Assembly (NCBI GenBank): GCA_964017065.1
Contig: OZ024788.1
Coordinates: forward strand, 5,695,087 to 5,759,086
DNA length: 64,000 nt
Reading direction: 5' to 3'
Source: Haliclona indistincta
Taxonomy: Eukaryota; Porifera; Demospongiae; Haplosclerida; Chalinidae
Shown here: in pieces, positions 1 to 64,000 of the stretch
Numbering within the stretch: the first letter of the stretch is position 1
Layout of the letters: each line of letters starts with the position of its first letter
The notes under the pieces: generated by a model
The model's database searches: none
The model's input: only the letters and a program-made list of their open reading frames with translations
Told to the model about the DNA's origin: nothing
Made by a program: the position numbers and the translations under genes

Positions 1-600
1 CATTTTAGACCAGTGTGCAGAATGATTTGTGCATTAGGTCAACTAGTCTATGACTTATGTCCATTGGCTGTGTTTGGTCACATGATTGCTACTACAGGTA
101 TCATTCAAGGGGTGGCTTCCATGTTGGCTTGGAATGCATATTTTCAGAAGCTAAACCTATTATGACATCAAAAGTGATTTTCTTCAGAACAACTGTCAAT
201 GAACTCTAACGCTAGAAATAATTGCTAATAAGAATCAATCGTGTTTTTGTGCATGCTTAGTACCATCACAGCAGTTCCTGCAACAGGTCAAATTGTCAAG
301 CTTGCCTCCCCAAGCTAGTTTTTAAGGACTATTCATAAATAGTAGATGCACTTCTTTGTGATTTACTGAAAGTGGCAGATCCCTACCAAGATTTTCTGTA
401 AGTGAAAGTGTATACTGTTTGCCATCTGGCTGGAAAGACTTTAATTATTTGTGATGTACTCATTGCATATATTTATGTACTTCATACGTCAGTGTACCGT
501 ACATTCAACCACTAATACCTCTGTTGCAAAAAAATAATTTTTTATAATAGACAAAACAAGGGCAAGTGTGTAAAATAGTGATACAGTGTTAGTCAAATAG
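1..600. repeat. segmental duplication, left copy; no gene
   Basis: This stretch is closely repeated at 2328-2823 (both start at a CATTTTAGACCAGTGTGCAG block and continue colinearly). It is the 3' flank of the first CH-A gene. I see no coding sequence in it. Confidence 0.7.
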
Positions 601-606
601 CACTAG

Positions 607-926
607 CTACTGAAAAGCTAGGTCCGGTCCGTCTAGCATACCATAGTACATTCTTACTTCCCTATGGTAGGGACAGCATTTGTTGAACCAAATTGCATGA
701 TTGTCGCATAGCAGCATAATGTGGTCATAACGTGGGCACCACCATCTCATCACTGTTATATTGTTGCATTCAATACTGTGGTCCACTTCCTTTTCCAAAT
801 CTTGACATATTTTAAGATAGTCACAAACCATTTGCCTGCATGTGATAAAAAATTGCTTTAACATGAACTTCAGTTTTAAATTTCTTACTTCCGTGGGGGT
901 GGTGATACGTGTGGTTTCTCAGCCAT
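607..926 (-). CDS. CH-A gene 1, small Cys/His-rich protein (88 aa)
   Basis: Two exons: 926-889 and 835-607, separated by a 53-nt GTAAGA...CAG intron; the joined frame is 267 nt. Exon 1 encodes a proline-rich leader, MAEKPHVSPPPR, and the intron splits a Lys codon. Exon 2 carries CDYLKICQ, an IEC, TVMRWWC, LCDNHA and CCPYH. The ordered Cys/His pairs suggest a compact zinc-binding fold; this is inferred, as no known family was recognised. The start follows the paralogues, all of which have ATGGCTGAG/ATGGCTTAC in exon 1. No signal peptide or membrane segment. The promoter side (about 1003-1066) has a degenerate TATA (TACAAATA on the minus strand) and the shared CTAAACCTGTTTA block. Confidence 0.75.
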
Positions 927-1654
927 TGTTGGTAGTTGGTTCTTCTCAGAGCTAGTTGGTTCTTCTCAGAGCTGTGCTTCAGTGAGGTTGTGTGAGTGAG
1001 TGGTATTTGTAGTCTGATGCTAAACCTGTTTACCAGACGAATAATTGACTGCTGCCATTGTTATGAATACTACGATCACATTGTCATGTCGGCTCTTGTA
1101 CTACACACTAGCACAATGTGTTGTATGAGTGTTGGTCACTACACTGTTCCTCCTCTAGCTCTTCATCTATCTCCTCCCTTTCCTCCTCTTCCTATCCCTG
1201 GTTATGTAGACCTATTGGTCACTGGTGTGCCGAGTGATTTTGTGCAGTCAATGCATTAACTTTGTCCTGTGATGGTACAGGTGTGGCTTTTAAATTTAAA
1301 ATGCTCTGGGGTTTGTATTCAAAATAATTGGTAACGTATTTTGGCATAGATGTAAACTTTACTTTACTCACTTCACTTACATACTAATTGGTGCTATAAC
1401 TAGAACCTGCAAGATTTATGTAACATGCAAGCATATGACTTGGAGAGATTGTTGACAGAAGCTAAATGCAAATAATTATTGAGAATCAATTCTCTCCGAA
1501 TTTTGTCTGTTCATGTCTGGATTTCTAGCTAAGCAGTGTAAGTTAGTTAAACTCTGTTCCAATAGTTGCCAAAAATATTTTCATAATGGTGGACAAGACA
1601 AAACAAGGGCAAGTGTTTAAAATAGGTGATACAGTGTAAGTCAAATAGCACTAG

Positions 1655-1970
1655 CTACTGAGAGACTGGTCCGTCAAGCATACTGTATAGCATTCTCACG
1701 CCCTCATGGAAGGGACAGCGGTTATGGAACGATATAGTCGCATGATTGTCGCACAGCAGCATATAGTGGTCTTCACGTGGACACCGCCATCTCATCACTG
1801 TCAGTGTGTCGCATTCAATACTGTGGTCCACTTCTATTTCCAAATCTTCACATATTTCAAGATAGTCACAAACCATTTCCCTGCACGAGATAAAATTGCT
1901 TTAACATAGACTTCAGTTTTAAATTTTCTTACTTTTGTGGTGGTGGTGGTACGTGTGGTTTCTCAGCCAT
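1655..1970 (-). CDS. CH-A gene 2, small Cys/His-rich protein (87 aa)
   Basis: Exon 1 is 1970-1933 (leader MAEKPHVPPPPQ) and exon 2 is 1880-1655, with a GTAAGA...CAG intron. The joined frame is open for 88 codons including the stop. The Cys/His pattern is that of gene 1: CDYLEICE, IEC, TVMRWRC, LCDNHA, CPFH, ending in MLDGPVSQ. A TATAAATA box lies on the minus strand at 2204-2197. About ten copies of a 20-bp minisatellite lie directly upstream of the ATG. Function unknown. Confidence 0.78.
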
Positions 1971-1975
1971 GGTTG

Positions 1976-2168
1976 GTAGTCGGTTCTTCTCAGAGCTAGT
2001 CGGTTCTTCTCAAAGCTAGTCGGTTCTTCTCAGAGCTAGTTGGTTCTTCTCAGAGCTAGTCGGTTCTTCTCAGAGCTAGTCGGTTCTTCTCGGAGCTAGT
2101 CGGTTCTTCTCGGAGCTAGTTGGTTCTTCTCAGAGCTTCTCAGAGCTAGTTGGTTCTTCTCAGAGCTG
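1976..2168 (-). repeat. 20-bp minisatellite in the leader of CH-A gene 2
   Basis: About nine to ten tandem units of roughly 20 bp, on the minus strand close to AGCTCTGAGAAGAACCGACT. They lie between the TATA box and the start codon, so they are probably transcribed as 5' UTR. The same unit occurs once or twice at genes 1 and 3 and about four times at gene 4, so copy number varies between paralogues. Confidence 0.8.
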
Positions 2169-2196
2169 TGCTTCAGTGAGGTTGTGTGGTGAGGGG

Positions 2197-2250
2197 TATT
2201 TATAGTCTGTTGTTTACCAGACGAATTGACTGTTACCATTGTTACGATTA
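2197..2250 (-). promoter_or_regulatory. TATA box and conserved block of CH-A gene 2
   Basis: TATAAATA on the minus strand at 2204-2197, with part of the conserved block around GTTTACCAGACGAATTGACTG behind it. CH-A gene 3 has the same arrangement (TATA at 3866-3859). The position fits a core promoter. Confidence 0.6.
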
Positions 2251-2327
2251 CATGGTCTTGTCGGCTCTTGTACTATGCTATTCATACAATAGTTACTGGT
2301 CTGGACTAGCTGGCTCTGTGTAGACCC

Positions 2328-2823
2328 ATTTTAGACCAGTGTGCAGAATGATTTGTGCTTTAGGTCGTCTATGACTTATGTCCGTTGGCTGTGTTTGGTC
2401 ACATGACCACTGCTACAGGTATCATTCAAGGTGTGGCTTTCATGTTGGCTCAGAATGTACATTTTCATAAGCTAAACCTATTATGACATCAAAACTGAGT
2501 TTTTTCAGAATAATTGTCAATGAACTCGTAACGCTACGCTAGTTAGAAATAATTGCTAATAAAAATCAAGCCTTTTTATGCATGCTCAGTACCATCACAG
2601 CAGTTCTTGCAACGGCTCAAATTGTCAAGCTTACCTAAATCCCCAAGCTAGTGTTTCAGGACTAGTCATAAATAGTAGGTGAACTTTCTGTGATTAAAAA
2701 ATTTTACTTAAAAGTGGCAGTTCCCTACCAAGATTTTCTGTAACTGTTAAGTGTACACTTTTTTCCATCTGGCTGGGGGAAGGCTCTAAATTTTATTTGT
2801 GATGTACGCATTGCATAAATTAT
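2328..2823. repeat. segmental duplication, right copy
   Basis: Matches 1-500 colinearly with scattered substitutions and small indels. The match resumes after the inserted MITE at 2824-3277 and runs on into CH-A gene 3, so whole gene units were duplicated in tandem. Confidence 0.7.
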
Positions 2824-3277
2824 AATAGAGATGTTTCGTGCGTGGGCGTAATTTGAGGTGTGGCTTCCGGTCAGCCGCCATGTTGGTTGGACAAGAGCGG
2901 CTGTTCTACGTCATATCCAACTAGTCTTGGTCTTCCTGGGCTTGGTTTAGCTACCATAATATAAACCATCACATCGCTTAGTGCTATGGCTGGTAGCAAC
3001 ACTGGACTCTTTTCCCAGCGGTCACAGATGCAGTATGGGTCCTGCTGTAAACCAGGTTGCAGCACTTTTTGTTTATATCTGCACTTAGCTACGTTTAATA
3101 CTAAGTTGCTGCAGATACTAGCTCCAGCTCGCGCTCGTCATTCTCGCTGTACTGTGTGACGCTGCCTCGTACTAAACTAGTAGGATATGACTTAGAACAG
3201 CCGCTGTAATCCAACCAACATGGCGGCTGACCGGAAGCCACACCTCTAATTACGCCCACGCACGAAACATGTCTATT
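2824..3277. mobile_element. MITE with about 100-bp inverted repeats
   Basis: The ends form long imperfect inverted repeats: ATGTTTCGTGCGTGGGCG on the left and its complement on the right, continuing inward for about 100 bp past CGCCATGTTGG. The duplicate unit at about 470-490 has no insertion, so it is an empty site. No transposase is encoded. Superfamily not assigned; no clear target-site duplication seen. Confidence 0.75.
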
Positions 3278-3446
3278 GTGTATGTCATACGTCAATGTAC
3301 TGTACATCCAACGACTAATACCTCATAGATAACAGTTACTACTCTTACACAACTGTGTAATGTTGCAAAAAAAATTATATAATAGACAAAAACAAGTGCA
3401 AGTGTGTAAAATAGGTGATACGGTCAGAGTAGGTTAATGGCACTAG

Positions 3447-3755
3447 CTACTGGGAAGGACACTGAACCACAACCTCAGGTCTTCTATGGTAAGGACAGCA
3501 GTTGTCGAAACAAAGTGCGTGACCGTCGCACAGCATCATAATGTGGTGTTTATAAGAGCAAAACCACCTCTTCACTGTATTGGGTTCGCATTCGACGTAC
3601 TGGTCCAATTCGATATTCAATTCTTGGCATATTTGAAAATATTCGCAAACCATTTTCCTGTGTGTGGAAATTGCTGACTTATTAGTAGACTCCATAGTAT
3701 TGTTTGTCTTACCTTGGAGGTGGTGGGGGTATGTTGGGTTTTCTACGTTTTTCAT
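3447..3755 (-). CDS. CH-A gene 3, frame open through the intron (102 aa)
   Basis: Carries the CH-A pattern: CEYFQICQ, VECEPNTVKRWFC, LCDGHA, CCPYH. The usual ATGGCTGAG start is mutated, and an ATG at 3755 is used in this call. Splicing at the ancestral GTAAGA/CAG sites would shift the frame from this ATG. The unspliced reading is open for 102 codons, giving an intron-derived segment in place of the usual leader. Either the intron has become coding, or translation starts at the internal MVCEYF, or the gene is decaying. A TATAAATA box is at 3866-3859 on the minus strand. Confidence 0.55.
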   Translation of the reverse strand: MKNVENPTYPHHLQGKTNNTMESTNKSAISTHRKMVCEYFQICQELNIELDQYVECEPNTVKRWFCSYKHHIMMLCDGHALCFDNCCPYHRRPEVVVQCPSQ

Positions 3756-3990
3756 CTGTTGTTGAAAGTTGGCTCTTCTCAGAACTACGCTTTTCAGCCA
3801 TGGTTGGTAGTTGGTTCTTCTCAGAGCTGTGCTTCAGTGAGGTTGTGTGAGTGAGAAGTATTTATAGTCTGATGCTAAACCTGTTCACCAGACGAATTGA
3901 CTGCTGCCATTGTTAAAATTACAAATTACACTGTCGACTCTTGTCTCTGAACACACACTGTGCAGTGTGTTGTTGAAGTCACTAGTCTAG

Positions 3991-4137
3991 CATTGTAGCT
4001 GTGTGGACCCATTGTAGCTGCATGGACCCATTGTAGCTGTGTGGACCCATTGTAGCTGCGTGGACCCATTGTAGCTGCGTGGACCCATTGTAGCTGCGTG
4101 GACCCATTGTAGCTGCGTGGACCCATTGTAAAGCAGT
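3991..4137. repeat. 19-bp tandem repeat
   Basis: About seven units close to CATTGTAGCTGCGTGGACC. Because three units make 57 nt, all minus-strand frames look open and give a spurious repetitive peptide. A single unit survives at about 7266-7290. Confidence 0.85.
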
Positions 4138-4494
4138 TCTGGTATTGTATTGTGTTTAGGACAAGTATAATGTGTTATTGTGTATTATTTAGTGACTTTA
4201 TAGCTAGTCACAAGTGCTATTTTCACAATTGTTAAAGTTCAGAAGCTCTAAGCTTCTGCACTCACGTATTGTTCGATGATTGTAACGTAAAGCGTACAGC
4301 TAATCGGAACAACCAACAGACTCAAAAGATCTCATTCAATAATCATACACATGGTTCAATCAAGTAACTATTATATAATAAACTACTTAATATTTCTTTA
4401 AGTAACATAACAAAAGGCATGCGTGTAGGTAAATGAAAATAGAAATACCAGTCACAAGTTCAGTTGTTGTGTGTTACTAGAGTCTCGGCACTGT

Positions 4495-4592
4495 TCAGTT
4501 AGAAGCTGACATCCAGGACGCTCAGGTATAGTTTCTTTTTGTCGTAGGGACATATGGAACGAAACTCCTTGACATGTTTGATATGAAATTAA
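4495..4592 (-). pseudogene. 3' fragment of a CH-A gene
   Basis: Matches the 3' end of CH-A gene 6 (7490-7590), including the flank with the GTCTCGGCACTGTTCAGTTA block. It stops abruptly before the LCDKH region, so it is a truncated duplicate. It joins a 3' flank copy of the CH-A gene 4 unit. Confidence 0.65.
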
Positions 4593-5001
4593 TATTGATA
4601 TGCTTGTCTGGGGTTTGTATTAAATTTATTTGAAGTTAGTAACGTATTTTTGCATTGATGTAAATGTTATTTTACTCACTTCACTTACATACTCATTGGC
4701 GCTATAACTAGAACCTGCAAGATTTATGTAACATGCAAGCATATGACTTGGAGAGATTGTTGACAGAAGCTAAATGGAATTGGCTGCAAATAATTACCGA
4801 GAATCAATTCTCTCAGAATTTTGTCTGTTCATGTCTGGATGTCTAGCTAAGCAATGTACCCATACATCCAATAACTGATAGTTATCACAGTTAGTTAAAC
4901 TTTGTTCCAATAGTTGCAAAAATATTTTCATAATGGTGGACAAGGCAAAACAAGGGCAAGTGTTTATAATAGGTAATACAGTGTAAGTCAAATAGCACTA
5001 G

Positions 5002-5306
5002 CTACTGAGGGACTGGTCCGTCTAGCACACTGTATTGCATTCTTGCGCCCTGATGGTAGGGACAGCAGCCACTGAACTTGACTGCATGAATATCGCACAG
5101 CAGCATGATGTGATCTTCACGTGTACACCTATATCTCATCACTGTTACATTTTCGCATTCAATACTGAGGTCCACTTCCATTTCCAAATCTTTACATATT
5201 TTACGATAGTCGCAAACCATTTCCCTGCATGAGATAAAAATTGCTTTAACAAAAGATTTCAGTTTTTGATTTCTTACTTCGGTGGTGGTGGTGGTACGTA
5301 AGCCAT
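5002..5306 (-). CDS. CH-A gene 4, small Cys/His-rich protein (83 aa)
   Basis: Exon 1 is 5306-5278, a shortened leader MAYVPPPPP. Exon 2 is 5224-5002, with a GTAAGA...CAG intron; the joined frame is 84 codons. Motifs: CDYRKICK, IECENVTVMRYRC, LCDIHA, CCPYH, VLDGPVPQ. Its unit (about 4600-5480) is a duplicate of the gene 2 unit (about 1300-2250). Confidence 0.75.
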
Positions 5307-5311
5307 TGTTG

Positions 5312-5395
5312 GTAGTTGGTTCTTCTCAGAGCTAGTTGATTCTTCTCAAAGCTAGTTGATTCTTCTCATAGCTAGTTGGTTCTTCTCAGAGCTGT
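5312..5395 (-). repeat. 20-bp minisatellite upstream of CH-A gene 4
   Basis: About four copies of the same unit as at 1976-2168, again between promoter and start codon. Confidence 0.75.
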
Positions 5396-5934
5396 GCTTC
5401 AGTGAGGCTGTGTGAGTGAGGGGGTATTTGTAGTCTGATGCTAGACCTGTTTACCAGACGAGATGACTGCTGCCATTGTTAAAGTTACACTGTCGGCTCT
5501 TGTCTCTGAACACCTCTGAACCCATTGCAAAGCAGTTCTGGTATTATATTGTGTTTAGTACAAGTATAATGTATTATTTAGTGACTTTACAGCTAGTCAC
5601 AAGTGCTATTTTCACAAGTATTAAACTTCTGAAACTCTACAAATCGAATATTCATTCTGTATCTTATAGAATTTAATAAATACATTAAATTAATGGTTCA
5701 ATTCCAGAAATACAAACTCTAAGCCTTAATGTGACATAAAGCATGTTTTGGTAAAAAAATTCAAATTTTATCAAATTGATTTTTTTCTATTAGCGTCGTG
5801 TGTCACATAATGTTCGATGATCAGTTTAACAGGAAAATATTTCTTTAAGTAGCGTAAGGCATAATTATGTAGGTAGATGAAATAGAAATACAAGTCACAA
5901 ATTCAGTTGTTGCGTGTTACTAGAGTCTCGGCAC

Positions 5935-6140
5935 TGTTCAGTTAGAAGCTGACATCCAGGATGCTCAGGTATAGTTTCTTTTTGTCGTAGAGACATACTG
6001 AACGAAACTCTGCTTGGCATGTTTGTCACACAGGTATATGACGTGGTCTTCACAGGCAACGGCGACAACACAGTGTTAGAGCATCATACCTTTATTCCAA
6101 ACAATTCTCGAGAAATTGACAATACATAAAGCTTTGAAGT
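5935..6140 (-). pseudogene. decayed CH-A gene
   Basis: Aligns to CH-A gene 6 over most of exon 2, including the TTTGTCACACAGGTATATG region that encodes YLCDKH. Substitutions and indels break the frame, and no leader exon was found. The TATA and CTAAACC promoter blocks are also missing or weak. Confidence 0.65.
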
Positions 6141-6740
6141 TACATCTTTCGGGTGTTCACACTTTTGCAGTTAGGGTGGTGTTTTAATTTATACATTCCT
6201 GCAATTTTTCTGCTGTTAAGATATGTTGTGTGAGTGAGGGTTGTCTGATATTAACCCTTTACTGACTGCCACCGTTGTCATACAGTTCTTCTCTAGCTAT
6301 GAGCACACACTAGAGTGCAGTGTAGAAAGTTTGGTACATTACTTTTTATGCCCAACTTTGCAAGCACTTAGTTATTTACTTCATTATTGTCCCACAGCTA
6401 ATGTCTTCAAATTTATTTGTGAGTCTGTAGCCTGATTAAGATATGTCATGTCAGCTTACGATATTCTTTGAACACATCCCATGACCTAGTCATGTGACCC
6501 TATGACCTAGTCATGTGACCCATTGTACAGCGTGTTTGATTAAACTACATGTGTATGTGTTGAGTAAAAAGGTTGTTATCCTCTGACTATTACTGACTTG
6601 TGTACTTTTGATGTTTCAATGATAGAATTCACAACAAAGAAAATATTATTTTTTTCAAGTTGCATAGCATGTATTGGTAGATAAAAATAGTCAGTTCAGT
6701 TATTGGTGAGTGTTGTTGCTAGGGCCTCGACACTGTTCAG

Positions 6741-7053
6741 TCAGAATCTAACATCCTGGACGCTTAGGTAAAGTTGCTTGTTGTGGTAGGGACAGAAGAA
6801 GCCAAACTCTCTGACATGTTTGTCGCACAGGTACATCACGTGGTCTTTACATGCCCATCGCAGCACAGTACTGGCTCTCAGCACGGTATTGATATCGCAC
6901 GGAATGAGGTACTCTATCGCAAATCCCAAGTCTCGGTATATGTCGAGATACTGACAGTACATAGAGCTGTGGAATTACAAAGTTAAGTGAATTAGTCTGG
7001 GTTTTTTTCTTGTTTTCTTGCCTTTGCGGCTGTGGGTGAAAGATTCCTGCCAT
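6741..7053 (-). CDS. CH-A gene 5, GC-AG intron (85 aa)
   Basis: Exon 1 is 7053-7022 (MAGIFHPQPQ) and exon 2 is 6966-6741; the joined frame is 86 codons. The donor is AG|GCAAGA, a GC-AG intron, and the acceptor is CCACAG. Motifs: CQYLDIY, IPCD, VLRWAC, YLCDKH, FFCPYHNKQLYL. It lacks the second Cys of the CDYxxIC motif (Tyr instead) and has an ASTVLR insertion after the first TVLR. Genes 5, 6 and 8 share the GC donor. Confidence 0.72.
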
Positions 7054-7497
7054 TGCGGTAGTTTCTTTCTGCTGCTCAACAGAAAGACAACGGGATTTGT
7101 CTTCTGCTTCCTTGGTCTCTTTTGCTGTTGAACAGTTGATAGTGTTCTGTGTGTGAGTGAGGGGTATTTGTAGTCTGATGCTAAACCTGTTTACCAGACG
7201 AGTTGACTGCTGCCATTGTTCATTGCCTCTGAGCACACACACTGATGTCGTGTCGCCAAACTGGTATTGTAGTTGAGTAGACCCATTGTAAAGCATAGTA
7301 CATATTGTGTTTTAGTTAAACTGGGACCTGTATACTATCTAATGACGTTATAGCCGGTCACAAATAATGATCTTAGTTGTTCAAGAAAATATTTTCTTCA
7401 AGTTACATACAAAAAGCATGCGTGTAGGTAAATGAAAATAGAAATACAAGTCACAAGTTCAGTTGTTGCGTGTTACTAGAGTCTCGGCACTGTTCAG

Positions 7498-7793
7498 TTA
7501 GAAGCTGACATCCAGGACACTCAGATATAGTTTCTTTTTGTCATAGGGACATATGGAGCGAAATTCCTTAAGATGTTTGTCACACAGGTATATGACGTGG
7601 TCTTCACACGCATATCTTAGCACAGTGTTAGCATCACATGGGATGAGGACCTCTATTCCAAATTGCAACTCCCGAGATATGTCGAGAAATTGACAGTACA
7701 TTGAGCTGTGGAATTGCAAGGATTTGGTAACAAATCAGTTCTAGACTATTACGTTTCTTGCCTTTTGGGTTGTGGTTTAAGCATTCTTGCCAT
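7498..7793 (-). CDS. CH-A gene 6, GC-AG intron (79 aa)
   Basis: Exon 1 is 7793-7762 (MARMLKPQPK) and exon 2 is 7705-7498; 80 codons including the stop. The donor is AG|GCAAGA and the acceptor is TTCCACAG. Motifs: CQFLDIS, IPCDANTVLRYAC, YLCDKH, ICPYDKKKLYL, so the last His of CPYH is Asp here. Truncated copies of this gene lie at 4495-4592 and 5935-6140. Confidence 0.72.
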
Positions 7794-8689
7794 TTCGGTT
7801 AATTTTTTCTTTTTGCTGCTCATCAGCTGATGGTTGTTGCTACGTTTCCACTTCTGTTCAGGTTGAGGGCTTTGACTGTGTTGTGTGAGTGAGGGGTATT
7901 TGTAGTCTGATGCTAAACCTGTTTACCAGACGAGTTGACTGCTGCCATTGTTACAATTACACTCATCTTGTCATGTCAGGTCTTGTACGATGCTATTCTT
8001 CACACACCAGTGCGATGTGTTGTTCACTAGACCAGTAGTGTAGTTTGTGTTGACCATTGTGTGAGGATCAATGTCCTCACCTCTGAGCAAATAACCAAGA
8101 GGTGAAAGAGATGGAGTGTCAATGGTGCTCATGTACGTGGGACAGAAGTAAACTTAAGTTTGCTATAAGAGGTTATTTATTATATTTAATTCTAGCTGGT
8201 CAGCAGTTTGATCACTTGTAGAACTGGTAATCCAAGTTTATTTGTACAGTAACCCTTGAGTATTTGCTTACAGTAATAGATACACTTCATTTGCTTGCGC
8301 CTGTCCATATTAGAAACATAGTTACAACTCTCGAAATAATCCTAATCATAATTTATTATATGCGTGTGTTAGTACTGTCAGTGTTGGGCACTCATTTCAT
8401 AGCTGTGTTTTCCACAGGGCAGAGCGTTCGACTGTTGGATGAACTGAGCTGGAGAATGGAAGCTGTACAGGTGATTGGAGACCTCTTTCTGAAAGGTACT
8501 CCCAATAATTATCTGTAATACCAAATGTACAGTATTTCTCCATTGATCTGCAATTATGTAACGTCTGTATCAGCACAATAATTAGTCACATGACAAGGGT
8601 GTATGTAAATAGAATGTAGAGTTCTTGATGGGAACTCAGTATTAGCTTTGTAGTTGCCTGGTTGTGGACACTTCTATTTGCTTGTACTG

Positions 8690-8870
8690 CAGTTCACTTG
8701 CTTGTTGTAGTACAGGAACAGACAAAGCGTAGCTTCTTTAAGCGTTCTTTACATACACATGGTCCCATTATCATTGTCTTTACACTACCATCTTGTCACT
8801 GTAACAGTCCACCAAGATTAGTTTCTCTATCAAATCACCAAATATATCATTGTATTGACAATGCTGTTTA
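8690..8870 (-). pseudogene. decayed CH-A gene related to gene 7
   Basis: Nucleotide similarity to exon 2 of the gene at 9201-9396 is clear (CATCTTGTCACTGTAA and TTGTCTTTACA blocks). The minus-strand frame has several stops and has lost the LCxxH motif. Confidence 0.6.
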
Positions 8871-9200
8871 CTGTGGAATTGCAAAGCAGAAAATCAGTTG
8901 CATATCTTTCTTTCCTTATGGTACTTCGGCTGTGCCTGACATTATGTACGAAGTTGGTTAGCTCTCCAATAGCTGATGGGCTGGTTGGTTCTCTTCTGTT
9001 ACTGTGTTGTGTGAGTGAGAGGTATCTGTAGTCTGATACTAAATCTACAAGTTGACTGCTTAACTTGTGGCTACTGTGAAAAAAATATTTACTTGCCCAA
9101 CTATTACTTGTAGCATTTCAATAATAATTTTTATTCACAAGAAAACATTTTAACTTCATTAATTATACTGACAAGTAGGTAGATAGAGATAAGTGTCACT

Positions 9201-9486
9201 CTACACTTTTAGCTGCTTGCCGTGGTAGGGACAGATGAAGCGAAGCTTCCTAACGTGTTCAGTGCACAGGTCCAGAACATGGTCTTCATTGTCATTGTCT
9301 TTACAGCACCATCTCGTCACTGTAGTACACGGCACACTGAGGTCTATTTGATGCTTCAATTCTCGACATATGTCATTGTACTTGCACTGCAATACACTGT
9401 AGAATATAAAGCAGAGTAAATCTGTCTTAGCTGGTCTTGGTAAATTACCATTGGGGGTTTGTTTTAGCTTTGAAATCGTCTGCCAT
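9201..9486 (-). CDS. CH-A gene 7, small Cys/His-rich protein (77 aa)
   Basis: Exon 1 is 9486-9449 (MADDFKAKTNPQ) and exon 2 is 9396-9201. The intron is GTAATT...ACAG and splits a Cys codon; the joined frame is 78 codons. Motifs: CKYNDIC, VPCTTVTRWCC, DLCTEH, ICPYHGKQL. The donor is weaker than in its neighbours. Confidence 0.65.
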
Positions 9487-9903
9487 TGTAGATAAGATCG
9501 CTTGTTAGATGGTCCTGTTCATCAGTTGAGGGCTTTGACTGTGTTGTGTGAGTGAGTGAGGGCTATTTGTAGTCTGATGCTAAACCTGTTTACCAGACAA
9601 GTTGACTGCTACCATTGTTACGAGTACATTCTAGTGCAGTGTGCACTACTTGTAGTCAGTGCTGTCCCTTTTACAACAGCGTCTGGTCCTGTGGCTCCGT
9701 GTTTGTATTCAATGTGTAAATTTGGTGTGAATATCGATAGAATGATAAAGCATGATTTAACAGATGCATATTCAAGGTCACAATAATACAAGAAACAAAA
9801 ATAATTGGTATCTATGGTAATTCATAATTCATTGTAACAGGTAGTTGAATCTTCTCTTCTCTGTTAGCTCGGCTGCTTTATGACTAGCTCGGCTGCTTTG
9901 TGA

Positions 9904-10184
9904 CTAGCTGCATGAGTGGTTGAGGGGTATATAATCGAATGGGCACAGGAACGCGAATGCCTCGACATGGTTGTTACACAGATACAGCTCATGGCTGCTG
10001 GGGCATCTCCAATACAGCACTGTGTACAGCTCACACTCGATGCTGTAATCTATCTCTATGTACAGCAGTTCACATATTTCGTAGTAGTCACAGTCCATGT
10101 CCCTATAAAATAATAAAAATGGTGAAATTGTCAATTTGTGTTGTTTTCTTGCCTTCCCTCATCTTGATCAGAATTATAAGCCAT
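9904..10184 (-). CDS. CH-A gene 8, GC-AG intron (76 aa)
   Basis: Exon 1 is 10184-10153 (MAYNSDQDEG) and exon 2 is 10102-9904, giving 77 codons. The donor is AG|GCAAGA and the acceptor TTTTATAG. Motifs: CDYYEIC, IECELYTVLYWRC, YLCNNH, LCPFD. It is more acidic than the other CH-A proteins. A copy of the conserved upstream element lies at 10321. Confidence 0.7.
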
Positions 10185-10320
10185 TGCAGGTAGTTTGTTG
10201 ATTCATTCACAGTTGAGGGCTTTGACTGTGTTGTGTGAGTGAGTGAGAGGTATTTGTAGTCTGATTTTTCTACCAGACGAGTTGACTGCAGCTGACATTG
10301 TTACAACTACATTGTCATGT

Positions 10321-10360
10321 GAGCACACACTAGTGCAGTGTGTTGCTATACTGTGCTGAC
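10321..10360 (-). promoter_or_regulatory. conserved upstream element, CH-A gene 8
   Basis: Exact GAGCACACACTAGTGCAGTG core, with the CACACT/AGTGTG inverted repeat. The distal AAGAGCTCTT palindrome is absent. This is the best copy of the element on the left side of the window. Confidence 0.6.
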
Positions 10361-10369
10361 TTGTTAGTA

Positions 10370-11480
10370 GCAATAATATTGTGTCTAGTTTATATTGACA
10401 AGCTCTCTGATACCATAGTGTGTGGAGTTGTGTGTATGAATTTCTGATCTTATAAAAGCATTATAAGCAGTGTATTACATATACAAGTACTAATTTGACA
10501 CTACTGTCAATATTGTGTTTGCAATGAAATTTTGTGCAAACATTGTGTCAAAACATATATTTTTGAGTCTACTTATTTGAATACTGTAATTTGATTGGTC
10601 AATAGCGTGACTCTAATTGCTGTAGAGTCATGGTAGCGAAGCTCTAAGTGTACCCTCAGGCGTTCAGACATAAGCAAAGAATGGAGTGTGTGTTTGCTGT
10701 AATGGGCTCAGTGTACGAGCACTTCTTACAGCTTCAAAGTCGAAGGACACTGTATAAGTCCAGAGACGCTCACTAAAGTATGGAACTAAACAGCGCTGAA
10801 TGTTGATGTTCCAGATAGTGTTCCTTGGTGTTACTCGTTCACGGGTCACTCGCCATATTGCCACAAGCTCCACCCTAGCCTGGTGCTCCTCCCTGCCATG
10901 CTGCTACAGCGGTTTTATGCAGTTAGAGCTGTTCGATCCCAAGCGTCAGTGTGACCACGCTGTATTAGCTGTGCTTACACAACACACTGTTTTACCTAGC
11001 ACTAGTAAGCAGATTATTTTCGCTTTTTCCTGCTTAGCCATCAGCACTTACAGTGGTACTGTTTTGTGTTTAATTGATACCACCTCATGAATTTTATTTA
11101 ATAAGGACCTCTCAGCTTGTTTATTGGAAAATGGATGATATGAAGACCACTTCACATGGTGTGGGTATACCCCATTCACTGGTGGATTGGATTAGGAGCC
11201 ATCACTAAAATTTTAGCTATGTACTACCACAATGCAAGGAGTTGGTTGAATAAACTGATGAATTATTTTACAAGTTCAGCAACAGATTTCAGAGACAATT
11301 TTGGCAGCGCTATACTTTACTAAGATTTTTAGTAACATAATCCCTTTCAGCTATTTATGGAGACACCATTCTATTTACAAGACTTCTATGAAAGATGCCC
11401 AGATCATACATTGCAAGCTAGCTAGATAATAAGCTTCTGTGACTTATGCAAAGCTGTACATTATGCTGAGAGCAAGAAAG
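10370..11480. other. no gene recognised
   Basis: AT-rich intergenic DNA. The open frames here are short, have no paralogue in the window and show no motif. Confidence 0.5.
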
Positions 11481-11640
11481 CACTGTAAAGGCACATGTTG
11501 AAGGGAAGCACGTGGAAGAGCGTTTGAACAAACATGACACATGTGCAGACATGTGAGAGCAACACCAGTATAAGACAAAGAGAGGATGTGGTATATTAGT
11601 ATTAGCATCAAAAGAGCAGTGTTGGTGGATGCTGCCATGA
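11481..11640. repeat. duplicated flank of tRNA-His
   Basis: Shares blocks with 34410-34553, for example GACACATGTGCAGACATGTG and GCATCAAAAGAGCA. The tRNA and its 5' flank were therefore duplicated together. Confidence 0.7.
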
Positions 11641-11643
11641 GTT

Positions 11644-11718
11644 GCCGTGATCGTCTAGAGGTTAGGACATAGCGTAATTTTGGCCGCAATAACCCAGGTT
11701 CGAATCCTGGTCACGGCA
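11644..11718 (+). pseudogene. tRNA-His relic with altered anticodon loop
   Basis: The acceptor stem GCCGTGA/TCACGGC and the B box GGTTCGAATCC are perfect. The anticodon arm, however, reads AGCGTAATTTTGGCCGC, three bases longer than the intact copy at 34554, with the TTGTGGC loop destroyed. Probably not functional as tRNA-His. Confidence 0.75.
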
Positions 11719-11839
11719 TAATTTTTAACTGGCACCAAAACTGCATCAAAATGTATGCTCTCATCTGCACAGGTGGTCATGCATGCAACATGCCCACATA
11801 CAACAATCCCACCTGTGTAACATGCCCACATGCCCACAT

Positions 11840-11960
11840 GTGCCTAGATTGTTCAAAACAGTTGGTATGTTTCTGTGTGGTATGATTTCGTTTGTAATCT
11901 CTAGTCGGTGTAGGGGGCATCGATCAGTGATGTGTTCTTCACACACTGATCAACACATCA
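11840..11960 (-). pseudogene. 3' fragment of a CH-B gene
   Basis: The minus strand encodes MCEEHITDRCPLH and then LEITNEIIPH, nearly the same as the C-terminus of the CH-B gene at 35139. The first module and the promoter are missing. Lying next to the tRNA-His relic, it shows that a tRNA-plus-CH-B block was copied. Confidence 0.75.
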
Positions 11961-11989
11961 GTGTGAACATGATCGCACATGAGTGAGTG

Positions 11990-12540
11990 TGAACAGTGTG
12001 TTTTATGTAGCTCGAGCGCGGCGGCGGCGGCGGCGACCATCGATCGCTCTGGTCAATCTTTTCTGGGCGATGCTTGATGAATGTGGCTTACAACTAAGGA
12101 AAGCACTAGAGATGTAGTTACTATGCCTCTTTGGTGTGGACGGAGCCAGGAGGCATACAGTAGCCTGTGTATGTACTACAGGACAGCTGGCAAGCCCAGT
12201 GAGAAGCAACAGACTGCCAGAGTTTCAGCAGCATGCACTCTGACATTACAGGCACTACAGCTATGAACTTGCTTGGTGTGTGATCTAAACCTGTGTCATG
12301 TTCCAGTGCAATAGTACTAATAATTAAGATAGTTGCTGTGAGTATACTGTCTAAACTTATCAGTGAGGCATCTGCACCTTGTATATAGCACCTGCATTTT
12401 GATAGAGTGATGTGAAACACCAATCTATCAGAGTAATGTATAGTTGTTGACATAGTAGACTATGGTATACATTAAAATTATAATTTTAGCAAACAATAAA
12501 CACATGGCTGACAATACACAAAACAAATAGCAGTCAAACC
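11990..12540. other. intergenic; short CGG run
   Basis: Contains a run of (CGG)n at about 12017-12035 and no supported gene. It is the 3' flank of the peptidase gene. Confidence 0.5.
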
Positions 12541-12555
12541 GGTTTTTGTGCAAAG

Positions 12556-14605
12556 CTAATGTCTCATGTTCCGGGAGTAAAGGGTGCTCTGAAGTATGCT
12601 TCCATTGGTTGGCTCAAAGCTTTCATGGCATTTCGGACACTCAGCTTTCAGTAGGTTTCCAAAGTATTCGTCTACTTTAGGGGCACGTTTACACTTCGGA
12701 CATGTGTAGTTGACATCTTTAAGACTAGGATATGTCTTCAACATTTCCTTGGCTCTTTTAGTACCCTCAATTTTATAGGCTTCTTTTTCTCCTCTTGTGA
12801 GATCATCCAGTGTCCAGTAGACATCATAGAATTTCATGTCATGTAAGACTAAATGATCTTCTATTCGAAAGAATCCTCCATCGCCAAAACCTGTGCCCCA
12901 TGAATTCATGAAAGTGAGACAGTCTGGATCACACCTTATCAACACCACTGCATGTCCTGAAGTTTGTCCACCTGTAATAATGAATGACAATAATCACAGG
13001 CTACCAACTATACTAACTTGTTTTTATTGTTGCTTTCTTTAAAATGCCTTTCTTTGTGTTCTTGAAGAAACGTGAAAAATTATCCCATTCTTCATCGTGC
13101 AACCGGAATGTGGCAACAACCGGGTGCCTTCGATTGATAGCCTGCCTTGCACCAGTTTCATTCACCTCTCGACAATGCAGACGATACTCTTGACAAACCT
13201 TCTCAAGGACATTCCTTGTATTGGCACCGTGTTGTCCGTATTCACGTATAATGCGTTCACGTATAGCGTAGAAGTCAGGAATGCCTCCCTCTCGCCCAAC
13301 TATACGATGCATGGCAAGGTGGAATGTGGCCGCAATTGCATTAGCATAGCATGTTCCGCCCTGTTGTGTTTTGGGTTTGAAGTCAGCATTATACTGGTTG
13401 ATGTAAGTGGCAAGAGGCACTTTCTCAAGAACATCGACCAAAACATCGCATTCATTCATCATCTGAGAGACAAGAGTCTCACAAAACTCATTTACAACTG
13501 CCATGCTATTTGCCTGGACAAACAAACGACTTGCACCTGATGCAGGTAGCTCCCATCCTGCGTCAACAAGATACGAGATAGGTGTGTGGGTATTCTTCAT
13601 TGTTGAGCTCATGTTGAACAATGCCAGTTGGCCATTTCTCCAGTTAGGGTTTGCATGATACAGCAGTTGTCTTGGGTTGTCTAAATCATCTGATGTAAGA
13701 TAACATGTAGCTATCTTTACACCCATGGCATGAAGCTCTTGAGCAATCGGACAAGGATCTCCGTCTCCTGACTCTCCGTCAGATAAAACAAAGAGAACTT
13801 TTTCCATTTCTGTATCTGCTTGTCTGAAGATACGTACTGCCTGATTCATTGCCTCACACATCGGCGTGCCACCATAAATGTATGGCTCTATGTAGTCGAC
13901 TAGCTCCTGGACGTAGTCACGCAAGGATTCGGATGGAGAATCTTGTGCTTCATCAGTAGGTTCAGTATCAAGAAGCTCTTGCATCACTTTCGATACATGA
14001 ATCACTCGGCTTGGCTGTATAGGCTCTTTAAGGCTATTCAAAAAAGCAGTTTTCATTATATCTTGAGCATAAATATACGCTTCAGATGTAGTAACCATGT
14101 TATTTTCATACCGTGTTGTTACATTCCCAACTAAGGGTAGCCACTGCGTAAATGTGAGCGCTGCACCACCGACGTTGTTAGTGATATTGTCTTCTGGCAA
14201 TTTCTCGATCAGCCGAGGTATTAAGCTTTCATCTTTGCGCAGTAGATAATTCAGGACTGATGCCTCTCTGTCTGTCAGGTGTTTCCTAATCCATCGCTCA
14301 GCATGTGGGGCTCTGGCCAGTCTTGCCAATCGAACAAGGTCTTCTGGTGTGCTTTTACTTTGACGTAGATCTTTCAAAAGCTCAAACAAAGGAATCAAGT
14401 TGCAGACAGGCGCAGGCTCTTCTATTCCAAAGCCACACGCAAAAATTCTTTCTTGCCTTTTGTGATTTGCAACTTCTTTCCCGACAATATTTGCGATGGT
14501 AGTGAACATTGTGTGGGTTCGCTGCACACTCACATCGTGGTTTCTGTCGCCAGTGGCATAAGCACTTCTCATAGAGCCAGACACATCAAGAAGAACGCCA
14601 TACAT
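12556..14605 (-). CDS. vWA domain - papain-like domain - zinc ribbon protein (667 aa)
   Basis: Two exons: 14605-13018 and 12971-12556, with a 46-nt GTTAGT...ACAG intron. The joined frame is open. The N-terminus is a von Willebrand A domain with a MIDAS motif: D-V-S-G-S-M at residues 8-13, a GGTPM Thr, and LSDGESGD. A papain-like (C1-type) peptidase follows: QQGGTC with Cys419, SGHAVVL with His536, and NSWGTGFG with Asn552. The splice junction falls just before the catalytic His. The C-terminus has a zinc ribbon, CPKC at 620-623 and CPKC at 641-644. The residue after the catalytic Cys is Tyr, not the Trp usual in papains. No signal peptide, so a cytosolic role is likely. Function and substrates unknown; more upstream exons cannot be excluded. 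Confidence 0.85.
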
Positions 14606-14735
14606 TTCTGCAACTATCTTCTAGTACGGATGTGGCAAGTAGACAGTTTTTATAGTAGGAATACCTTTCACCCACGCATCGTGAATATTATTATAGACAA
14701 CCACAAGGGAGGTGCTCACTACACACAAGTTTACC

Positions 14736-14845
14736 CTCCCGCCATGCAACTAAGCATGCACACACCCAACATGCCCCCAGCACATGCACTTCACTCATAG
14801 TGTGTCAGGGCTGCTGTGCATGCCACTGTAAACGCATATAATCTT
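14736..14845 (+). repeat. left direct repeat of the Ngaro-like element
   Basis: Starts CTCCCGCCATGCAACTAAGC and matches 20208-20318 almost base for base. Confidence 0.8.
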
Positions 14846-15229
14846 AACAACACTTTACAACCAACCATACAATCACAACGACACCGATGAGCTGGGGCCA
14901 CCTAAACGCACAAATTAAATTTATGATTAGCGCGGCCCAACGCTAATCAAGGGAAAAACCCAGAGAGACCTAAAGCTTTTTGAGAAAAAACTCTGGGAAA
15001 ACCCATTACTGACGTCAGCTCGAGAAATGAACTACTCTATAAGTTCAAGATTCTCTCCGTTGCTTCTCTGGAACCAATCTGTATAGATATAAATAACATT
15101 TTGGAACAACAAACACCAACACTACTACACTACAGTACTACTACAAAAACATCTGTTCTCTGTCTCTGGATCCTGGAACAATCTGATAAATAGCTGAGGT
15201 AATAACTTCAGAAGGGGCGGGAGGGTGGG

Positions 15230-15292
15230 AATTAACTGAGTGGCGAAATGCACAACCCTAGAATGACTACATTAACTAACCCACACCTTAAA
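15230..15292 (+). repeat. 5' internal segment repeated in a derivative
   Basis: Starts AATTAACTGAGTGGCG. The same 63 bp occurs at 31745-31807, where it is joined directly to a copy of the element's 3' segment (20115-20207). Confidence 0.75.
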
Positions 15293-15613
15293 AGGTAAGT
15301 TAATAAGTTAACTTGGGTTAATGCATGGTATCCTAGGTGAAAGCAGAACAACATACAGGCCAGGCGCAAGAGAAGCAAGGTCCATCGCCTGCACACTGTT
15401 TACAGCATGTACATGGTTTGTCGGGTCACATGCAAACATTGTCCGGATCCCGATCGGCTGTCGGACATACAAGCGAGCATGGGAACAACGGGCACGTGAA
15501 GCGTAAAACAACAAACAGGGTTCACAGTATTTAAGGTCCAATGCCGAGCGGACAGTTCCACTCTGGCATTGTTCCTCTTTGATCTTTCGACTGAGAGCAC
15601 CTAGAGCACTACT

Positions 15614-17239
15614 ATGAGTTCCGAAACACTCACCTCACTCATGAAGCTGCCGGTGGAGGTCCTACGCCTACGCCTCTCAAGCGCCAACCTTGACATGACG
15701 GGCTCCAAAAAAGAGCGTGCCACCAGGCTGTACCGACACCTCCGCGCTAGGCCTCCTCCCGACCAGCGTCAGCGAAGGACAGACCAGCGTCCGCAGCACC
15801 AAGAAACAGGCCCCACGTCTCGGCAGCCAAGGCGGCAGAACGAGCAGGAGCATCCCAACACTGGCGACGGCGGCGCTCGGGATGCACCGGTTCAGAGGAT
15901 GTCCGGAGATTCCAACAGCGACTCGGACAGCGCAGGGCAACTGTCAAGTTCAGAGGACCAAGAGGACAGCGAATCCGATGCCCTAGATGATGACGACCGA
16001 GCCGTCCATCGCCGCACGCTCCCGCTGCCCCATACTCGTCACGCCGACGGGACAGCAAGTCCACCCGGCCGCAGAACGACTCCGGACCTGCGACACCCAA
16101 CAACCCATCACAGGACAAGGACAGCTTCAATCCGCGCTCGGCCATCACGATCACGCGGTCAACACGGAGTCCGACAAGCCCCACCCTCCCGTCAGTCTAG
16201 ACCTCGCAGCAGGGAACAAGGCAGGAGTGGTCGGAGATCACGACACCGTCGCGAACTGGACCGCGACAGGGGAGGCTACCAGAGGCACCAACCTTCCACC
16301 ACCGCCAGGTTCCGCAGCCGGTCCCCTAGGCGCGACCGCTCCTCTACTCGCCCCTACCGGCGACAGCACAGGGAGTTCTCCTCCAGCGAGTCAGACTCTT
16401 CTGTGGACTACCGAGGGCGCTCATCCTCACCGTCCTCCTCCTCCTCAACCTTCAGCTCAGCTTCGTCTTCCTGCTCACGGAGCCCCTCCAATAGCCCCCG
16501 TAGCAGACGTCATAAACACCACCAGTGTCACCACAGGAGAAGACACCACCACAAAGAACGCAGCTTCAGCTGGATACATGGGTCATCTCCCTTCGTCTCG
16601 TGTGCTCCCCCTCCTTCCGACCGTACCATCTCACGGATAAGAAGGGGTAAGTACACTAACTTTGATGTTCTTCTTCCGCACACAGAGGAATCCATGCCGG
16701 TACAAGGAGCGCGAGCTGCTGAGGGTAGGACCAAACACAACCGCATGCAGAAAAGAACTGTGAATGACTTCCAGTCATGGACGGAAGCATGGAACATATT
16801 CTTCCTAATCACAGCCCACACATCTCATTCCCAATACAGGTCACTGGAGCTACTGAAGTATCAGGCTTTGATGGGACATCTATTCTCCGCCTACCCGACC
16901 CCTGTCTGTGTCAAGTACGACCAACTATTTCGCAGAGCCGCAGCCCGGGACCCATCTCTCCAGTGGGACGCGTACAAAGAAGACCTTCTAGTGTGGTGTT
17001 CGACCTCTCGTTCCTTTCGGAGACCAATTACCTCCCGTCTCGGACCCCCCGCAGCCAGCGCTGCAGGCGGGGCGCTCCAGCGAGCGACCCACAACACCAC
17101 CGGCAAGGAGATCTGCCTCAGATACAACAAAGGGAATTGCACAAGAGGAGATGAGTGCAGATTCGCACACTGCTGCTGGCACGTCGGCTGCCGAGGAAAC
17201 CACCCGGCAAAAACATGCCCCCTCGGAACTGGTGGGTGA
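15614..17239 (+). CDS. gag-like protein of the Ngaro-like element (541 aa)
   Basis: The N-terminus resembles a SAP motif (LPVEVLRLRLSSANLDMTGS). A long Arg/Ser-rich middle has SR-type repeats, as in RNA-binding proteins. The C-terminus has a CCCH zinc finger (CLRYNKGNCTRGDECRFAHC) followed by CRGNHPAKTC. It overlaps the RT frame by 89 nt. The role in packaging element RNA is inferred from its position. Confidence 0.8.
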   Translation: MSSETLTSLMKLPVEVLRLRLSSANLDMTGSKKERATRLYRHLRARPPPDQRQRRTDQRPQHQETGPTSRQPRRQNEQEHPNTGDGGARDAPVQRMSGDSNSDSDSAGQLSSSEDQEDSESDALDDDDRAVHRRTLPLPHTRHADGTASPPGRRTTPDLRHPTTHHRTRTASIRARPSRSRGQHGVRQAPPSRQSRPRSREQGRSGRRSRHRRELDRDRGGYQRHQPSTTARFRSRSPRRDRSSTRPYRRQHREFSSSESDSSVDYRGRSSSPSSSSSTFSSASSSCSRSPSNSPRSRRHKHHQCHHRRRHHHKERSFSWIHGSSPFVSCAPPPSDRTISRIRRGKYTNFDVLLPHTEESMPVQGARAAEGRTKHNRMQKRTVNDFQSWTEAWNIFFLITAHTSHSQYRSLELLKYQALMGHLFSAYPTPVCVKYDQLFRRAAARDPSLQWDAYKEDLLVWCSTSRSFRRPITSRLGPPAASAAGGALQRATHNTTGKEICLRYNKGNCTRGDECRFAHCCWHVGCRGNHPAKTCPLGTGG

Positions 17240-18821
17240 GCTCCAGCGAGCTCACACACCCTTACGACGCTCACAATTTGTGAGTGAGTTAGCACATCAC
17301 CCCAACAAAGCCTTCGTCTCTTGGCTGCTAGACGCTATTGACAATGGCGTATCCCTAGGTTATGCCGGCCCAAGAATCCCGCACTCATCACCCAACCTCA
17401 CATCAGCGTACACACATTCAGCAGTAATCGATCAAGAATTAGCAAAAGAACGCGATGCAGGTCGTATACTCGGCCCATTCACGACTCCACCAATTCCGAA
17501 CCTCCGCTGCTCCGGACTAGGGGTGGTTCCCAAGAAGAACGGCAAATGGCGGGTCATCATGCATCTGTCGGCTCCACCAGGAAACAGCATAAATGATTTC
17601 ATCGCCCCGGAGCAGTTCCAAATGCACTACTCCTCAGTGGACGATGCAATACAGCTCCTCTCTCTACACGGACAGGGAGCCTTGATGGCGAAAGTGGACC
17701 TCAAAGCTGCCTTTAGGATGGTGCCAGTGCAGCGCTCAGATTGGGAGCTCCTGGGGATCCACTGGCGAGGGCAGTACTATATAGACACCTGCCTCCCATT
17801 TGGTTGTCGATCATCTCCCTTCCTGTTTAACCAGTTTGCCGAGGCCCTCCAGTGGATGTTGACCACAAACTATCACATACCATCTATCCACTATCTGGAT
17901 GACTATTTCATCACTGGCCCCCCAGACTCTTCCGCTTGCGGCGAAGCCAAAGACAAGACTCTGTCCTTATGCAGATCCTTGGGTATACCAGTCGCCATGG
18001 ACAAGGTCGAAGGACCCTCGTCTACCCTGACTTTTCTGGGAATCGAGCTTGACTCCACACTCCAGGAATTGAGACTACCTCCTACTAAACTGAACGAGCT
18101 CCTGCACGAACTCGGCAAATGGCAGGACCGCCGAAAAGCCACTAAACGACAACTCCTCTCACTAATCGGGAAACTGGCTTTCGCCGCCAAAGTAGTTCCA
18201 GCAGGTAGACTATTCACACGCCGCTTAATTGAGCTGGCCAGTACAAAGAAACGCCTACACCATCACCTTGACCTAAACAGACAGGCACAAGAGGACATTC
18301 GGTGGTGGCAACAATTCCTCCCATCATGGAATGGACGCTCTATGTTCTTGGAACCCACTTGGACAGAAGCAGACGACCTCCAACTATTCACGGACGCATC
18401 GGGGACAAAAGGATTCGGAGCATACTTCGATAAAGAATGGATACGAGGAGATTGGCTACCATCCCAACGGCTTCCTTTGCGCTCCATCCAATGGCAAGAA
18501 CTGTTTGCTATAGTAGCAGCTACCATGACCTGGTGCAACAGACTGAGGGGCAGAAAGGTTCGCTTCAACTGCGACAATGAAGCCATTGTCAAGGCGTGGC
18601 AGAACAAGTCAGCGAAGCACCCACAACTGGTCGCCCTACTCCGCCATCTGTTCATGATAGCTGCTAGATCCAACTTCACCGTGTACCTCTACCACCTACC
18701 GGGCAAAAAGAACACTATTGCGGATGCTCTCTCCCGTAACAAGATTAACCGTTTCTTTTCTCTCACCCCCCAGGCACACCCAGAACCCACACCTCTACCA
18801 GACGGACTCGCACTGCTATAA
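17151..18821 (+). CDS. reverse transcriptase - RNase H of the Ngaro-like element (556 aa)
   Basis: RT motifs: KWRVIMHLS, KVDLKAAFRMVPV, LPFGCRSSPFLFNQF and the catalytic YLDDYFI. RNase H motifs: TDASGTKGFGAYF, WQELFAI and ADALSR near the end. The frame starts inside gag, so translation may use an overlap or frameshift mechanism. The frame is uninterrupted. Confidence 0.88.
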   Translation: MSADSHTAAGTSAAEETTRQKHAPSELVGELQRAHTPLRRSQFVSELAHHPNKAFVSWLLDAIDNGVSLGYAGPRIPHSSPNLTSAYTHSAVIDQELAKERDAGRILGPFTTPPIPNLRCSGLGVVPKKNGKWRVIMHLSAPPGNSINDFIAPEQFQMHYSSVDDAIQLLSLHGQGALMAKVDLKAAFRMVPVQRSDWELLGIHWRGQYYIDTCLPFGCRSSPFLFNQFAEALQWMLTTNYHIPSIHYLDDYFITGPPDSSACGEAKDKTLSLCRSLGIPVAMDKVEGPSSTLTFLGIELDSTLQELRLPPTKLNELLHELGKWQDRRKATKRQLLSLIGKLAFAAKVVPAGRLFTRRLIELASTKKRLHHHLDLNRQAQEDIRWWQQFLPSWNGRSMFLEPTWTEADDLQLFTDASGTKGFGAYFDKEWIRGDWLPSQRLPLRSIQWQELFAIVAATMTWCNRLRGRKVRFNCDNEAIVKAWQNKSAKHPQLVALLRHLFMIAARSNFTVYLYHLPGKKNTIADALSRNKINRFFSLTPQAHPEPTPLPDGLALL

Positions 18822-18853
18822 CCCAGGAACTGGCCCACCTCCACCAGCTAGCG

Positions 18854-19726
18854 GTGTCTGCCTCATCAACCAACACTTACCGCTCAGGCCTCAAGCAGTT
18901 CATCCAGTTCTGTCAATCAATCAGTGCGGAGTACCTACCTGCGTCCAAACAAACCGTGGCTCTGTTTGCGGCGCATCTCAGCAGATCGGTGTCCCTCACA
19001 ACAATCAAAGTGTACTTGGCAGCCGTCTCATTCCAACACCGTCGGGCAGGACTCAGCAGTCCTACAAGACACAACACCTCCTTACAACTGGCACTCCGGG
19101 GCGTGGCAAGGAAGCAGTCGGGATATAGTCGTCGATTGAGAAAGCCCATCACAAAGGACATCCTACAACGCCTCCTCCAGATCCTCAGTCGCCCAACTAG
19201 CACCTGGTGCAGTCAGGAGCGTGCCATGCTGGCTGCCGCACTCTGCCTAGGGTTCTATGGATTCCTCAGGGGTGGAGAACTCATGCCATCAAGTGAAAAC
19301 ACCTTTAATCCCAGAACCAGCCTCACCGCTGCTGACATCAACATCACGTCAGGTTGCCTTCAGTTTTCCATCAAGAGGTCAAAAACCGACCAACTAGGCA
19401 AGGGCCACACCATCACACTGTATAAATCGGACACGGACCTATGCCCGGTGTATCTCATTCAGCGTTACCTACAGGTCAGTAGACCAAGCCCAGACCAGCC
19501 CCTCCTGCTTCACTGCAACGGCCGACCGCTCTACCTTCATCAGTTCAGAGCTATGTTGCGGAAGCTTCTCGGGATGGCCAAGCTACAACCCCAAGAGTTC
19601 AACACTCACAGCCTGAGGATTGGAGCAGCCACCTCAGCGGCTGAGGAAGGAGTCCCCACTAGAACCATCAAGAGACTAGGCCGCTGGCGCAGCCGAGCTT
19701 ACAGACTCTATATACGCAACTACTAA
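18854..19726 (+). CDS. tyrosine recombinase of the Ngaro-like element (290 aa)
   Basis: Phage-integrase-type catalytic residues are visible: Arg in GFLRGGEL, HSLRIGAATS, RLGRWRS, and the nucleophile Tyr near the C-terminus in AYRLYIRNY. Integrates the element by site-specific-type recombination, as in DIRS/Ngaro families. It follows the RT frame by about 30 nt. Appears intact. Confidence 0.88.
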   Translation: MSASSTNTYRSGLKQFIQFCQSISAEYLPASKQTVALFAAHLSRSVSLTTIKVYLAAVSFQHRRAGLSSPTRHNTSLQLALRGVARKQSGYSRRLRKPITKDILQRLLQILSRPTSTWCSQERAMLAAALCLGFYGFLRGGELMPSSENTFNPRTSLTAADINITSGCLQFSIKRSKTDQLGKGHTITLYKSDTDLCPVYLIQRYLQVSRPSPDQPLLLHCNGRPLYLHQFRAMLRKLLGMAKLQPQEFNTHSLRIGAATSAAEEGVPTRTIKRLGRWRSRAYRLYIRNY

Positions 19727-19739
19727 CTTGGTCGTGTAT

Positions 19740-20115
19740 CTCAAACACTTATTACTCATCACTTAGTCCACTTATCTCTCCGTTTTCTATATATCATAAC
19801 TGTGAACCCCTCAGTTCAAAACAAAACAAAAAAAAAATCTTTTTTGTTTTCGTTGAGTAAAGCGTCTGCCCTATTTGGAGGTAATTGGGCGGTACCCTGG
19901 TAAGCCTCGCCCCAAATAGGTCACCCGGACTGGAACCAGCGTTCCCGGTCTGATATCCTATGGGAGGGTCAGCACTCTCAGAGCACTACCAGGGTACGCC
20001 AGCCTGACCCTCCATTACGCCAAATGAAATAATGAAATAATATTTGAAGAGAAAAGACATTCAACAGTCTCAAACGAGCATGCGCAGGTCAACACCGGGA
20101 TACATGGTTGCATTA
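19740..20115. other. 3' non-coding part of the Ngaro-like element
   Basis: Contains an A-rich run at about 19820 and a GC-rich segment with the imperfect repeat CCAAATAGG/CCTATTTGG at about 19870-19920. No gene. Confidence 0.5.
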
Positions 20116-20207
20116 ATACCCTACCACACAATGACATCATGCTACGTCATGCATTGTCGGGAGCATATTTTCCGTCTAATTACTTCGTAAAACGACACAA
20201 AATATAT

Positions 20208-20318
20208 CTCCCGCCATGCAACTAAGCATGCACACACCCAACATGCCCCCCAGCACATGCACTTCACTCATAGTGTGTCAGGGCTGCTGTGCACGCCACT
20301 GTAAACGCATATAATCTT
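20208..20318 (+). repeat. right direct repeat of the Ngaro-like element
   Basis: Second copy of the 14736 repeat. Directly upstream, 20115-20207 is the 3' segment found again at 31805-31899. Confidence 0.8.
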
Positions 20319-20347
20319 CACACTAGAACTAACAAAGAGCGGGTCTG

Positions 20348-21355
20348 TTACAATTTAAGACCTTTGGACACTGCTAGGCGTGCTCCTTCTGAGTCCTTTA
20401 CATAGCCATCCTTAGCAGTCTCCGATTTAATTCCACCTGCCGTGGCGCTTAAACAGCCTGTCCGGAACACCTGCTGCAGCTGCAGCAGTTGCTCCCCCTG
20501 CTCTCAGGCTATGTAGCCCGAACTGACTACGGTCATAACCAAGCTGGTCCAGTTTAGCGAGGAAAACCTCGCGCATCCGGGTATAGCTTAGACCACCCGA
20601 GGGACGCAGGCGTTTCCTTTTCCAGTTTGGGTCACACCCCTAAAGAGGTGGAGCTCGGAGGACAGCGAGATATTTGCAGCAGCCACATATCTCTCTAGCA
20701 TAGCCACGGGGCAAGTGGCGTTACTTGTCCTAGCGACTAGAACGGTGTCCCCCTGTCTGTACTAGTCCGTTTTGCTCGATGCAATGTGGACGGACATGGC
20801 TGATTCCGTGAATGTTATGTCGCAGCATCTCAGCTTAGCTAATTCATCGAAGCGGAGGAATGCTGCAAAAGCCAGCAACGCGCTCGCTGCCAAACGAATA
20901 TCGGACAGTTTAGGGGAAGACCCTAGGCTTTCTACCATGCTGTTCAGCATCTCCACGGTCACTGGCTCTTTTCGAACTTTTGGGCGAGCTAGTTGTCGCT
21001 GCAAGCCCGCCAGTGTTGCGCGGATGAATGGCGAAGCTGACACCGGCTGATGATCGGCAAGTTGTTGCACCCAAGCTATTGCGTTCACAGCCTCCTCCAC
21101 CGTTGCCTTAGATTTGGAAGTCTCGGCTAGGTACTGCAAGTAGAGCGCAAAGTGCGCCTCCTTGACAGGGTACACCGCGATTTCGGTAGCGTGAGAGGCG
21201 ACCCAGTTCTTCCACCGCTGGAATGCTCGGAGGTACTTTGCCACGGTAGAATCAGCTCGGCTGCCGACAACCGTGCGGGGGAGGCCTTCAGCTAGCTTCT
21301 TTAACTCCGGGTCGCCCAGCTGTTGCATTGTCTCCCATACTCCTGGCCCAGACAA
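20348..21355 (-). pseudogene. tyrosine recombinase, broken
   Basis: The open part (197 aa) has the N-terminal SAM-like core-binding domain and the start of the catalytic domain, ending at SSKTD. The minus strand then continues past an in-frame TAG and two frameshifts to encode recognisable LHSLRAGGAT, FKRHGRW and a DGYVKD with the Tyr. A TTTTTTCAG acceptor-like site just before 21355 suggests the native protein began in an upstream exon. Confidence 0.8.
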
Positions 21356-21529
21356 TATATCTGAAAAAAGGCATCACGCTCCATTACATGTACATTTTGC
21401 TTGCTAAAATAACTGTACACTTTGCCAGATACAATACTCGACTGTAGTTACCCCACACTCTGATGATTAGTCTGCCTTTACATCGGAATGTTATAACAGA
21501 TAGGACTTCACACCCATGTGACGCCATCG

Positions 21530-21745
21530 GATGGCTACACTCAGCCACCGGGTGGCCACGTACCAGCCACCGGATGGCTACACTCAGCCACCGGGTGGCT
21601 ACGTACCAGCCATCGGATGGCTACACTCAGCCACCAGGTGGCTACGTACCAGCCATCGGATGGCTATACAGTATACACAAGCCATCAGATGGCGACACAC
21701 CAGCCACCAGGTGGCTACACAACAGTCATCGAATGACATAGCTAA
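21530..21745. repeat. tandem palindromes with compensating base changes
   Basis: About nine short perfect or near-perfect palindromes spaced 20-25 bp apart, e.g. AGCCACCGGGTGGCT, AGCCATCGGATGGCT, GCCATCAGATGGC and GTCATCGAATGAC. The two arms vary together. The block lies between the RT-RNase H and recombinase parts of the decayed element, possibly inside an intron. Confidence 0.8.
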
Positions 21746-21866
21746 ATCATGATTGCAATCCAATCATCTGCCAGCTAGACACGATGAACATCAAACAAAC
21801 TACCATGCGCTTATTTATTTTTGGTTTATAGCGTCGTGACTAACTGCCCATGCATACTGCTGCTGC

Positions 21867-23960
21867 CTAGGAAGAAAAATTGCACCGGAAAGCAAGCACT
21901 GGAGTATTAGGCAACTCCCCATTAAACAACACTGCACCTGACAATCCTGGTAAAAATAGATGCTGAATTCTAGGTAGCTCCCAAACACCAACTACAAAGT
22001 CTGCGAAAAAATTGCTACCTGGACATAACATGGGCCAAAATGGAGCTGAGAACCAGCATGGGACTACCAGTGTGCCTATAGCATCACACGCCTGAGCATG
22101 CCTAATTACTCTTGGAACCAGTGAGATAGGTGGGCACCACCAGTTATTCTCGCCACCCCAGTGGGATGTGAACGCGTCTATTGCTTCTGTGCCTGGGCTC
22201 CAGTGTCGACTATTAAAACGAGGAAGCTGGGTGTTGTTACAACTAGCAAATCGGTCTACTGTATGTGGACACCTGTTGTAACACACTAAAAACTGCCGGG
22301 TTAAGTTTCCAATCATCATAATCTAAAATTCTACTCAAGTAATCGGCTCGCTCATTGAGCTCTCGTGGAATCCACTCTGGCTCTAAGTGGATATGGTTGT
22401 TCATAGACAGAGAAAACACCTCCAGGGCCACCTTCTGAAGGTGTTCCTTTCTACTACCCACCTGTAGTATACGCACCACATTTTGGTTGTCCGTAAACCA
22501 TCTTACACGTGAATCACGCAACTTAGCTGCCATCGAGTGCAGCACTCGATAAACAGCACTTAGTTCACGCCAGGTTGAGCTCTGCGCCGCTTCCTCTGGC
22601 GACCATTGCCCGAACGCTGTGCTTGGACCATGCTCTACCATGTACCCACCAAAACCTGTGTCACTGGCATCAGAGTACACTACTCTAACAGCAGATGGAG
22701 CTCTCCAAAATGGATGAGCATTAAAGTCAGATACTCTTTCCTCCCAAAAATTGAGCTCATACTCTGCTTCTGGGGAGAGCTGTAAACGATCACACCAACT
22801 ACACCTAGCTTCGATCATTGCATACAAGCTGCGAGTCATGAAGCGAGTTAGAGGGCCAATCGCTAAGCCCATGGCTATTATTTTACCCACCACACTAGCT
22901 AGCAATCTAGCTGGGACCCATCTCATGCCAATGGTCTGTTTTAACTGGCGTTTTAACAAAGATATCTTCTCAGCAGGGACCTCGAGGTGCCCTACTGATG
23001 TATCAATCACAAATCCTAACCACGACAACCTCTGTACAGGTGACCACTGCGATTTAACAGGATGGGTAACAAACCCTGCACTGCTAAGAGTCTTGCGAAC
23101 AAAGTCGCTAGCTGTGAGTGCTGAATGCTTATCAGCAGCGACAGCCAGGCCGTCATCCAAATAGAGAACAATTCTAATGCCACTAGCACGCCAATATCGA
23201 ACCAAAGGACGCAATAGCTTAGTAAAAACATAGCAAGCAGTCGACAACCCGAAGGGCAACACAGAGAACACGTAATAAGCCCCACCCCATTCAATGCCCA
23301 GAAACCTTTGGTGGGCTTCTGCTACATCCACATGATGATACCCTGACTTTAAATCGAACGAAAACAAGTAATCATTACGTTCCAACAGTAACATAGCTGT
23401 TCGTAGATCCTCGTATTTGAATTTTTGCTTCCACAAATATTTGTTCAGATACCGGAGATTGACCACTAACCTCAGCTTACCAGAGCTATTCTCTCCACAG
23501 ACAGAGGACTACATATGTGAGGTTTTAGGTCTATTTGCTTGATGCACCCACCTACCAGCAATTTCTCTAAGCTAGTTTGGACAAATTCAGATCTGAAATA
23601 AGCTGACGGCTGATTTTTCTGCGATCGCACTGGTGGTTCCGATTTGAGCGGCAACGCATAACCCGACTCAATGATAGATAAAACTGACTGCGGTGCAACA
23701 AGCTCTTCCTTCCAAAACGAAATATGCTCTTTAAGTCTACCTTTCACTGTAGGTATTACATTACTAATAGCCTCAGAGGTCACCTCTGCGGCACACATAA
23801 TGTCATGTGACAGCAAAGTTACCTCCTCTGTGTCACCCTCAGCAACAACAACACCTTCAACAACATTGCTAACAACACCAATATCAGCTGCACACCCATC
23901 TGGCAATACTTGTTTACAACTACCAGGCACACCGACCATTCCCCCATGCATGAGTACCAT
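21867..23960 (-). pseudogene. RT-RNase H polyprotein, two frameshifts
   Basis: Three frames cover one protein. 23960-23472 holds the N-terminal RT lead-in (HISFWKEEL, IIESGYALPL). 23466-22243 has KSGYHHVDVAE, LPFGLSTACYVF, the catalytic YLDDGLAVA and RNase H (SDASDTGFGGY, ADYLSRIL). 22319-21867 is the C-terminal extension (TVDRFASCNN, GENNWWCPP, LVVPCW). Frames change near 23500 and near 22270. The N-terminus overlaps the gag frame by about 40 nt. Confidence 0.82.
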
Positions 23961-24876
23961 GTTGACAACTTAACCCATTTGCCCCAGAGGCTGCACCAAG
24001 TGTCTGATCACAAGGGCTCAATACATATGACTCCCCTTCACTATGAACCTCTGAAGGTGCCTCTGACTCATCTACTGCAGGCATACCCGCATTCTCACTA
24101 CTACCTGTACACACATTGTCTACATGCTCTAACTCCATACTACACACAAACCCAGTATCACTATGGACCTTCAGGGGAGGATACCAGACAGTCTTACTGC
24201 TGGAGGCTTGTGTCTTTGGGCAGTAGCTCTTGAGGTGCCCTATCTGCCCGCAAGTGAAACACGGTCCCGGCAACTTGGGCGTGGATTGCTGAGCTGGAGC
24301 ACGCCTCACGAAGGGCAACTGGAACTGAGCTGACGGGTGTGGCTGATAGGTCTGCACCGGCACCATAGCACTGGCTGAGCGCTTTGACGCTTTGCTCTTC
24401 TCGGCAGGTGCCTTCCTTTTGCGAGCAGCCTTTCGCTCCGCAGCCTTCTCCGCCTTCTCCATTCTTTTTTCATCATCTGAGTTATCGGCTAACTCATCCG
24501 CCGTGTATTCGTTCACGACGGCCCAGCCTAGCTCTGACCGGTCCGCAATCTTAATGAGCTTTTGACGCTCGGCTATAGCTTCTCTACCTTTCTTTAGAGA
24601 CTCCAGCGCTGACTTGATGTTACTTGCTGATGGTGTAGAGGCGCTGGAGCCTCCAGACTGCAACTCGACTTCAGCTTCTCGCATTGCGTCGTCCACAGTC
24701 TCGTTGATCTTACTTTGCTCCTCATGGGCTTTCTTTTTAAATACGAATCTGGGCTCCTGCCGAGCTCTTCTAGCTGCAGTTGCAGCCACCTTATCTTGAC
24801 CTTCTCGCAACTCTTTCCTGAATTCCTCCAATTTCTCATCCAACTTCTTCATCATCTTTTCTATTGCCTCCGACAT
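23920..24876 (-). CDS. gag-like protein of the decayed element (318 aa)
   Basis: An N-terminal charged coiled-coil-like region (MMKKLDEKLEEFRKEL) is followed by a basic stretch (RKAARKRKAPAEKSK) and a CCHC zinc knuckle (CFTCGQIGHLKSYC). This frame is intact although the rest of the element is broken. Confidence 0.75.
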   Translation of the reverse strand: MSEAIEKMMKKLDEKLEEFRKELREGQDKVAATAARRARQEPRFVFKKKAHEEQSKINETVDDAMREAEVELQSGGSSASTPSASNIKSALESLKKGREAIAERQKLIKIADRSELGWAVVNEYTADELADNSDDEKRMEKAEKAAERKAARKRKAPAEKSKASKRSASAMVPVQTYQPHPSAQFQLPFVRRAPAQQSTPKLPGPCFTCGQIGHLKSYCPKTQASSSKTVWYPPLKVHSDTGFVCSMELEHVDNVCTGSSENAGMPAVDESEAPSEVHSEGESYVLSPCDQTLGAASGANGLSCQHGTHAWGNGRCAW

Positions 24877-24918
24877 CGTGAAAACGAAGTAGTACTTGAT
24901 AAAATAAGAATTTGCTGA

Positions 24919-25566
24919 TTTAATAACCTACGTGGCCCACTCAGTGAATAGCCACTATCCTCCGGAACCATACGGATGATGGAAGGAGGAGATTGGTAAA
25001 ACCGCAAGGGACACTCCCCGTATTCAACCCACCCGCCCGGGTGGGTCGTCCCTGCAATATGCAGGGGCCAGTATATATATAACAACCACCTTATAGGTTG
25101 GTCGTCCCTGCAATATGCAGGGGCCAGTGTAACAACCACCTTATAGGTTGGTCGTCCCTGCAATATGCAGGGGCCAGTGTAACAACCACCTTATAGGTTG
25201 GTCGTCCCTGCAATATGCAGGGGCCAGTGTAACAACCACCTTATAGGTTGGTCGCCCTGCCAAGCAGGGGCCTAATGTAACAACCACCTTATAGGTTGGT
25301 CGCCCTGCCAAGCAGGGGCCTTTAAATGTAGATATCCGACCATACACATCGGTCGCCCTGTCCATAAGCAGGGGGCCACTCACACTACATGTGCACCACC
25401 CAAATTACTCCGAATGCTATGTGCAGGTGTGCCCTACCAGTCGGAGGGATTTGCATGCAGGCTGCACCCTCACCATGCTTCATTCTGCCACCAGATTGAA
25501 CTAAGCAGACACTGCTAGGATTACTAGAAGGGAGTGTGTATTGACGACTCGAGAGACGTCAACGCC
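24919..25566 (-). repeat. 648-bp direct repeat, copy 1, with hairpin array
   Basis: Starts TTTAATAACCTACGTGGCCC, ends at ACGTCAACGCC, and matches 25946-26593 apparently base for base. Such similarity points to recent duplication or gene conversion. It is the 5' terminal region of the decayed element on the minus strand. Confidence 0.85.
25043..25380. repeat. about 50-bp units, each with two hairpins
   Basis: Seven units. Each has CCCTGCAATATGCAGGG (or the shorter CCCTGCCAAGCAGGG) and most also CAACC-ACCTTATA-GGTTG. The loops differ while the stems stay paired. The block is duplicated at 26070-26407. Confidence 0.85.
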
Positions 25567-25945
25567 AGCAACCATAGTTATGCAAGTTATGTTTACTTCC
25601 CAGTACATGTAAATTGCGCAACCATGGGGAGTGTATGTCATCATGACACCGATGCCCTTGCGGAGCTCACACTCTGAGAGTGGAGAAGTTCACGAACAAC
25701 ACATAACTGAAGAAGAGAAAGTGATGGACACATAAGAGAGAGGAAGAAAGATGAGGGGATAATATTCCAGGGAGAGTAAGAAAGGAAAAACATACTGATA
25801 AGGAAAGGGAGAAGGATAGTAGAGGGAGAGGAGGGAGGGAGACAGCAAGGATGGTCATGCTGGTCCTCACGTGACAATGATCGCGGAATAGGGGAGTGTC
25901 CACTTGATTATTAACTATGCCTATGCACTGAGGCATAAGCACGTA
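25567..25945. other. spacer between the long direct repeats
   Basis: Non-coding, with a purine-rich run at about 25680-25850. Its last 105 bp (25842-25946) recur at 31617-31722. Confidence 0.6.
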
Positions 25946-26593
25946 TTTAATAACCTACGTGGCCCACTCAGTGAATAGCCACTATCCTCCGGAACCATAC
26001 GGATGATGGAAGGAGGAGATTGGTAAAACCGCAAGGGACACTCCCCGTATTCAACCCACCCGCCCGGGTGGGTCGTCCCTGCAATATGCAGGGGCCAGTA
26101 TATATATAACAACCACCTTATAGGTTGGTCGTCCCTGCAATATGCAGGGGCCAGTGTAACAACCACCTTATAGGTTGGTCGTCCCTGCAATATGCAGGGG
26201 CCAGTGTAACAACCACCTTATAGGTTGGTCGTCCCTGCAATATGCAGGGGCCAGTGTAACAACCACCTTATAGGTTGGTCGCCCTGCCAAGCAGGGGCCT
26301 AATGTAACAACCACCTTATAGGTTGGTCGCCCTGCCAAGCAGGGGCCTTTAAATGTAGATATCCGACCATACACATCGGTCGCCCTGTCCATAAGCAGGG
26401 GGCCACTCACACTACATGTGCACCACCCAAATTACTCCGAATGCTATGTGCAGGTGTGCCCTACCAGTCGGAGGGATTTGCATGCAGGCTGCACCCTCAC
26501 CATGCTTCATTCTGCCACCAGATTGAACTAAGCAGACACTGCTAGGATTACTAGAAGGGAGTGTGTATTGACGACTCGAGAGACGTCAACGCC
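25946..26593 (-). repeat. 648-bp direct repeat, copy 2
   Basis: Second copy of 24919-25566, including the hairpin array. Confidence 0.85.
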
Positions 26594-26699
26594 CACCCAA
26601 CACACTCCCTAGACTGATTCTCTTCCCCTCTACCAATAGACTATCCAACACGGTTCATTCTAACCTAACCTCTTAGGCCATAATACCCGCCCTGAGACC

Positions 26700-27245
26700 A
26701 CCTATGCTAACTTGTACGCATGATTAATGCTCAAGTGTTGTACGCATGATACCACCTCAACACCCCAGCATGCGAGAGGAAGAGCACGGGGATAGTATAG
26801 TTCATGAGTCATTCTCTCAGGAATTGTTGAAACACATATCGCGAGGACCGGGGCGTCACATACATTTGCACATATTGCATAGCGAGCAATTCCGGCGGGA
26901 GGAAACCCTGACGAATTTGGCCAATTGTCGAGCATTCGCCAACATAACATTCGCCTAAGTCTGCTTTTTCTATTGCCGTAATACGTGAGCCAGGCTCTTG
27001 ACGCCAAAATTAAATTCGCCAGCACACAAAATCTGGGTCACTTGCCAAAATTTTGACCCCCAAATCTCCCGCCATACGGTATATCCAGCCTTGTAGGCTG
27101 GGCAGCCACTACGAGCACAAAAGTCGCCCTGCCCGTGCAGCATCATGAGCTGGGAAACCACTATTAGCGCCAGCACGATGGTGACCACTCCACATCATAG
27201 CATAATACTTGGATGGACACCTGCGGGAAACCTAGTGAGTTAAGG
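26700..27245. repeat. repeat family copy 1
   Basis: Shares order and sequence with 27945-28310: a TTAATGCTCAAG(T/G)GTTGTACG start, a CACCCCAGCATGC block, a TCTCTCAGGAATTG block, and an ending with ATACTTGGATGG and AACCTAGTG. Probably a non-autonomous mobile element. The end weakly resembles the 3' part of 5S rRNA genes. Confidence 0.6.
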
Positions 27246-27944
27246 AGTAAATGAACACTAACATTGAATGGCACTGGGCAGCAGCCTGTCCTCGACTATG
27301 AAGACTCCTGTCATTAAGTGCAACATTGGGCCAAGGCAGCTATCATTTCGACTGACCCATGAGTGTGTCACGCATCGAGGAGCGGAGGTATTAGACAACC
27401 AAACAGATACATTACAGAGTTAACGAAACCGACCTACCTACAAACACATAGCCACCGACAATCACAGACAACATAAAACACTTAACTATTGCAGCCAGTT
27501 TAGGAAAAGCCGCACAACAAATATTGAAAACGTTCATACAACAACAATAATATTGATTGCACCAATGTATGATGATATCATTAATAAACACACACAGTCA
27601 TACGTTTCTATCTGTACAATGTGCACCAATGGGAAGGACTTAGCCAACCATGCAGCCTGAAGTCTGAGATTCATATCGTACAAGGGGTCCTGAATCAGTT
27701 TGAACAATAGCCGCATGACAGAAGCTCAATATGCACGTAGCTAACTTGAGGGAGTGACACATACGCCCACTACGTACAAACAACACTGCCCGTTATATAT
27801 ACATGTAACCGAGGGGTCAGGGAGGGAAGACAAACACAAAACGCCACCAGTAGGCCAACATGTGGTGAGAAGACAGGATCACGTGTTCGCCCCCAGAGGG
27901 TGCCCCGCCCACTTATCATTGACTCATTGTAATGCTGACAATAA
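27246..27944. other. no gene recognised
   Basis: Non-coding spacer between the two repeat-family copies; only short unsupported frames. Confidence 0.5.
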
Positions 27945-28310
27945 TATTTAATGCTCAAGGGTTGTACGTATAATAACACTTCGACACCCCAGCATGCAAG
28001 AGGAAGAGAAAGGGGATAGTATGTATGAGGAAGGGGATAGTATGAAGAAGGGAAGGGGAAAGTAAGGAAGGGGATAGTAGGAAGGGGATAGAGGAATGGG
28101 ATAGTTCATTGGTCAATCTCTCAGGAATTGCTGAAATATATAAGTGGACCGGGATGCCAAACAAATATGCCCGTAAATCCAGCACTGCAGGTTGGGCAGC
28201 CACTACGAGCACCAAAGTTGCCGTGCATATCCAGCATTGAATGGTGACCACTCCACAACATAGCATAATACTTGGATGGGCACCCGCGGAAAACCTAGTG
28301 GGTTACAAGA
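27945..28310. repeat. repeat family copy 2
   Basis: Second copy of the 26700 repeat, with an added purine-rich GGGGATAGTA minisatellite at about 28010-28105. Confidence 0.6.
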
Positions 28311-31300
28311 CACCACAGGTGTCCCAAACCAGTAGCCAACTGCAGAGACACAGCAAGTGTACCCTGATATATCCTTCGTCATTAAGATCACCGTGGCGCT
28401 GGGGCGGGACACCTACTCCCACCCCTGCCACTGCAAGAGAGGAACACAACACACCCCACGAGCAGGTCCCGGTCCCTAGCCAGATGGCAGCACAATGACA
28501 GCAACACCCTGCAGAGCCACAGAGCACACGCCCCTAGGACTCCTGCAGCTTGGGATTATATAAGTCTAAGAGACTTCCACCAATAGAGCGTAACGCTATA
28601 TACACTCCCAATCACACCATCATGATCATTCAGTAAGACACATATATTTCATTTGAAATCTAAAAACTAACCAACAACTATCCCTTCTACATAACATGGG
28701 TGGTAATGCTACGCAGTAAACTGTACGCGTTACACTCCATGCTATCATTTTTTTTTTTTTTTTTCTTTTAATGGTTGTAATGTGGTGCCTGCTTGCAAAC
28801 CCCATTGGACACTGGGCGATGGATAGGCACTTCTGCTCTGACATAGACAATTATATTGCTGGGCACAACTCTGCATCAGTCCCGCAACGCGTTCCTCGTG
28901 AATTGACACCAGAGTCGACTAGCTATGGCACAACCAGTTCCCCCTGAAGCTGTATTCAATTTGTTCATTCTTTGAACACGCATTCCTAGTAAGGCTGCAT
29001 CTCACTCAGCTACCTATCTATAGCCATCTGAATTGGTATAATGGTGACGAACAGGTATTCTGAGAGGAGCGGCTGTCAACTCTCGGTTGGCTCGTCACAC
29101 AATAAAACGGGAATCAAGTCAACAATAATTCACAACCCATACACCATGGTACTCCTTAGGCAGGTACTGATCTTAGCTCCTAATAAACCAAGGGGCGCGC
29201 TTTATCAAAACAGCATCAATATGCTCCGGTCCATCAGACTCGCCCGTCCAACGTCGGTTAGACGTGCGGTTCCAGGGAACGTGTGGCTATTGTGTGGCAG
29301 TGATCCTACATAAATACATGTAGTATGCTAGGAGTGGGTTTATCATGTGCTTAAATTCGTAAGTCACCCCAGCAACCAATACACGAGCTATAGCTGGTAT
29401 TCCATTGGCGACCACATCAATGCCATGGCTATATGGTTGACCTAATTAGCACCCGGCTCATTATACCCTGCCACATTAATTCATCACCAGTGAGACTGCA
29501 GCTAACTGTAAGCTCTTGAGTCTACTAACCTGTATACTTGCAACAATACACAATACCACCATGGCTTAACCTCTATGCATAAATCCTAAGTATGCTAATG
29601 CTATGTGCCGCGAGCCAAAAGATGTACCACCATTCTGTTGGGTAACGGACTTAACTAGTCACAAACCCTCACGAACACATGAAGACATGTAAGTTATAGA
29701 CTACACTCAAGTGGAGCTTCCCCCACCTCAATTTCACTGACAATGCATGAGAGCCACAAAATTAATGACAGAGACGATGGAGACCGTGCTGTCACACAAA
29801 GTAAAATACAAATGCTAGCACACAAGAACAATCTCACCATTTGCAATGGCCAGACTGACTGTGTGCAACAGAATGAAACAACTTTGCAGCTCTTTAACGT
29901 TAGTGTTGAAAACATGAACTTAAATGGTGTATGTCTTTGAGAAGCACTGCCAACCAAACATTCACAGCATGCAACAAAAAACACAGCATGTATTCTTCAA
30001 TGCCAATAGGCTGGCTGTTGACTACTGTATAGAGGCCAGGCAGAGATGGGCACGTAATTAGTACAGTCAGGAGCCCACATTGATTATATATAGTCTACTG
30101 TAGTCATGCCAACATCAGGCAGATGACAGCACCATGTTGAATATACACGCCAGCGACTGCACTTAATAAGAACATAACTGGAACTGCAGACAGAGATACC
30201 ACTACAGACCGTACAACCAGACGACAACGTGTAGTGTACACATGAATGGGTTGGCTTGGCGATGCTGGTACCTTAACCCGTAACTTTCAATCAATGTAAC
30301 AGAAGAAACTCGAATTAGCTGGATTAATGACACATGTGGGTGAGGTTTAGAAATTATTCTCCCTAGATTTCCATGAAACTACACTATTCCGGCAAAAGAT
30401 GCGCCTTCTTGCTGCTTATCCATTTAATGATCCCATGTAATTGTACCCACTTTACGCACACTTAACCACACTCTATGAGCCTGCATTATAGCATGAACTA
30501 CACTAAAGACACATTGCAACAATAAATAATTATAGCCTAATCTAGTTAGTCACTATCAAGGTACCCTCACCTGCCTAATAAGCTGAACTGCACATTAGCA
30601 GCTTTTTATTGCCACCGCTAAGATACCACTAAAAGCATACACAGCCCACCTGACAGAAGAGCAGCCACCAGAATAATAGCGCGTATCACAATATTATGTG
30701 ACCCGATTTTAGAAAACCCGATTTATCGCGCAAGAATGAAAACTAGAGTTATTGATACCAATGGAAAGCTTAGGGAATGGCGATCGTAATAGTACCTTTC
30801 ACGCCGTACTAGCTGCCATGGTTGCCGAGTTATAGCGCGAAGTGTGCATCCTAGTAATCGTACATTGATTTGTGAAAAACGCAATTATTCATTGCTGTCA
30901 CGTTTAGTGTGCAAGTACGTGTACTACACGTAAGTCCGTATACGTAAAATGTCACGCGATGTTTCTCTATCTTAGCAACAGCGTGTATAGGCACTTGGAG
31001 CGCTATTTGAAAGTAGTTTTCTGTGTATTCCTGCTCCCAAGGACCATAGGGGATGCTACCAGAAGTCTCCTTGCTGAACATTACTATTCGCTTACCTAAG
31101 CGCTGTTGTTCGTTCGTTGCTTTCTGTCGTCAGGGCAACTGTTCTATCATGTGACCGTGCACACCTCCGTTACACGCGATGAATGGCGATTCTAGTCACT
31201 GAAACTAAACGCTTCTCCTCTGGAAACTAGAGCGCGCACAAGCGTCGCTGGTACACGAGAAGGTACCCAGAACATTAGAGTCCTAAGGCGAATGCACAGA

Positions 31301-31616
31301 ACACGCACTACTTCACCGACCACGTGACTACTACAATCAAACGCAGAACTTATACAGACTTCTTTTGTTAGGTAGGTAGACGCGATGCTAACAGTCAAGA
31401 GACAACAACATAACACGGCACTCACCTCGCGGATGACCTATACCTGTCTAGCGTCCGGATAACAGTAGTACCCACGGACACAAAACGAGCGACTCACGTA
31501 CCAAACGCCAACAGCCATTGCGAATACAGCAAGTGAACACGTGCATGCTGCTGTTTGCCGACCCGGATGGGGCAATATACACTCGCGGGGAGCAAGGCTT
31601 GGTATCCTAGCTTAAA
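28311..31616. other. no gene recognised
   Basis: Long non-coding stretch with a poly-T run at about 28748-28764. No frame has a paralogue, motif or convincing splice structure. Confidence 0.45.
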
Positions 31617-31899
31617 GACAGCAAGGATGGTCATGCTGGTCCTCACGTGACAATGATCGCGGAATAGGGGAGTGTCCACTTGATTATTAACTATGCCTAT
31701 GCACTGAGGCATAAGCACGTATAATTTGCTGATAATTTGCTGATAATTAACTGAGTGGCGAAATGCACAACCCTAGAATGACTACATTAACTAACCCACA
31801 CCTTAAATACTCTACCACACAATGACATCATGCTACGTCATGCATTGTCGGGAGCATATTTTCCGTCTAATTACTTCGTAAAACGACACAAAATATATA
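31617..31899. mobile_element. composite derivative of both retroelements
   Basis: 31617-31722 copies 25842-25946 from the decayed element. 31723-31744 is AATTTGCTGAT twice, a motif also found at 24909-24919. 31745-31899 joins the 63-bp 5' segment and the 95-bp 3' segment of the intact element with everything between deleted. It carries no coding sequence. Confidence 0.7.
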
Positions 31900-31937
31900 C
31901 ACTGTTCTACTTCATTTTGAGTCAGTGAACTCAGTAA

Positions 31938-32464
31938 GGGAGTCTGTATTCACTGGACTGGACTACTGGACTGGATTACTGGACTGGACTACTGGACTGG
32001 AAAACCACATCCCAAATGAACGCATTTTGACCATGCCCACCCAAAACTTAGGCAAAATTACAAGTTAGTTAGACAAAATTATAATACTGGGCAGCGTTAG
32101 GTCCATACTGTTCAAGTTAGGCGAATACTGGGCACCGTTAGGTCCATACTGTGCAAGTTAGGCGAATACTGGGCGCCGTTAGGTCCATACTGTGCAAGTT
32201 AGGCGAATACTGGGCGCTGTTAGGCGAAGGTTTTTAGGGTCTTGGGTTTAGGTAACAATAGTTTCCATGATAAATGACAGCCTAAAACAATATGGCAAAC
32301 TCCAGAGCTAGCCGGCACTGGTCGTGACTACTGTATCTAGTTATCTACCGAGGTATCTTCATGAGTGAGGTGTGGTATATTCGTATTTTGGGTGTGGTTT
32401 TCCAGTCCAGTAGTCCAGTTCAGTAATCCAGTCCAGTAGTCCAGTCCAGCGTTTACAGACTCCC
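31938..32464. mobile_element. MITE with repetitive inverted termini
   Basis: The ends start GGGAGTCTGTA and continue into CTGGACTACTGGACTGG repeats in opposite orientation, followed by AAAACCACA/TGTGGTTTT. The interior has three to four tandem units of about 40 bp (GTTAGGTCCATACTG...GCGAATACTGGGC) at 32087-32225. No coding capacity. Confidence 0.75.
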
Positions 32465-32469
32465 CAAAC

Positions 32470-33190
32470 ACAAGTCACCCAAGCACTTCACAAGCTTGAT
32501 GTCGCCCAGGAAGCAACAATAAATCATTTAATGTTGCTTTACGTGATTTATGGCACTTGGGCTGTGGTCTCGTGCCATACATTGCGTAAAGCAGTCTTCC
32601 CCTACATTGAGTAATACATAGTTGATTTCATCTCACTTCAAATTTAGTATGAGCATGATCTGTGTGCAGTGCATTGTCAACACCACCCACGGCAAGCACT
32701 TAACGCTTCATGCACGCATTTGATACTCACGCTAATCTCAAAGTGAGATTAAATCAACTGTGTGAGGTGTGAGGTCTATTTTGCGTCAAACTGCACAATG
32801 CACAGTTGTAGATTGTATGCAGTAGTGTACAGTATTGTATTTCAAGCACTGGAGCAACAGTTGTGGTTATCACTGATGAGGAATGAATAAGATTTGATGT
32901 TGACAAGTACAGATTATTGAGACAATGACGAAAAACCATACACATGCATGCTAACAGTTTTCTAATACTGTAGATTGGGAAATTTTAGGCGTTAGAATAT
33001 TTCCGTTGTCCATCCTTTTGAAGAAAATTAAATACGCGAAAATTTAACGCGCACAATGCGCATTTGTATTATACGTGTAGCTAGTGACGAAATTTAAACG
33101 TAAAAATTTTGCAGCCGAAAATTTCCCGATCCACGGTGACACTATGTATACATAGGGTTATGGACTGGATTGAACGACATTAGTGATGTT
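32470..33190. other. no gene recognised
   Basis: Intergenic DNA between the transposon block and the resumed gene array. Confidence 0.5.
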
Positions 33191-33199
33191 CATTAATGG

Positions 33200-33450
33200 G
33201 TGCTCTGCGCCGGTATACCTCCATTGATTGGTCATGACACATTTTTAGAGTTTGCACTTGTATGTCACATCCGACTGGAAATGTTTCTAATACTTCTTTG
33301 GCCCTTAATTTTATACCCTCAATTTAGTATGCTTGTGATATTATCCAGTGTCCAATAATCATCATAGATATTCATGTCATTCAAATTGCTTGATCTACTC
33401 TCCATCGCTTCAATATGTACCCCATGAATTCATGAAATTAAGTCAGACAG
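33200..33450 (-). pseudogene. 3' fragment of the vWA-papain gene
   Basis: Nucleotide similarity to 12581-12925 (TTTTATACCCTCAATTTAG, ATTATCCAGTGTCC, CCCATGAATTCATGAAA). The zinc-ribbon part has a large deletion and the frame is broken. It sits directly downstream, on the minus strand, of an orphan CH promoter. Confidence 0.75.
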
Positions 33451-33469
33451 AGCTGCTGACTGTGTTGTG

Positions 33470-33580
33470 TGAGTAAAGGGTATGTTTGTAGTCTGATGAC
33501 AAACCAGTTTACTAGCCGAGTTGACTGCTTCATGGCTGTTAGTATTCCCTGAGCACACACACTAGTGTTGTTATACTGCT
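33470..33580 (-). promoter_or_regulatory. orphan CH promoter
   Basis: Has the GAGCACACACACTAGTG core, the ACAAACCAGTTTACTAG block and the TGTGAGTAAAGGGTATGT leader region of CH-A promoters. The sequence downstream is the peptidase fragment, not a CH gene. Confidence 0.6.
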
Positions 33581-33690
33581 AGTTGATTTGATAATACCAC
33601 AATAATTATTTATTAAAGTACTATCCAAATTCACTTTACACAATGATAGCACAACAATAACTTTCTTTATAGTAGACAGCTCTTTATCAT

Positions 33691-34066
33691 TCACTTCTCA
33701 CTAAGCTCTGTGCCATGTTCAGGGCATCTGTTCTTGTAGTGTTTGTTGCACATCCAAACATAATGTGTCTTACTACCACGTCGGCACATGTATCGCGGTG
33801 TAGCTGGGCACAACTGACAGTGCTGTACGGATCCCCCGTCTAAGAGTTGTTCCAGTTCAACTACTGCTCTATTTTCTGTTTGAAGAAAGTAGTCACTCCA
33901 AACACCACAGAATCTGTTTCTAAGGATCACATGGTCGTCGCACAAGTACCAAACTACGCTTCCTGTTCTTTTTTGCTCATATGCACTGATACGACAGTAG
34001 TAGCACTTTGCCCTGGGACATGAAAAACCACTTCAGTTCTTGTGACAAAGTCTTGTGAACTCACAT
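33691..34066 (-). CDS. CH-B1 gene, two-module Cys/His protein (107 aa)
   Basis: Exon 1 contributes only AT (34066-34065); exon 2 is 34012-33691. The donor is AT|GTGAGT and the acceptor CCCAG|G, so the ATG is formed by splicing. The product starts MAKCYYC. Module 1: CYYC and YLCDDHV. Module 2: CQLC, YMC, WMCNKHY, CPEHGTEL. A YFLQT segment links them, where relatives have YYVET. Function unknown. Confidence 0.72.
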
Positions 34067-34553
34067 TATGTTCCTTTTGCTTGGGAAATGGACAGTTCCA
34101 CAGAAGTGTAGTTTTGCTCTGTCAATCCTCTAGGCGTCAGATTTCTTGATGCCCTTGAAAAGAAGCCAAATGATCATGCAATAGTGTTCGACAGAGTGTT
34201 TCAGAGTGACAGAGAACTCAGCAGCACAGCAACTAACAACTCACTACTTTTCCACTTCCGTATTAACAGCTATGCTGCAATATTTAGCACATGTACAAAA
34301 TGGTGTACAGAACGACACAATACGTTATTGTCACATATTTTGTAAATTTGTGAGTTCTCACAAGAGTATAGTTGGTAGGGTGTGTCTGTAAACACTGGAC
34401 TCAGAAACAAGGGAAGCACATGGAAGAACGATAGAACAAACATGACACATGTGCAGACATGTGAGAGCAACACCAGTATAAGACAAATTTCACTTGAGAG
34501 AGCATGAAGTATTAGCATCAAAAGAGCAATGTTGGCTGGTACTGACATGAGTT

Positions 34554-34625
34554 GCCGTGATCGTCTAGAGGTTAGGACATTGCGTTGTGGCCGCAATAAC
34601 CCAGGTTCGAATCCTGGTCATGGCA
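34554..34625 (+). tRNA. tRNA-His (GTG)
   Basis: A 72-nt cloverleaf: acceptor GCCGTGA/TCATGGC with one G-U pair, anticodon stem TTGCG/CGCAA around loop TTGTGGC (anticodon GTG), T stem CCAGG/CCTGG with loop TTCGAAT. Matches the eukaryotic tRNA-His plan. The G-1 would be added after transcription. Confidence 0.9.
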
Positions 34626-34768
34626 TAATTTTTTAACACTTTTAAACTTGTAATATTTGGCACCAAATCTACATCGTAACGTATGCTCTCATTAGCACAG
34701 GTGGGCACCCATGTAACGTATAATCGTTTTGAGTGATTGTCTAGTGTGTCGGCATTACTCTTTTAAAG

Positions 34769-34989
34769 TAGCCTCGTCCCCAGGCCCCGCCTCCCAAAGC
34801 TGAGGAGAGGGCCTGGTACACATTGTATGCGCATGCGTTAATTATGTCCAAATAAGGCATGATTTTCACCGAATCTGTTGAATTTGCCGAATCATGTCAT
34901 TCAATTGATCATGCCATATTTGGACATAATTAACGCATGTGCATACAATGTGTACCAGGCTCTATATCGAGAGCCTGGGGACGAGGCTA
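34769..34989. mobile_element. foldback MITE with 10-bp target duplication
   Basis: Nearly the whole 221 bp is one inverted repeat: ends TAGCCTCGTCCCCAGGC and its complement, arms running to GGCATGAT/ATCATGCC. Flanked by the direct repeat TCTTTTAAAG at 34759-34768 and 34990-34999. TSD length suggests Mutator-like mobilisation (inference). Confidence 0.88.
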
Positions 34990-35138
34990 TCTTTTAAAGC
35001 TAAAAGAAACTGGTATGGCTAAATCCAATAATGCACTTTGAACCTTGACCCTATAGATTACAATTACACTTTTATATACAATAATTTTACATTGAGAAGA
35101 CTTGCTAAAGTCACTCTGCATGTGTGTGTCTAGATAGT

Positions 35139-35562
35139 TCAACAGTCTTCATATTTTGGTATGTCCATTAGGCCTTTGTGTGGTATGATTTCGTTAGTAA
35201 GCTCTAGTCCATGCAGAGGGCATTGATCAGTGATGTGTTCTTCACACATCCATACATAATGGAACCGATCCTTTCCTTTCTTATTCTTGAGCGGACACTT
35301 GCGTCGTTCAATAGTACACCTGTCACATTTTATGAAAGGCTCTTCTTCGATATACTTTACTTTGATTCTTCCGTCCTTTGTTTCGACAAAGTAGTTATTG
35401 AAAATGCATCCTGGTTCAATGATTACGTGTTTTTTACACAAGAGCCATTTTGTTTTGATATAGTCTTTCTTTGCATACTGGCTGGTTTGGCAGAAGTAGC
35501 ACTTGTTCCTGAAACACGACAGAACTGTTGTCAAGTTGTGACAAAGTCTTATAAACTCACAT
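35139..35562 (-). CDS. CH-B1 gene (123 aa)
   Basis: AT at 35562-35561, then exon 2 35508-35139; AT|GTGAGT donor, TTTCAG|G acceptor. The product starts MNKCYFC. Module 1: CYFCQTSQY and LLCKKHV; then NYFVET; module 2: CDRC, RRKC, WMCEEHITDQCPLHG. The C-terminal tail LTNEIIPHKGL is longer than in the paralogues. A truncated copy of this C-terminus lies at 11840-11960. Confidence 0.75.
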
Positions 35563-36015
35563 TGTGTTCCTTTTGCCTGGGAAATGAGCAGTTCCACTTA
35601 GAGACAAGTGTAGTAACTGAGTGTTATAGTGTGACAGAGAAGTCAGCTAAACACAGCAACTGACTGCAAAAAGTATACTCCTACTTTTATTACTTCACAG
35701 CTATGCTAATTATAATAGCACTTAACACGTACTAGAAATGGTACTTTATGACAATTAAGACACAACTGTAAATACACTGTTAATAGGTACGTTATTATCA
35801 CTCGAGGAAGTTCGCAAAATTTTCAGTGCTGACACAAAAATTGTGTTTTCTAGTTTGTGACATGATAATTTGACTGGTTTGCTTGCTGTTCATTATAATT
35901 TTGAATTTTTTTCCAAAATCTTCAAAATTGTTAGATCCTGTTCAAGATAATATTATACCGCAGACCTGATTTTCACACAAGTGTTTTCCATCTTTCACTT
36001 CCCTTAAATTTGGTA

Positions 36016-36184
36016 CAGTGGAACCCCTCTTAGAGGACACCCCTCATCCCTCTATAATGGACACTTACTGAATCCCAAATATAACCCACATAATGTATAA
36101 TAAACCCCTGACCAGAGAACACCCTCTCTATAATGGAACATTTTTGTTGGTCCCGACAGTGTCTGCCTTAGAGGGGCTCCACTG
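36016..36184. mobile_element. pogo/Tigger-like MITE
   Basis: A 169-bp element with terminal inverted repeats CAGTGGAACCCCTCTTAGAG and CTAAGAGG-type complement ending CCACTG, flanked by TA at 36014-36015 and 36185-36186. TA target and CAGTG ends fit the pogo/Tigger group. Two AGGGGTTC-type internal repeats. No transposase. Confidence 0.82.
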
Positions 36185-36300
36185 TATCTACCAATACATA
36201 ATGCTTTAGTGTGTGACTACGACGTTGATAAATAAATCTCTGAGTTTTAGCATTAATTTTTTTTCTCACTCGAATTTCTGAAATTAAATCATCATTACGT

Positions 36301-36691
36301 GTGTGTCTAGGTAATGCAGCAGTTGGAGGTGTGTCTATTCACAATAACACTATGAAATTCTCTGTAACACTGCTTCACACAATGGAGTTGATGTTCTTTG
36401 TCATGCTGGTATGGGTTGCTAGGCATCCATCACAGCCCCGATCGGGTAGCCCTCTTCTTCTGATTAAATCCAGTTGTATTCTTCCTTTTCGTGTCTCAAC
36501 ATAGTAGTTGTTCCAGAAACAGAAAAAAAATCTTTTAGTGATCACATGATCTGTACACAAGTGCCACATTATGTAGCGGCCTTTTCTATTTTTGGTTTGT
36601 TCTTTATAAATACTGATTGTAGTGTCATAGGCCTCATTCCTGAGATATGATAACAGAACAGTTATTGAGACTAGGTCTTGTGGACTTACAT
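36301..36691 (-). pseudogene. CH-B1 pseudogene
   Basis: AT at 36691-36690, exon 2 from 36639. The first CxxC is lost (NEAYDTT where relatives have KCYFCQT). LCTDHV and NYYVET are kept. After CDGC the frame shifts and stops at 36375; the remaining module can be followed in another frame. Confidence 0.65.
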
Positions 36692-36699
36692 TGTATATC

Positions 36700-37290
36700 T
36701 CAGGAAAAGGTAGAGGGAGGTGTGATATGTGCAGTCAAGAGCAGCAACTAGCACCTCTAGAAATACACACTACTATTATATAGTCATCTCTATCATACTA
36801 GCTATGGATAATAATAACACTCAACACTTTAAGATGGTAATTAGCAGTTGCCAAATTAATATTGTAGATGAACACAAACACTAACTTAACTTACACTTCC
36901 TCATATTAAATTAAAATGGTGGGTCGATTCCTGGTAGCAGTTTAGCAACGGGATTCACAGCTCTCCTCTCATCTTGGACAACACCCAGCGAGCAAAGAGA
37001 AGGTACTTGGGGTACTAAATACGACACGACACGAAGCCGTTTGAATATTCAAAATGCGTCATATGAGTCATGTAAGCTATTTGTTCCTAAGCCTCATCTT
37101 GTCCCGTATGTATCACTTCATGTGGCAATGCATGAAAATAAGTACTCTTAAGATCTTCTGAAAAGTTCCAATGGTCAGTTCCATAATCTAGAGTGGAGTC
37201 GACAAAGCTATGCAGCAAATACAGAAAGACGTCCTAACTCCCAACCAAGAGAAGGGAGTAATCCTGAACTAACAGACGTCACGATTCACA
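36700..37290. other. no gene recognised
   Basis: Intergenic sequence before the SGPL1 relic. No CH unit or promoter block recognised. Confidence 0.4.
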
Positions 37291-37299
37291 AAAATCACA

Positions 37300-38016
37300 A
37301 CAAAAGTGTATGGTAGCTACTCCTGGACCAACCCTCTCCACTGTGACATCTCTCCACAGATCAGGAAGATCGAAGCGAAGTGGTCCAGTGGTGTGTGAAG
37401 TTATTCCACGGTGACTCTAGTGCTGGTAGTGTCATGACTTCAGGTGGAGCAGAGAGTATTCTCATGGCGATGAAGGCTTACATAGAAGGGTTATGAACAT
37501 TGGATCAGCTATCCAGAGATAGTGTGCTCAACTTAAGCTATTTGTGCTTTTGAAAAGGAAGCAAACTACTTTAAGATAGAACTGGTATGAGTCCCATTTG
37601 ATCCTACCTCCACTAAGGTAAATCTGTCAGCCATGGCTTGTGCTATTAACAGTAATACAGTTGTTTTGGTTGGGAGTGGCTCGCAATTTCCACACGGTAA
37701 TTGAAGGCATAGCAAAGCTTGGGGTCAAGCACAGCATTGGAGGTCATGTTGCCAGTTGTCTTGGAGGCTTTTGTGCCGGGTTCCATTTGATATTCGCGTG
37801 AAAGGTGTGACTAGCATATCTGCTAATACACACAAGTATGGTTTTGCTCCAAAAGGTTCATCCGTTATCATGTATTCCAGCAAACAGCTTCGTACTAAGC
37901 AGTTCTTTGTTCCGACTGATTGGCAAGGTGGATCATTTTCTATAGCTTGTAGTCAACCAGGTGGTATTGTTGCAGCCACTTGGGACTATTGTGCTCACTT
38001 TGGTTATGAAGAATAA
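37300..38016 (+). pseudogene. sphingosine-1-phosphate lyase pseudogene
   Basis: Successive frames encode pieces in the order of SGPL1, a PLP-dependent enzyme that cleaves sphingosine-1-phosphate: [58 protein letters not shown], then the PLP-lysine motif [12 protein letters not shown] and TDWQGG. At least three frame changes and internal deletions. Introns are not evident, which suggests a processed copy. Ends in a stop at 38014-38016. Confidence 0.85.
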
Positions 38017-38107
38017 CTGACTCTTAAACCATAGTATGAATACTTCTCTTTGATGTAACGAGCGTTAATGAGGGCTATAAATCGCGTACTGCCCTCACGT
38101 GTTCAAG

Positions 38108-38324
38108 ATGGCCGCCGCATTCGAGAATCCACAAAGAAACGGTGCTCAGGCTGCTCTGCAGTCTTCCTGCGACTCAAGGTAGCCAGCTATACGTCAGCTA
38201 TACCAGTTCGTCCATGACATCAAGGCTGGTGTTGTTGAAATACTAAAGCAGCTTGACCAGAAAGCAGCAAGAATGGCAGCTATCTACAATACTTCTCAAA
38301 CTATTCCTGATCGTTCAAGCTAGC
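38108..38324 (+). pseudogene. unidentified gene fragment
   Basis: An ATG at 38108 opens MAAAFENPQRNG..., then an in-frame TAG is followed by a coding-like stretch, RQLYQFVHDIKAGVVEIL, ending at a stop. The composition looks protein-coding, but I cannot name the family. Confidence 0.35.
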
Positions 38325-38469
38325 AACTGGTTTTCGAACGGCGAGTGAGTATCGAAAATTAGATCCAATCTAAAATTTTATTTACGAAATATTTGACCAT
38401 CGAAAATAACCGGCTATATGGTATGATGTCACAAAAGAAATGTCTTTTTACTAAAGATAATACTTAATT

Positions 38470-38901
38470 CTAAAGTCGTGTGTGTCCGAGTCTCTAGAAG
38501 ATAGTATTGCTGCAAGAAGACTAAAGTGGTTGGGGCATGTAGCAAGGATGGACAATCAACGGCTCCTGAAGATTCTCCTTTTTGGTCGCTTACCACAAAG
38601 CAGGCCTACTCATGGGACTAAGATGCGTTGGCGTGACAGAATAAGTAAGGATCTAGTGAAGTTTGGTTTGAATCAAAATGCGTGGTATTCTGTATCACAA
38701 GAGCGGAATAAATGGAGGGGTGTTTGCAGAGAGGGTTTAGCTGATGTGACTAACTAAAGGCTACAGGATGATGTCTTAAAACGTGCAGCTGCTAGTACAA
38801 GACCAATCGGCCCTTTAGTGTGTCCTGTTTGTAAGAGGTGTTTTTCAAGACAGCAAGACATTGCTCGTCACCGTTGTGTCACCACTCGCCATCGCCACTG
38901 A
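38470..38901 (+). mobile_element. 3' end of a non-LTR (LINE) retrotransposon
   Basis: The open frame 38482-38757 has RRLKWLGHVARMDNQRL, RPTHGTKMRWRD and WYSVSQERNKWR, the typical C-terminal region of LINE reverse-transcriptase proteins. After one in-frame TAA the same frame continues to a terminal zinc finger CPVCKRCFSRQQDIARHRC. It is truncated at the 5' end. Confidence 0.8.
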
Positions 38902-38983
38902 CTATGCCCATACTCAGTCCACTTCATCTATATAGGTGTTGTGGAGAAGCATCATCCATATGGATGGCTTCCTTTCCAGGTCC

Positions 38984-39083
<100 letters not shown>

Positions 39084-39119
39084 CGCACAGCAGTCATTAT
39101 CAGTCATTTCTTGTAAGCA

Positions 39120-39452
39120 CCATTCCTCCATGATAATGATCAGGGCATTGATTCCGGTAGTGTTTCTCACACATCCAAACGTAATGTTCGTCATGGCGGT
39201 ATTGACACTTGTATCGTGTGGCTTTGACTATAATAGTGGTAGTCTGAAGAACATCGGACCGTATGAAATTCAATTGAAGTCTGGTGTGTCAACAAAGTAG
39301 TCTTTCCAACGAAAAATTTTTCTTTCAACGATCACATGGTCTTTACACAAGTACCAAAGTTTGTTGCCTTCAGTTTGTTGCTCATGTGCACCAGTTTGAC
39401 AGAACCAGCATTTGCCCCTGCTGTACAAGACAAAACTTGCTATGAAGCTCAT
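39120..39452 (-). pseudogene. CH-B1 pseudogene with lost splice donor
   Basis: Exon 2 begins at 39417 (GKCWFC, YLCKDHV, DYFVDT) and hits a stop at 39270. The second module continues in another frame (YKCQYRHDEHY, WMCEKHY, CPDH). The AT|GTGAGT donor is mutated to ATGAGC, which lets the intron be read in frame. Confidence 0.7.
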
Positions 39453-39459
39453 TGTTTCT

Positions 39460-40400
39460 AGAGTAGCATAGACTTTACCTGGAGGATGCGTAGTCCCGAC
39501 CCCATGGAGGTATTAATACTCTATGATAAAATGGTCCATTCATTTGTAAAGAACTGTACAACAGTAGACAGCAACTCAAAAGTACCACCTCCAGCTCACC
39601 TGTAGGTAACAAACTATGCATAATATTAGCACTTCAAGATTGTTGACTAGCCTTCTAGTCTACAACTGAACATTGCCAATAATCTGTTGAAGCCTTTTAT
39701 TGTGAATCACCTGATCTCATGTTATCTTGTAATCTTTCTCTAGCTAGGATAGTTTTGGCCCCTAACCCTTTAGTTATCTTGCTGCAATTTAGTTTTGCCC
39801 CTTAGAAGAAGATGGTCTATTGTCTGTTTTTCTCTTGCAACAGTGGTTGGGTTCATTCTTCATTACAAGTCACTCTGAGACTATAATAGTGGTAGTCTTT
39901 AGGCTTTGCTATGGTCATTTTGTAGATGGAGAGAGATGTTTTTAGCTTTTGGGGCAACCAGTTTATCCTTTAGCCTAATAGTCTGTCATGAAGCTAATGT
40001 GAGTCTAGTACATTACCAATTGTCCATTGTAGCCTGTTATAGTTATTGTGAAACCCTTGATCACTGTTTTCACGTTTTCTTGTTATCCTGTTTATAACTA
40101 GGATAGTCCTGTTGGCTGTTTCTTCTCCTTTACTAAGATTTTGCATAGGAATTTCAAGACCAGAAGTGTGACGTTGACCAATCAAATCTGCTTCTGGTCA
40201 CGTGTAAGTTGGGCATTTGATTGGTCAATGTCATACCTCCGCTCTTAAAATGTCTATTCAAGATCTTCGTAAACCACTGTACAGTGGTTTTATCACTTCT
40301 TGCAAGCACTAAATAGTGTTATATAATTTGTGTGATAGTAAATTACATTGCCATACATGAATACATTTTATGCTCTACTTTTTCACTTTCAAGAATTCTC
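39460..40400. other. no gene recognised
   Basis: Non-coding sequence between CH units; no conserved block except the element starting at 40402. Confidence 0.4.
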
Positions 40401-40401
40401 T

Positions 40402-40432
40402 GAGCACACACCAGCTCAGTGTGTTGTTATCA
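40402..40432 (-). promoter_or_regulatory. conserved upstream element, partial
   Basis: GAGCACACACCAGCTCAGTGTG; the distal palindrome is missing. It faces the pseudogene at 39120-39452. Confidence 0.5.
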
Positions 40433-40521
40433 GTATCAACATTACATTATTAGACTTACTAAAGTCTATCTACATGTGTGCAACAAATGTTGAGTGCATC
40501 AGTTTCAAAGTATCTTTCAGC

Positions 40522-40897
40522 CTATGCACTTGTTAGTGCTGTTCCATGTTGTGGGCATCGGTCTTCATGTGTCTCACACGTCCACAGGTAATGAGAATGC
40601 ACTTGATATTTATCACCACCGTCCTTGTAGCGGCACATTCGTCTTGTAACTTTACACAGGTCACAATTTTCATTGACATCCTTCTCCTTTAACTTCAGTT
40701 GAACTTTTCCTTGCAGTGTCTCAACGTAGTGGTTAGAATTTTCAACCTTGACATGGCTTTCGCACAAGTATCGAATTCTACTGCTGCCGCTATTTTCCTC
40801 GTACTTACTGATTTTGCAGTATTCACACTTGGACCTAAAACGTAACAAGAACATGTACAACTCCAATCCAGCTTGATGAGGCCTTGTCAACTCACAT
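40522..40897 (-). CDS. CH-B1 gene (104 aa)
   Basis: AT at 40897-40896, exon 2 40834-40522; AT|GTGAGT donor. The product starts MSKCEYC. Module 1: CEYCKISKY, YLCESHV; NHYVET; module 2: CDLC, RRMCRYKD, WTCETHEDRCPQHGTAL. The 61-nt intron is typical. TATAAATA at 41002-40995 and the conserved element at 41196 lie upstream. Confidence 0.78.
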
Positions 40898-40994
40898 TGT
40901 GTCTCTAAAGGAGTCTTTGCTTGCCTGGAAAATCAGCAGTGCTTGTTTGCAGATAGAAGTGTTTTTTTTTTCAACTGAGCTTAGGTGTATCAGC

Positions 40995-41002
40995 TATTTA
41001 TA
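40995..41002 (-). promoter_or_regulatory. TATA box, CH-B1 gene at 40522
   Basis: TATAAATA on the minus strand followed by AGCTGATAC, matching the boxes at 41870 and 42766. Confidence 0.6.
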
Positions 41003-41195
41003 TTCATTGCAGTAGTAGTCTCACTGTCTGTCATTATTTTCACCAAACTGCATGTATACTTAATCTTGTGGTTGTTGTACTAATGTGTACATTGCTGTTG
41101 GTTAGTTGAATATGACCTCTGGGTGCATGTCCTCTTGATAGCTATTGTGTAACTTGTATTGCTACTTTCATGTTATTTCTTGTAACTTATTCTCT

Positions 41196-41240
41196 GAGCA
41201 CAATCTGGTGCAGTGTGTTGTTATACTGTTTTACTCTCTC
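41196..41240 (-). promoter_or_regulatory. conserved upstream element, CH-B1 gene at 40522
   Basis: GAGCACAATCTGGTGCAGTGTG version; the CACACT arm is altered and the AAGAGCTCTT palindrome is absent. Confidence 0.55.
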
Positions 41241-41341
41241 AAAAAATTATTATAAATTATACATACTAAAGTTCGTCTCTACATGTGTGTGTGTCTAGCT
41301 AGTACAGCAGTCGTGCAACTACTGGTAGACAGTTCTGCAGC

Positions 41342-41798
41342 CTATGCATCTGTCAATGATGTTCCGTCTTGAGGGCATATGTCTTTGTAGTGTGTTCTGC
41401 ACATCCACAGTAAGTGCTTATTTCCACACTTGCGCTGTGTAACTGTACACCTTTTACACCTGTTGTTGACATTTTTCTCTAATAAGTTCAGTTGAACTCC
41501 TCTTTCTCTAACTGTCCTATTCCCTCTCCTCACTTCATTTACAACATAATAGTTATACCAGAGGTGGAAAATTCCTTTATCCACTTCAACATGGTTTTTG
41601 CACAAGTACCATATTGTACTGTTATCGTTCGTTTCCTCATATTTGCTGTTGTTACAATCGTCACACTTAGCCCTATTATGAAGAAACAGCTTTAGCAATC
41701 CTATCACTTGTCAAGCTAGCTTTGTCATTTTGGATATGCACTACAATCAAGCCAGTGACAAATCCCATACGCCGTGTGTGTGTGTTGTTCACTTACAT
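41342..41798 (-). CDS. CH-B1 gene (110 aa)
   Basis: AT at 41798-41797, exon 2 41672-41342; AT|GTAAGT donor, 124-nt intron. The product starts MAKCDDC. Module 1: CDDCNNSKY, YLCKNHV; NYYVVN; module 2: CKRC, QRKCGNKH, WMCRTHYKDICPQDGTSL, so the last His is Asp. Confidence 0.78.
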
Positions 41799-41869
41799 TA
41801 TGTAGACTTTGCTGAAAGATACTGTTGGTAGATAAAAGAGGCGAAGGTATTGATTTGGGGCGTATTAGC

Positions 41870-41877
41870 TATTTATA
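41870..41877 (-). promoter_or_regulatory. TATA box, CH-B1 gene at 41342
   Basis: TATAAATAGCTAATACGCCCC on the minus strand begins here; the block is nearly identical at 42766. Confidence 0.65.
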
Positions 41878-41997
41878 ATGACAAACATGTTTGCTAAACC
41901 GGTTTATCGGCTAATAGTAACGTATTGTTTCAATAGCCACACCTCTATCTTAGCCATTTACACTGTCGTGTCAGCTCTTGTACGGTTATTATTCTCT

Positions 41998-42050
41998 GAG
42001 CACACACTTGTGCAGTGTGTTGTTATACTGCTATCACAACAGCACTCAAG
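41998..42050 (-). promoter_or_regulatory. conserved upstream element, CH-B1 gene at 41342
   Basis: Has the GAGCACACAC...CAGTGTGTTGTTATACTG part and an ACTCAAG end; the last palindrome is lost. Confidence 0.65.
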
Positions 42051-42369
42051 ACAACATATAAATTATATCAACCATCATAGGTCAAAAAGTTTGCTAAACT
42101 CCATCTACATGTGTGCATTGTGTCGAGATAGTAGCGGTACAGTGTTCCTGGTCAGAGCAGCACTCAGCAGATGATTGTAGATGCTCATAACCTACGTCAG
42201 TGAAGTCTTTATGCTGAGGACGAGGTAGTTAAAGTTTTCATAAACTCCATTATACAAGAACTTCATCAAAATATTTGCTCAAAATTTCTCGCTATACAGT
42301 ATCAGCTAGTGCTACTCAGTTTAACACTCTAATGTTCTAATGCACTATGTGTAGTCTGGACATAGCTTT

Positions 42370-42559
42370 TTATGCTTTAACAAGAGAGTTGCCACATTCA
42401 GGACAAGAATCAAGTAGACAATCTTCAGAGTGATACCAATGGTAGTGGGCAAACCATCTGGTACACCTGTACTGAATGGCTCCATCATCTCCACATGTTT
42501 CACATTCACCCCTGTGTTAGTGTAAAATAGCTATTATGCTTAGTCAAATACACTTACAT
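42370..42559 (-). CDS. CH-C mini-gene (47 aa)
   Basis: AT at 42559-42558, a 46-nt intron, exon 2 42511-42370. The product starts MGECETCGDDG and has YRCTRWFAHYHWYH and SCPECGNSLVKA. Pattern CxxCG-x8-C-x5-HYHWYH-x4-C-x4-CPxC. Function unknown. A second AT|GTAAGT site at about 42685 may serve an alternative 5' exon. Confidence 0.72.
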
Positions 42560-42765
42560 GATGCCTGTATAGATTCTCGAATGATATTCGGATGTTACAG
42601 AAACAGTTTCTCTCTGCACTTTGCACAGCACCAGGATTGGAGTTACGGAACATGATAGACACTGCACAATACTTGTGTACTTACATTTTGGGTGAAGGCT
42701 TCGAAAGGGATCACTGTTTGTTTGTAGATGAAGAGAGGCGTTAGCAGATTTTGGGGCGTATTAGC

Positions 42766-42773
42766 TATTTATA
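42766..42773 (-). promoter_or_regulatory. TATA box, CH-C gene at 42370
   Basis: TATAAATA followed by GCTAATACGCCCC on the minus strand. Confidence 0.6.
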
Positions 42774-42886
42774 GTCACTAAACCAGTTTCTCTAACAGGT
42801 TTATTAGCTGACGGTATGCGTAGCCTCATGTTAACCATCGTTATGACTACATTGTCATGTCGGCTCTTGTGCTGTTACTATTCTCA

Positions 42887-42947
42887 GAGCACACACTAGT
42901 GCAGTGTGTTGTTATACTGCTATCACAACAGCACTCAAAAGCTCTTT
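42887..42947 (-). promoter_or_regulatory. conserved upstream element, CH-C gene at 42370
   Basis: Full 5' core; the end reads CACTCAAAAGCTCTTTT, so the AAGAGCTCTT palindrome is damaged. Confidence 0.65.
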
Positions 42948-43067
42948 TAAACAAAACTTAATAAATTTGTGCATGTAAACTGTTCGCTGAACTCCATCTA
43001 CATGTGTGCATTGTGACAAGATAGCTGTTTCTGGTTAGAGCAGCAGATGATGGTAGATTCTCATGTC

Positions 43068-43424
43068 CTATGTCAGTGGTGTTCCATGTTGAGGGCAGCG
43101 ATATTCATTCTTTTCAAAATGCTCTGCACACATCATCAGGGAATGGCCGCCTCCTGATTGACACCTTCGTTGTTGAACTGTGCATCGTTTGCACTGTACG
43201 TCGACATTACTTTCTGCTTTCTTCAACCATTTTGTTTCTCCTGTTACATTGACGTAGTAGTAATCAAAAAACGATGTTTTGATATGACATCCACACAGAT
43301 AGCCAAATATTTCATTTGAATAATAATCTTTATACTTGGAAACAAGGCAGTATTCACACTTAGGCCTGTACAGAATAAATCACTCTGAAAGTGATTGAAT
43401 TATTGGTCAATTGCTCACTTACAT
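43068..43424 (-). CDS. CH-B1 gene (99 aa)
   Basis: AT at 43424-43423, exon 2 43365-43068; AT|GTAAGT donor, 57-nt intron. The product starts MPKCEYC. Module 1: CEYCLVSKY, YLCGCHI (a Cys replaces the second residue before His); DYYYVN; module 2: CKRC, QRRCQSGGGH, MMCAEHF, YRCPQHGTPL. The frame is intact, though it has no ATG of its own in exon 2. Confidence 0.75.
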
Positions 43425-43622
43425 TATGATGGGTTTTGTTCAAAAGCAGCACTTGTTCACAAAATGGAGAGAGACGTTGATGTTGATTTTGGGGCGTATC
43501 AGCTAATTACCTGTTCAGTAAACCGGTTTATTAGCTGACCGTAATGTTTCGATAACCACTCCCCATCTTGCTGTTGTTACTACTGCATTGTCATGTCGGC
43601 TCTTGTACTGTTACTATTCTCT

Positions 43623-43693
43623 GAGCACACACTAGTGCAGTGCTGTGTTGATAATAGTGCTCTCTCATAAAACCACTCAAGAGCTCTTCCCCT
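43623..43693 (-). promoter_or_regulatory. conserved upstream element, CH-B1 gene at 43068
   Basis: Complete, including AAGAGCTCTT, with a 2-bp insertion in the AGTGTG arm. Confidence 0.75.
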
Positions 43694-43797
43694 CAGAGCA
43701 AAATGTAATAAACACGCTACCTACTTTACATTAAAGAAGTTCATCAGTGTGTGTGTGAATATTTTAACTTGTGTAGTAGATTGTCAGAGAAGGCATG

Positions 43798-44388
43798 TTA
43801 AGTCAGTGAACTCCCATGCTGTGGGCATCGGTACTCGTAGTTCTTGTAACAGTCGTCACACATCCACATGTAGTGAGAGCTATCTGTATACTGACAAGTT
43901 CGTTGTTTAACTGTGCACTGATCACACTTCACATAGACGTACTTCTCTACTATATCCAACCGAATTTTTTCTTTACTTGTTTCCACATAGTAGTAGTATC
44001 CGTACACATATCCACTCTTAATGGTGACGTGATTTTTGCACAAATCCCATATTTCGTTGGGATTGTCGTATTTTCGATACTTAGTGATCAAACAGTATTC
44101 ACACTTGGGCCTAAATGGAAGAGAAGCAGTTGTGGTACTGTGTAAGTCAATAAAATTCATATTTTTAGAAGCTTGTGAGCACAACAACTAACTGTGGGTA
44201 TCAATTTTTTCTGTAGGTAAAATATTTTCTCATGCAATTGGCTTCAAGAAGAGGAGAAAGCCAAAATATAATGTGAGCTGAAAGATAACTATTAGTTTAC
44301 CAGCCTGTTGCATATCTCATGTAGTCAATGTGACCCATTCTAGGTACTATTGCAAGTTTATTACCAAGCTCTATATACTTACGTACAT
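43798..44388 (-). CDS. CH-B1 gene (104 aa)
   Basis: AT at 44388-44387 with a GTACGT donor, a 276-nt intron (longest of the group), exon 2 44110-43798. The product starts MPKCEYC. Module 1: CEYCLITKY, DLCKNHV; YYYYVET; module 2: CDQC, QRTCQYTD, WMCDDCYKN (Cys where others have His), YRCPQHGSSL. Confidence 0.72.
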
Positions 44389-44563
44389 CGTTTTCTGTCT
44401 GAGAGAGTGGTAGGCACAAATACGTAAATAAGGGCTCCTTGCTTTAGGGCTGTAGTCTCGTGATCGATGCTTACTCGACAAATTCTATCACCTGATATGT
44501 TTCGATAGTCACACCCACCATATCTACAGTTGCCTGTCGGCTCTTGTACTGTTACTATTCCCT

Positions 44564-44642
44564 GAGCACACACTAGTGCAGTGTGTTGTTATACTGTGTT
44601 GATAATAGTGCACTCTCACAAGACCACTCAGAGCTCTTCCTC
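44564..44642 (-). promoter_or_regulatory. conserved upstream element, CH-B1 gene at 43798
   Basis: Complete core with GTTGATAATAGTGCACTCTC; the last palindrome is CAGAGCTCTT, one base different. Confidence 0.78.
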
Positions 44643-44718
44643 TTACAGAAAAGTAGTAATAAACACTTGCTCCTAGTGTGTGTGTAATGTGTATAGTGTT
44701 AAGCAGTTAATGAACCAG

Positions 44719-45206
44719 TTACGTAAGTATAGTACCATGTAGAGGGCATCGATAGGCGTTATCTTCATAATGTCTGTTGCACAGCGGCAGATGGTGAATA
44801 TATCCATCTTTGTTACGACACGTCCATTGCTTGACGTCACACTTCTTGCACTTGTTACTATCATATTCCTCCTTTTCGGTCAGTCTGATTTTTCTGCCGT
44901 TTACTTTTACGTAGTAGTGGTAGCCATAATATCTTCCCGACTCCTTGATGACATGGGTTTCACACAAACACCAGGTAACACTGCTATCGTAGTATTCTAC
45001 ATATCTTTTGCTGATGCAGTACGGACAATTGGACCTATGCAATAGATAGCAAGATATAAGTTTACTCCACAGTATGATAATTAACCAACGGCAAAATAGT
45101 GTTTTATTCACACTTTTGAGTGTTGTATTTACTGGGCAAGCATCATTCTAGTTTCCTTGCTATACCTTACACCGGAAGTCATACCGGTTGACAATAAAAC
45201 TTACAT
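44719..45206 (-). CDS. CH-B1 gene (105 aa)
   Basis: AT at 45206-45205, 170-nt intron, exon 2 45034-44719; AT|GTAAGT donor. The product starts MSNCPYC. Module 1: CPYC, CLCETHV; YHYYVK; module 2: CKKC, WTCRNKD, PLCNRHY, YRCPLHGTIL. The end of the intron is also open and would encode a hydrophobic leader from an intronic ATG. It is a recent duplicate of the next gene. Confidence 0.78.
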
Positions 45207-45414
45207 TCTGGTATAAATGTCTTATGTATGGCTTTGAATTAGCGTTGAACGTATTTGGACAGGACTCGGCTTCTCTGTTTTGAGTTTGAGCTTTTAATTT
45301 GTGAAAGTCTCGTGATTGCTCAGTGCTAGACTGGTTAAAAATGTTTCGATAACCACTCTTCTCGCTATTGTTACGAATACACACTATCTTGTCATGTCAG
45401 CTCCTGTACTTCCT

Positions 45415-45494
45415 GAGCACACACTAGTGCAGTGTGTTGTTATACTGTGTTGATAATAGTGCACTCTCACAAGACCACTCAAGAGCTCTTCCCC
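45415..45494 (-). promoter_or_regulatory. conserved upstream element, CH-B1 gene at 44719
   Basis: Complete: CACACT/AGTGTG hairpin, GATAATAGTGCACTCTC, CAAGACCACTC and AAGAGCTCTT. Confidence 0.82.
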
Positions 45495-45662
45495 TTAAAA
45501 CAAATTATAAATAAAATCATGCGTCAAAACTGATTTGCTTTAGTCCGTCTTTATGTGTACACATGTTTAAAATAGTAATAAACACTTGCTCCTAGTGTGT
45601 GTGTATGTTAGTGTGTGTATAGTGTCAAGCAGTTACTGGACCAGTGGTAGATGTTGGTTCCT

Positions 45663-46149
45663 TTACGTAAGTGCAGAGCCATGTAGAGGGCATCGATGGT
45701 TGTAATATTCATAATGTCTGTCGCACATTTTGAGATTGTGACAATGAATTTTTTCATTGTCATCTTTGTAGCGACACGTCCATTGCTTGACGACACACCT
45801 CTCGCACTTGTTACTAAAATTTTCCTCCTTTTTATCCAGACTGATCTTTTTACGGTTTACTTTTACGTAGTAGTAGTAGCCATAAACAGTTCCCGGCTCC
45901 TTGATGACGTGGGTTTCACACAAATACCAGGTAACACTGCTTTCATATCTAGTGATGGTGCAGTACTGACACTTGGACCTATGCAATAGATAGCAAGATA
46001 TAAGTCTACTACACAGTGTAATAATTAACCAACGGCAAAATACTGTTGTATTCATACTTTTGTGTGTTGTGTTTACTGGGCAAGCATCATTCTAGTTTTC
46101 ATGCTACACTTTACACTGAAAGTCATACTGGTTGACAATATAACTTACA
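45663..46149 (-). CDS. CH-B1 gene (105 aa)
   Basis: AT at 46149-46148, 169-nt intron, exon 2 45978-45663. The product starts MSKCQYC. Module 1: CQYCTITRY, YLCETHV; YYYYVK; module 2: CERC, WTCRYKD, KMCDRHY, HRCPLHGSAL. Closely similar to 44719-45206, including promoter and intron, so a recent tandem duplicate of about 0.95 kb. Confidence 0.8.
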
Positions 46150-46363
46150 TTCTGGTATAAGTGTCTTCTGTATGGCTTTGAATTAGCGTTGAGCGTATTT
46201 GGACAGGACTCCGCTTCTCTGTTTTGAGTTTGAAGTAGCTTTTAATTTGTGAAAGTCTCGTGATTGCTCAGCGCTAGACTGGTTAAAAATGTTTCAATAA
46301 CCACTCCTCTCGCTATTGTTACTAATACACACTATCTTGTCATGTCAGCTCCTTGTACTTCCT

Positions 46364-46443
46364 GAGCACACACTAGTGCAGTGTGTTGTTATACTGTGTT
46401 GATAATAGTGCACTCTCACAAGACCACTCAAGAGCTCTTCCCC
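46364..46443 (-). promoter_or_regulatory. conserved upstream element, CH-B1 gene at 45663
   Basis: Complete and almost identical to the 45415 copy. Confidence 0.82.
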
Positions 46444-46535
46444 TTAAAACAAGAATTATAAATAAAATCATGCGTCAAAACTGATTTGCTTTAGTCTGTC
46501 TTTATGTGTATATATGTTTGATAGTTTTGGGGTCA

Positions 46536-46966
46536 TTATGTCAGTACTGTGCCGTGTTGAGGGCATCGGTAGTTGCACTCTTCATAATGCCTTTCACACA
46601 ATTTCAGATGGTGGACCTGTTCTCTTCCATAACCATCTCGATATCGACATGTCCGTTGTGTAACTATACACTTGTCACACATATCGTGTACATTTCGTTG
46701 CTCTTTGTTCAGCCGAATTTTTCCATCATCTGTTAGTACATAGTAGTAGTATGTGTCAAAAATTTTCTCCACGATGACATGGTCTTCACACAAGTACCAG
46801 ATTTTACTGCTGTCGTTGTGTTGCTGATATTTGGTGTTGGTACAGCGTTCACACTTGGCTCCCCTGTGTAAAGCAATACAGACCAGCTTTATGAGTATCT
46901 GTTTGAAGAACTAGATTCTGGGGCAGCTATGTGACTGTTATAATGCTCAATTCGACTTACTAACAT
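46536..46966 (-). CDS. CH-B1 gene (109 aa)
   Basis: AT at 46966-46965 with a GTTAGT donor, 101-nt intron, exon 2 46863-46536. The product starts MGAKCERC. Module 1: CERCTNTKY, YLCEDHV; YYYYVLT; module 2: CDKC, QRTCRYRDGYG, KLCERHY, YRCPQHGTVL. Confidence 0.78.
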
Positions 46967-47166
46967 AAGTGATTAGCGTCCTTTTTGAGCTGGAGCTTGC
47001 TTGGAAAGTAGTCGGCTTTAGCGGTCCAGGAGGAGGCGTTGATAATTTTCAGGGAAAGTCTCGTGATAACCTAAACCAGTTTACCTAACAGGTTTATTGG
47101 CTGAGCGTAATGCATTAGTAGCCACGCCTTAACGCTGTTTATGATCACGGGGTATGTATATTCTCT

Positions 47167-47227
47167 GAGCAAACAGTGTGTTGATAAAAAATGTACTCTC
47201 ATAAGAAGTACTCCAAAGCTCTTCCCC
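47167..47227 (-). promoter_or_regulatory. conserved upstream element, degenerate
   Basis: The hairpin is deleted (GAGCAAACAGTGTG). The GTTGATAA and AGCTCTTCCCC parts are kept. Serves the gene at 46536. Confidence 0.55.
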
Positions 47228-47329
47228 AAACGCCTCTAATGACTAGCTACTTAACTGTGTTGAAGCCTCGTTCTTAGTTTGTTTTAACTACAGAAATATT
47301 GAACTATGTACACTGTCAGTAAAGCTGTA

Positions 47330-47717
47330 TCATGCTCGGCGAAATCTTGTCCCGTCTTCTTGACAGTATGGTTCTGCTTGAAAATGGTACTTGCATAGCC
47401 AAGTTGTATGCTGCCACATCTGCCTCTGGCACCTGTAATGGCTAACTGAGCATTTTTCACACGAGACATCATAGTCGCTATCATCTATCAAGTATACTTG
47501 TACTTGTGTCCAATCTGCTTCTTTGATGTAGTATGTGTTAGATCTCGTGTAGGGATTGGTGACTATTTCAATGTGTCGATCACACAGGTAGCGATATATC
47601 CTTCTTGGATGGTTGTAATCTTGGTACTTTCTGACTACACATTTTTCACACTTTTGAGGACTAGAAATACTTCAAAAAATGATTTCATGGATTTTCTTCT
47701 TACCTGTACATAGCCAT
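47330..47717 (-). CDS. CH-B2 gene, divergent (114 aa)
   Basis: Exon 1 47717-47704 (MAMY, AG|GTAAGA), exon 2 47660-47330; 115 codons. Here the start codon is in exon 1, unlike CH-B1. Module 1: CEKCVVRKY, YLCDRHI; TYYIKE; module 2: CEKCSVSHYRC, WLCKYHF, YCQEDGTRF, so the CPxH motif is changed to CQED. Ends in RRA, as CH-B2 proteins do (xxA). Confidence 0.68.
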
Positions 47718-47886
47718 AATATTGGTTATGAAGAAGCGTCGTAGCTGCAACCTAGCGTATCAACAATATGTTTGTTGTGATTTTAGTTACCGATTATAAG
47801 TATCTTTCTTAATTTAGCTTTATTGTGACCACTCCTCTGAATCACTCAATCTGGTCATGTCGGCTTTTGTACTGTTACTATTCTCA

Positions 47887-47956
47887 GAGCACACACTAGT
47901 GCAGTGTGTTGTTATACTGTGCTGACTCTCACAAGACCACTCAAGAGCTCTTCCCC
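47887..47956 (-). promoter_or_regulatory. conserved upstream element, gene at 47330
   Basis: Complete hairpin and final palindrome; the GATAATAGTG segment is deleted. Confidence 0.78.
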
Positions 47957-48055
47957 TTAAAACAAAAAATATATATGTGCACATGAAACTTGTCCATCTA
48001 CTTGTTGTGCGTGTGTGTCAAAAAGTTCCAGTGTCACAGGTAGACCTGGTATGCT

Positions 48056-48456
48056 CTACGTCAATGAGTAGCTTGTATGTATTGGGCAACTGTATTTATA
48101 CTCTTCAAAATGCTTTTCGCACATCGTCACATTATGATCACGTGGGCATCTTCGTCGCTGAACCGTGCACCGCATGCACCGTTTGTTGACATATTCCTTC
48201 GCTTTTGTTAGCCATTTCTTCTCTCCACGTATATCTATATATTTGTTGCCAAACAATGATGACTGGATATGATCTCGGCACAGTGCTCCATACGGATAAC
48301 CGGTGTCATAGTCATTGTACATGTCGACATCCTTGCAGTATTCACAATGTTCCCTGTGAAGACAAACCAAGTCTAACATAATAGTTTATGTCTGAAACGT
48401 TCTCATGTTTTGCAGTACACTCAATATCATTTAGCAAAGCTTGTGTATACTTACAT
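48056..48456 (-). CDS. CH-B1 gene (99 aa)
   Basis: AT at 48456-48455, 101-nt intron, exon 2 48353-48056; AT|GTAAGT donor. The product starts MEHCEYC. Module 1: CEYCKDVDM, ALCRDHI; KYIDI; module 2: CMRC, RRRCPRDH, TMCEKHF, YSCPIHTSYSL. Confidence 0.76.
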
Positions 48457-48662
48457 TTTTGGATGGTTTGAGTGTCTCCTTTATGGCTTTGATAAAGGAC
48501 GAGCTTGCCTTGGAAATAGTCAGTACCACTTGATGACGAAGCACGGAAGGATCTGTTTTGAGTCTCGTGATTGTCTAAACCTGTTTACTGGACTAGTTAT
48601 CGACTATTGTAACCACTCCCCTGTCTTACCACTTTATGATTACCGTGCTGTTGCTATTCTCA

Positions 48663-48730
48663 GAGCACACACTAGTGCAGTGTGTTGTTATAATAGTGCA
48701 CTCTCACAAGACCACTCAAGAGCTCTTCCT
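48663..48730 (-). promoter_or_regulatory. conserved upstream element, gene at 48056
   Basis: Complete, with a short deletion of CTGTGTTGA in the middle. Confidence 0.78.
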
Positions 48731-48856
48731 CTTAAAATATTCATGTATCATACAAGTCACATTGGCTTGATATACCCTATTTTACATGTACAGTGTATAT
48801 ACAATTATATGAGTGTGTTAAGTCAAACTGCGTCTCTGGAATAGTCTTTCCACTTC

Positions 48857-49225
48857 CTAGTTCAGTGATGACGTGGTGTGGGTCGGGCAACTGTAGTTGT
48901 ATTCTTCAAAATGCCTTCCACACAATATCAGGTAATGTGATCGTTGCTGTCCATAGATATCTCTATACTTACACGTTCGTTGTTGAACCATGCATCGTCT
49001 GCACTGCGAGAGGACATTAGTTGCTGCTCTAGTTAGCGTTTTGAATTCACCAAGTTCAAGGATAAAGTAGGTATCGCCCATTTTGGTGACATGGTGGTCA
49101 CACAAGTCCCCAAATATTTCATATGAATCACTGTATCTGTATTGGTTGACTGTGCAATATTCACACTTTTGCCTGTAAAAAAAACAAAGCAGCTGAGAGG
49201 CAGTTTGGTAGCATTTGCTGCTCAT
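48857..49225 (-). CDS. CH-B1 gene, intron probably turned into coding sequence (122 aa)
   Basis: The homologous exon 2 starts at 49172 (QKCEYC). The splice donor AT|GTAAGT is replaced by ATGAGC, so no GT remains. The old intron is 3n long here and has no stop, so an ATG at 49225 reads through it, adding MSSKCYQTASQLLCFFYR. Module 1: CEYCTVNQY, DLCDHHV; module 2: CRRC, QRTCKYRD, ILCGRHF, YSCPTHTTSSL. Either a novel N-terminus or a gene that lost its proper start. Confidence 0.6.
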   Translation of the reverse strand: MSSKCYQTASQLLCFFYRQKCEYCTVNQYRYSDSYEIFGDLCDHHVTKMGDTYFILELGEFKTLTRAATNVLSQCRRCMVQQRTCKYRDIYGQQRSHYLILCGRHFEEYNYSCPTHTTSSLN

Positions 49226-49561
49226 TGTCTGTCAACCAAGCTAGTTCAACTATATGCTATAGTAAAGACATTTTTACACTAAATACTTGGTACAATGGTG
49301 TGTGCAGTCTAGTTATATGGTTTCTCACTGACCCATATGAACAAGCCATCTCTCCTGCAATGAATGATTCTGTTGAAGGACCTCTGAGGCAATTAGTGCT
49401 GACTGGTATAGCCTGTTACGCAATAGTGTTAGCAACCGGATTACCGGCTATCTGGTTATAATAATTTTCGTTCTCATAATTGGGTGCATCAGTAGCCACT
49501 CCTCTGTGTCACGATTGTACACAATCTTGTCATGTCGGCTCTTGTACTGTTACTATTCTCA

Positions 49562-49640
49562 GAGCACACACTAGTGCAGTGTGTTGTTATACTGTGTTGA
49601 TAATAGTGCACTCTCACAAGACCACTCAAGAGCTCTTCCC
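49562..49640 (-). promoter_or_regulatory. conserved upstream element, gene at 48857
   Basis: Complete; full-length consensus copy. Confidence 0.82.
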
Positions 49641-49876
49641 TCTTTAACTGTATCATTTCAAGTGCAAGAGTGTATAAGAAAGAGCATCAGAATGGTACAC
49701 TGTGTATGTGTTCACATAGTTCACATAGTTTCGCTTTTTGCATTATAGAATAGCTAATACTTTTACAGTGCACACAGCTACTCTTTAAATCAGCATTAGC
49801 TACATTGTCAGTTGACTGTATTCAATAGGTCAGCAATGAGCAGTTGCTCTGCTTTTAAAGTGCTGACTGTGTTATT

Positions 49877-50281
49877 AGAGAGTTTTAGTTACACGTTTAT
49901 TTGCACTAACGGTAAACGTCTGGCAATGCTGACGTCACAAATTAGCACGTGATCCACCGTTAACCCCAGCCTCGCGTTCAATTTTCCCGTTTACAACAGC
50001 TGGCACCTGGTTTTCCCGTATGGTTTTCAAAGACTTCTTGCTTCTCTCGTCTAGCTTTCCTGCACGTTAGTTATAAGCTAGCACAAAGCCACATGCTTTA
50101 GGTTTCTGTTTTTGTGTGTTTTACGTGTACCTACAAAATACTGTGCGTGCTACAGTGTTGTATACGTACACGACTAGATTGCCTTCTTCGCGTGTACACA
50201 AGTTACAAGATAAGTGATGACGTCACTGAACCAGCCGTTGACGTTCAGCCGTTTGGCGTGAACGGCTAACTAAAACTCTCT
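49877..50281. mobile_element. MITE with AGAGAGTTTTAGTTA ends
   Basis: About 405 bp with 15-16 bp terminal inverted repeats (AGAGAGTTTTAGTTA / TAACTAAAACTCTCT). GC-richer than its flanks, with two TGACGTCA sites. Possible ATT target duplication. It lies between two CH promoters. Confidence 0.65.
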
Positions 50282-50494
50282 ATTGCTGGCCGGAACAGTA
50301 ATAAATTATCTGACCCTATGGTAACCCGTCTTGTTTTCTAATTTATTTTTGACTCAAATCAGTATTTGAACTAGCCTTGCTAAATTAGAGATTAAGATTT
50401 TTCTCTAGTGTAGCATTTAAGCATTTAAGCATTTAAATAGAGTGTTTAATCTTATATCTCTTGTCATGACGGCTTTGTACGGTTACTAGTTCTT

Positions 50495-50548
50495 GAGCAC
50501 ACACTAGTGCAGTGTGTTGTTGACTCACAAGAACGCTCAAGACTCCTC
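50495..50548 (-). promoter_or_regulatory. conserved upstream element without a gene
   Basis: Perfect hairpin core, then a deletion to GACTCACAAGAACGCTCAAG. The next downstream sequence on the minus strand is the MITE at 49877 and no CH gene. Confidence 0.6.
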
Positions 50549-50719
50549 ATCCTCTCTCATTGCTGTGTAATCTATGACTCTAGGCCTGTCTGAAGATGTG
50601 TTAATGTGCTATGAAAAAAATTATTGAATACCAACCAAAATTATCATTCTACATTTAGTTACATTTCAAATACTACATTTTAGTTGACTTATTCAGTTGT
50701 CATGTTTGTGAAGTGTAGT

Positions 50720-51083
50720 TCATGCTTTTTTTATTAGTGTATTACAATTTGGACAGAGGTATTTAGTCTTTCCTACATGGTTCAAGCACAGCTGTATTTG
50801 ATGATTGTGCTGGCATTGGTAATGACCAACTGAACACTCATCACATTTTGCATCAACATTGCGTTGTGCGACCTTGACTTCATAGCGTTCTTTAGTAGTA
50901 TGGTAGATGTGCTGACCATCTTCTGTCACAGTTGTAAGCACATGATTTTCACACAGATTATAGTGGCGTATTGAATCTGTATATCTTGTGACTCTGCAGT
51001 TATCACACTTGTCAACACTGTAATAGAAGAATGGTTTCATGGATAGCATTCTGGGTTCTAACTAACCTGGGTGAATAAGCCAT
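50720..51083 (-). CDS. CH-B2 gene (104 aa)
   Basis: Exon 1 51083-51067 (MAYSP, AG|GTTAGT), exon 2 51017-50720; 105 codons. Module 1: CDNCRVTRY, NLCENHV; module 2: CDECSVGHYQC, QLCLNHV, YLCPNCNTLIKKA. The final motif is CPNC instead of CPxH, as in CH-C proteins. Confidence 0.76.
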
Positions 51084-51293
51084 TTCTGCTAGGATGGAGT
51101 TCGTACGAAGGAGCTTTTAGGCGATTTGTGCTGACTGTGGTTTTGTGTAATTCTCTAAACTGTTTACTAGGCAGATTTCCGGCTACCCAATTACAATATT
51201 TTTCTCATAATTGGGTACATTTAGTGACCACTCCTCTGTGTTATGAATGTACTCAATCTTGTCATGTCGGCTCTTGTACTGTTACTATTCCCT

Positions 51294-51373
51294 GAGCACA
51301 CACTAGTGCAGTGTGTTGTTATACTGTGTTGATAATAGTGCACTCTCACAAGACCACTCAAGAGCTCTTCCCC
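51294..51373 (-). promoter_or_regulatory. conserved upstream element, gene at 50720
   Basis: Complete consensus copy. Confidence 0.82.
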
Positions 51374-51544
51374 TCTCAACTAATGATGAGCTGCCTAATA
51401 TTACATGTAATATCTCAACAGTTTTAAAAGTAAATTACCGATTGCACAAACTTTTTTCCTTCTTCTAAAAATTATAATGCATGGCTGTGTTAAAAGTTTC
51501 ACTGTACTATTATGGGTGGTTCGATATTGTCAGACTGGTTGTTG

Positions 51545-51758
51545 TTAAGCTCTGACCAGCGGACGCCAGCACTCAGGGCAGGTCACTGGACAACACCACC
51601 AGTAATGATACCAATGATAGTGACGTGCACAGCACTTGAACTGACGAGCTCCACTTCCTCCACATTTCTCACAATTAGTCCTGTGTGATTATGCAAGATA
51701 AAATGCCCTTAGATACCGGTACTTTTTACCAGTAAGCTTTGCAGACTAGTACTTACAT
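51545..51758 (-). CDS. CH-C mini-gene (45 aa)
   Basis: AT at 51758-51757, 76-nt intron, exon 2 51680-51545; AT|GTAAGT donor. The product starts MTNCEKCGGSG and has KCCARHYHWYHYWWCC and CPECWRPLVRA. Very rich in aromatic residues and His. Confidence 0.72.
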
Positions 51759-52036
51759 ATTTCTTGATGATTGTATCTCTCTTGTATGATTTCTCGAAAA
51801 TTCTTGCAAATTCGACCTATCCCAGTTTTCTCTCAATAGTGGTCTGGAGTTGTTTGTCGACTGTGTTTGCAGTTTTTGGCTGCGTAGGAGTTTAGGGGTG
51901 TATCGGTATTTCCGATAATCAGTCGTGATAAGTGTGCAAAACATGTCTCACTACATTTAATATTGTTCTCCAAACTGGTTAGCTAAACAGGTTTTTAGTA
52001 AAATTTTACTCATAACCAGAAATCACTTATCATATC

Positions 52037-52059
52037 GAGCACTCAAGAGCTCTTCCCCT
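52037..52059 (-). promoter_or_regulatory. conserved upstream element, distal part only
   Basis: Only GAGCACTCAAGAGCTCTTCCCC remains; serves the CH-C gene at 51545. Confidence 0.6.
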
Positions 52060-52180
52060 CTTACTTAGCCTATGTGTTGTCTGAATTATCAGCAGCATTC
52101 AAAAGTGAAATGCTCAGTTACTTGCATTATTTAGTTTAGTATAGTTATTTATAGTTTATTATAGTTTTACTCTTAAAAAG

Positions 52181-52424
52181 TTAGTTCACTGAATGTGTCA
52201 CTGTGTTGTTACAGGTTGAAGTGAGGGGTAAGCTGTCGCTATCAAACTTTATGGAGAGAGCTGGGCAGTTCCATGGACAGCACCACGGCCACCAATGGTA
52301 ATAGTAAGTGTGACCATTTCTACACCTGTAGTGTGCTGCTCTTCCTAGCCCACAATTTTCACAATCATGACCCCTGTGCTCATGTTGGATAGCATGTACG
52401 ATTAGTTCAGTCAAGCACTTACAT
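52181..52424 (-). CDS. CH-C mini-gene, altered C-terminus (64 aa)
   Basis: AT at 52424-52423, 49-nt intron, exon 2 52373-52181. The product starts MGHDCENCGLG and has YYYHWWPWCCPWNCPAL. Compared with the gene at 54074 a 4-nt deletion shifts the frame after CPA, removes the last CxxC Cys and gives a longer unrelated tail. It may be non-functional. Confidence 0.55.
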
Positions 52425-52602
52425 AATGACCCCTGTCACTTGTAGAATATCAACCAATCAGTGCTAGTGACTGGTTCACAAGCCACCGGCTAGAAGAATA
52501 TAGTTGTTTATCGATTGCCTAGTGCTGTTTATACTGTGTAGGTGGAGTAGTAAAACTTTCATGCCCTTAATTTGGTATCTATTCCTCCGTTATGATAATC
52601 AT

Positions 52603-52653
52603 GCTGTGTTGATAATAGTGGACTCTTACAAGACCACTCTAGAGCTCTTTCTC
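52603..52653 (-). promoter_or_regulatory. conserved upstream element, distal half
   Basis: GTTGATAATAGTGGACTCTTACAAGACCACTCTAGAGCTCTTT-type half only (described in parts: GATAATAGTG and AGAGCTCTT). Serves the gene at 52181. Confidence 0.6.
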
Positions 52654-52701
52654 ACTTACTATGACACTGTTCTTGTTATTACCCTTAGAAATATGTTTTT
52701 C

Positions 52702-53096
52702 TTATGCTAAATTAAGTGATGTATTATCTTGTGGGCAGCGATGTCGAAATTGCGCATAATGTTCATTACAGAGCCACATCGTGTGTTGAAAGGAATAGAA
52801 GGCCTGGCACCTGTACTGTTTGACAGAGCAATTGCTACACGGCATGTCGACATTGCTTTGCACTGGCCACACTTGTGTTCCTTTAGTGTAGTAGTTTGTT
52901 TGTCTGTTGTAGCGATCATAGCTTTTTTCAATATGGTGTTCACATAAAATGTAGTAAAATGATCCGGTTGAGTCTTGGTATTTTGTAACGTTGCAATATT
53001 CACACTTGAAAATAAATTGTGTTGAAAACCATAGAAATTAGATTACACCTGCCAACTAACCTTAGGGAAGAAAAAACGATTATTTAAAGCAGCCAT
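52702..53096 (-). CDS. CH-B2 gene with a phase-0 intron (112 aa)
   Basis: Exon 1 53096-53061 encodes MAALNNRFFFPK and ends at a codon boundary (AAG|GTTAGT). Exon 2 53004-52702 starts with TGT, so K|C sits at the junction. Module 1: CEYCNVTKY, ILCEHHI; YNRQTNYYT; module 2: CSNCSVKQYRC, WLCNEHY, HRCPQDNTSLNLA. The acceptor moved from the usual position to TTTTCAAG within the ancestral KC codons. Confidence 0.72.
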
Positions 53097-53289
53097 CTCT
53101 GATATAAATAAGTTTGTATGAAGGACACTTGAGACGATTAGTGCTATAGACTGACACGATTGGTATATACTGTTGCGTAATAGTGTACCAGACTAGCCGA
53201 TAATAAATATTTCTTTCTTTTAATCGGTAGCCACTCCTCTGTGTTACGTCAATCTTGTCATGTTGGCTCTTGTACTGTTACTATTCTCA

Positions 53290-53368
53290 GAGCACACACT
53301 AGTGCAGTGTGTTGTTATACTGTGTTGATAATAGTGCACTCTCACAAGACCACTCAAGAGCTCTTCCC
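53290..53368 (-). promoter_or_regulatory. conserved upstream element, gene at 52702
   Basis: Complete consensus copy. Confidence 0.82.
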
Positions 53369-53454
53369 ATTTCAGCCAATGTGCTGTTTGAGTTACATCT
53401 TTAGAACCAGTTACTCACACTCTACTAAAATGTTTTTACTGCTATGTTACTAAA

Positions 53455-53580
53455 GCACTGTATAGCCAGAGGCTACATTCAGGGCAGGAAATAAACAGCA
53501 CGACCAGTAATGGTACCAGTGGTAATGGTCATTCCAGCACTTGAACTGGCGAGCTCCACTTTTATTAGACATAATTTTTC
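53455..53580 (-). pseudogene. CH-C pseudogene
   Basis: Keeps the GARQFKCWNDHYHWYHYW part and lacks the first CxxC, the splice acceptor and, by frameshift, the last CPxC. Confidence 0.65.
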
Positions 53581-54073
53581 TCTTGCTGACTAGTGCCTGC
53601 CGTCTCGTGTATGATTTCTTGAGGAGTCTTATAAATTCAAGCTAAAAGTGGGCAATTGTTAGGGCGGTTTGTTTTCTGATGCTGTTTATCTATTATTTTT
53701 GCAAGCAATGCAGTTTTATTGTGCAAGAGCTGAGAAGCGTATTGGAATGTCCGCTATGGAGTGTTGTAAACACTTGCTATTTTTCAACAAACCAAACAGT
53801 TATGTATGTCACTCAGCTCTCCTCAGTGTGTGAATGCCTAGTATCTGTTGTAAAAAGTGTTGAATTAGGGTGTCAGTTGACTTTGGGGCGTATATCAGAT
53901 CACTGGCTTTAGTACATAAATTTGAAATCCCAGCACACTAAACAATAGCTTGACTAATAAAAATGTAAGTCTTATGCTTTTAACTGTGTGATTGTATTAC
54001 AGCATGCATACTGAATGTGTCACTCTGTTGCATGTTGGAGTTCAGTTGAAGGTAGCACAGCAGGTTCTCTCTA

Positions 54074-54282
54074 TCAAGCTTTATAAAGAGAATAGCCGCA
54101 AGCTGGGCAGTTCCATGGGCAGCACCACGGCCACCAATGGTAGTAGTAGCTGTGCCTCTTACTGGGAACGTTTGTGCACCTGTAGTGTGCTGCGTTTCCT
54201 TTACCGCAATGTTCACAGTCATGACCCCTGCACTCATGTTAGATAGCATGTACGACATTAGTTCAGTGTCTAGTACTTACAT
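54074..54282 (-). CDS. CH-C mini-gene (51 aa)
   Basis: AT at 54282-54281, 53-nt intron, exon 2 54227-54074; AT|GTAAGT donor. The product starts MGHDCEHCGKG and has HSYYYHWWPWCCPWNCPACGYSLYKA. Cys/His pattern complete. Sister of the gene at 52181. Confidence 0.72.
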
Positions 54283-54484
54283 AATGATCCTTGTCACTTG
54301 TAGGATATCAGGTACCGATCAGCACTAATGACTGGTTCACAAGCCGCTGGTTTGAAAAGTGGGTGTTTTGAGTTGTTTACCGATTGCTAGCAGTGCTGTT
54401 TTAATTATACTGCGTATGTGGAGCAGTAAAAAGTCCCGCTCTTTTAATTCGATACCCACTCCCTCTATCCGGTACGATAATCAT

Positions 54485-54535
54485 GCTGTCTTGATAACAG
54501 TGCACTCTCACAGGAGCACTTAAGAGCTCTTCCCC
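54485..54535 (-). promoter_or_regulatory. conserved upstream element, distal half
   Basis: TTGATAACAGTGCACTCTC and TTAAGAGCTCTTCCCC; the hairpin half is missing. Serves the gene at 54074. Confidence 0.65.
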
Positions 54536-54664
54536 TCTAAGTTAGCATAGCTGTGTAATTCATGTATAGTGTTATGACACTTTAAATATTGTTGGTGCTG
54601 ATTTAATAATGTATTTTGTAGGAGAAATTTTAATTTCGATTTGTATAGGAGAAAAACTGTTCAA

Positions 54665-55031
54665 TCATGCCCGATAAAGTGATGTATTATCCTGTGGGCA
54701 TCGATACTGAAATTGCGTATAATGCTCATTGCATAGCCACACTGTGTGTCGAGCCCAGGACTGACACCTGTAGTGGCAGACGGTGCACTTTCTACACTTC
54801 ACATCAACATTGCCTTGGACAAGTCGCACTTGTGTTCCATCAGTGTAGTAGTTATTTTGTCTGTAGTAGAAATCGTAATAGGTGTCTATATGATTTTTGC
54901 ACAAATAACGGTCATATCCTTCTGAGTCCACATATTTTGAAACGTAACAATATTCACACTTGTGGCTGTGTTAGAAAAATCAGATATTGGAGTGTTTTCA
55001 ACTTACTAACTAACCTGAATGAATGAGCCAT
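54665..55031 (-). CDS. CH-B2 gene (105 aa)
   Basis: Exon 1 55031-55015 (MAHSF, AG|GTTAGT), exon 2 54965-54665; 106 codons. Module 1: CEYCYVSKY, YLCKNHI; module 2: CRKCTVCHYRC, WLCNEHY, YRCPQDNTSLYRA. The last His of CPxH is Asp, as in 52702. Confidence 0.78.
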
Positions 55032-55251
55032 CTCTGCTGTGAAATGAGTTCGTAGAAAGATCTTTGAGGCATTCAGTGCTGACTGTGGTATAGTCTGTTG
55101 CGCAATAGTTTAAACCTGTTTACTAGTCGGTGTACCACTAACTGATTATAATAATTTTTGTTCTCGTAATTAGGTGCTTCAGTGACCACTCCTCTGTGTT
55201 ACGATTGTCAACAATCTTGTCATGTCGGCTCTTGTACTGTTACTATTCTCT

Positions 55252-55330
55252 GAGCACACCTAGTGCAGTGTGTTGTTATACTGTGTTGATAATAGTGCAC
55301 TCTCACAAGACCACTCAAGAGCTCTTCCCC
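55252..55330 (-). promoter_or_regulatory. conserved upstream element, gene at 54665
   Basis: Complete, with one base missing in the first arm. Confidence 0.8.
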
Positions 55331-55439
55331 TCTCAACTAATGCACTGAGCGTGCCTATACCATCTGTGTTGTCTTGATGGTTAAAGATGTAAATAGCAAA
55401 ATATAAAGTAAATGTGAACGTCAAAAAATTAATGTTTCA

Positions 55440-55700
55440 TCATAATGGACGGCAATATCGGAATTACTCACAATGGTTGTAGCACGTCCGCATTGCATGT
55501 CCCTCCTGTCGGCTCTGGTATTGGGCAAATATTTTTAATATATTCTTTACACTCTTTTCACATTCAGCATTAATGTTGGGTAGCTTGATCCAGATTTGGT
55601 AAGAACGTAAGATTCATCACCCCATTCACTATGCATGTATATAGTGCACCCTCCACAAGACAACTTCTCCTCTAGACTAAATGCACGAAGCTCCGTTGTA
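55440..55700 (-). pseudogene. CH-B2 pseudogene, copy 1
   Basis: Matches 56704-56970. The second module can be traced across frameshifts; the first is unrecognisable. It was duplicated together with the adjacent gene. Confidence 0.6.
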
Positions 55701-55863
55701 TCACTCTACTTTTGTCTGAAGTGTGTACATCTACATCTGTTGCTGTTAAAAATAATAACAACCACACAAAGTAAAGATTAATAATTATTTTATACATAGA
55801 TGTAAATGTGCCTGTTTGAGCATGCGTTACAGTATAGCGGATGATTTAATAAAAGTAGTGATC

Positions 55864-56244
55864 TTATGCTTTTTGAAGTGTTGCTTGATCGTGTGGACAG
55901 CGATAATTAAATTGTGCTAAATGGTTCAAGCACAGCCACATCGAATGGCTCCTCCGGCACATGTAGTGACTTACAGAGCACCTTTCACACTTTATAGCAA
56001 CATTGGGCTGTACGACCCAGATAGCATTTCCTTGTTTAGTGTAGTACAAAGTTTGTCTTCCATTGAGATAGTCACTTGTAACCATTGAGTCCACATGATT
56101 ATTACACAAATAGTGATAGTGCCGCGAATCCTGATACTGTGCGACTCTACAGTAGTCACACTTGTGTTGGCTGTGATACAAAGTTGTAAATTTGGTAGCT
56201 TTTAGTTAGAATAAGATTCAGACTTACCTGTATGAATACGCCAT
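55864..56244 (-). CDS. CH-B2 gene (107 aa)
   Basis: Exon 1 56244-56228 (MAYSY, AG|GTAAGT), exon 2 56170-55864; 108 codons. Module 1: CDYCRVAQY, YLCNNHV; module 2: CERCSVSHYMC, WLCLNHL, YRCPHDQATLQKA. Near-identical twin at 57131. Confidence 0.8.
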
Positions 56245-56455
56245 CTCTACTAGGAAAGGATCGTAGCAGGTTCTTTGAGGCGATTTAGTACTGACTTTGG
56301 TGTTGCGCAATTCTCTAAACTGTTTACCAGGCAAATTTGCCGGCTACCCGATTGTGATATTTCTTTCTCATAATTGGGTGCTTTAGTGACCACTCCTCCT
56401 TGTTACGATTGTCAACAATCTTGTCATGTCGGCTCTTGTACTGTTACTATTCTCT

Positions 56456-56525
56456 GAGCACACACTAGTGCAGTGTGTTGTTATACTGTGTTGGCTCTCA
56501 CAAGACCACTCAAGAGCTCTTCCCC
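56456..56525 (-). promoter_or_regulatory. conserved upstream element, gene at 55864
   Basis: Complete, with the GATAATAGTGC segment deleted. Confidence 0.78.
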
Positions 56526-56703
56526 TCTCAACAAATGCACTGAGCGTGCCTATACTATCTGTGTTATCTTGATGGTTAAAGATGTAAATACCAAATGTAA
56601 AATAAATGCACAAACTGTTTGTTGCTTTGTTCGATTACTTTAGTATGTCATAAATGTCATAAAATTAATGTGTAGTATCAGCATTTTTGTGTGTGAACGT
56701 CAA

Positions 56704-56970
56704 AGTTTTGTTTCATCAAAATGGACAGCGATATCGGAATTGCTCACAATGGTTGTAGAACGTCCACATTGCATGTCCCTCCTGTCGGTGCTGGTATTGG
56801 GCAAATATCTTTAATAAATTCTTTACACTCTTCACATTCAGCATTAGTGTTGGTTAGCTTGATCAGAACATAAGATACATCACCCCATTCACTATGCATG
56901 TATATAGTGCACTCTCCACAAGACCACTTCTCCTCTAGACTAAATGCACGAAGCTTCACTGTCTTACTCT
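56704..56970 (-). pseudogene. CH-B2 pseudogene, copy 2
   Basis: One frame gives CEECKEFIKDICP and another gives HAMWTFYNHCEQFRYRCPF, the C-terminal module with LCxxH degraded to FYNHC. Frameshifted. Confidence 0.62.
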
Positions 56971-57130
56971 ACTTTTGTCTGAAGTGTGTACATGTACATC
57001 TATTGCTGTTAAAAAACAATAATAAAAACCACACAACGTAGAGATTAATAATTATTTTATACTTAGATGTAAATGTGTCTGTTTGAGCATGTGTTACAGT
57101 ATAGCGGATGATTTAATAAAAGTAGTGATC

Positions 57131-57515
57131 TTATGCTTTTTGAAGTGTTGCTTGATCGTGTGGACAGCGATAATTAAATTGTGCTAAATGGTTCAAGCAC
57201 AGCCACATCGAATGGCTCCTCCGGCACATGTAGTGACCAACAGAGCACCTTTCACACTTTATAGCAACGTTTGCTTGTACGACCCAGATAGCATTTCCTT
57301 GTTTAGTATAGTACGAAGTTTGTCTTCTATTGAGATAATCTCTTGTAACAACTGAGTCCACATGATTTTTGCACAAATAGTGATAGTGCCGTGAATCCTG
57401 ATACTGTGTGACTCTACAGTAGTCACACTTGTGTTGTTGGCTGTGATAGAAAAGTTGTAAATTTGGTAGCTTTTAGTTAGAATAAGATTCAGACTTGCCT
57501 GTATGAATACGCCAT
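57131..57515 (-). CDS. CH-B2 gene, GC-AG intron (108 aa)
   Basis: Exon 1 57515-57499 (MAYSY, AG|GCAAGT), exon 2 57440-57131; 109 codons. Same protein as 55864 with few changes (CDYCRVTQY, YLCKNHV, CERCSVGHYMC, CPHDQATLQKA). The twin has a GT donor, so this GC donor is a single recent T-to-C change. Confidence 0.8.
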
Positions 57516-57725
57516 CTCTACTTGGAAAGGATCGTAGCAGGTTCTTTGAGCCGATTTAGTGCTGACTATGGTGTTGCGTAATTCTCTAAACTGTTTACCA
57601 GGCAAATTTGCCGGCTACCGATTGTAATATTTCTTTCTCATAATTGGGTGCTTTAGTGACCACTCCTCCTTGTTACGATTGTCAACAATCTTGTCATGTC
57701 GGCTCTTGTACTGTTACTATTCCCT

Positions 57726-57805
57726 GAGCACACACTAGTGCAGTGTGTTGTTATACTGTGTTGATAATAGTGCACTCTCACAAGACCACTCAAGAGCTCT
57801 TCCCT
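57726..57805 (-). promoter_or_regulatory. conserved upstream element, gene at 57131
   Basis: Complete consensus copy, including GATAATAGTGCACTCTC. Confidence 0.82.
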
Positions 57806-58043
57806 CGACTGTGTAATCAATGTCTGGTGTGTAAAGCGCTAGGTTAGAATCGGCAACTGGCTTAGTGTATTTAGGCACTTTGTATTTCAGACGCCAGCGC
57901 ATTGTATAGTACCTTAGTGTGAGATCATTCTTGTGTCAGCTTGATGGTTGTGGTCGAAAAATTAGTTTTACAGAGCATGCATGTGTCATAACACTCTTTT
58001 ACTGTCAAGCATACAGCAGGTCCAATATCTAGACTGCTCTGTT

Positions 58044-58228
58044 TTAAGCTCTATAGAGAGGGCGCCAACATTGTGGGCAGAACACAGGGCAGCACCAAAT
58101 CATATGATAGGAGTATGTGTGACCATTCCAGCACTTGTAGTGCGTGGCTCCTGATCTTCCACAATTCTCACATGTACCCCTGTGGTAATGCACATGTATG
58201 ATACTCTTAATCAAGATAGCACTTACAT
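58044..58228 (-). CDS. CH-C mini-gene (45 aa)
   Basis: AT at 58228-58227, 47-nt intron, exon 2 58179-58044; AT|GTAAGT donor. The product starts MGTCENCGRSG and has YKCWNGHTYSYHMIWCCPVFCPQCWRPLYRA. Last member of the array in this window. Confidence 0.72.
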
Positions 58229-58446
58229 GATGATCGTATGGTTTCTATCAAAAGGGTTTAAAGCCGCCGGTTTGAAATTAAGCGTTGATAGTTGCTTACA
58301 ACGTGCTAGTGCTAGCGGTGGTATTTTTATTACAGGTGGAGCAAGAGTTCGTAAGTGTGTATTTTATTCATTTTAATAGAGCATTTTCGGTAGCCACTCC
58401 TCTCGTTATAATGTTGTCATAGTTATCCGCTCTTAAACTATTCTCT

Positions 58447-58516
58447 GAGCACTCACTAGTGAAGTGTGTTTTTCTAAGGTTTGATTCTAGAAAAGCACTC
58501 AAGAGCTCTTCCTCTT
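58447..58516 (-). promoter_or_regulatory. conserved upstream element, CH-C gene at 58044
   Basis: Diverged (CTCACTAGTGAAGTGTG) yet the stem is partly kept; the final AAGAGCTCTT palindrome is intact. Confidence 0.7.
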
Positions 58517-58859
58517 GACAAGTTAAACTAGATTTTTGGTAATTATGCTATTATAAGTGTATTATTTTACTTGTTAAAATTAATAGTTTGTTATTTACAT
58601 TGTCCTTTTGAGTGTTAGTTGTGAACTTTTGACTGTATACAATTTATATTGATGATCATTAATTGAGTAAATCGCCAGATTAAAAAACCTCCAAATTTTG
58701 AGGGAAATTATTACACACTCATGTAATGTAGCTAGCAAGGACATTGACTAATGTTATCTAGATCCCGAGACCAACAGCTTACAACCGCTCTGCAGGATGC
58801 AGCAAAAAGTGCCTTCTCGTTTTCAGTGGTAGAGCTGATTGACTCAACTCTGAGATTCA

Positions 58860-58985
58860 AACCAGTATCCTCTGGGCACAAACCCATCCCCAGATCTTAC
58901 TAATCCTCTGGGCATAAACCCATGCCCAGATCCTACTAATCCTCTGGGCATAAACCCACGCCCAGATCCTATTAAGCCAGGAAAA
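58860..58985. repeat. 36-bp minisatellite, first block
   Basis: About three units with CCTCTGGGCATAAACCCATG and CCCAGATCCTACTAAT. Confidence 0.85.
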
Positions 58986-59550
58986 CCCGAACTATTCTTT
59001 CTTGCTGCCCTTTGCACAATATAATCTACAGTGTCCTGGCTATTACTTGCCCGTTTTACAAGGAAAATGGGTGTACCCACACTCCAATAGCACTTGCCGT
59101 ATTTGGAACAAAATTATTTCGTACTCGGCGATCACGAGAGACCCACATAGGGGTGGGTGGGTTGTGGGGAGGGCATCAGGTGGCATTTTTTTGGCGATCT
59201 GGCAAAAGGAGATGTATCTTCTTCCATCGCTCTTGCTGGTAGGGGATTTTTGCCGAAATCGTGTTTTCTCATTAAATATTCGCCCCTCTGTAACTTACAG
59301 ACAGAGACCTTTTTGCAAAATCCCAAACGTACGTTTTTTCCTTGTGTACCAAAGTTTATGTTTGACATTTTGTGTGGGTGTGGCATGCCTAGGAAAGCTA
59401 CGTGCTTTTTCGTCATTGGGTGGAGCTTGCTACGCCCACAAGACGAATGGCGACTTTCTTGGGTGATCAGTGTGACTGAGCAGGCCTTCAACTATCAGTA
59501 GAAACCAAAATAAATTATTATTTGCAATCCTGATGTTAGGGCAATCAACC
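58986..59550. other. unique sequence between minisatellite blocks
   Basis: Several overlapping open frames on both strands, none with a motif. I do not call a gene. Confidence 0.4.
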
Positions 59551-59655
59551 CTTAATCCTCTGGGCACAAACCCATCCCCAGATCTTACTATTCCTCTGGG
59601 CATAAACCCATGCCCAGATCCTACTAATCCTCTGGGCATAAACCCACGCCCAGAT
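59551..59655. repeat. 36-bp minisatellite, second block
   Basis: Three units, interrupted on the right by a MITE. Confidence 0.85.
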
Positions 59656-60048
59656 TAGTCTCGCGCGCCAAACCCAACCCAAGGGAAGGGTCTGGTAAAA
59701 CGCTATAGAACGAGTTGTGCCCATTGCCAGGGATTCGGGCGAGCCAATCAGATTGAGTTGTCACGAGCGCGCTCGTACTAACGAGTAGCCATGACATGCA
59801 GGACATATACGCTGCGAGCACCACGGTAGACTGAGCAGCTAGTTCAATAGATACGCAGGTTAAAAAGCGCTACCATGGCTCGTGTGTGCCATGCAGCTCG
59901 TCTTGGGTCGTACGGTCTCAATGCAGTGAGCGACGTACTAGTGCACGTTACCATGGCTACGGTGCATATTTCACATTCCTGTGGCACAACACGTTCAATA
60001 ACGTTTTACCAGACCCTTCCCTTGGGTTGGGTCTGGCATGCGAGACTA
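59656..60048. mobile_element. MITE with 9-bp target duplication
   Basis: Inverted ends TAGTCTCGC(G) and GCGAGACTA, with inner CCCAACCCAAGGGAAGGGTC arms. Flanked by CGCCCAGAT at 59647-59655 and 60049-60057; inserted inside a minisatellite unit. Ends resemble the TAGCCTCG ends of the 34769 element. Confidence 0.88.
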
Positions 60049-60101
60049 CGCCCAGATACTACTAATCCTCTGGGCACAAACCCATGCCCAGATCCTACTA
60101 A

Positions 60102-60757
60102 GGGATAGTACCGGTTTGCCTACTCCCACTTCGCCTACTCCCATTTTGCCTACTTACAGCCCCAAAGGGACGTTTTGCCTACGCAAGCCGCCTTCGGCGG
60201 CTTATATTATCTACGCGCGCGCGTACAGAATCACTATAACAGCTTGTTTATAGCACTGGTCGGTCAGCTCGTTCCGGTGGCGCAGCGGTTTAGTGCGGTG
60301 GCTTGTAGTGCAAATGTTCAGGGTTCGATTCCCGCTCAGTACTTACTATTTTTAATTTTTTTCTCCAGAAAACTTAAGTTTTTTTTAACTAAGTCAATCG
60401 TCGGGACAGCTTGCAGATCCAGTGAAGGACGAAGGCCCTGTTTAGGACGACCCTCTCGACGATCTTTAGCCAGGGCCGAAGGCCCGGTTTAGGACGACCC
60501 TCCCGACGATCCTTAGGCTTACCAAGGGCCGAAGGCCCGGTTTAGGACACCCTCCCGACGATCCTTAGGCTTACCAAGGGCCGAAGGCCCGGTTTAGGAC
60601 ACCCTCCCGACTTTGCACAGTTAGGAGAAGGTTTTTAGGGTTCAGGGTTTAGGGTTTAGTTTTGCTTACTTCTAGTAGGCAAAACGTCCCTTTGGGGCTG
60701 TAAGTAGGCAAAATGGGAGTAGGCGAAGTGGGAGTAGGCGAACAGGTACCAAATCCC
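60102..60757. mobile_element. TIR element with a tRNA-like core, nested in the minisatellite
   Basis: Inverted ends GGGAT..GTACC..GCCTACTCCC over about 85 bp, flanked by TACTAA at 60096-60101 and 60758-60763. The interior holds a tRNA-like sequence (60271-60345), four GCCGAAGGCCCGGTTTAGGA repeats of about 60 bp (60425-60612) and TTTAGGG repeats (60630-60660). Confidence 0.8.
60271..60345 (+). ncRNA. tRNA-like sequence with A and B boxes
   Basis: A-box-like TGGCGCAGCGG and B box GGTTCGATTCC at tRNA spacing. Stems are imperfect, so this is more likely a captured tRNA relic or SINE head than a working tRNA. Confidence 0.5.
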
Positions 60758-61575
60758 TACTAATCCTCTGGGCACAAACCCAAGCCCAGATCCTACTAAT
60801 CCTCTGGGCACAAACCCATCCCCAGATCCTACTAATCCTCTGGGCATAAATCCATGCCCAGATCCTACTAATCCTCTGGGCATAAATCCATGCACAGATC
60901 CTACTAATCCTCTGGGCATAAACCCATGCCCAGATCCTACTAATCCTCTGGGCATAAACCCATGCCCAGATCCTACTAATCCTCTGGGCACAAACCCATC
61001 CCCAGATCCTACTAATCCTCTGGGCACAAACCCATCCCCAGATCCTACTCATCCTCTGGGCATAAAACCCATCCCCAGATCCTACTAATCCTCTGGGCAC
61101 AAACCCATCCCCAGATCCTACTAATCCTCTGGGCACAAACCCATCCCCAGATCCTACTAATCCTCTGGGCACAAACCCATGCCCAGATCCTACTAATCCT
61201 CTGGGCACAAACCCATCCCCAGATCCTACTAATCCTCTGGGCACAAACCCATGCCCAGATCCTACTAATCCTCTGGGCATAAACCCATGCCCAGATCCTA
61301 CTAATCCTCTGGGCACAAACCCATCCCCAGATCCTACTAATCCTCTGGGCATAAACCCATCCCCAGATCCTACTAATCCTCTGGGCATAAACCCATCCCC
61401 AGATCCTACTCATCCTCTGGGCACAAACCCATCCCCAGATCCTACTAATCCTCTGTGCATAAACCCACGCCCAGATCCTACTAATCCTCTGGGCATATAC
61501 TCACACCCAGATCCTACTAATCCTCTGGGCATAAACCCATTCCCAGATCCTACTAATCCTCTGGGCTTAAACCCA
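60758..61575. repeat. 36-bp minisatellite, main block
   Basis: About 22 units. Each can fold: CTGGGCAT-AAACCC-ATGCCCAG in many units. As 36 is a multiple of 3, long minus-strand frames with a 12-residue period (MPRGLVGSGDGF) stay open; probably not genes. Confidence 0.9.
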
Positions 61576-63655
61576 AGACTTTACTGGTTTCTATGGTAAT
61601 CAGTCTAGAGCTGTAGTAGCCCACTCCTATGAAATAATATTAAATTGATAAGTGATAATGATGTAATAGCAATACTTTCAATTAACAGTAAGTGAAGTCT
61701 TTGTTGAACATTCTTTGTTAATTGGATAATTAGCAGTTATAAAGATAATTACATAAGTAGCTTTGTAAGTGGTGACTATTCCTGGTACATGTAAGTTCCC
61801 TGGTGTTTTCAAGCTATGACAGGCAAGATTGTTTTAGGTACTGAAAATGCGGTTATGTGTGATGCCATTGATGTGCTGGGCTAGCTCTACCCATTTTAAT
61901 GGATCTGTCCGACAGGGAGGAATGTTTCAAGTAGCTGACCTTTCAGTTGCATAACTGGAAACCATGCAGGTGACATTGGGAATCTCAAGGCAAGTTCTCA
62001 CGTGCCTTTTCTGTCATAATTCACATGAACCACTCTAGCTGTTTTTCTTTCCTCTAGAATTCCTGCCCGGCCCATTTATCCACCCACTCTCACACAGGAT
62101 ACCCTTGGGATTTCAAAGTAACTGTCTAGCCTCTATTCTCACTGATTTACTGAATTTTTATAGTGGCGGGGAATTTGATGAGATACACAGCTGGAGCAGC
62201 ACCAGTTGACATGAAGATATTCTATAGTTTGACTGTACCGCCCACAAGGAGGATTCCCCACAAAACCAATGCCTCTGTGTGAACAGAGTTACTCTCTTTG
62301 TGTTTGTGTAGTCTATAGCACTAACTGATGAGAGAAAACCATAAGAGTGTGTTGATAATTCAGTTCTTAAATGCAAAATGCTTAGTCACCGCCACTGGTC
62401 ACCACCTCCATAATCATGTATTGTTGCTATGACAACCTATAGGTGTCTTAGTTAACTCAATACTGCTGAATGATTTTCAAATCTTTAAGCTGCCAACTAC
62501 CTCTTTAGCTCATCCGTACGTTCAATGCTGCATCACTGAAAACTCTTTGTGTGTTAGGTCACAAATATGTAGTTTACAGCTCAGTAGTTAGCTGTAGAAT
62601 GACTCATGTATGCAACTATTGACTTCTCAAGTAAGGGTGAGCTTTTGCTGTTTCTTTTAACTAGTGGTACCATCTAGCTGACAAGAGGAAATGAAGACAA
62701 TGTCTCTTTGAATGAGTCTCAGTAGATGAAGATCCAGGGGCAAAAACAATTGAATGGGAAAGTTACTAGTTGAGTGCATGGGCACTCTGTTTTTGATTTT
62801 ATAGTTCGCAGTAATGTGTATGTGTGACAGGACTCCCAAATCTTAAAACTCAATGATGCTAATTTAGTTAGGTGATATGGGGAGACACAACATTACAATT
62901 TAATAGCTAACTGTATTAGGCATGATTATAATGGTATGAAGTGGTGTCTGATCTTCTCAGGGAAAGGTGATGGAATGAACACACTCTCACACATGTAAGG
63001 CGGGAGAATGCACGAGTTTTGAATTACTGCGCTGAGGATTAACCATATTAGTTGAGGCTAAAAATAGAATAATTGGATTTTGACTAAATAAGGTGTGTGG
63101 TTGCATCACGTTATTATGTAACAACGTCAATTCATCGATAATTCTCCACGCGACGGAAGCGTGTTAGTGAGTGTGTGATCATCATACAGTTCTTATTTCA
63201 CAGCTAACTTACATCACTACCGGGAACTGCACTAGTCAAGGTCTATTCTACTACTGATTTCAGCTATTTGTCTAGCTAACAAAGTTGCTAAGGACTGCGC
63301 CATTTCTCAGTGATCGTACCGCCCATCAAGTTGAGTTGCATCGGGTTGCCATACCATCTCTATAGCTACCAGGACTTGTTTTCTCTTGTCTGTGCTAAGC
63401 CGGTAGAAGTTCGATCAGTGATCGCCTCTTCATCCGTCTACCTACTGTTCTGATTGATATTATGGCCCAAGGATTCCCAACCTGCTATCAAGTTTCTAAA
63501 GAGCTGTGCTTTGTTGATCAACGCGTCAAACTTGCCGATCTGCTGGGCTACTGCGGATCGAGTGCTCACTGCTGCTGTGTTTGTGAACTGAACTGTACCA
63601 ATCGCACTACCACTAGTGCCTACGCGAGTCATCCTAGGAGGAAAACCGCCATTTT
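61576..63655. other. intergenic region before the last gene
   Basis: No supported gene. The last 500 bp are richer in CpG and may hold the promoter of the gene starting at 63656. Confidence 0.45.
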
Positions 63656-64000
63656 ATGGCAGCCACATCATCATCGCCGACATCCGGACAGCTGGCGAGT
63701 CTGCTCGCGAACAAGGCTGGCGAGGACGCGAGCGGCCTTCATTTGAGGAAAACGCTGGAGCAAGCAATCCCTTCCTTCTCCAGCAGCAACAACCCTCCTC
63801 CCTCCCCTCTCACACCCTCAGAGGGGGCACAAACTTCTTACTTCTCTTTCTCCTTCACTCGAGCCTTCTCTGCTCACTTATCAAACAGAGCAGTGATGCC
63901 TGTACTCTATTCTCTAATCCGCCATTGCCGTGACGGTGGTATTCATTTCTTGCAAAGTGCCTACTCCCCTCTGCTGCTCTCTGAAAGCATAGTCAAGAAA
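63656..64000 (+). CDS. start of an unidentified gene, runs off the window
   Basis: An ATG at 63656 opens a frame with no stop to 64000 (115 codons). The N-terminus is Ser/Ala-rich (MAATSSSPTSGQLASLLANK), then LHLRKTLEQAIPSF, a Pro/Ser linker, and a folded-looking part (FTRAFSAHLSNRAVMPVLYS, LLLSESIVKK). Codon periodicity and composition look like real coding DNA. I do not recognise the family. Confidence 0.6.
   Translation, partial: MAATSSSPTSGQLASLLANKAGEDASGLHLRKTLEQAIPSFSSSNNPPPSPLTPSEGAQTSYFSFSFTRAFSAHLSNRAVMPVLYSLIRHCRDGGIHFLQSAYSPLLLSESIVKK

Follow-up and report, generated by a model that had tools for sequence, protein, structure and literature searches.

The window analysed here, a 64,000-nucleotide stretch of the genome of the sponge Haliclona indistincta (GCA_964017065.1, contig OZ024788.1, positions 5,695,087 to 5,759,086 of the forward strand), carries part of a tandem array of small Cys/His-rich genes. 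As read from the sequence, the array is confined to one locus, its genes share a promoter pattern and a ligand pattern, and its proteins lack N-terminal hydrophobicity. What goes beyond the preliminary description of this DNA is the behaviour of the promoter cassette, which is nearly exclusive to the locus and much more strongly conserved than the proteins. The explanation that we tentatively prefer, with slightly less than even confidence, is that the array encodes a repertoire of small zinc-scaffold proteins that are regulated together, stay inside the cell and evolve as in an arms race. With the same cassette at most loci, one stimulus or cell type could switch on the set together; the Cys/His ligands, making up two putative zinc sites in type A and three in type B, would keep the fold fixed while the loops between them would be free to vary; and tandem duplication, loss of copies and gene conversion centred on the promoter would renew the set. 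The immune or recognition role that we infer for the array would most likely lie in an intracellular arms race, for example against parasites or viruses, or in symbiont control, and would be exerted by binding of varied partners rather than by enzymatic action.

An array of 48 loci at one place in the genome

Cys/His exons were detected by a six-frame regular-expression scan of the window, with two chance matches on the plus strand and about five on the minus strand; in reversed-sequence controls the full motif matched 0 and 1 times and the loose motif once in each. In the window, 8 loci are of type A, 17 of type B and 5 of type C, all on the minus strand; about nine fragments accompany them, two of these weak (AT/G, start codon split by the predicted intron):

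607..926, minus: A1, type A gene; exon 2 607-834, exon 1 to ATG at 926
1655..1970, minus: A2, type A gene; 20-bp minisatellite in predicted 5' leader
3447..3801, minus: A3, type A gene; exon 1 by eye
5002..5306, minus: A4, type A gene
6741..7053, minus: A5, type A gene
7498..7793, minus: A6, type A gene
9201..9486, minus: A7, type A gene
9904..10184, minus: A8, type A gene
33691..34066, minus: B1, type B gene; AT/G
35139..35562, minus: B2, type B gene; AT/G
36377..36734, minus: type B relic
39102..39512, minus: type B relic in two frames
40522..40897, minus: B3, type B gene; AT/G
41342..41798, minus: B4, type B gene; AT/G
42370..42516, minus: C0, type C gene, exon 2; AT/G exon 1 upstream, two candidate donors
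43068..43424, minus: B5, type B gene; AT/G
43798..44388, minus: B6, type B gene; AT/G
44719..45206, minus: B7, type B gene; AT/G
45663..46150, minus: B8, type B gene; AT/G; close duplicate of B7
46536..46966, minus: B9, type B gene; AT/G is one of several models; first sequence of the structure model
47330..47717, minus: B10, type B gene
48056..48456, minus: B11, type B gene; AT/G
48857..49349, minus: B12, type B gene
50720..51083, minus: B13, type B gene
51545..51758, minus: C1, type C gene; AT/G
52178..52424, minus: C2, type C locus; AT/G; the one type C locus of the five without the last Cys pair
52702..53096, minus: B14, type B gene
54074..54220, minus: C4, type C gene, exon 2; exon 2 alone modelled
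54665..55031, minus: B15, type B gene
55864..56244, minus: B16, type B gene
57131..57515, minus: B17, type B gene
58044..58244, minus: C3, type C gene, frame with exon 2; AT/G exon 1 upstream of acceptor

A VWA gene and two DIRS-like retroelements break the array at about 12-32 kb. The array extends leftward beyond the window by at least 17 kb, and 18 loci lie directly left of it, one with an in-frame TGA and some lacking a convincing gene model. The whole array amounts to 48 loci, some of them broken, and is larger than the minus-strand tandem array of at least 26 loci previously described; the birth-and-death evolution proposed for it is supported, and pseudogenes and fragments are present. 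When the 144 Mb genome was searched with four protein queries, 18, 21, 19 and 6 matches were returned, every one of them at C6 5.678-5.753 Mb on the minus strand; by this measure the protein family is restricted to a single genomic locus.

Donor- and acceptor-like sites were present in at least one predicted splice model for 25 of 27 loci. The adopted model was the top-scoring one in 24 loci; for B9 the AT/G model ranked fourth, the B14 model was made in a separate run, and exon 1 of A3, too long for the script, was placed by eye. The predicted proteins are about 45-123 aa long. The start codon is cut by the predicted intron in as many as 14 genes, and in many B and C genes the predicted exon 1 is just the AT of that codon; in 12 of these 14 genes, unspliced RNA would give AUG and then an immediate stop. 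Searches of openly licensed papers for sponge zinc-gene arrays and intron-split start codons brought up nothing relevant, judged by titles and abstract openings.

A promoter cassette nearly private to the array

Promoter modules common to the loci had been reported, and most loci indeed carry such a cassette, about 140 bp long:

41933..42051, minus: promoter module of B4
42837..42946, minus: promoter module of C0
43552..43692, minus: promoter module of B5
44506..44642, minus: promoter module of B6
45349..45494, minus: promoter module of B7
46297..46443, minus: promoter module of B8
47825..47956, minus: promoter module of B10
48609..48731, minus: promoter module of B11
49492..49640, minus: promoter module of B12
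51224..51373, minus: promoter module of B13
53227..53368, minus: promoter module of B14; part of the 176-bp promoter query
55182..55330, minus: promoter module of B15
56386..56525, minus: promoter module of B16
57656..57804, minus: promoter module of B17
58390..58514, minus: promoter module of C3

In genome-wide searches, the array contained all matches to a 176-bp promoter query (20/20), to a 30-bp promoter block (12/12) and to a 37-bp type A core (17/17). It also held all 13 exact matches to a 22-bp core and 20 of the 25 at up to 3 mismatches, as well as 21 of the 23 matches to a 21-bp block at up to 3 mismatches, for which a reversed control gave 2 matches. Judged by these matches, the cassette is almost private to the array. 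No module was assigned at the threshold used to 14 of the 48 loci, six of which have the 37-bp core and eight neither.

Among 13 type B genes, the median identity of the module was 0.879 vs 0.513 for coding DNA, and module identity exceeded coding identity in all 78 pairs. Each 10-bp block of the module's first 80 bp was 94-100% identical in these genes; the median for third codon positions was 41%. No correlation was seen between module and protein distances (rho 0.19, p 0.11), and homogenisation rather than function could therefore keep the modules alike. As to the nature of the module, a structured RNA was considered and rejected (fold z-scores +1.15, +0.74, +1.31 and -0.65; three modules, one opposite strand; just two tRNAs recognised by Rfam in the window), and a dispersed transposable element was ruled out by the few or no copies elsewhere in the genome. 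The motif AACNNGTT, a candidate Grainyhead-like promoter site, was found upstream of 12 of 27 loci when 320 bases were examined for each; about 4 were expected from regional density.

Fixed ligands in a family without recognised relatives

Profile comparisons with hhalign united the three types in one family, as had been proposed: the C-terminal module is common to types A and B (97.5%, E 5.9e-12), B module 1 is related to B module 2 (85.8%, E 5.4e-6), and type C is more weakly related (76%, E 2.2e-5). Across all 17 type B proteins, 10 of the 12 ligand columns are invariant and the other two hold just H/C or H/D/C; among close type A genes, differences affect 9 of 360 cells at ligand positions, vs 1158 of 2745 elsewhere. 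Since the type B columns change among Cys, His and Asp alone, they support the zinc binding suggested earlier, in a pattern that would fit three zinc sites.

The AlphaFold models were confident (pLDDT 95.6 and 88.6) and, read together with the ligand columns, comprise a CxxC knuckle, a beta-hairpin, a helix started by CxxH and an interleaved second ligand set. Structure alignments of the predicted models revealed no clear known fold, a weak result that does not show the fold to be new. RING, FYVE and treble-clef zinc fingers are likewise built of a CxxC knuckle, a beta-hairpin, a helix from CxxH and an interleaved second ligand set. The RING spacing differs, however: C-x2-C-x(9-39)-C-x(1-3)-H-x(2-3)-C-x2-C-x(4-48)-C-x2-C, also with relaxed ligands, fitted 0 of 25 exon-2 proteins. 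The usual spacing patterns of PHD, MYND, B-box, C2H2 and CCHC each fitted 0/25 as well. The highest 15-residue mean hydropathy of the first 40 residues, the measure used, was at most 1.26 in all 24 spliced proteins assessed (7 of type A, without A3, and 17 of type B). Lacking an N-terminal hydrophobic stretch, the proteins look, and probably are, cell-internal, and the description 'toxin-like' is not supported.

The family remains unrecognised in the libraries searched. Pfam gave nothing above the curated cut-off for 10 proteins and no match at E up to 1 for the 8 type A members. In a search of the 17 type B members without cut-offs, the best E was 0.0036 (DUF7226, 2 members); the PRDM4-type zinc knuckle PF18445 matched 14 residues of one protein, with CPxHG at the end of the stretch (E 0.028), at 14.6 bits vs a curated cut-off of 25.8, and was found in 1/17 type B members at E up to 1. 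The only relatives detected outside the locus were two among 5.8 billion proteins, each identical or almost identical to a member of the array. A viral or bacterial origin was also considered: viral contigs and prokaryote genomes, each scanned with a single type B protein, gave no match in a search that reaches close relatives only, and PHROGs gave four weak matches, one member each.

Divergence, selection and gene conversion

The proteins diverge strongly, but rapid adaptive evolution is the weaker part of the earlier proposal: overall dN/dS (omega) was 0.71 for a set of ten close type A genes and 0.37 for a set of 14 type B genes. Evidence for positive selection is suggestive and falls short of proof. 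M2a was favoured over M1a in 10 type A genes (LRT 9.54, p 0.0085), and a second optimisation gave an LRT of 8.28, which was reached by 1 of 40 null simulations. For the B7/B8 pair, dN was 0.209 vs a dS of 0.162 and an intron value of 0.107, an excess with p 0.024 against synonymous plus intron sites and 0.055 once leader and 3' flank were added. A nonsynonymous excess (p < 0.05, uncorrected) was seen in 5 of 28 type A pairs, the five sharing genes; many close type A pairs have an omega near 1, and close pairs such as B16/B17 a dN/dS of 0.26. Gene conversion around the promoter is evident: in 4 of the 13 pairs examined, copies that differ in exon 2 and in their flanks share an island of near-identity stretching from the core promoter to the intron. 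Because gene conversion can mimic selection, it confounds the test.

Comparison with known systems

In clustered protocadherins, each variable exon has a conserved promoter element. The array is similar in that its units lie in tandem on one strand, each with a promoter of its own that contains a common element; it differs in having no recognised common downstream exons, and the proteins are unrelated.

The nodule-specific cysteine-rich (NCR) peptide genes of legumes (PMC9515463) form a large family of short, mostly two-exon genes with fixed Cys and varying residues between them, near-neutral dN/dS in the mature part and conserved 41-50 bp promoter motifs in many members. The array resembles them in these respects. 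NCRs, however, have a signal peptide and disulfide bridges, whereas the array proteins have no N-terminal hydrophobic stretch and their ligands are Cys, His and Asp, as for zinc; the presence of His and Asp at ligand columns argues for metal over disulfide-bonded Cys. Moreover, all matches to the array lie at one locus, and its cassette is longer and almost private to that locus. Should microbes or viruses prove to induce the genes jointly, the array would constitute an orphan intracellular defence repertoire in a sponge and parallel, in an animal, the NCR pattern of legumes. It is a natural test of a constant regulatory address alongside diversifying products, and the cassette offers a direct handle on its binding factor.

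Alternative explanations

The array could instead reflect mostly neutral turnover, in which a redundant set under weak constraint has its promoter-to-intron part homogenised by promoter-started conversion while exon 2 drifts and the fold alone is kept. The omega values near 1, the identity islands, the uncorrelated module and protein distances and the pseudogenes and fragments are all consistent with this. We nevertheless consider it rather unlikely, given the near-identity of the module's first 80 bp beside much lower agreement at third codon positions, the M2a signal and the almost fully conserved ligands of the 17 B genes. A quite improbable variant of recognition would have the cassette serve as an address, by which, in each cell or individual, a locus-specific factor picks a single promoter or a few from the roughly 48, giving a combinatorial intracellular identity or recognition system; conversion would keep the address constant while exon 2 diversifies, and the split start codon could add a gate, because unspliced RNA mostly reads AUG and then stop.

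Two further readings concern what the fold might do. In the first, which we regard as very unlikely, the proteins would be mini-RING-like ubiquitin ligases or adaptors, whose ligands (in the order C,C,C,H,C,H,C,H/D) would form, with the beta-hairpin and helix, a cross-brace that recruits partners to the ubiquitin machinery; a lineage-specific expansion of regulators that read chromatin or nucleic acids in the nucleus seems to us more doubtful still. Finally, the genes might be expressed in sperm, egg or embryo and be diversified by sexual or selfish conflict, the cassette restricting the cell type. Such germ-line sets are likewise tandem, divergent around a fixed scaffold and equipped with shared tissue-specific promoters, yet nothing in the neighbourhood suggests gametes, and we hold this to be unlikely. 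The net charge of the proteins is -13 to +1 in type A (n=7) and +1 to +8 in type B (n=17), values that argue against protamine-like DNA packing, not against other germ-line roles.

Extent of the array and gene models

A six-frame motif scan of the window, which spans 5695087-5759086 of contig C6, recovered the minus-strand Cys/His exons of the array; the same scan gave chance matches, two on the plus strand and about five on the minus strand, and reversed-sequence controls yielded 0 and 1 matches with the full motif and one match each with the loose motif. A profile scan was applied to the window, 40 kb to its left and 10 kb to its right (the right flank being partly N). The array runs from 5,677,852 to 5,753,330 of C6, every clear match being on the minus strand. 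It comprises 48 loci: 18 in the left flank, with the window itself holding 8 A, 17 B and 5 C. Some nine fragments, of which two are weak, come in addition. Profile scan and gene models thus bear out the array reported in the preliminary description and extend it leftwards beyond the window. Not all 48 loci are intact: a TGA interrupts the reading frame of one copy in the left flank; C2, a type C locus, is without its last Cys pair, and the splice-site script yielded no gene model for two further loci, D1 and D6. Protein searches of the whole genome (144 Mb) using four queries, two of type B and one each of types A and C, returned 18, 21, 19 and 6 matches, all in the array; these counts are lower bounds at E up to 0.01 (B and A queries) or up to 1 (C query). 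The family is confined to a single locus.

The gene models, made from upstream sequences with the splice-site script, have as their basis only splice-like sites and conserved position. Predicted exon 1 of type A is short (for example MAEKPHVPPPPQK); in types B and C it is tiny or consists of just the AT of the start codon. An intron splitting the start codon as AT|G appears in the top-scoring model of B1-B8, B11 and C0-C3, and ranks fourth for B9. The unspliced RNA of 12 of these 14 genes is predicted to carry AUG and then UAA or UGA, partly because of the donor sequence GTRAGT, of which this arrangement may be a side effect; the split start codon as a splicing gate is only an idea.

The window also holds the following features:

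11644-11718: tRNA gene
13016-14620, minus strand: VWA-domain gene in the array region
15605-19726, plus strand: element matching reverse transcriptase and RNase H-like families and, strongly, a tyrosine recombinase (Pfam)
20762-24927, minus strand: element matching reverse transcriptase and RNase H-like families, its tyrosine recombinase match below the Pfam cut-off
34554-34625: tRNA gene

A promoter cassette nearly private to the array

An iterated profile, seeded with a single upstream sequence, matched 23 of the 27 such sequences; those of A4, A5, B1 and B2 are module-free. Across the extended region, 34 of the 48 loci were assigned a module, and three more modules have no locus. Six of the 14 module-free loci (D2, D4, U83, U86, A4, A5) carry a 37-bp type A core, and eight carry neither. 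Genome-wide, every match to a 176-bp promoter query (20/20), to the 30-bp block (12/12) and to the 37-bp core (17/17) fell inside the array, as did 21 of 23 matches to the 21-bp block (reversed control, 2) and, for the 22-bp core, all 13 exact copies and 20 of 25 at ≤3 mismatches (reversed control, 0). The promoter elements are therefore almost private to the array.

The module is also better conserved than the genes that it precedes. Among 13 B genes (B1, B2, B3 and B9, with module absent or short, are omitted), the module had a median pairwise identity of 0.879, against 0.513 in coding DNA and 0.415 at third codon positions; the sequence just upstream, leader, intron and downstream sequence gave 0.48-0.53, probably about the level expected of unrelated sequence in such alignments. 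Module identity exceeded coding identity in all 78 pairs. Within the module, identity per 10-bp block is 94-100% over the first 80 bp and 62-93% thereafter. A folding check led us to reject the module as a structured RNA.

The 37-bp core (e.g. window 7163-7199) starts with GTCTG and contains CAGAC, an inverted repeat around GTAAACAGGTTTAG, next after which comes a TATA-like box upstream of type A genes. A 20-bp minisatellite of about two to eight copies lies 5' of type A start codons (window 1977-2137, and near 930-970 and 5330-5390).

Selection and gene conversion

The closest pairs listed had dN/dS values between 0.17 and 1.35. For type A, the fit over ten close genes was better with a site class of omega 3.2 that took in 14% of sites (LRT 9.54, p 0.0085); repeat optimisation gave an LRT of 8.28, a value reached by 1 of 40 simulated null sets under lighter optimisation. 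Type B (14 genes) gave an LRT of 7.33, with 1.2% of sites and no simulated null. B7 and B8 differ by dN 0.209, dS 0.162, intron 0.107, 5' leader 0.043 and 3' flank 0.354, a nonsynonymous excess with p 0.024 against synonymous sites plus intron and 0.055 against all these classes combined. Five of 28 type A pairs reached p < 0.05, uncorrected and non-independent.

Of 13 pairs examined, four (B7/B8, U91/U92, U94/U90 and A4/U94) have an island from core promoter to intron that differs by 0.04-0.12, against 0.18-0.26 for exon 2 and mostly far more for the outer flanks; the other nine have no such island. The islands point to promoter-centred gene conversion, which explains part of the promoter identity and weakens the selection tests. 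Of the rapid evolution proposed in the preliminary description, a positive-selection class in type A is suggested, but by a test that conversion weakens. Module distance did not correlate with protein distance (rho 0.19, p 0.11); protein distance correlated with position (rho 0.28, p 0.017).

Relatives and known systems

Pfam gave no match above cut-off among 10 array proteins, and none at E up to 1 for the 8 type A members; the best for the 17 type B members was DUF7226, in two of them (E 0.0036, cut-offs not displayed). No PDB sequence matched below E 0.049. Against 5.8 billion proteins, a type B alignment had no match at E up to 0.001, and an alignment of A with B modules had two at E up to 1, P0121 and P0122. 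The former agrees with A2 over its full length at 74 of 80 residues, and the latter is identical at 73 of 73 to the array copy at C6 5,689,414; being near-identical to array members, both derive from this species or a very close relative of it. In the same database the VWA protein encoded nearby has 255 relatives (among 120 listed, one, at 49%, is labelled as coming from the sponge Corticium candelabrum), so the database does contain relatives of this animal's genes, and the host is probably a sponge. Judged by sequence, and within the libraries searched, this is an orphan family, as the earlier term "unrecognised" had implied.

The fixed Cys/His ligand pattern is evident in the array. Tentatively, and with somewhat less than even confidence, we read the array as a co-regulated, cell-internal repertoire of arms-race type, whose proteins would combine a fixed zinc scaffold with a variable surface; the genes would share induction, and their products would bind partners, presumably in defence. 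The closest working analogue is the legume NCR family, which is described as having two exons, fixed Cys, a near-neutral mature peptide and conserved promoter motifs (PMC9515463). Unlike NCRs, the array proteins have another ligand set and no signal peptide was found in them, so they are not members. Lineage-specific, fast-changing arrays of short Cys-rich genes are an already known kind of system. This one is distinguished by its occurrence at one locus only, by zinc as the probable alternative to disulfide bonds, by the lack of any sign of secretion, and by a cassette that is almost private to the array and more strongly conserved than the proteins.

Neighbouring features

The two elements with reverse transcriptase, which we take to be DIRS-like, both lie within the insertion that divides the type A from the type B part of the array. 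A separate ORF at 12559-12993 resembles, by eye, a papain-type end with a zinc ribbon; Pfam gave only a weak DUF7560 match. A 36-bp minisatellite occupies 60756-61575 (22.8 copies); similar units form shorter arrays at 58867 and 59553. Both tRNA genes stand in similar surroundings, each close to a type B relic or gene, and by eye these look like parts of one duplicated segment. Matching 50-bp tandem arrays at 25040-25320 and 26067-26347, about 1 kb apart and flanked by the same frames, are a local duplication.
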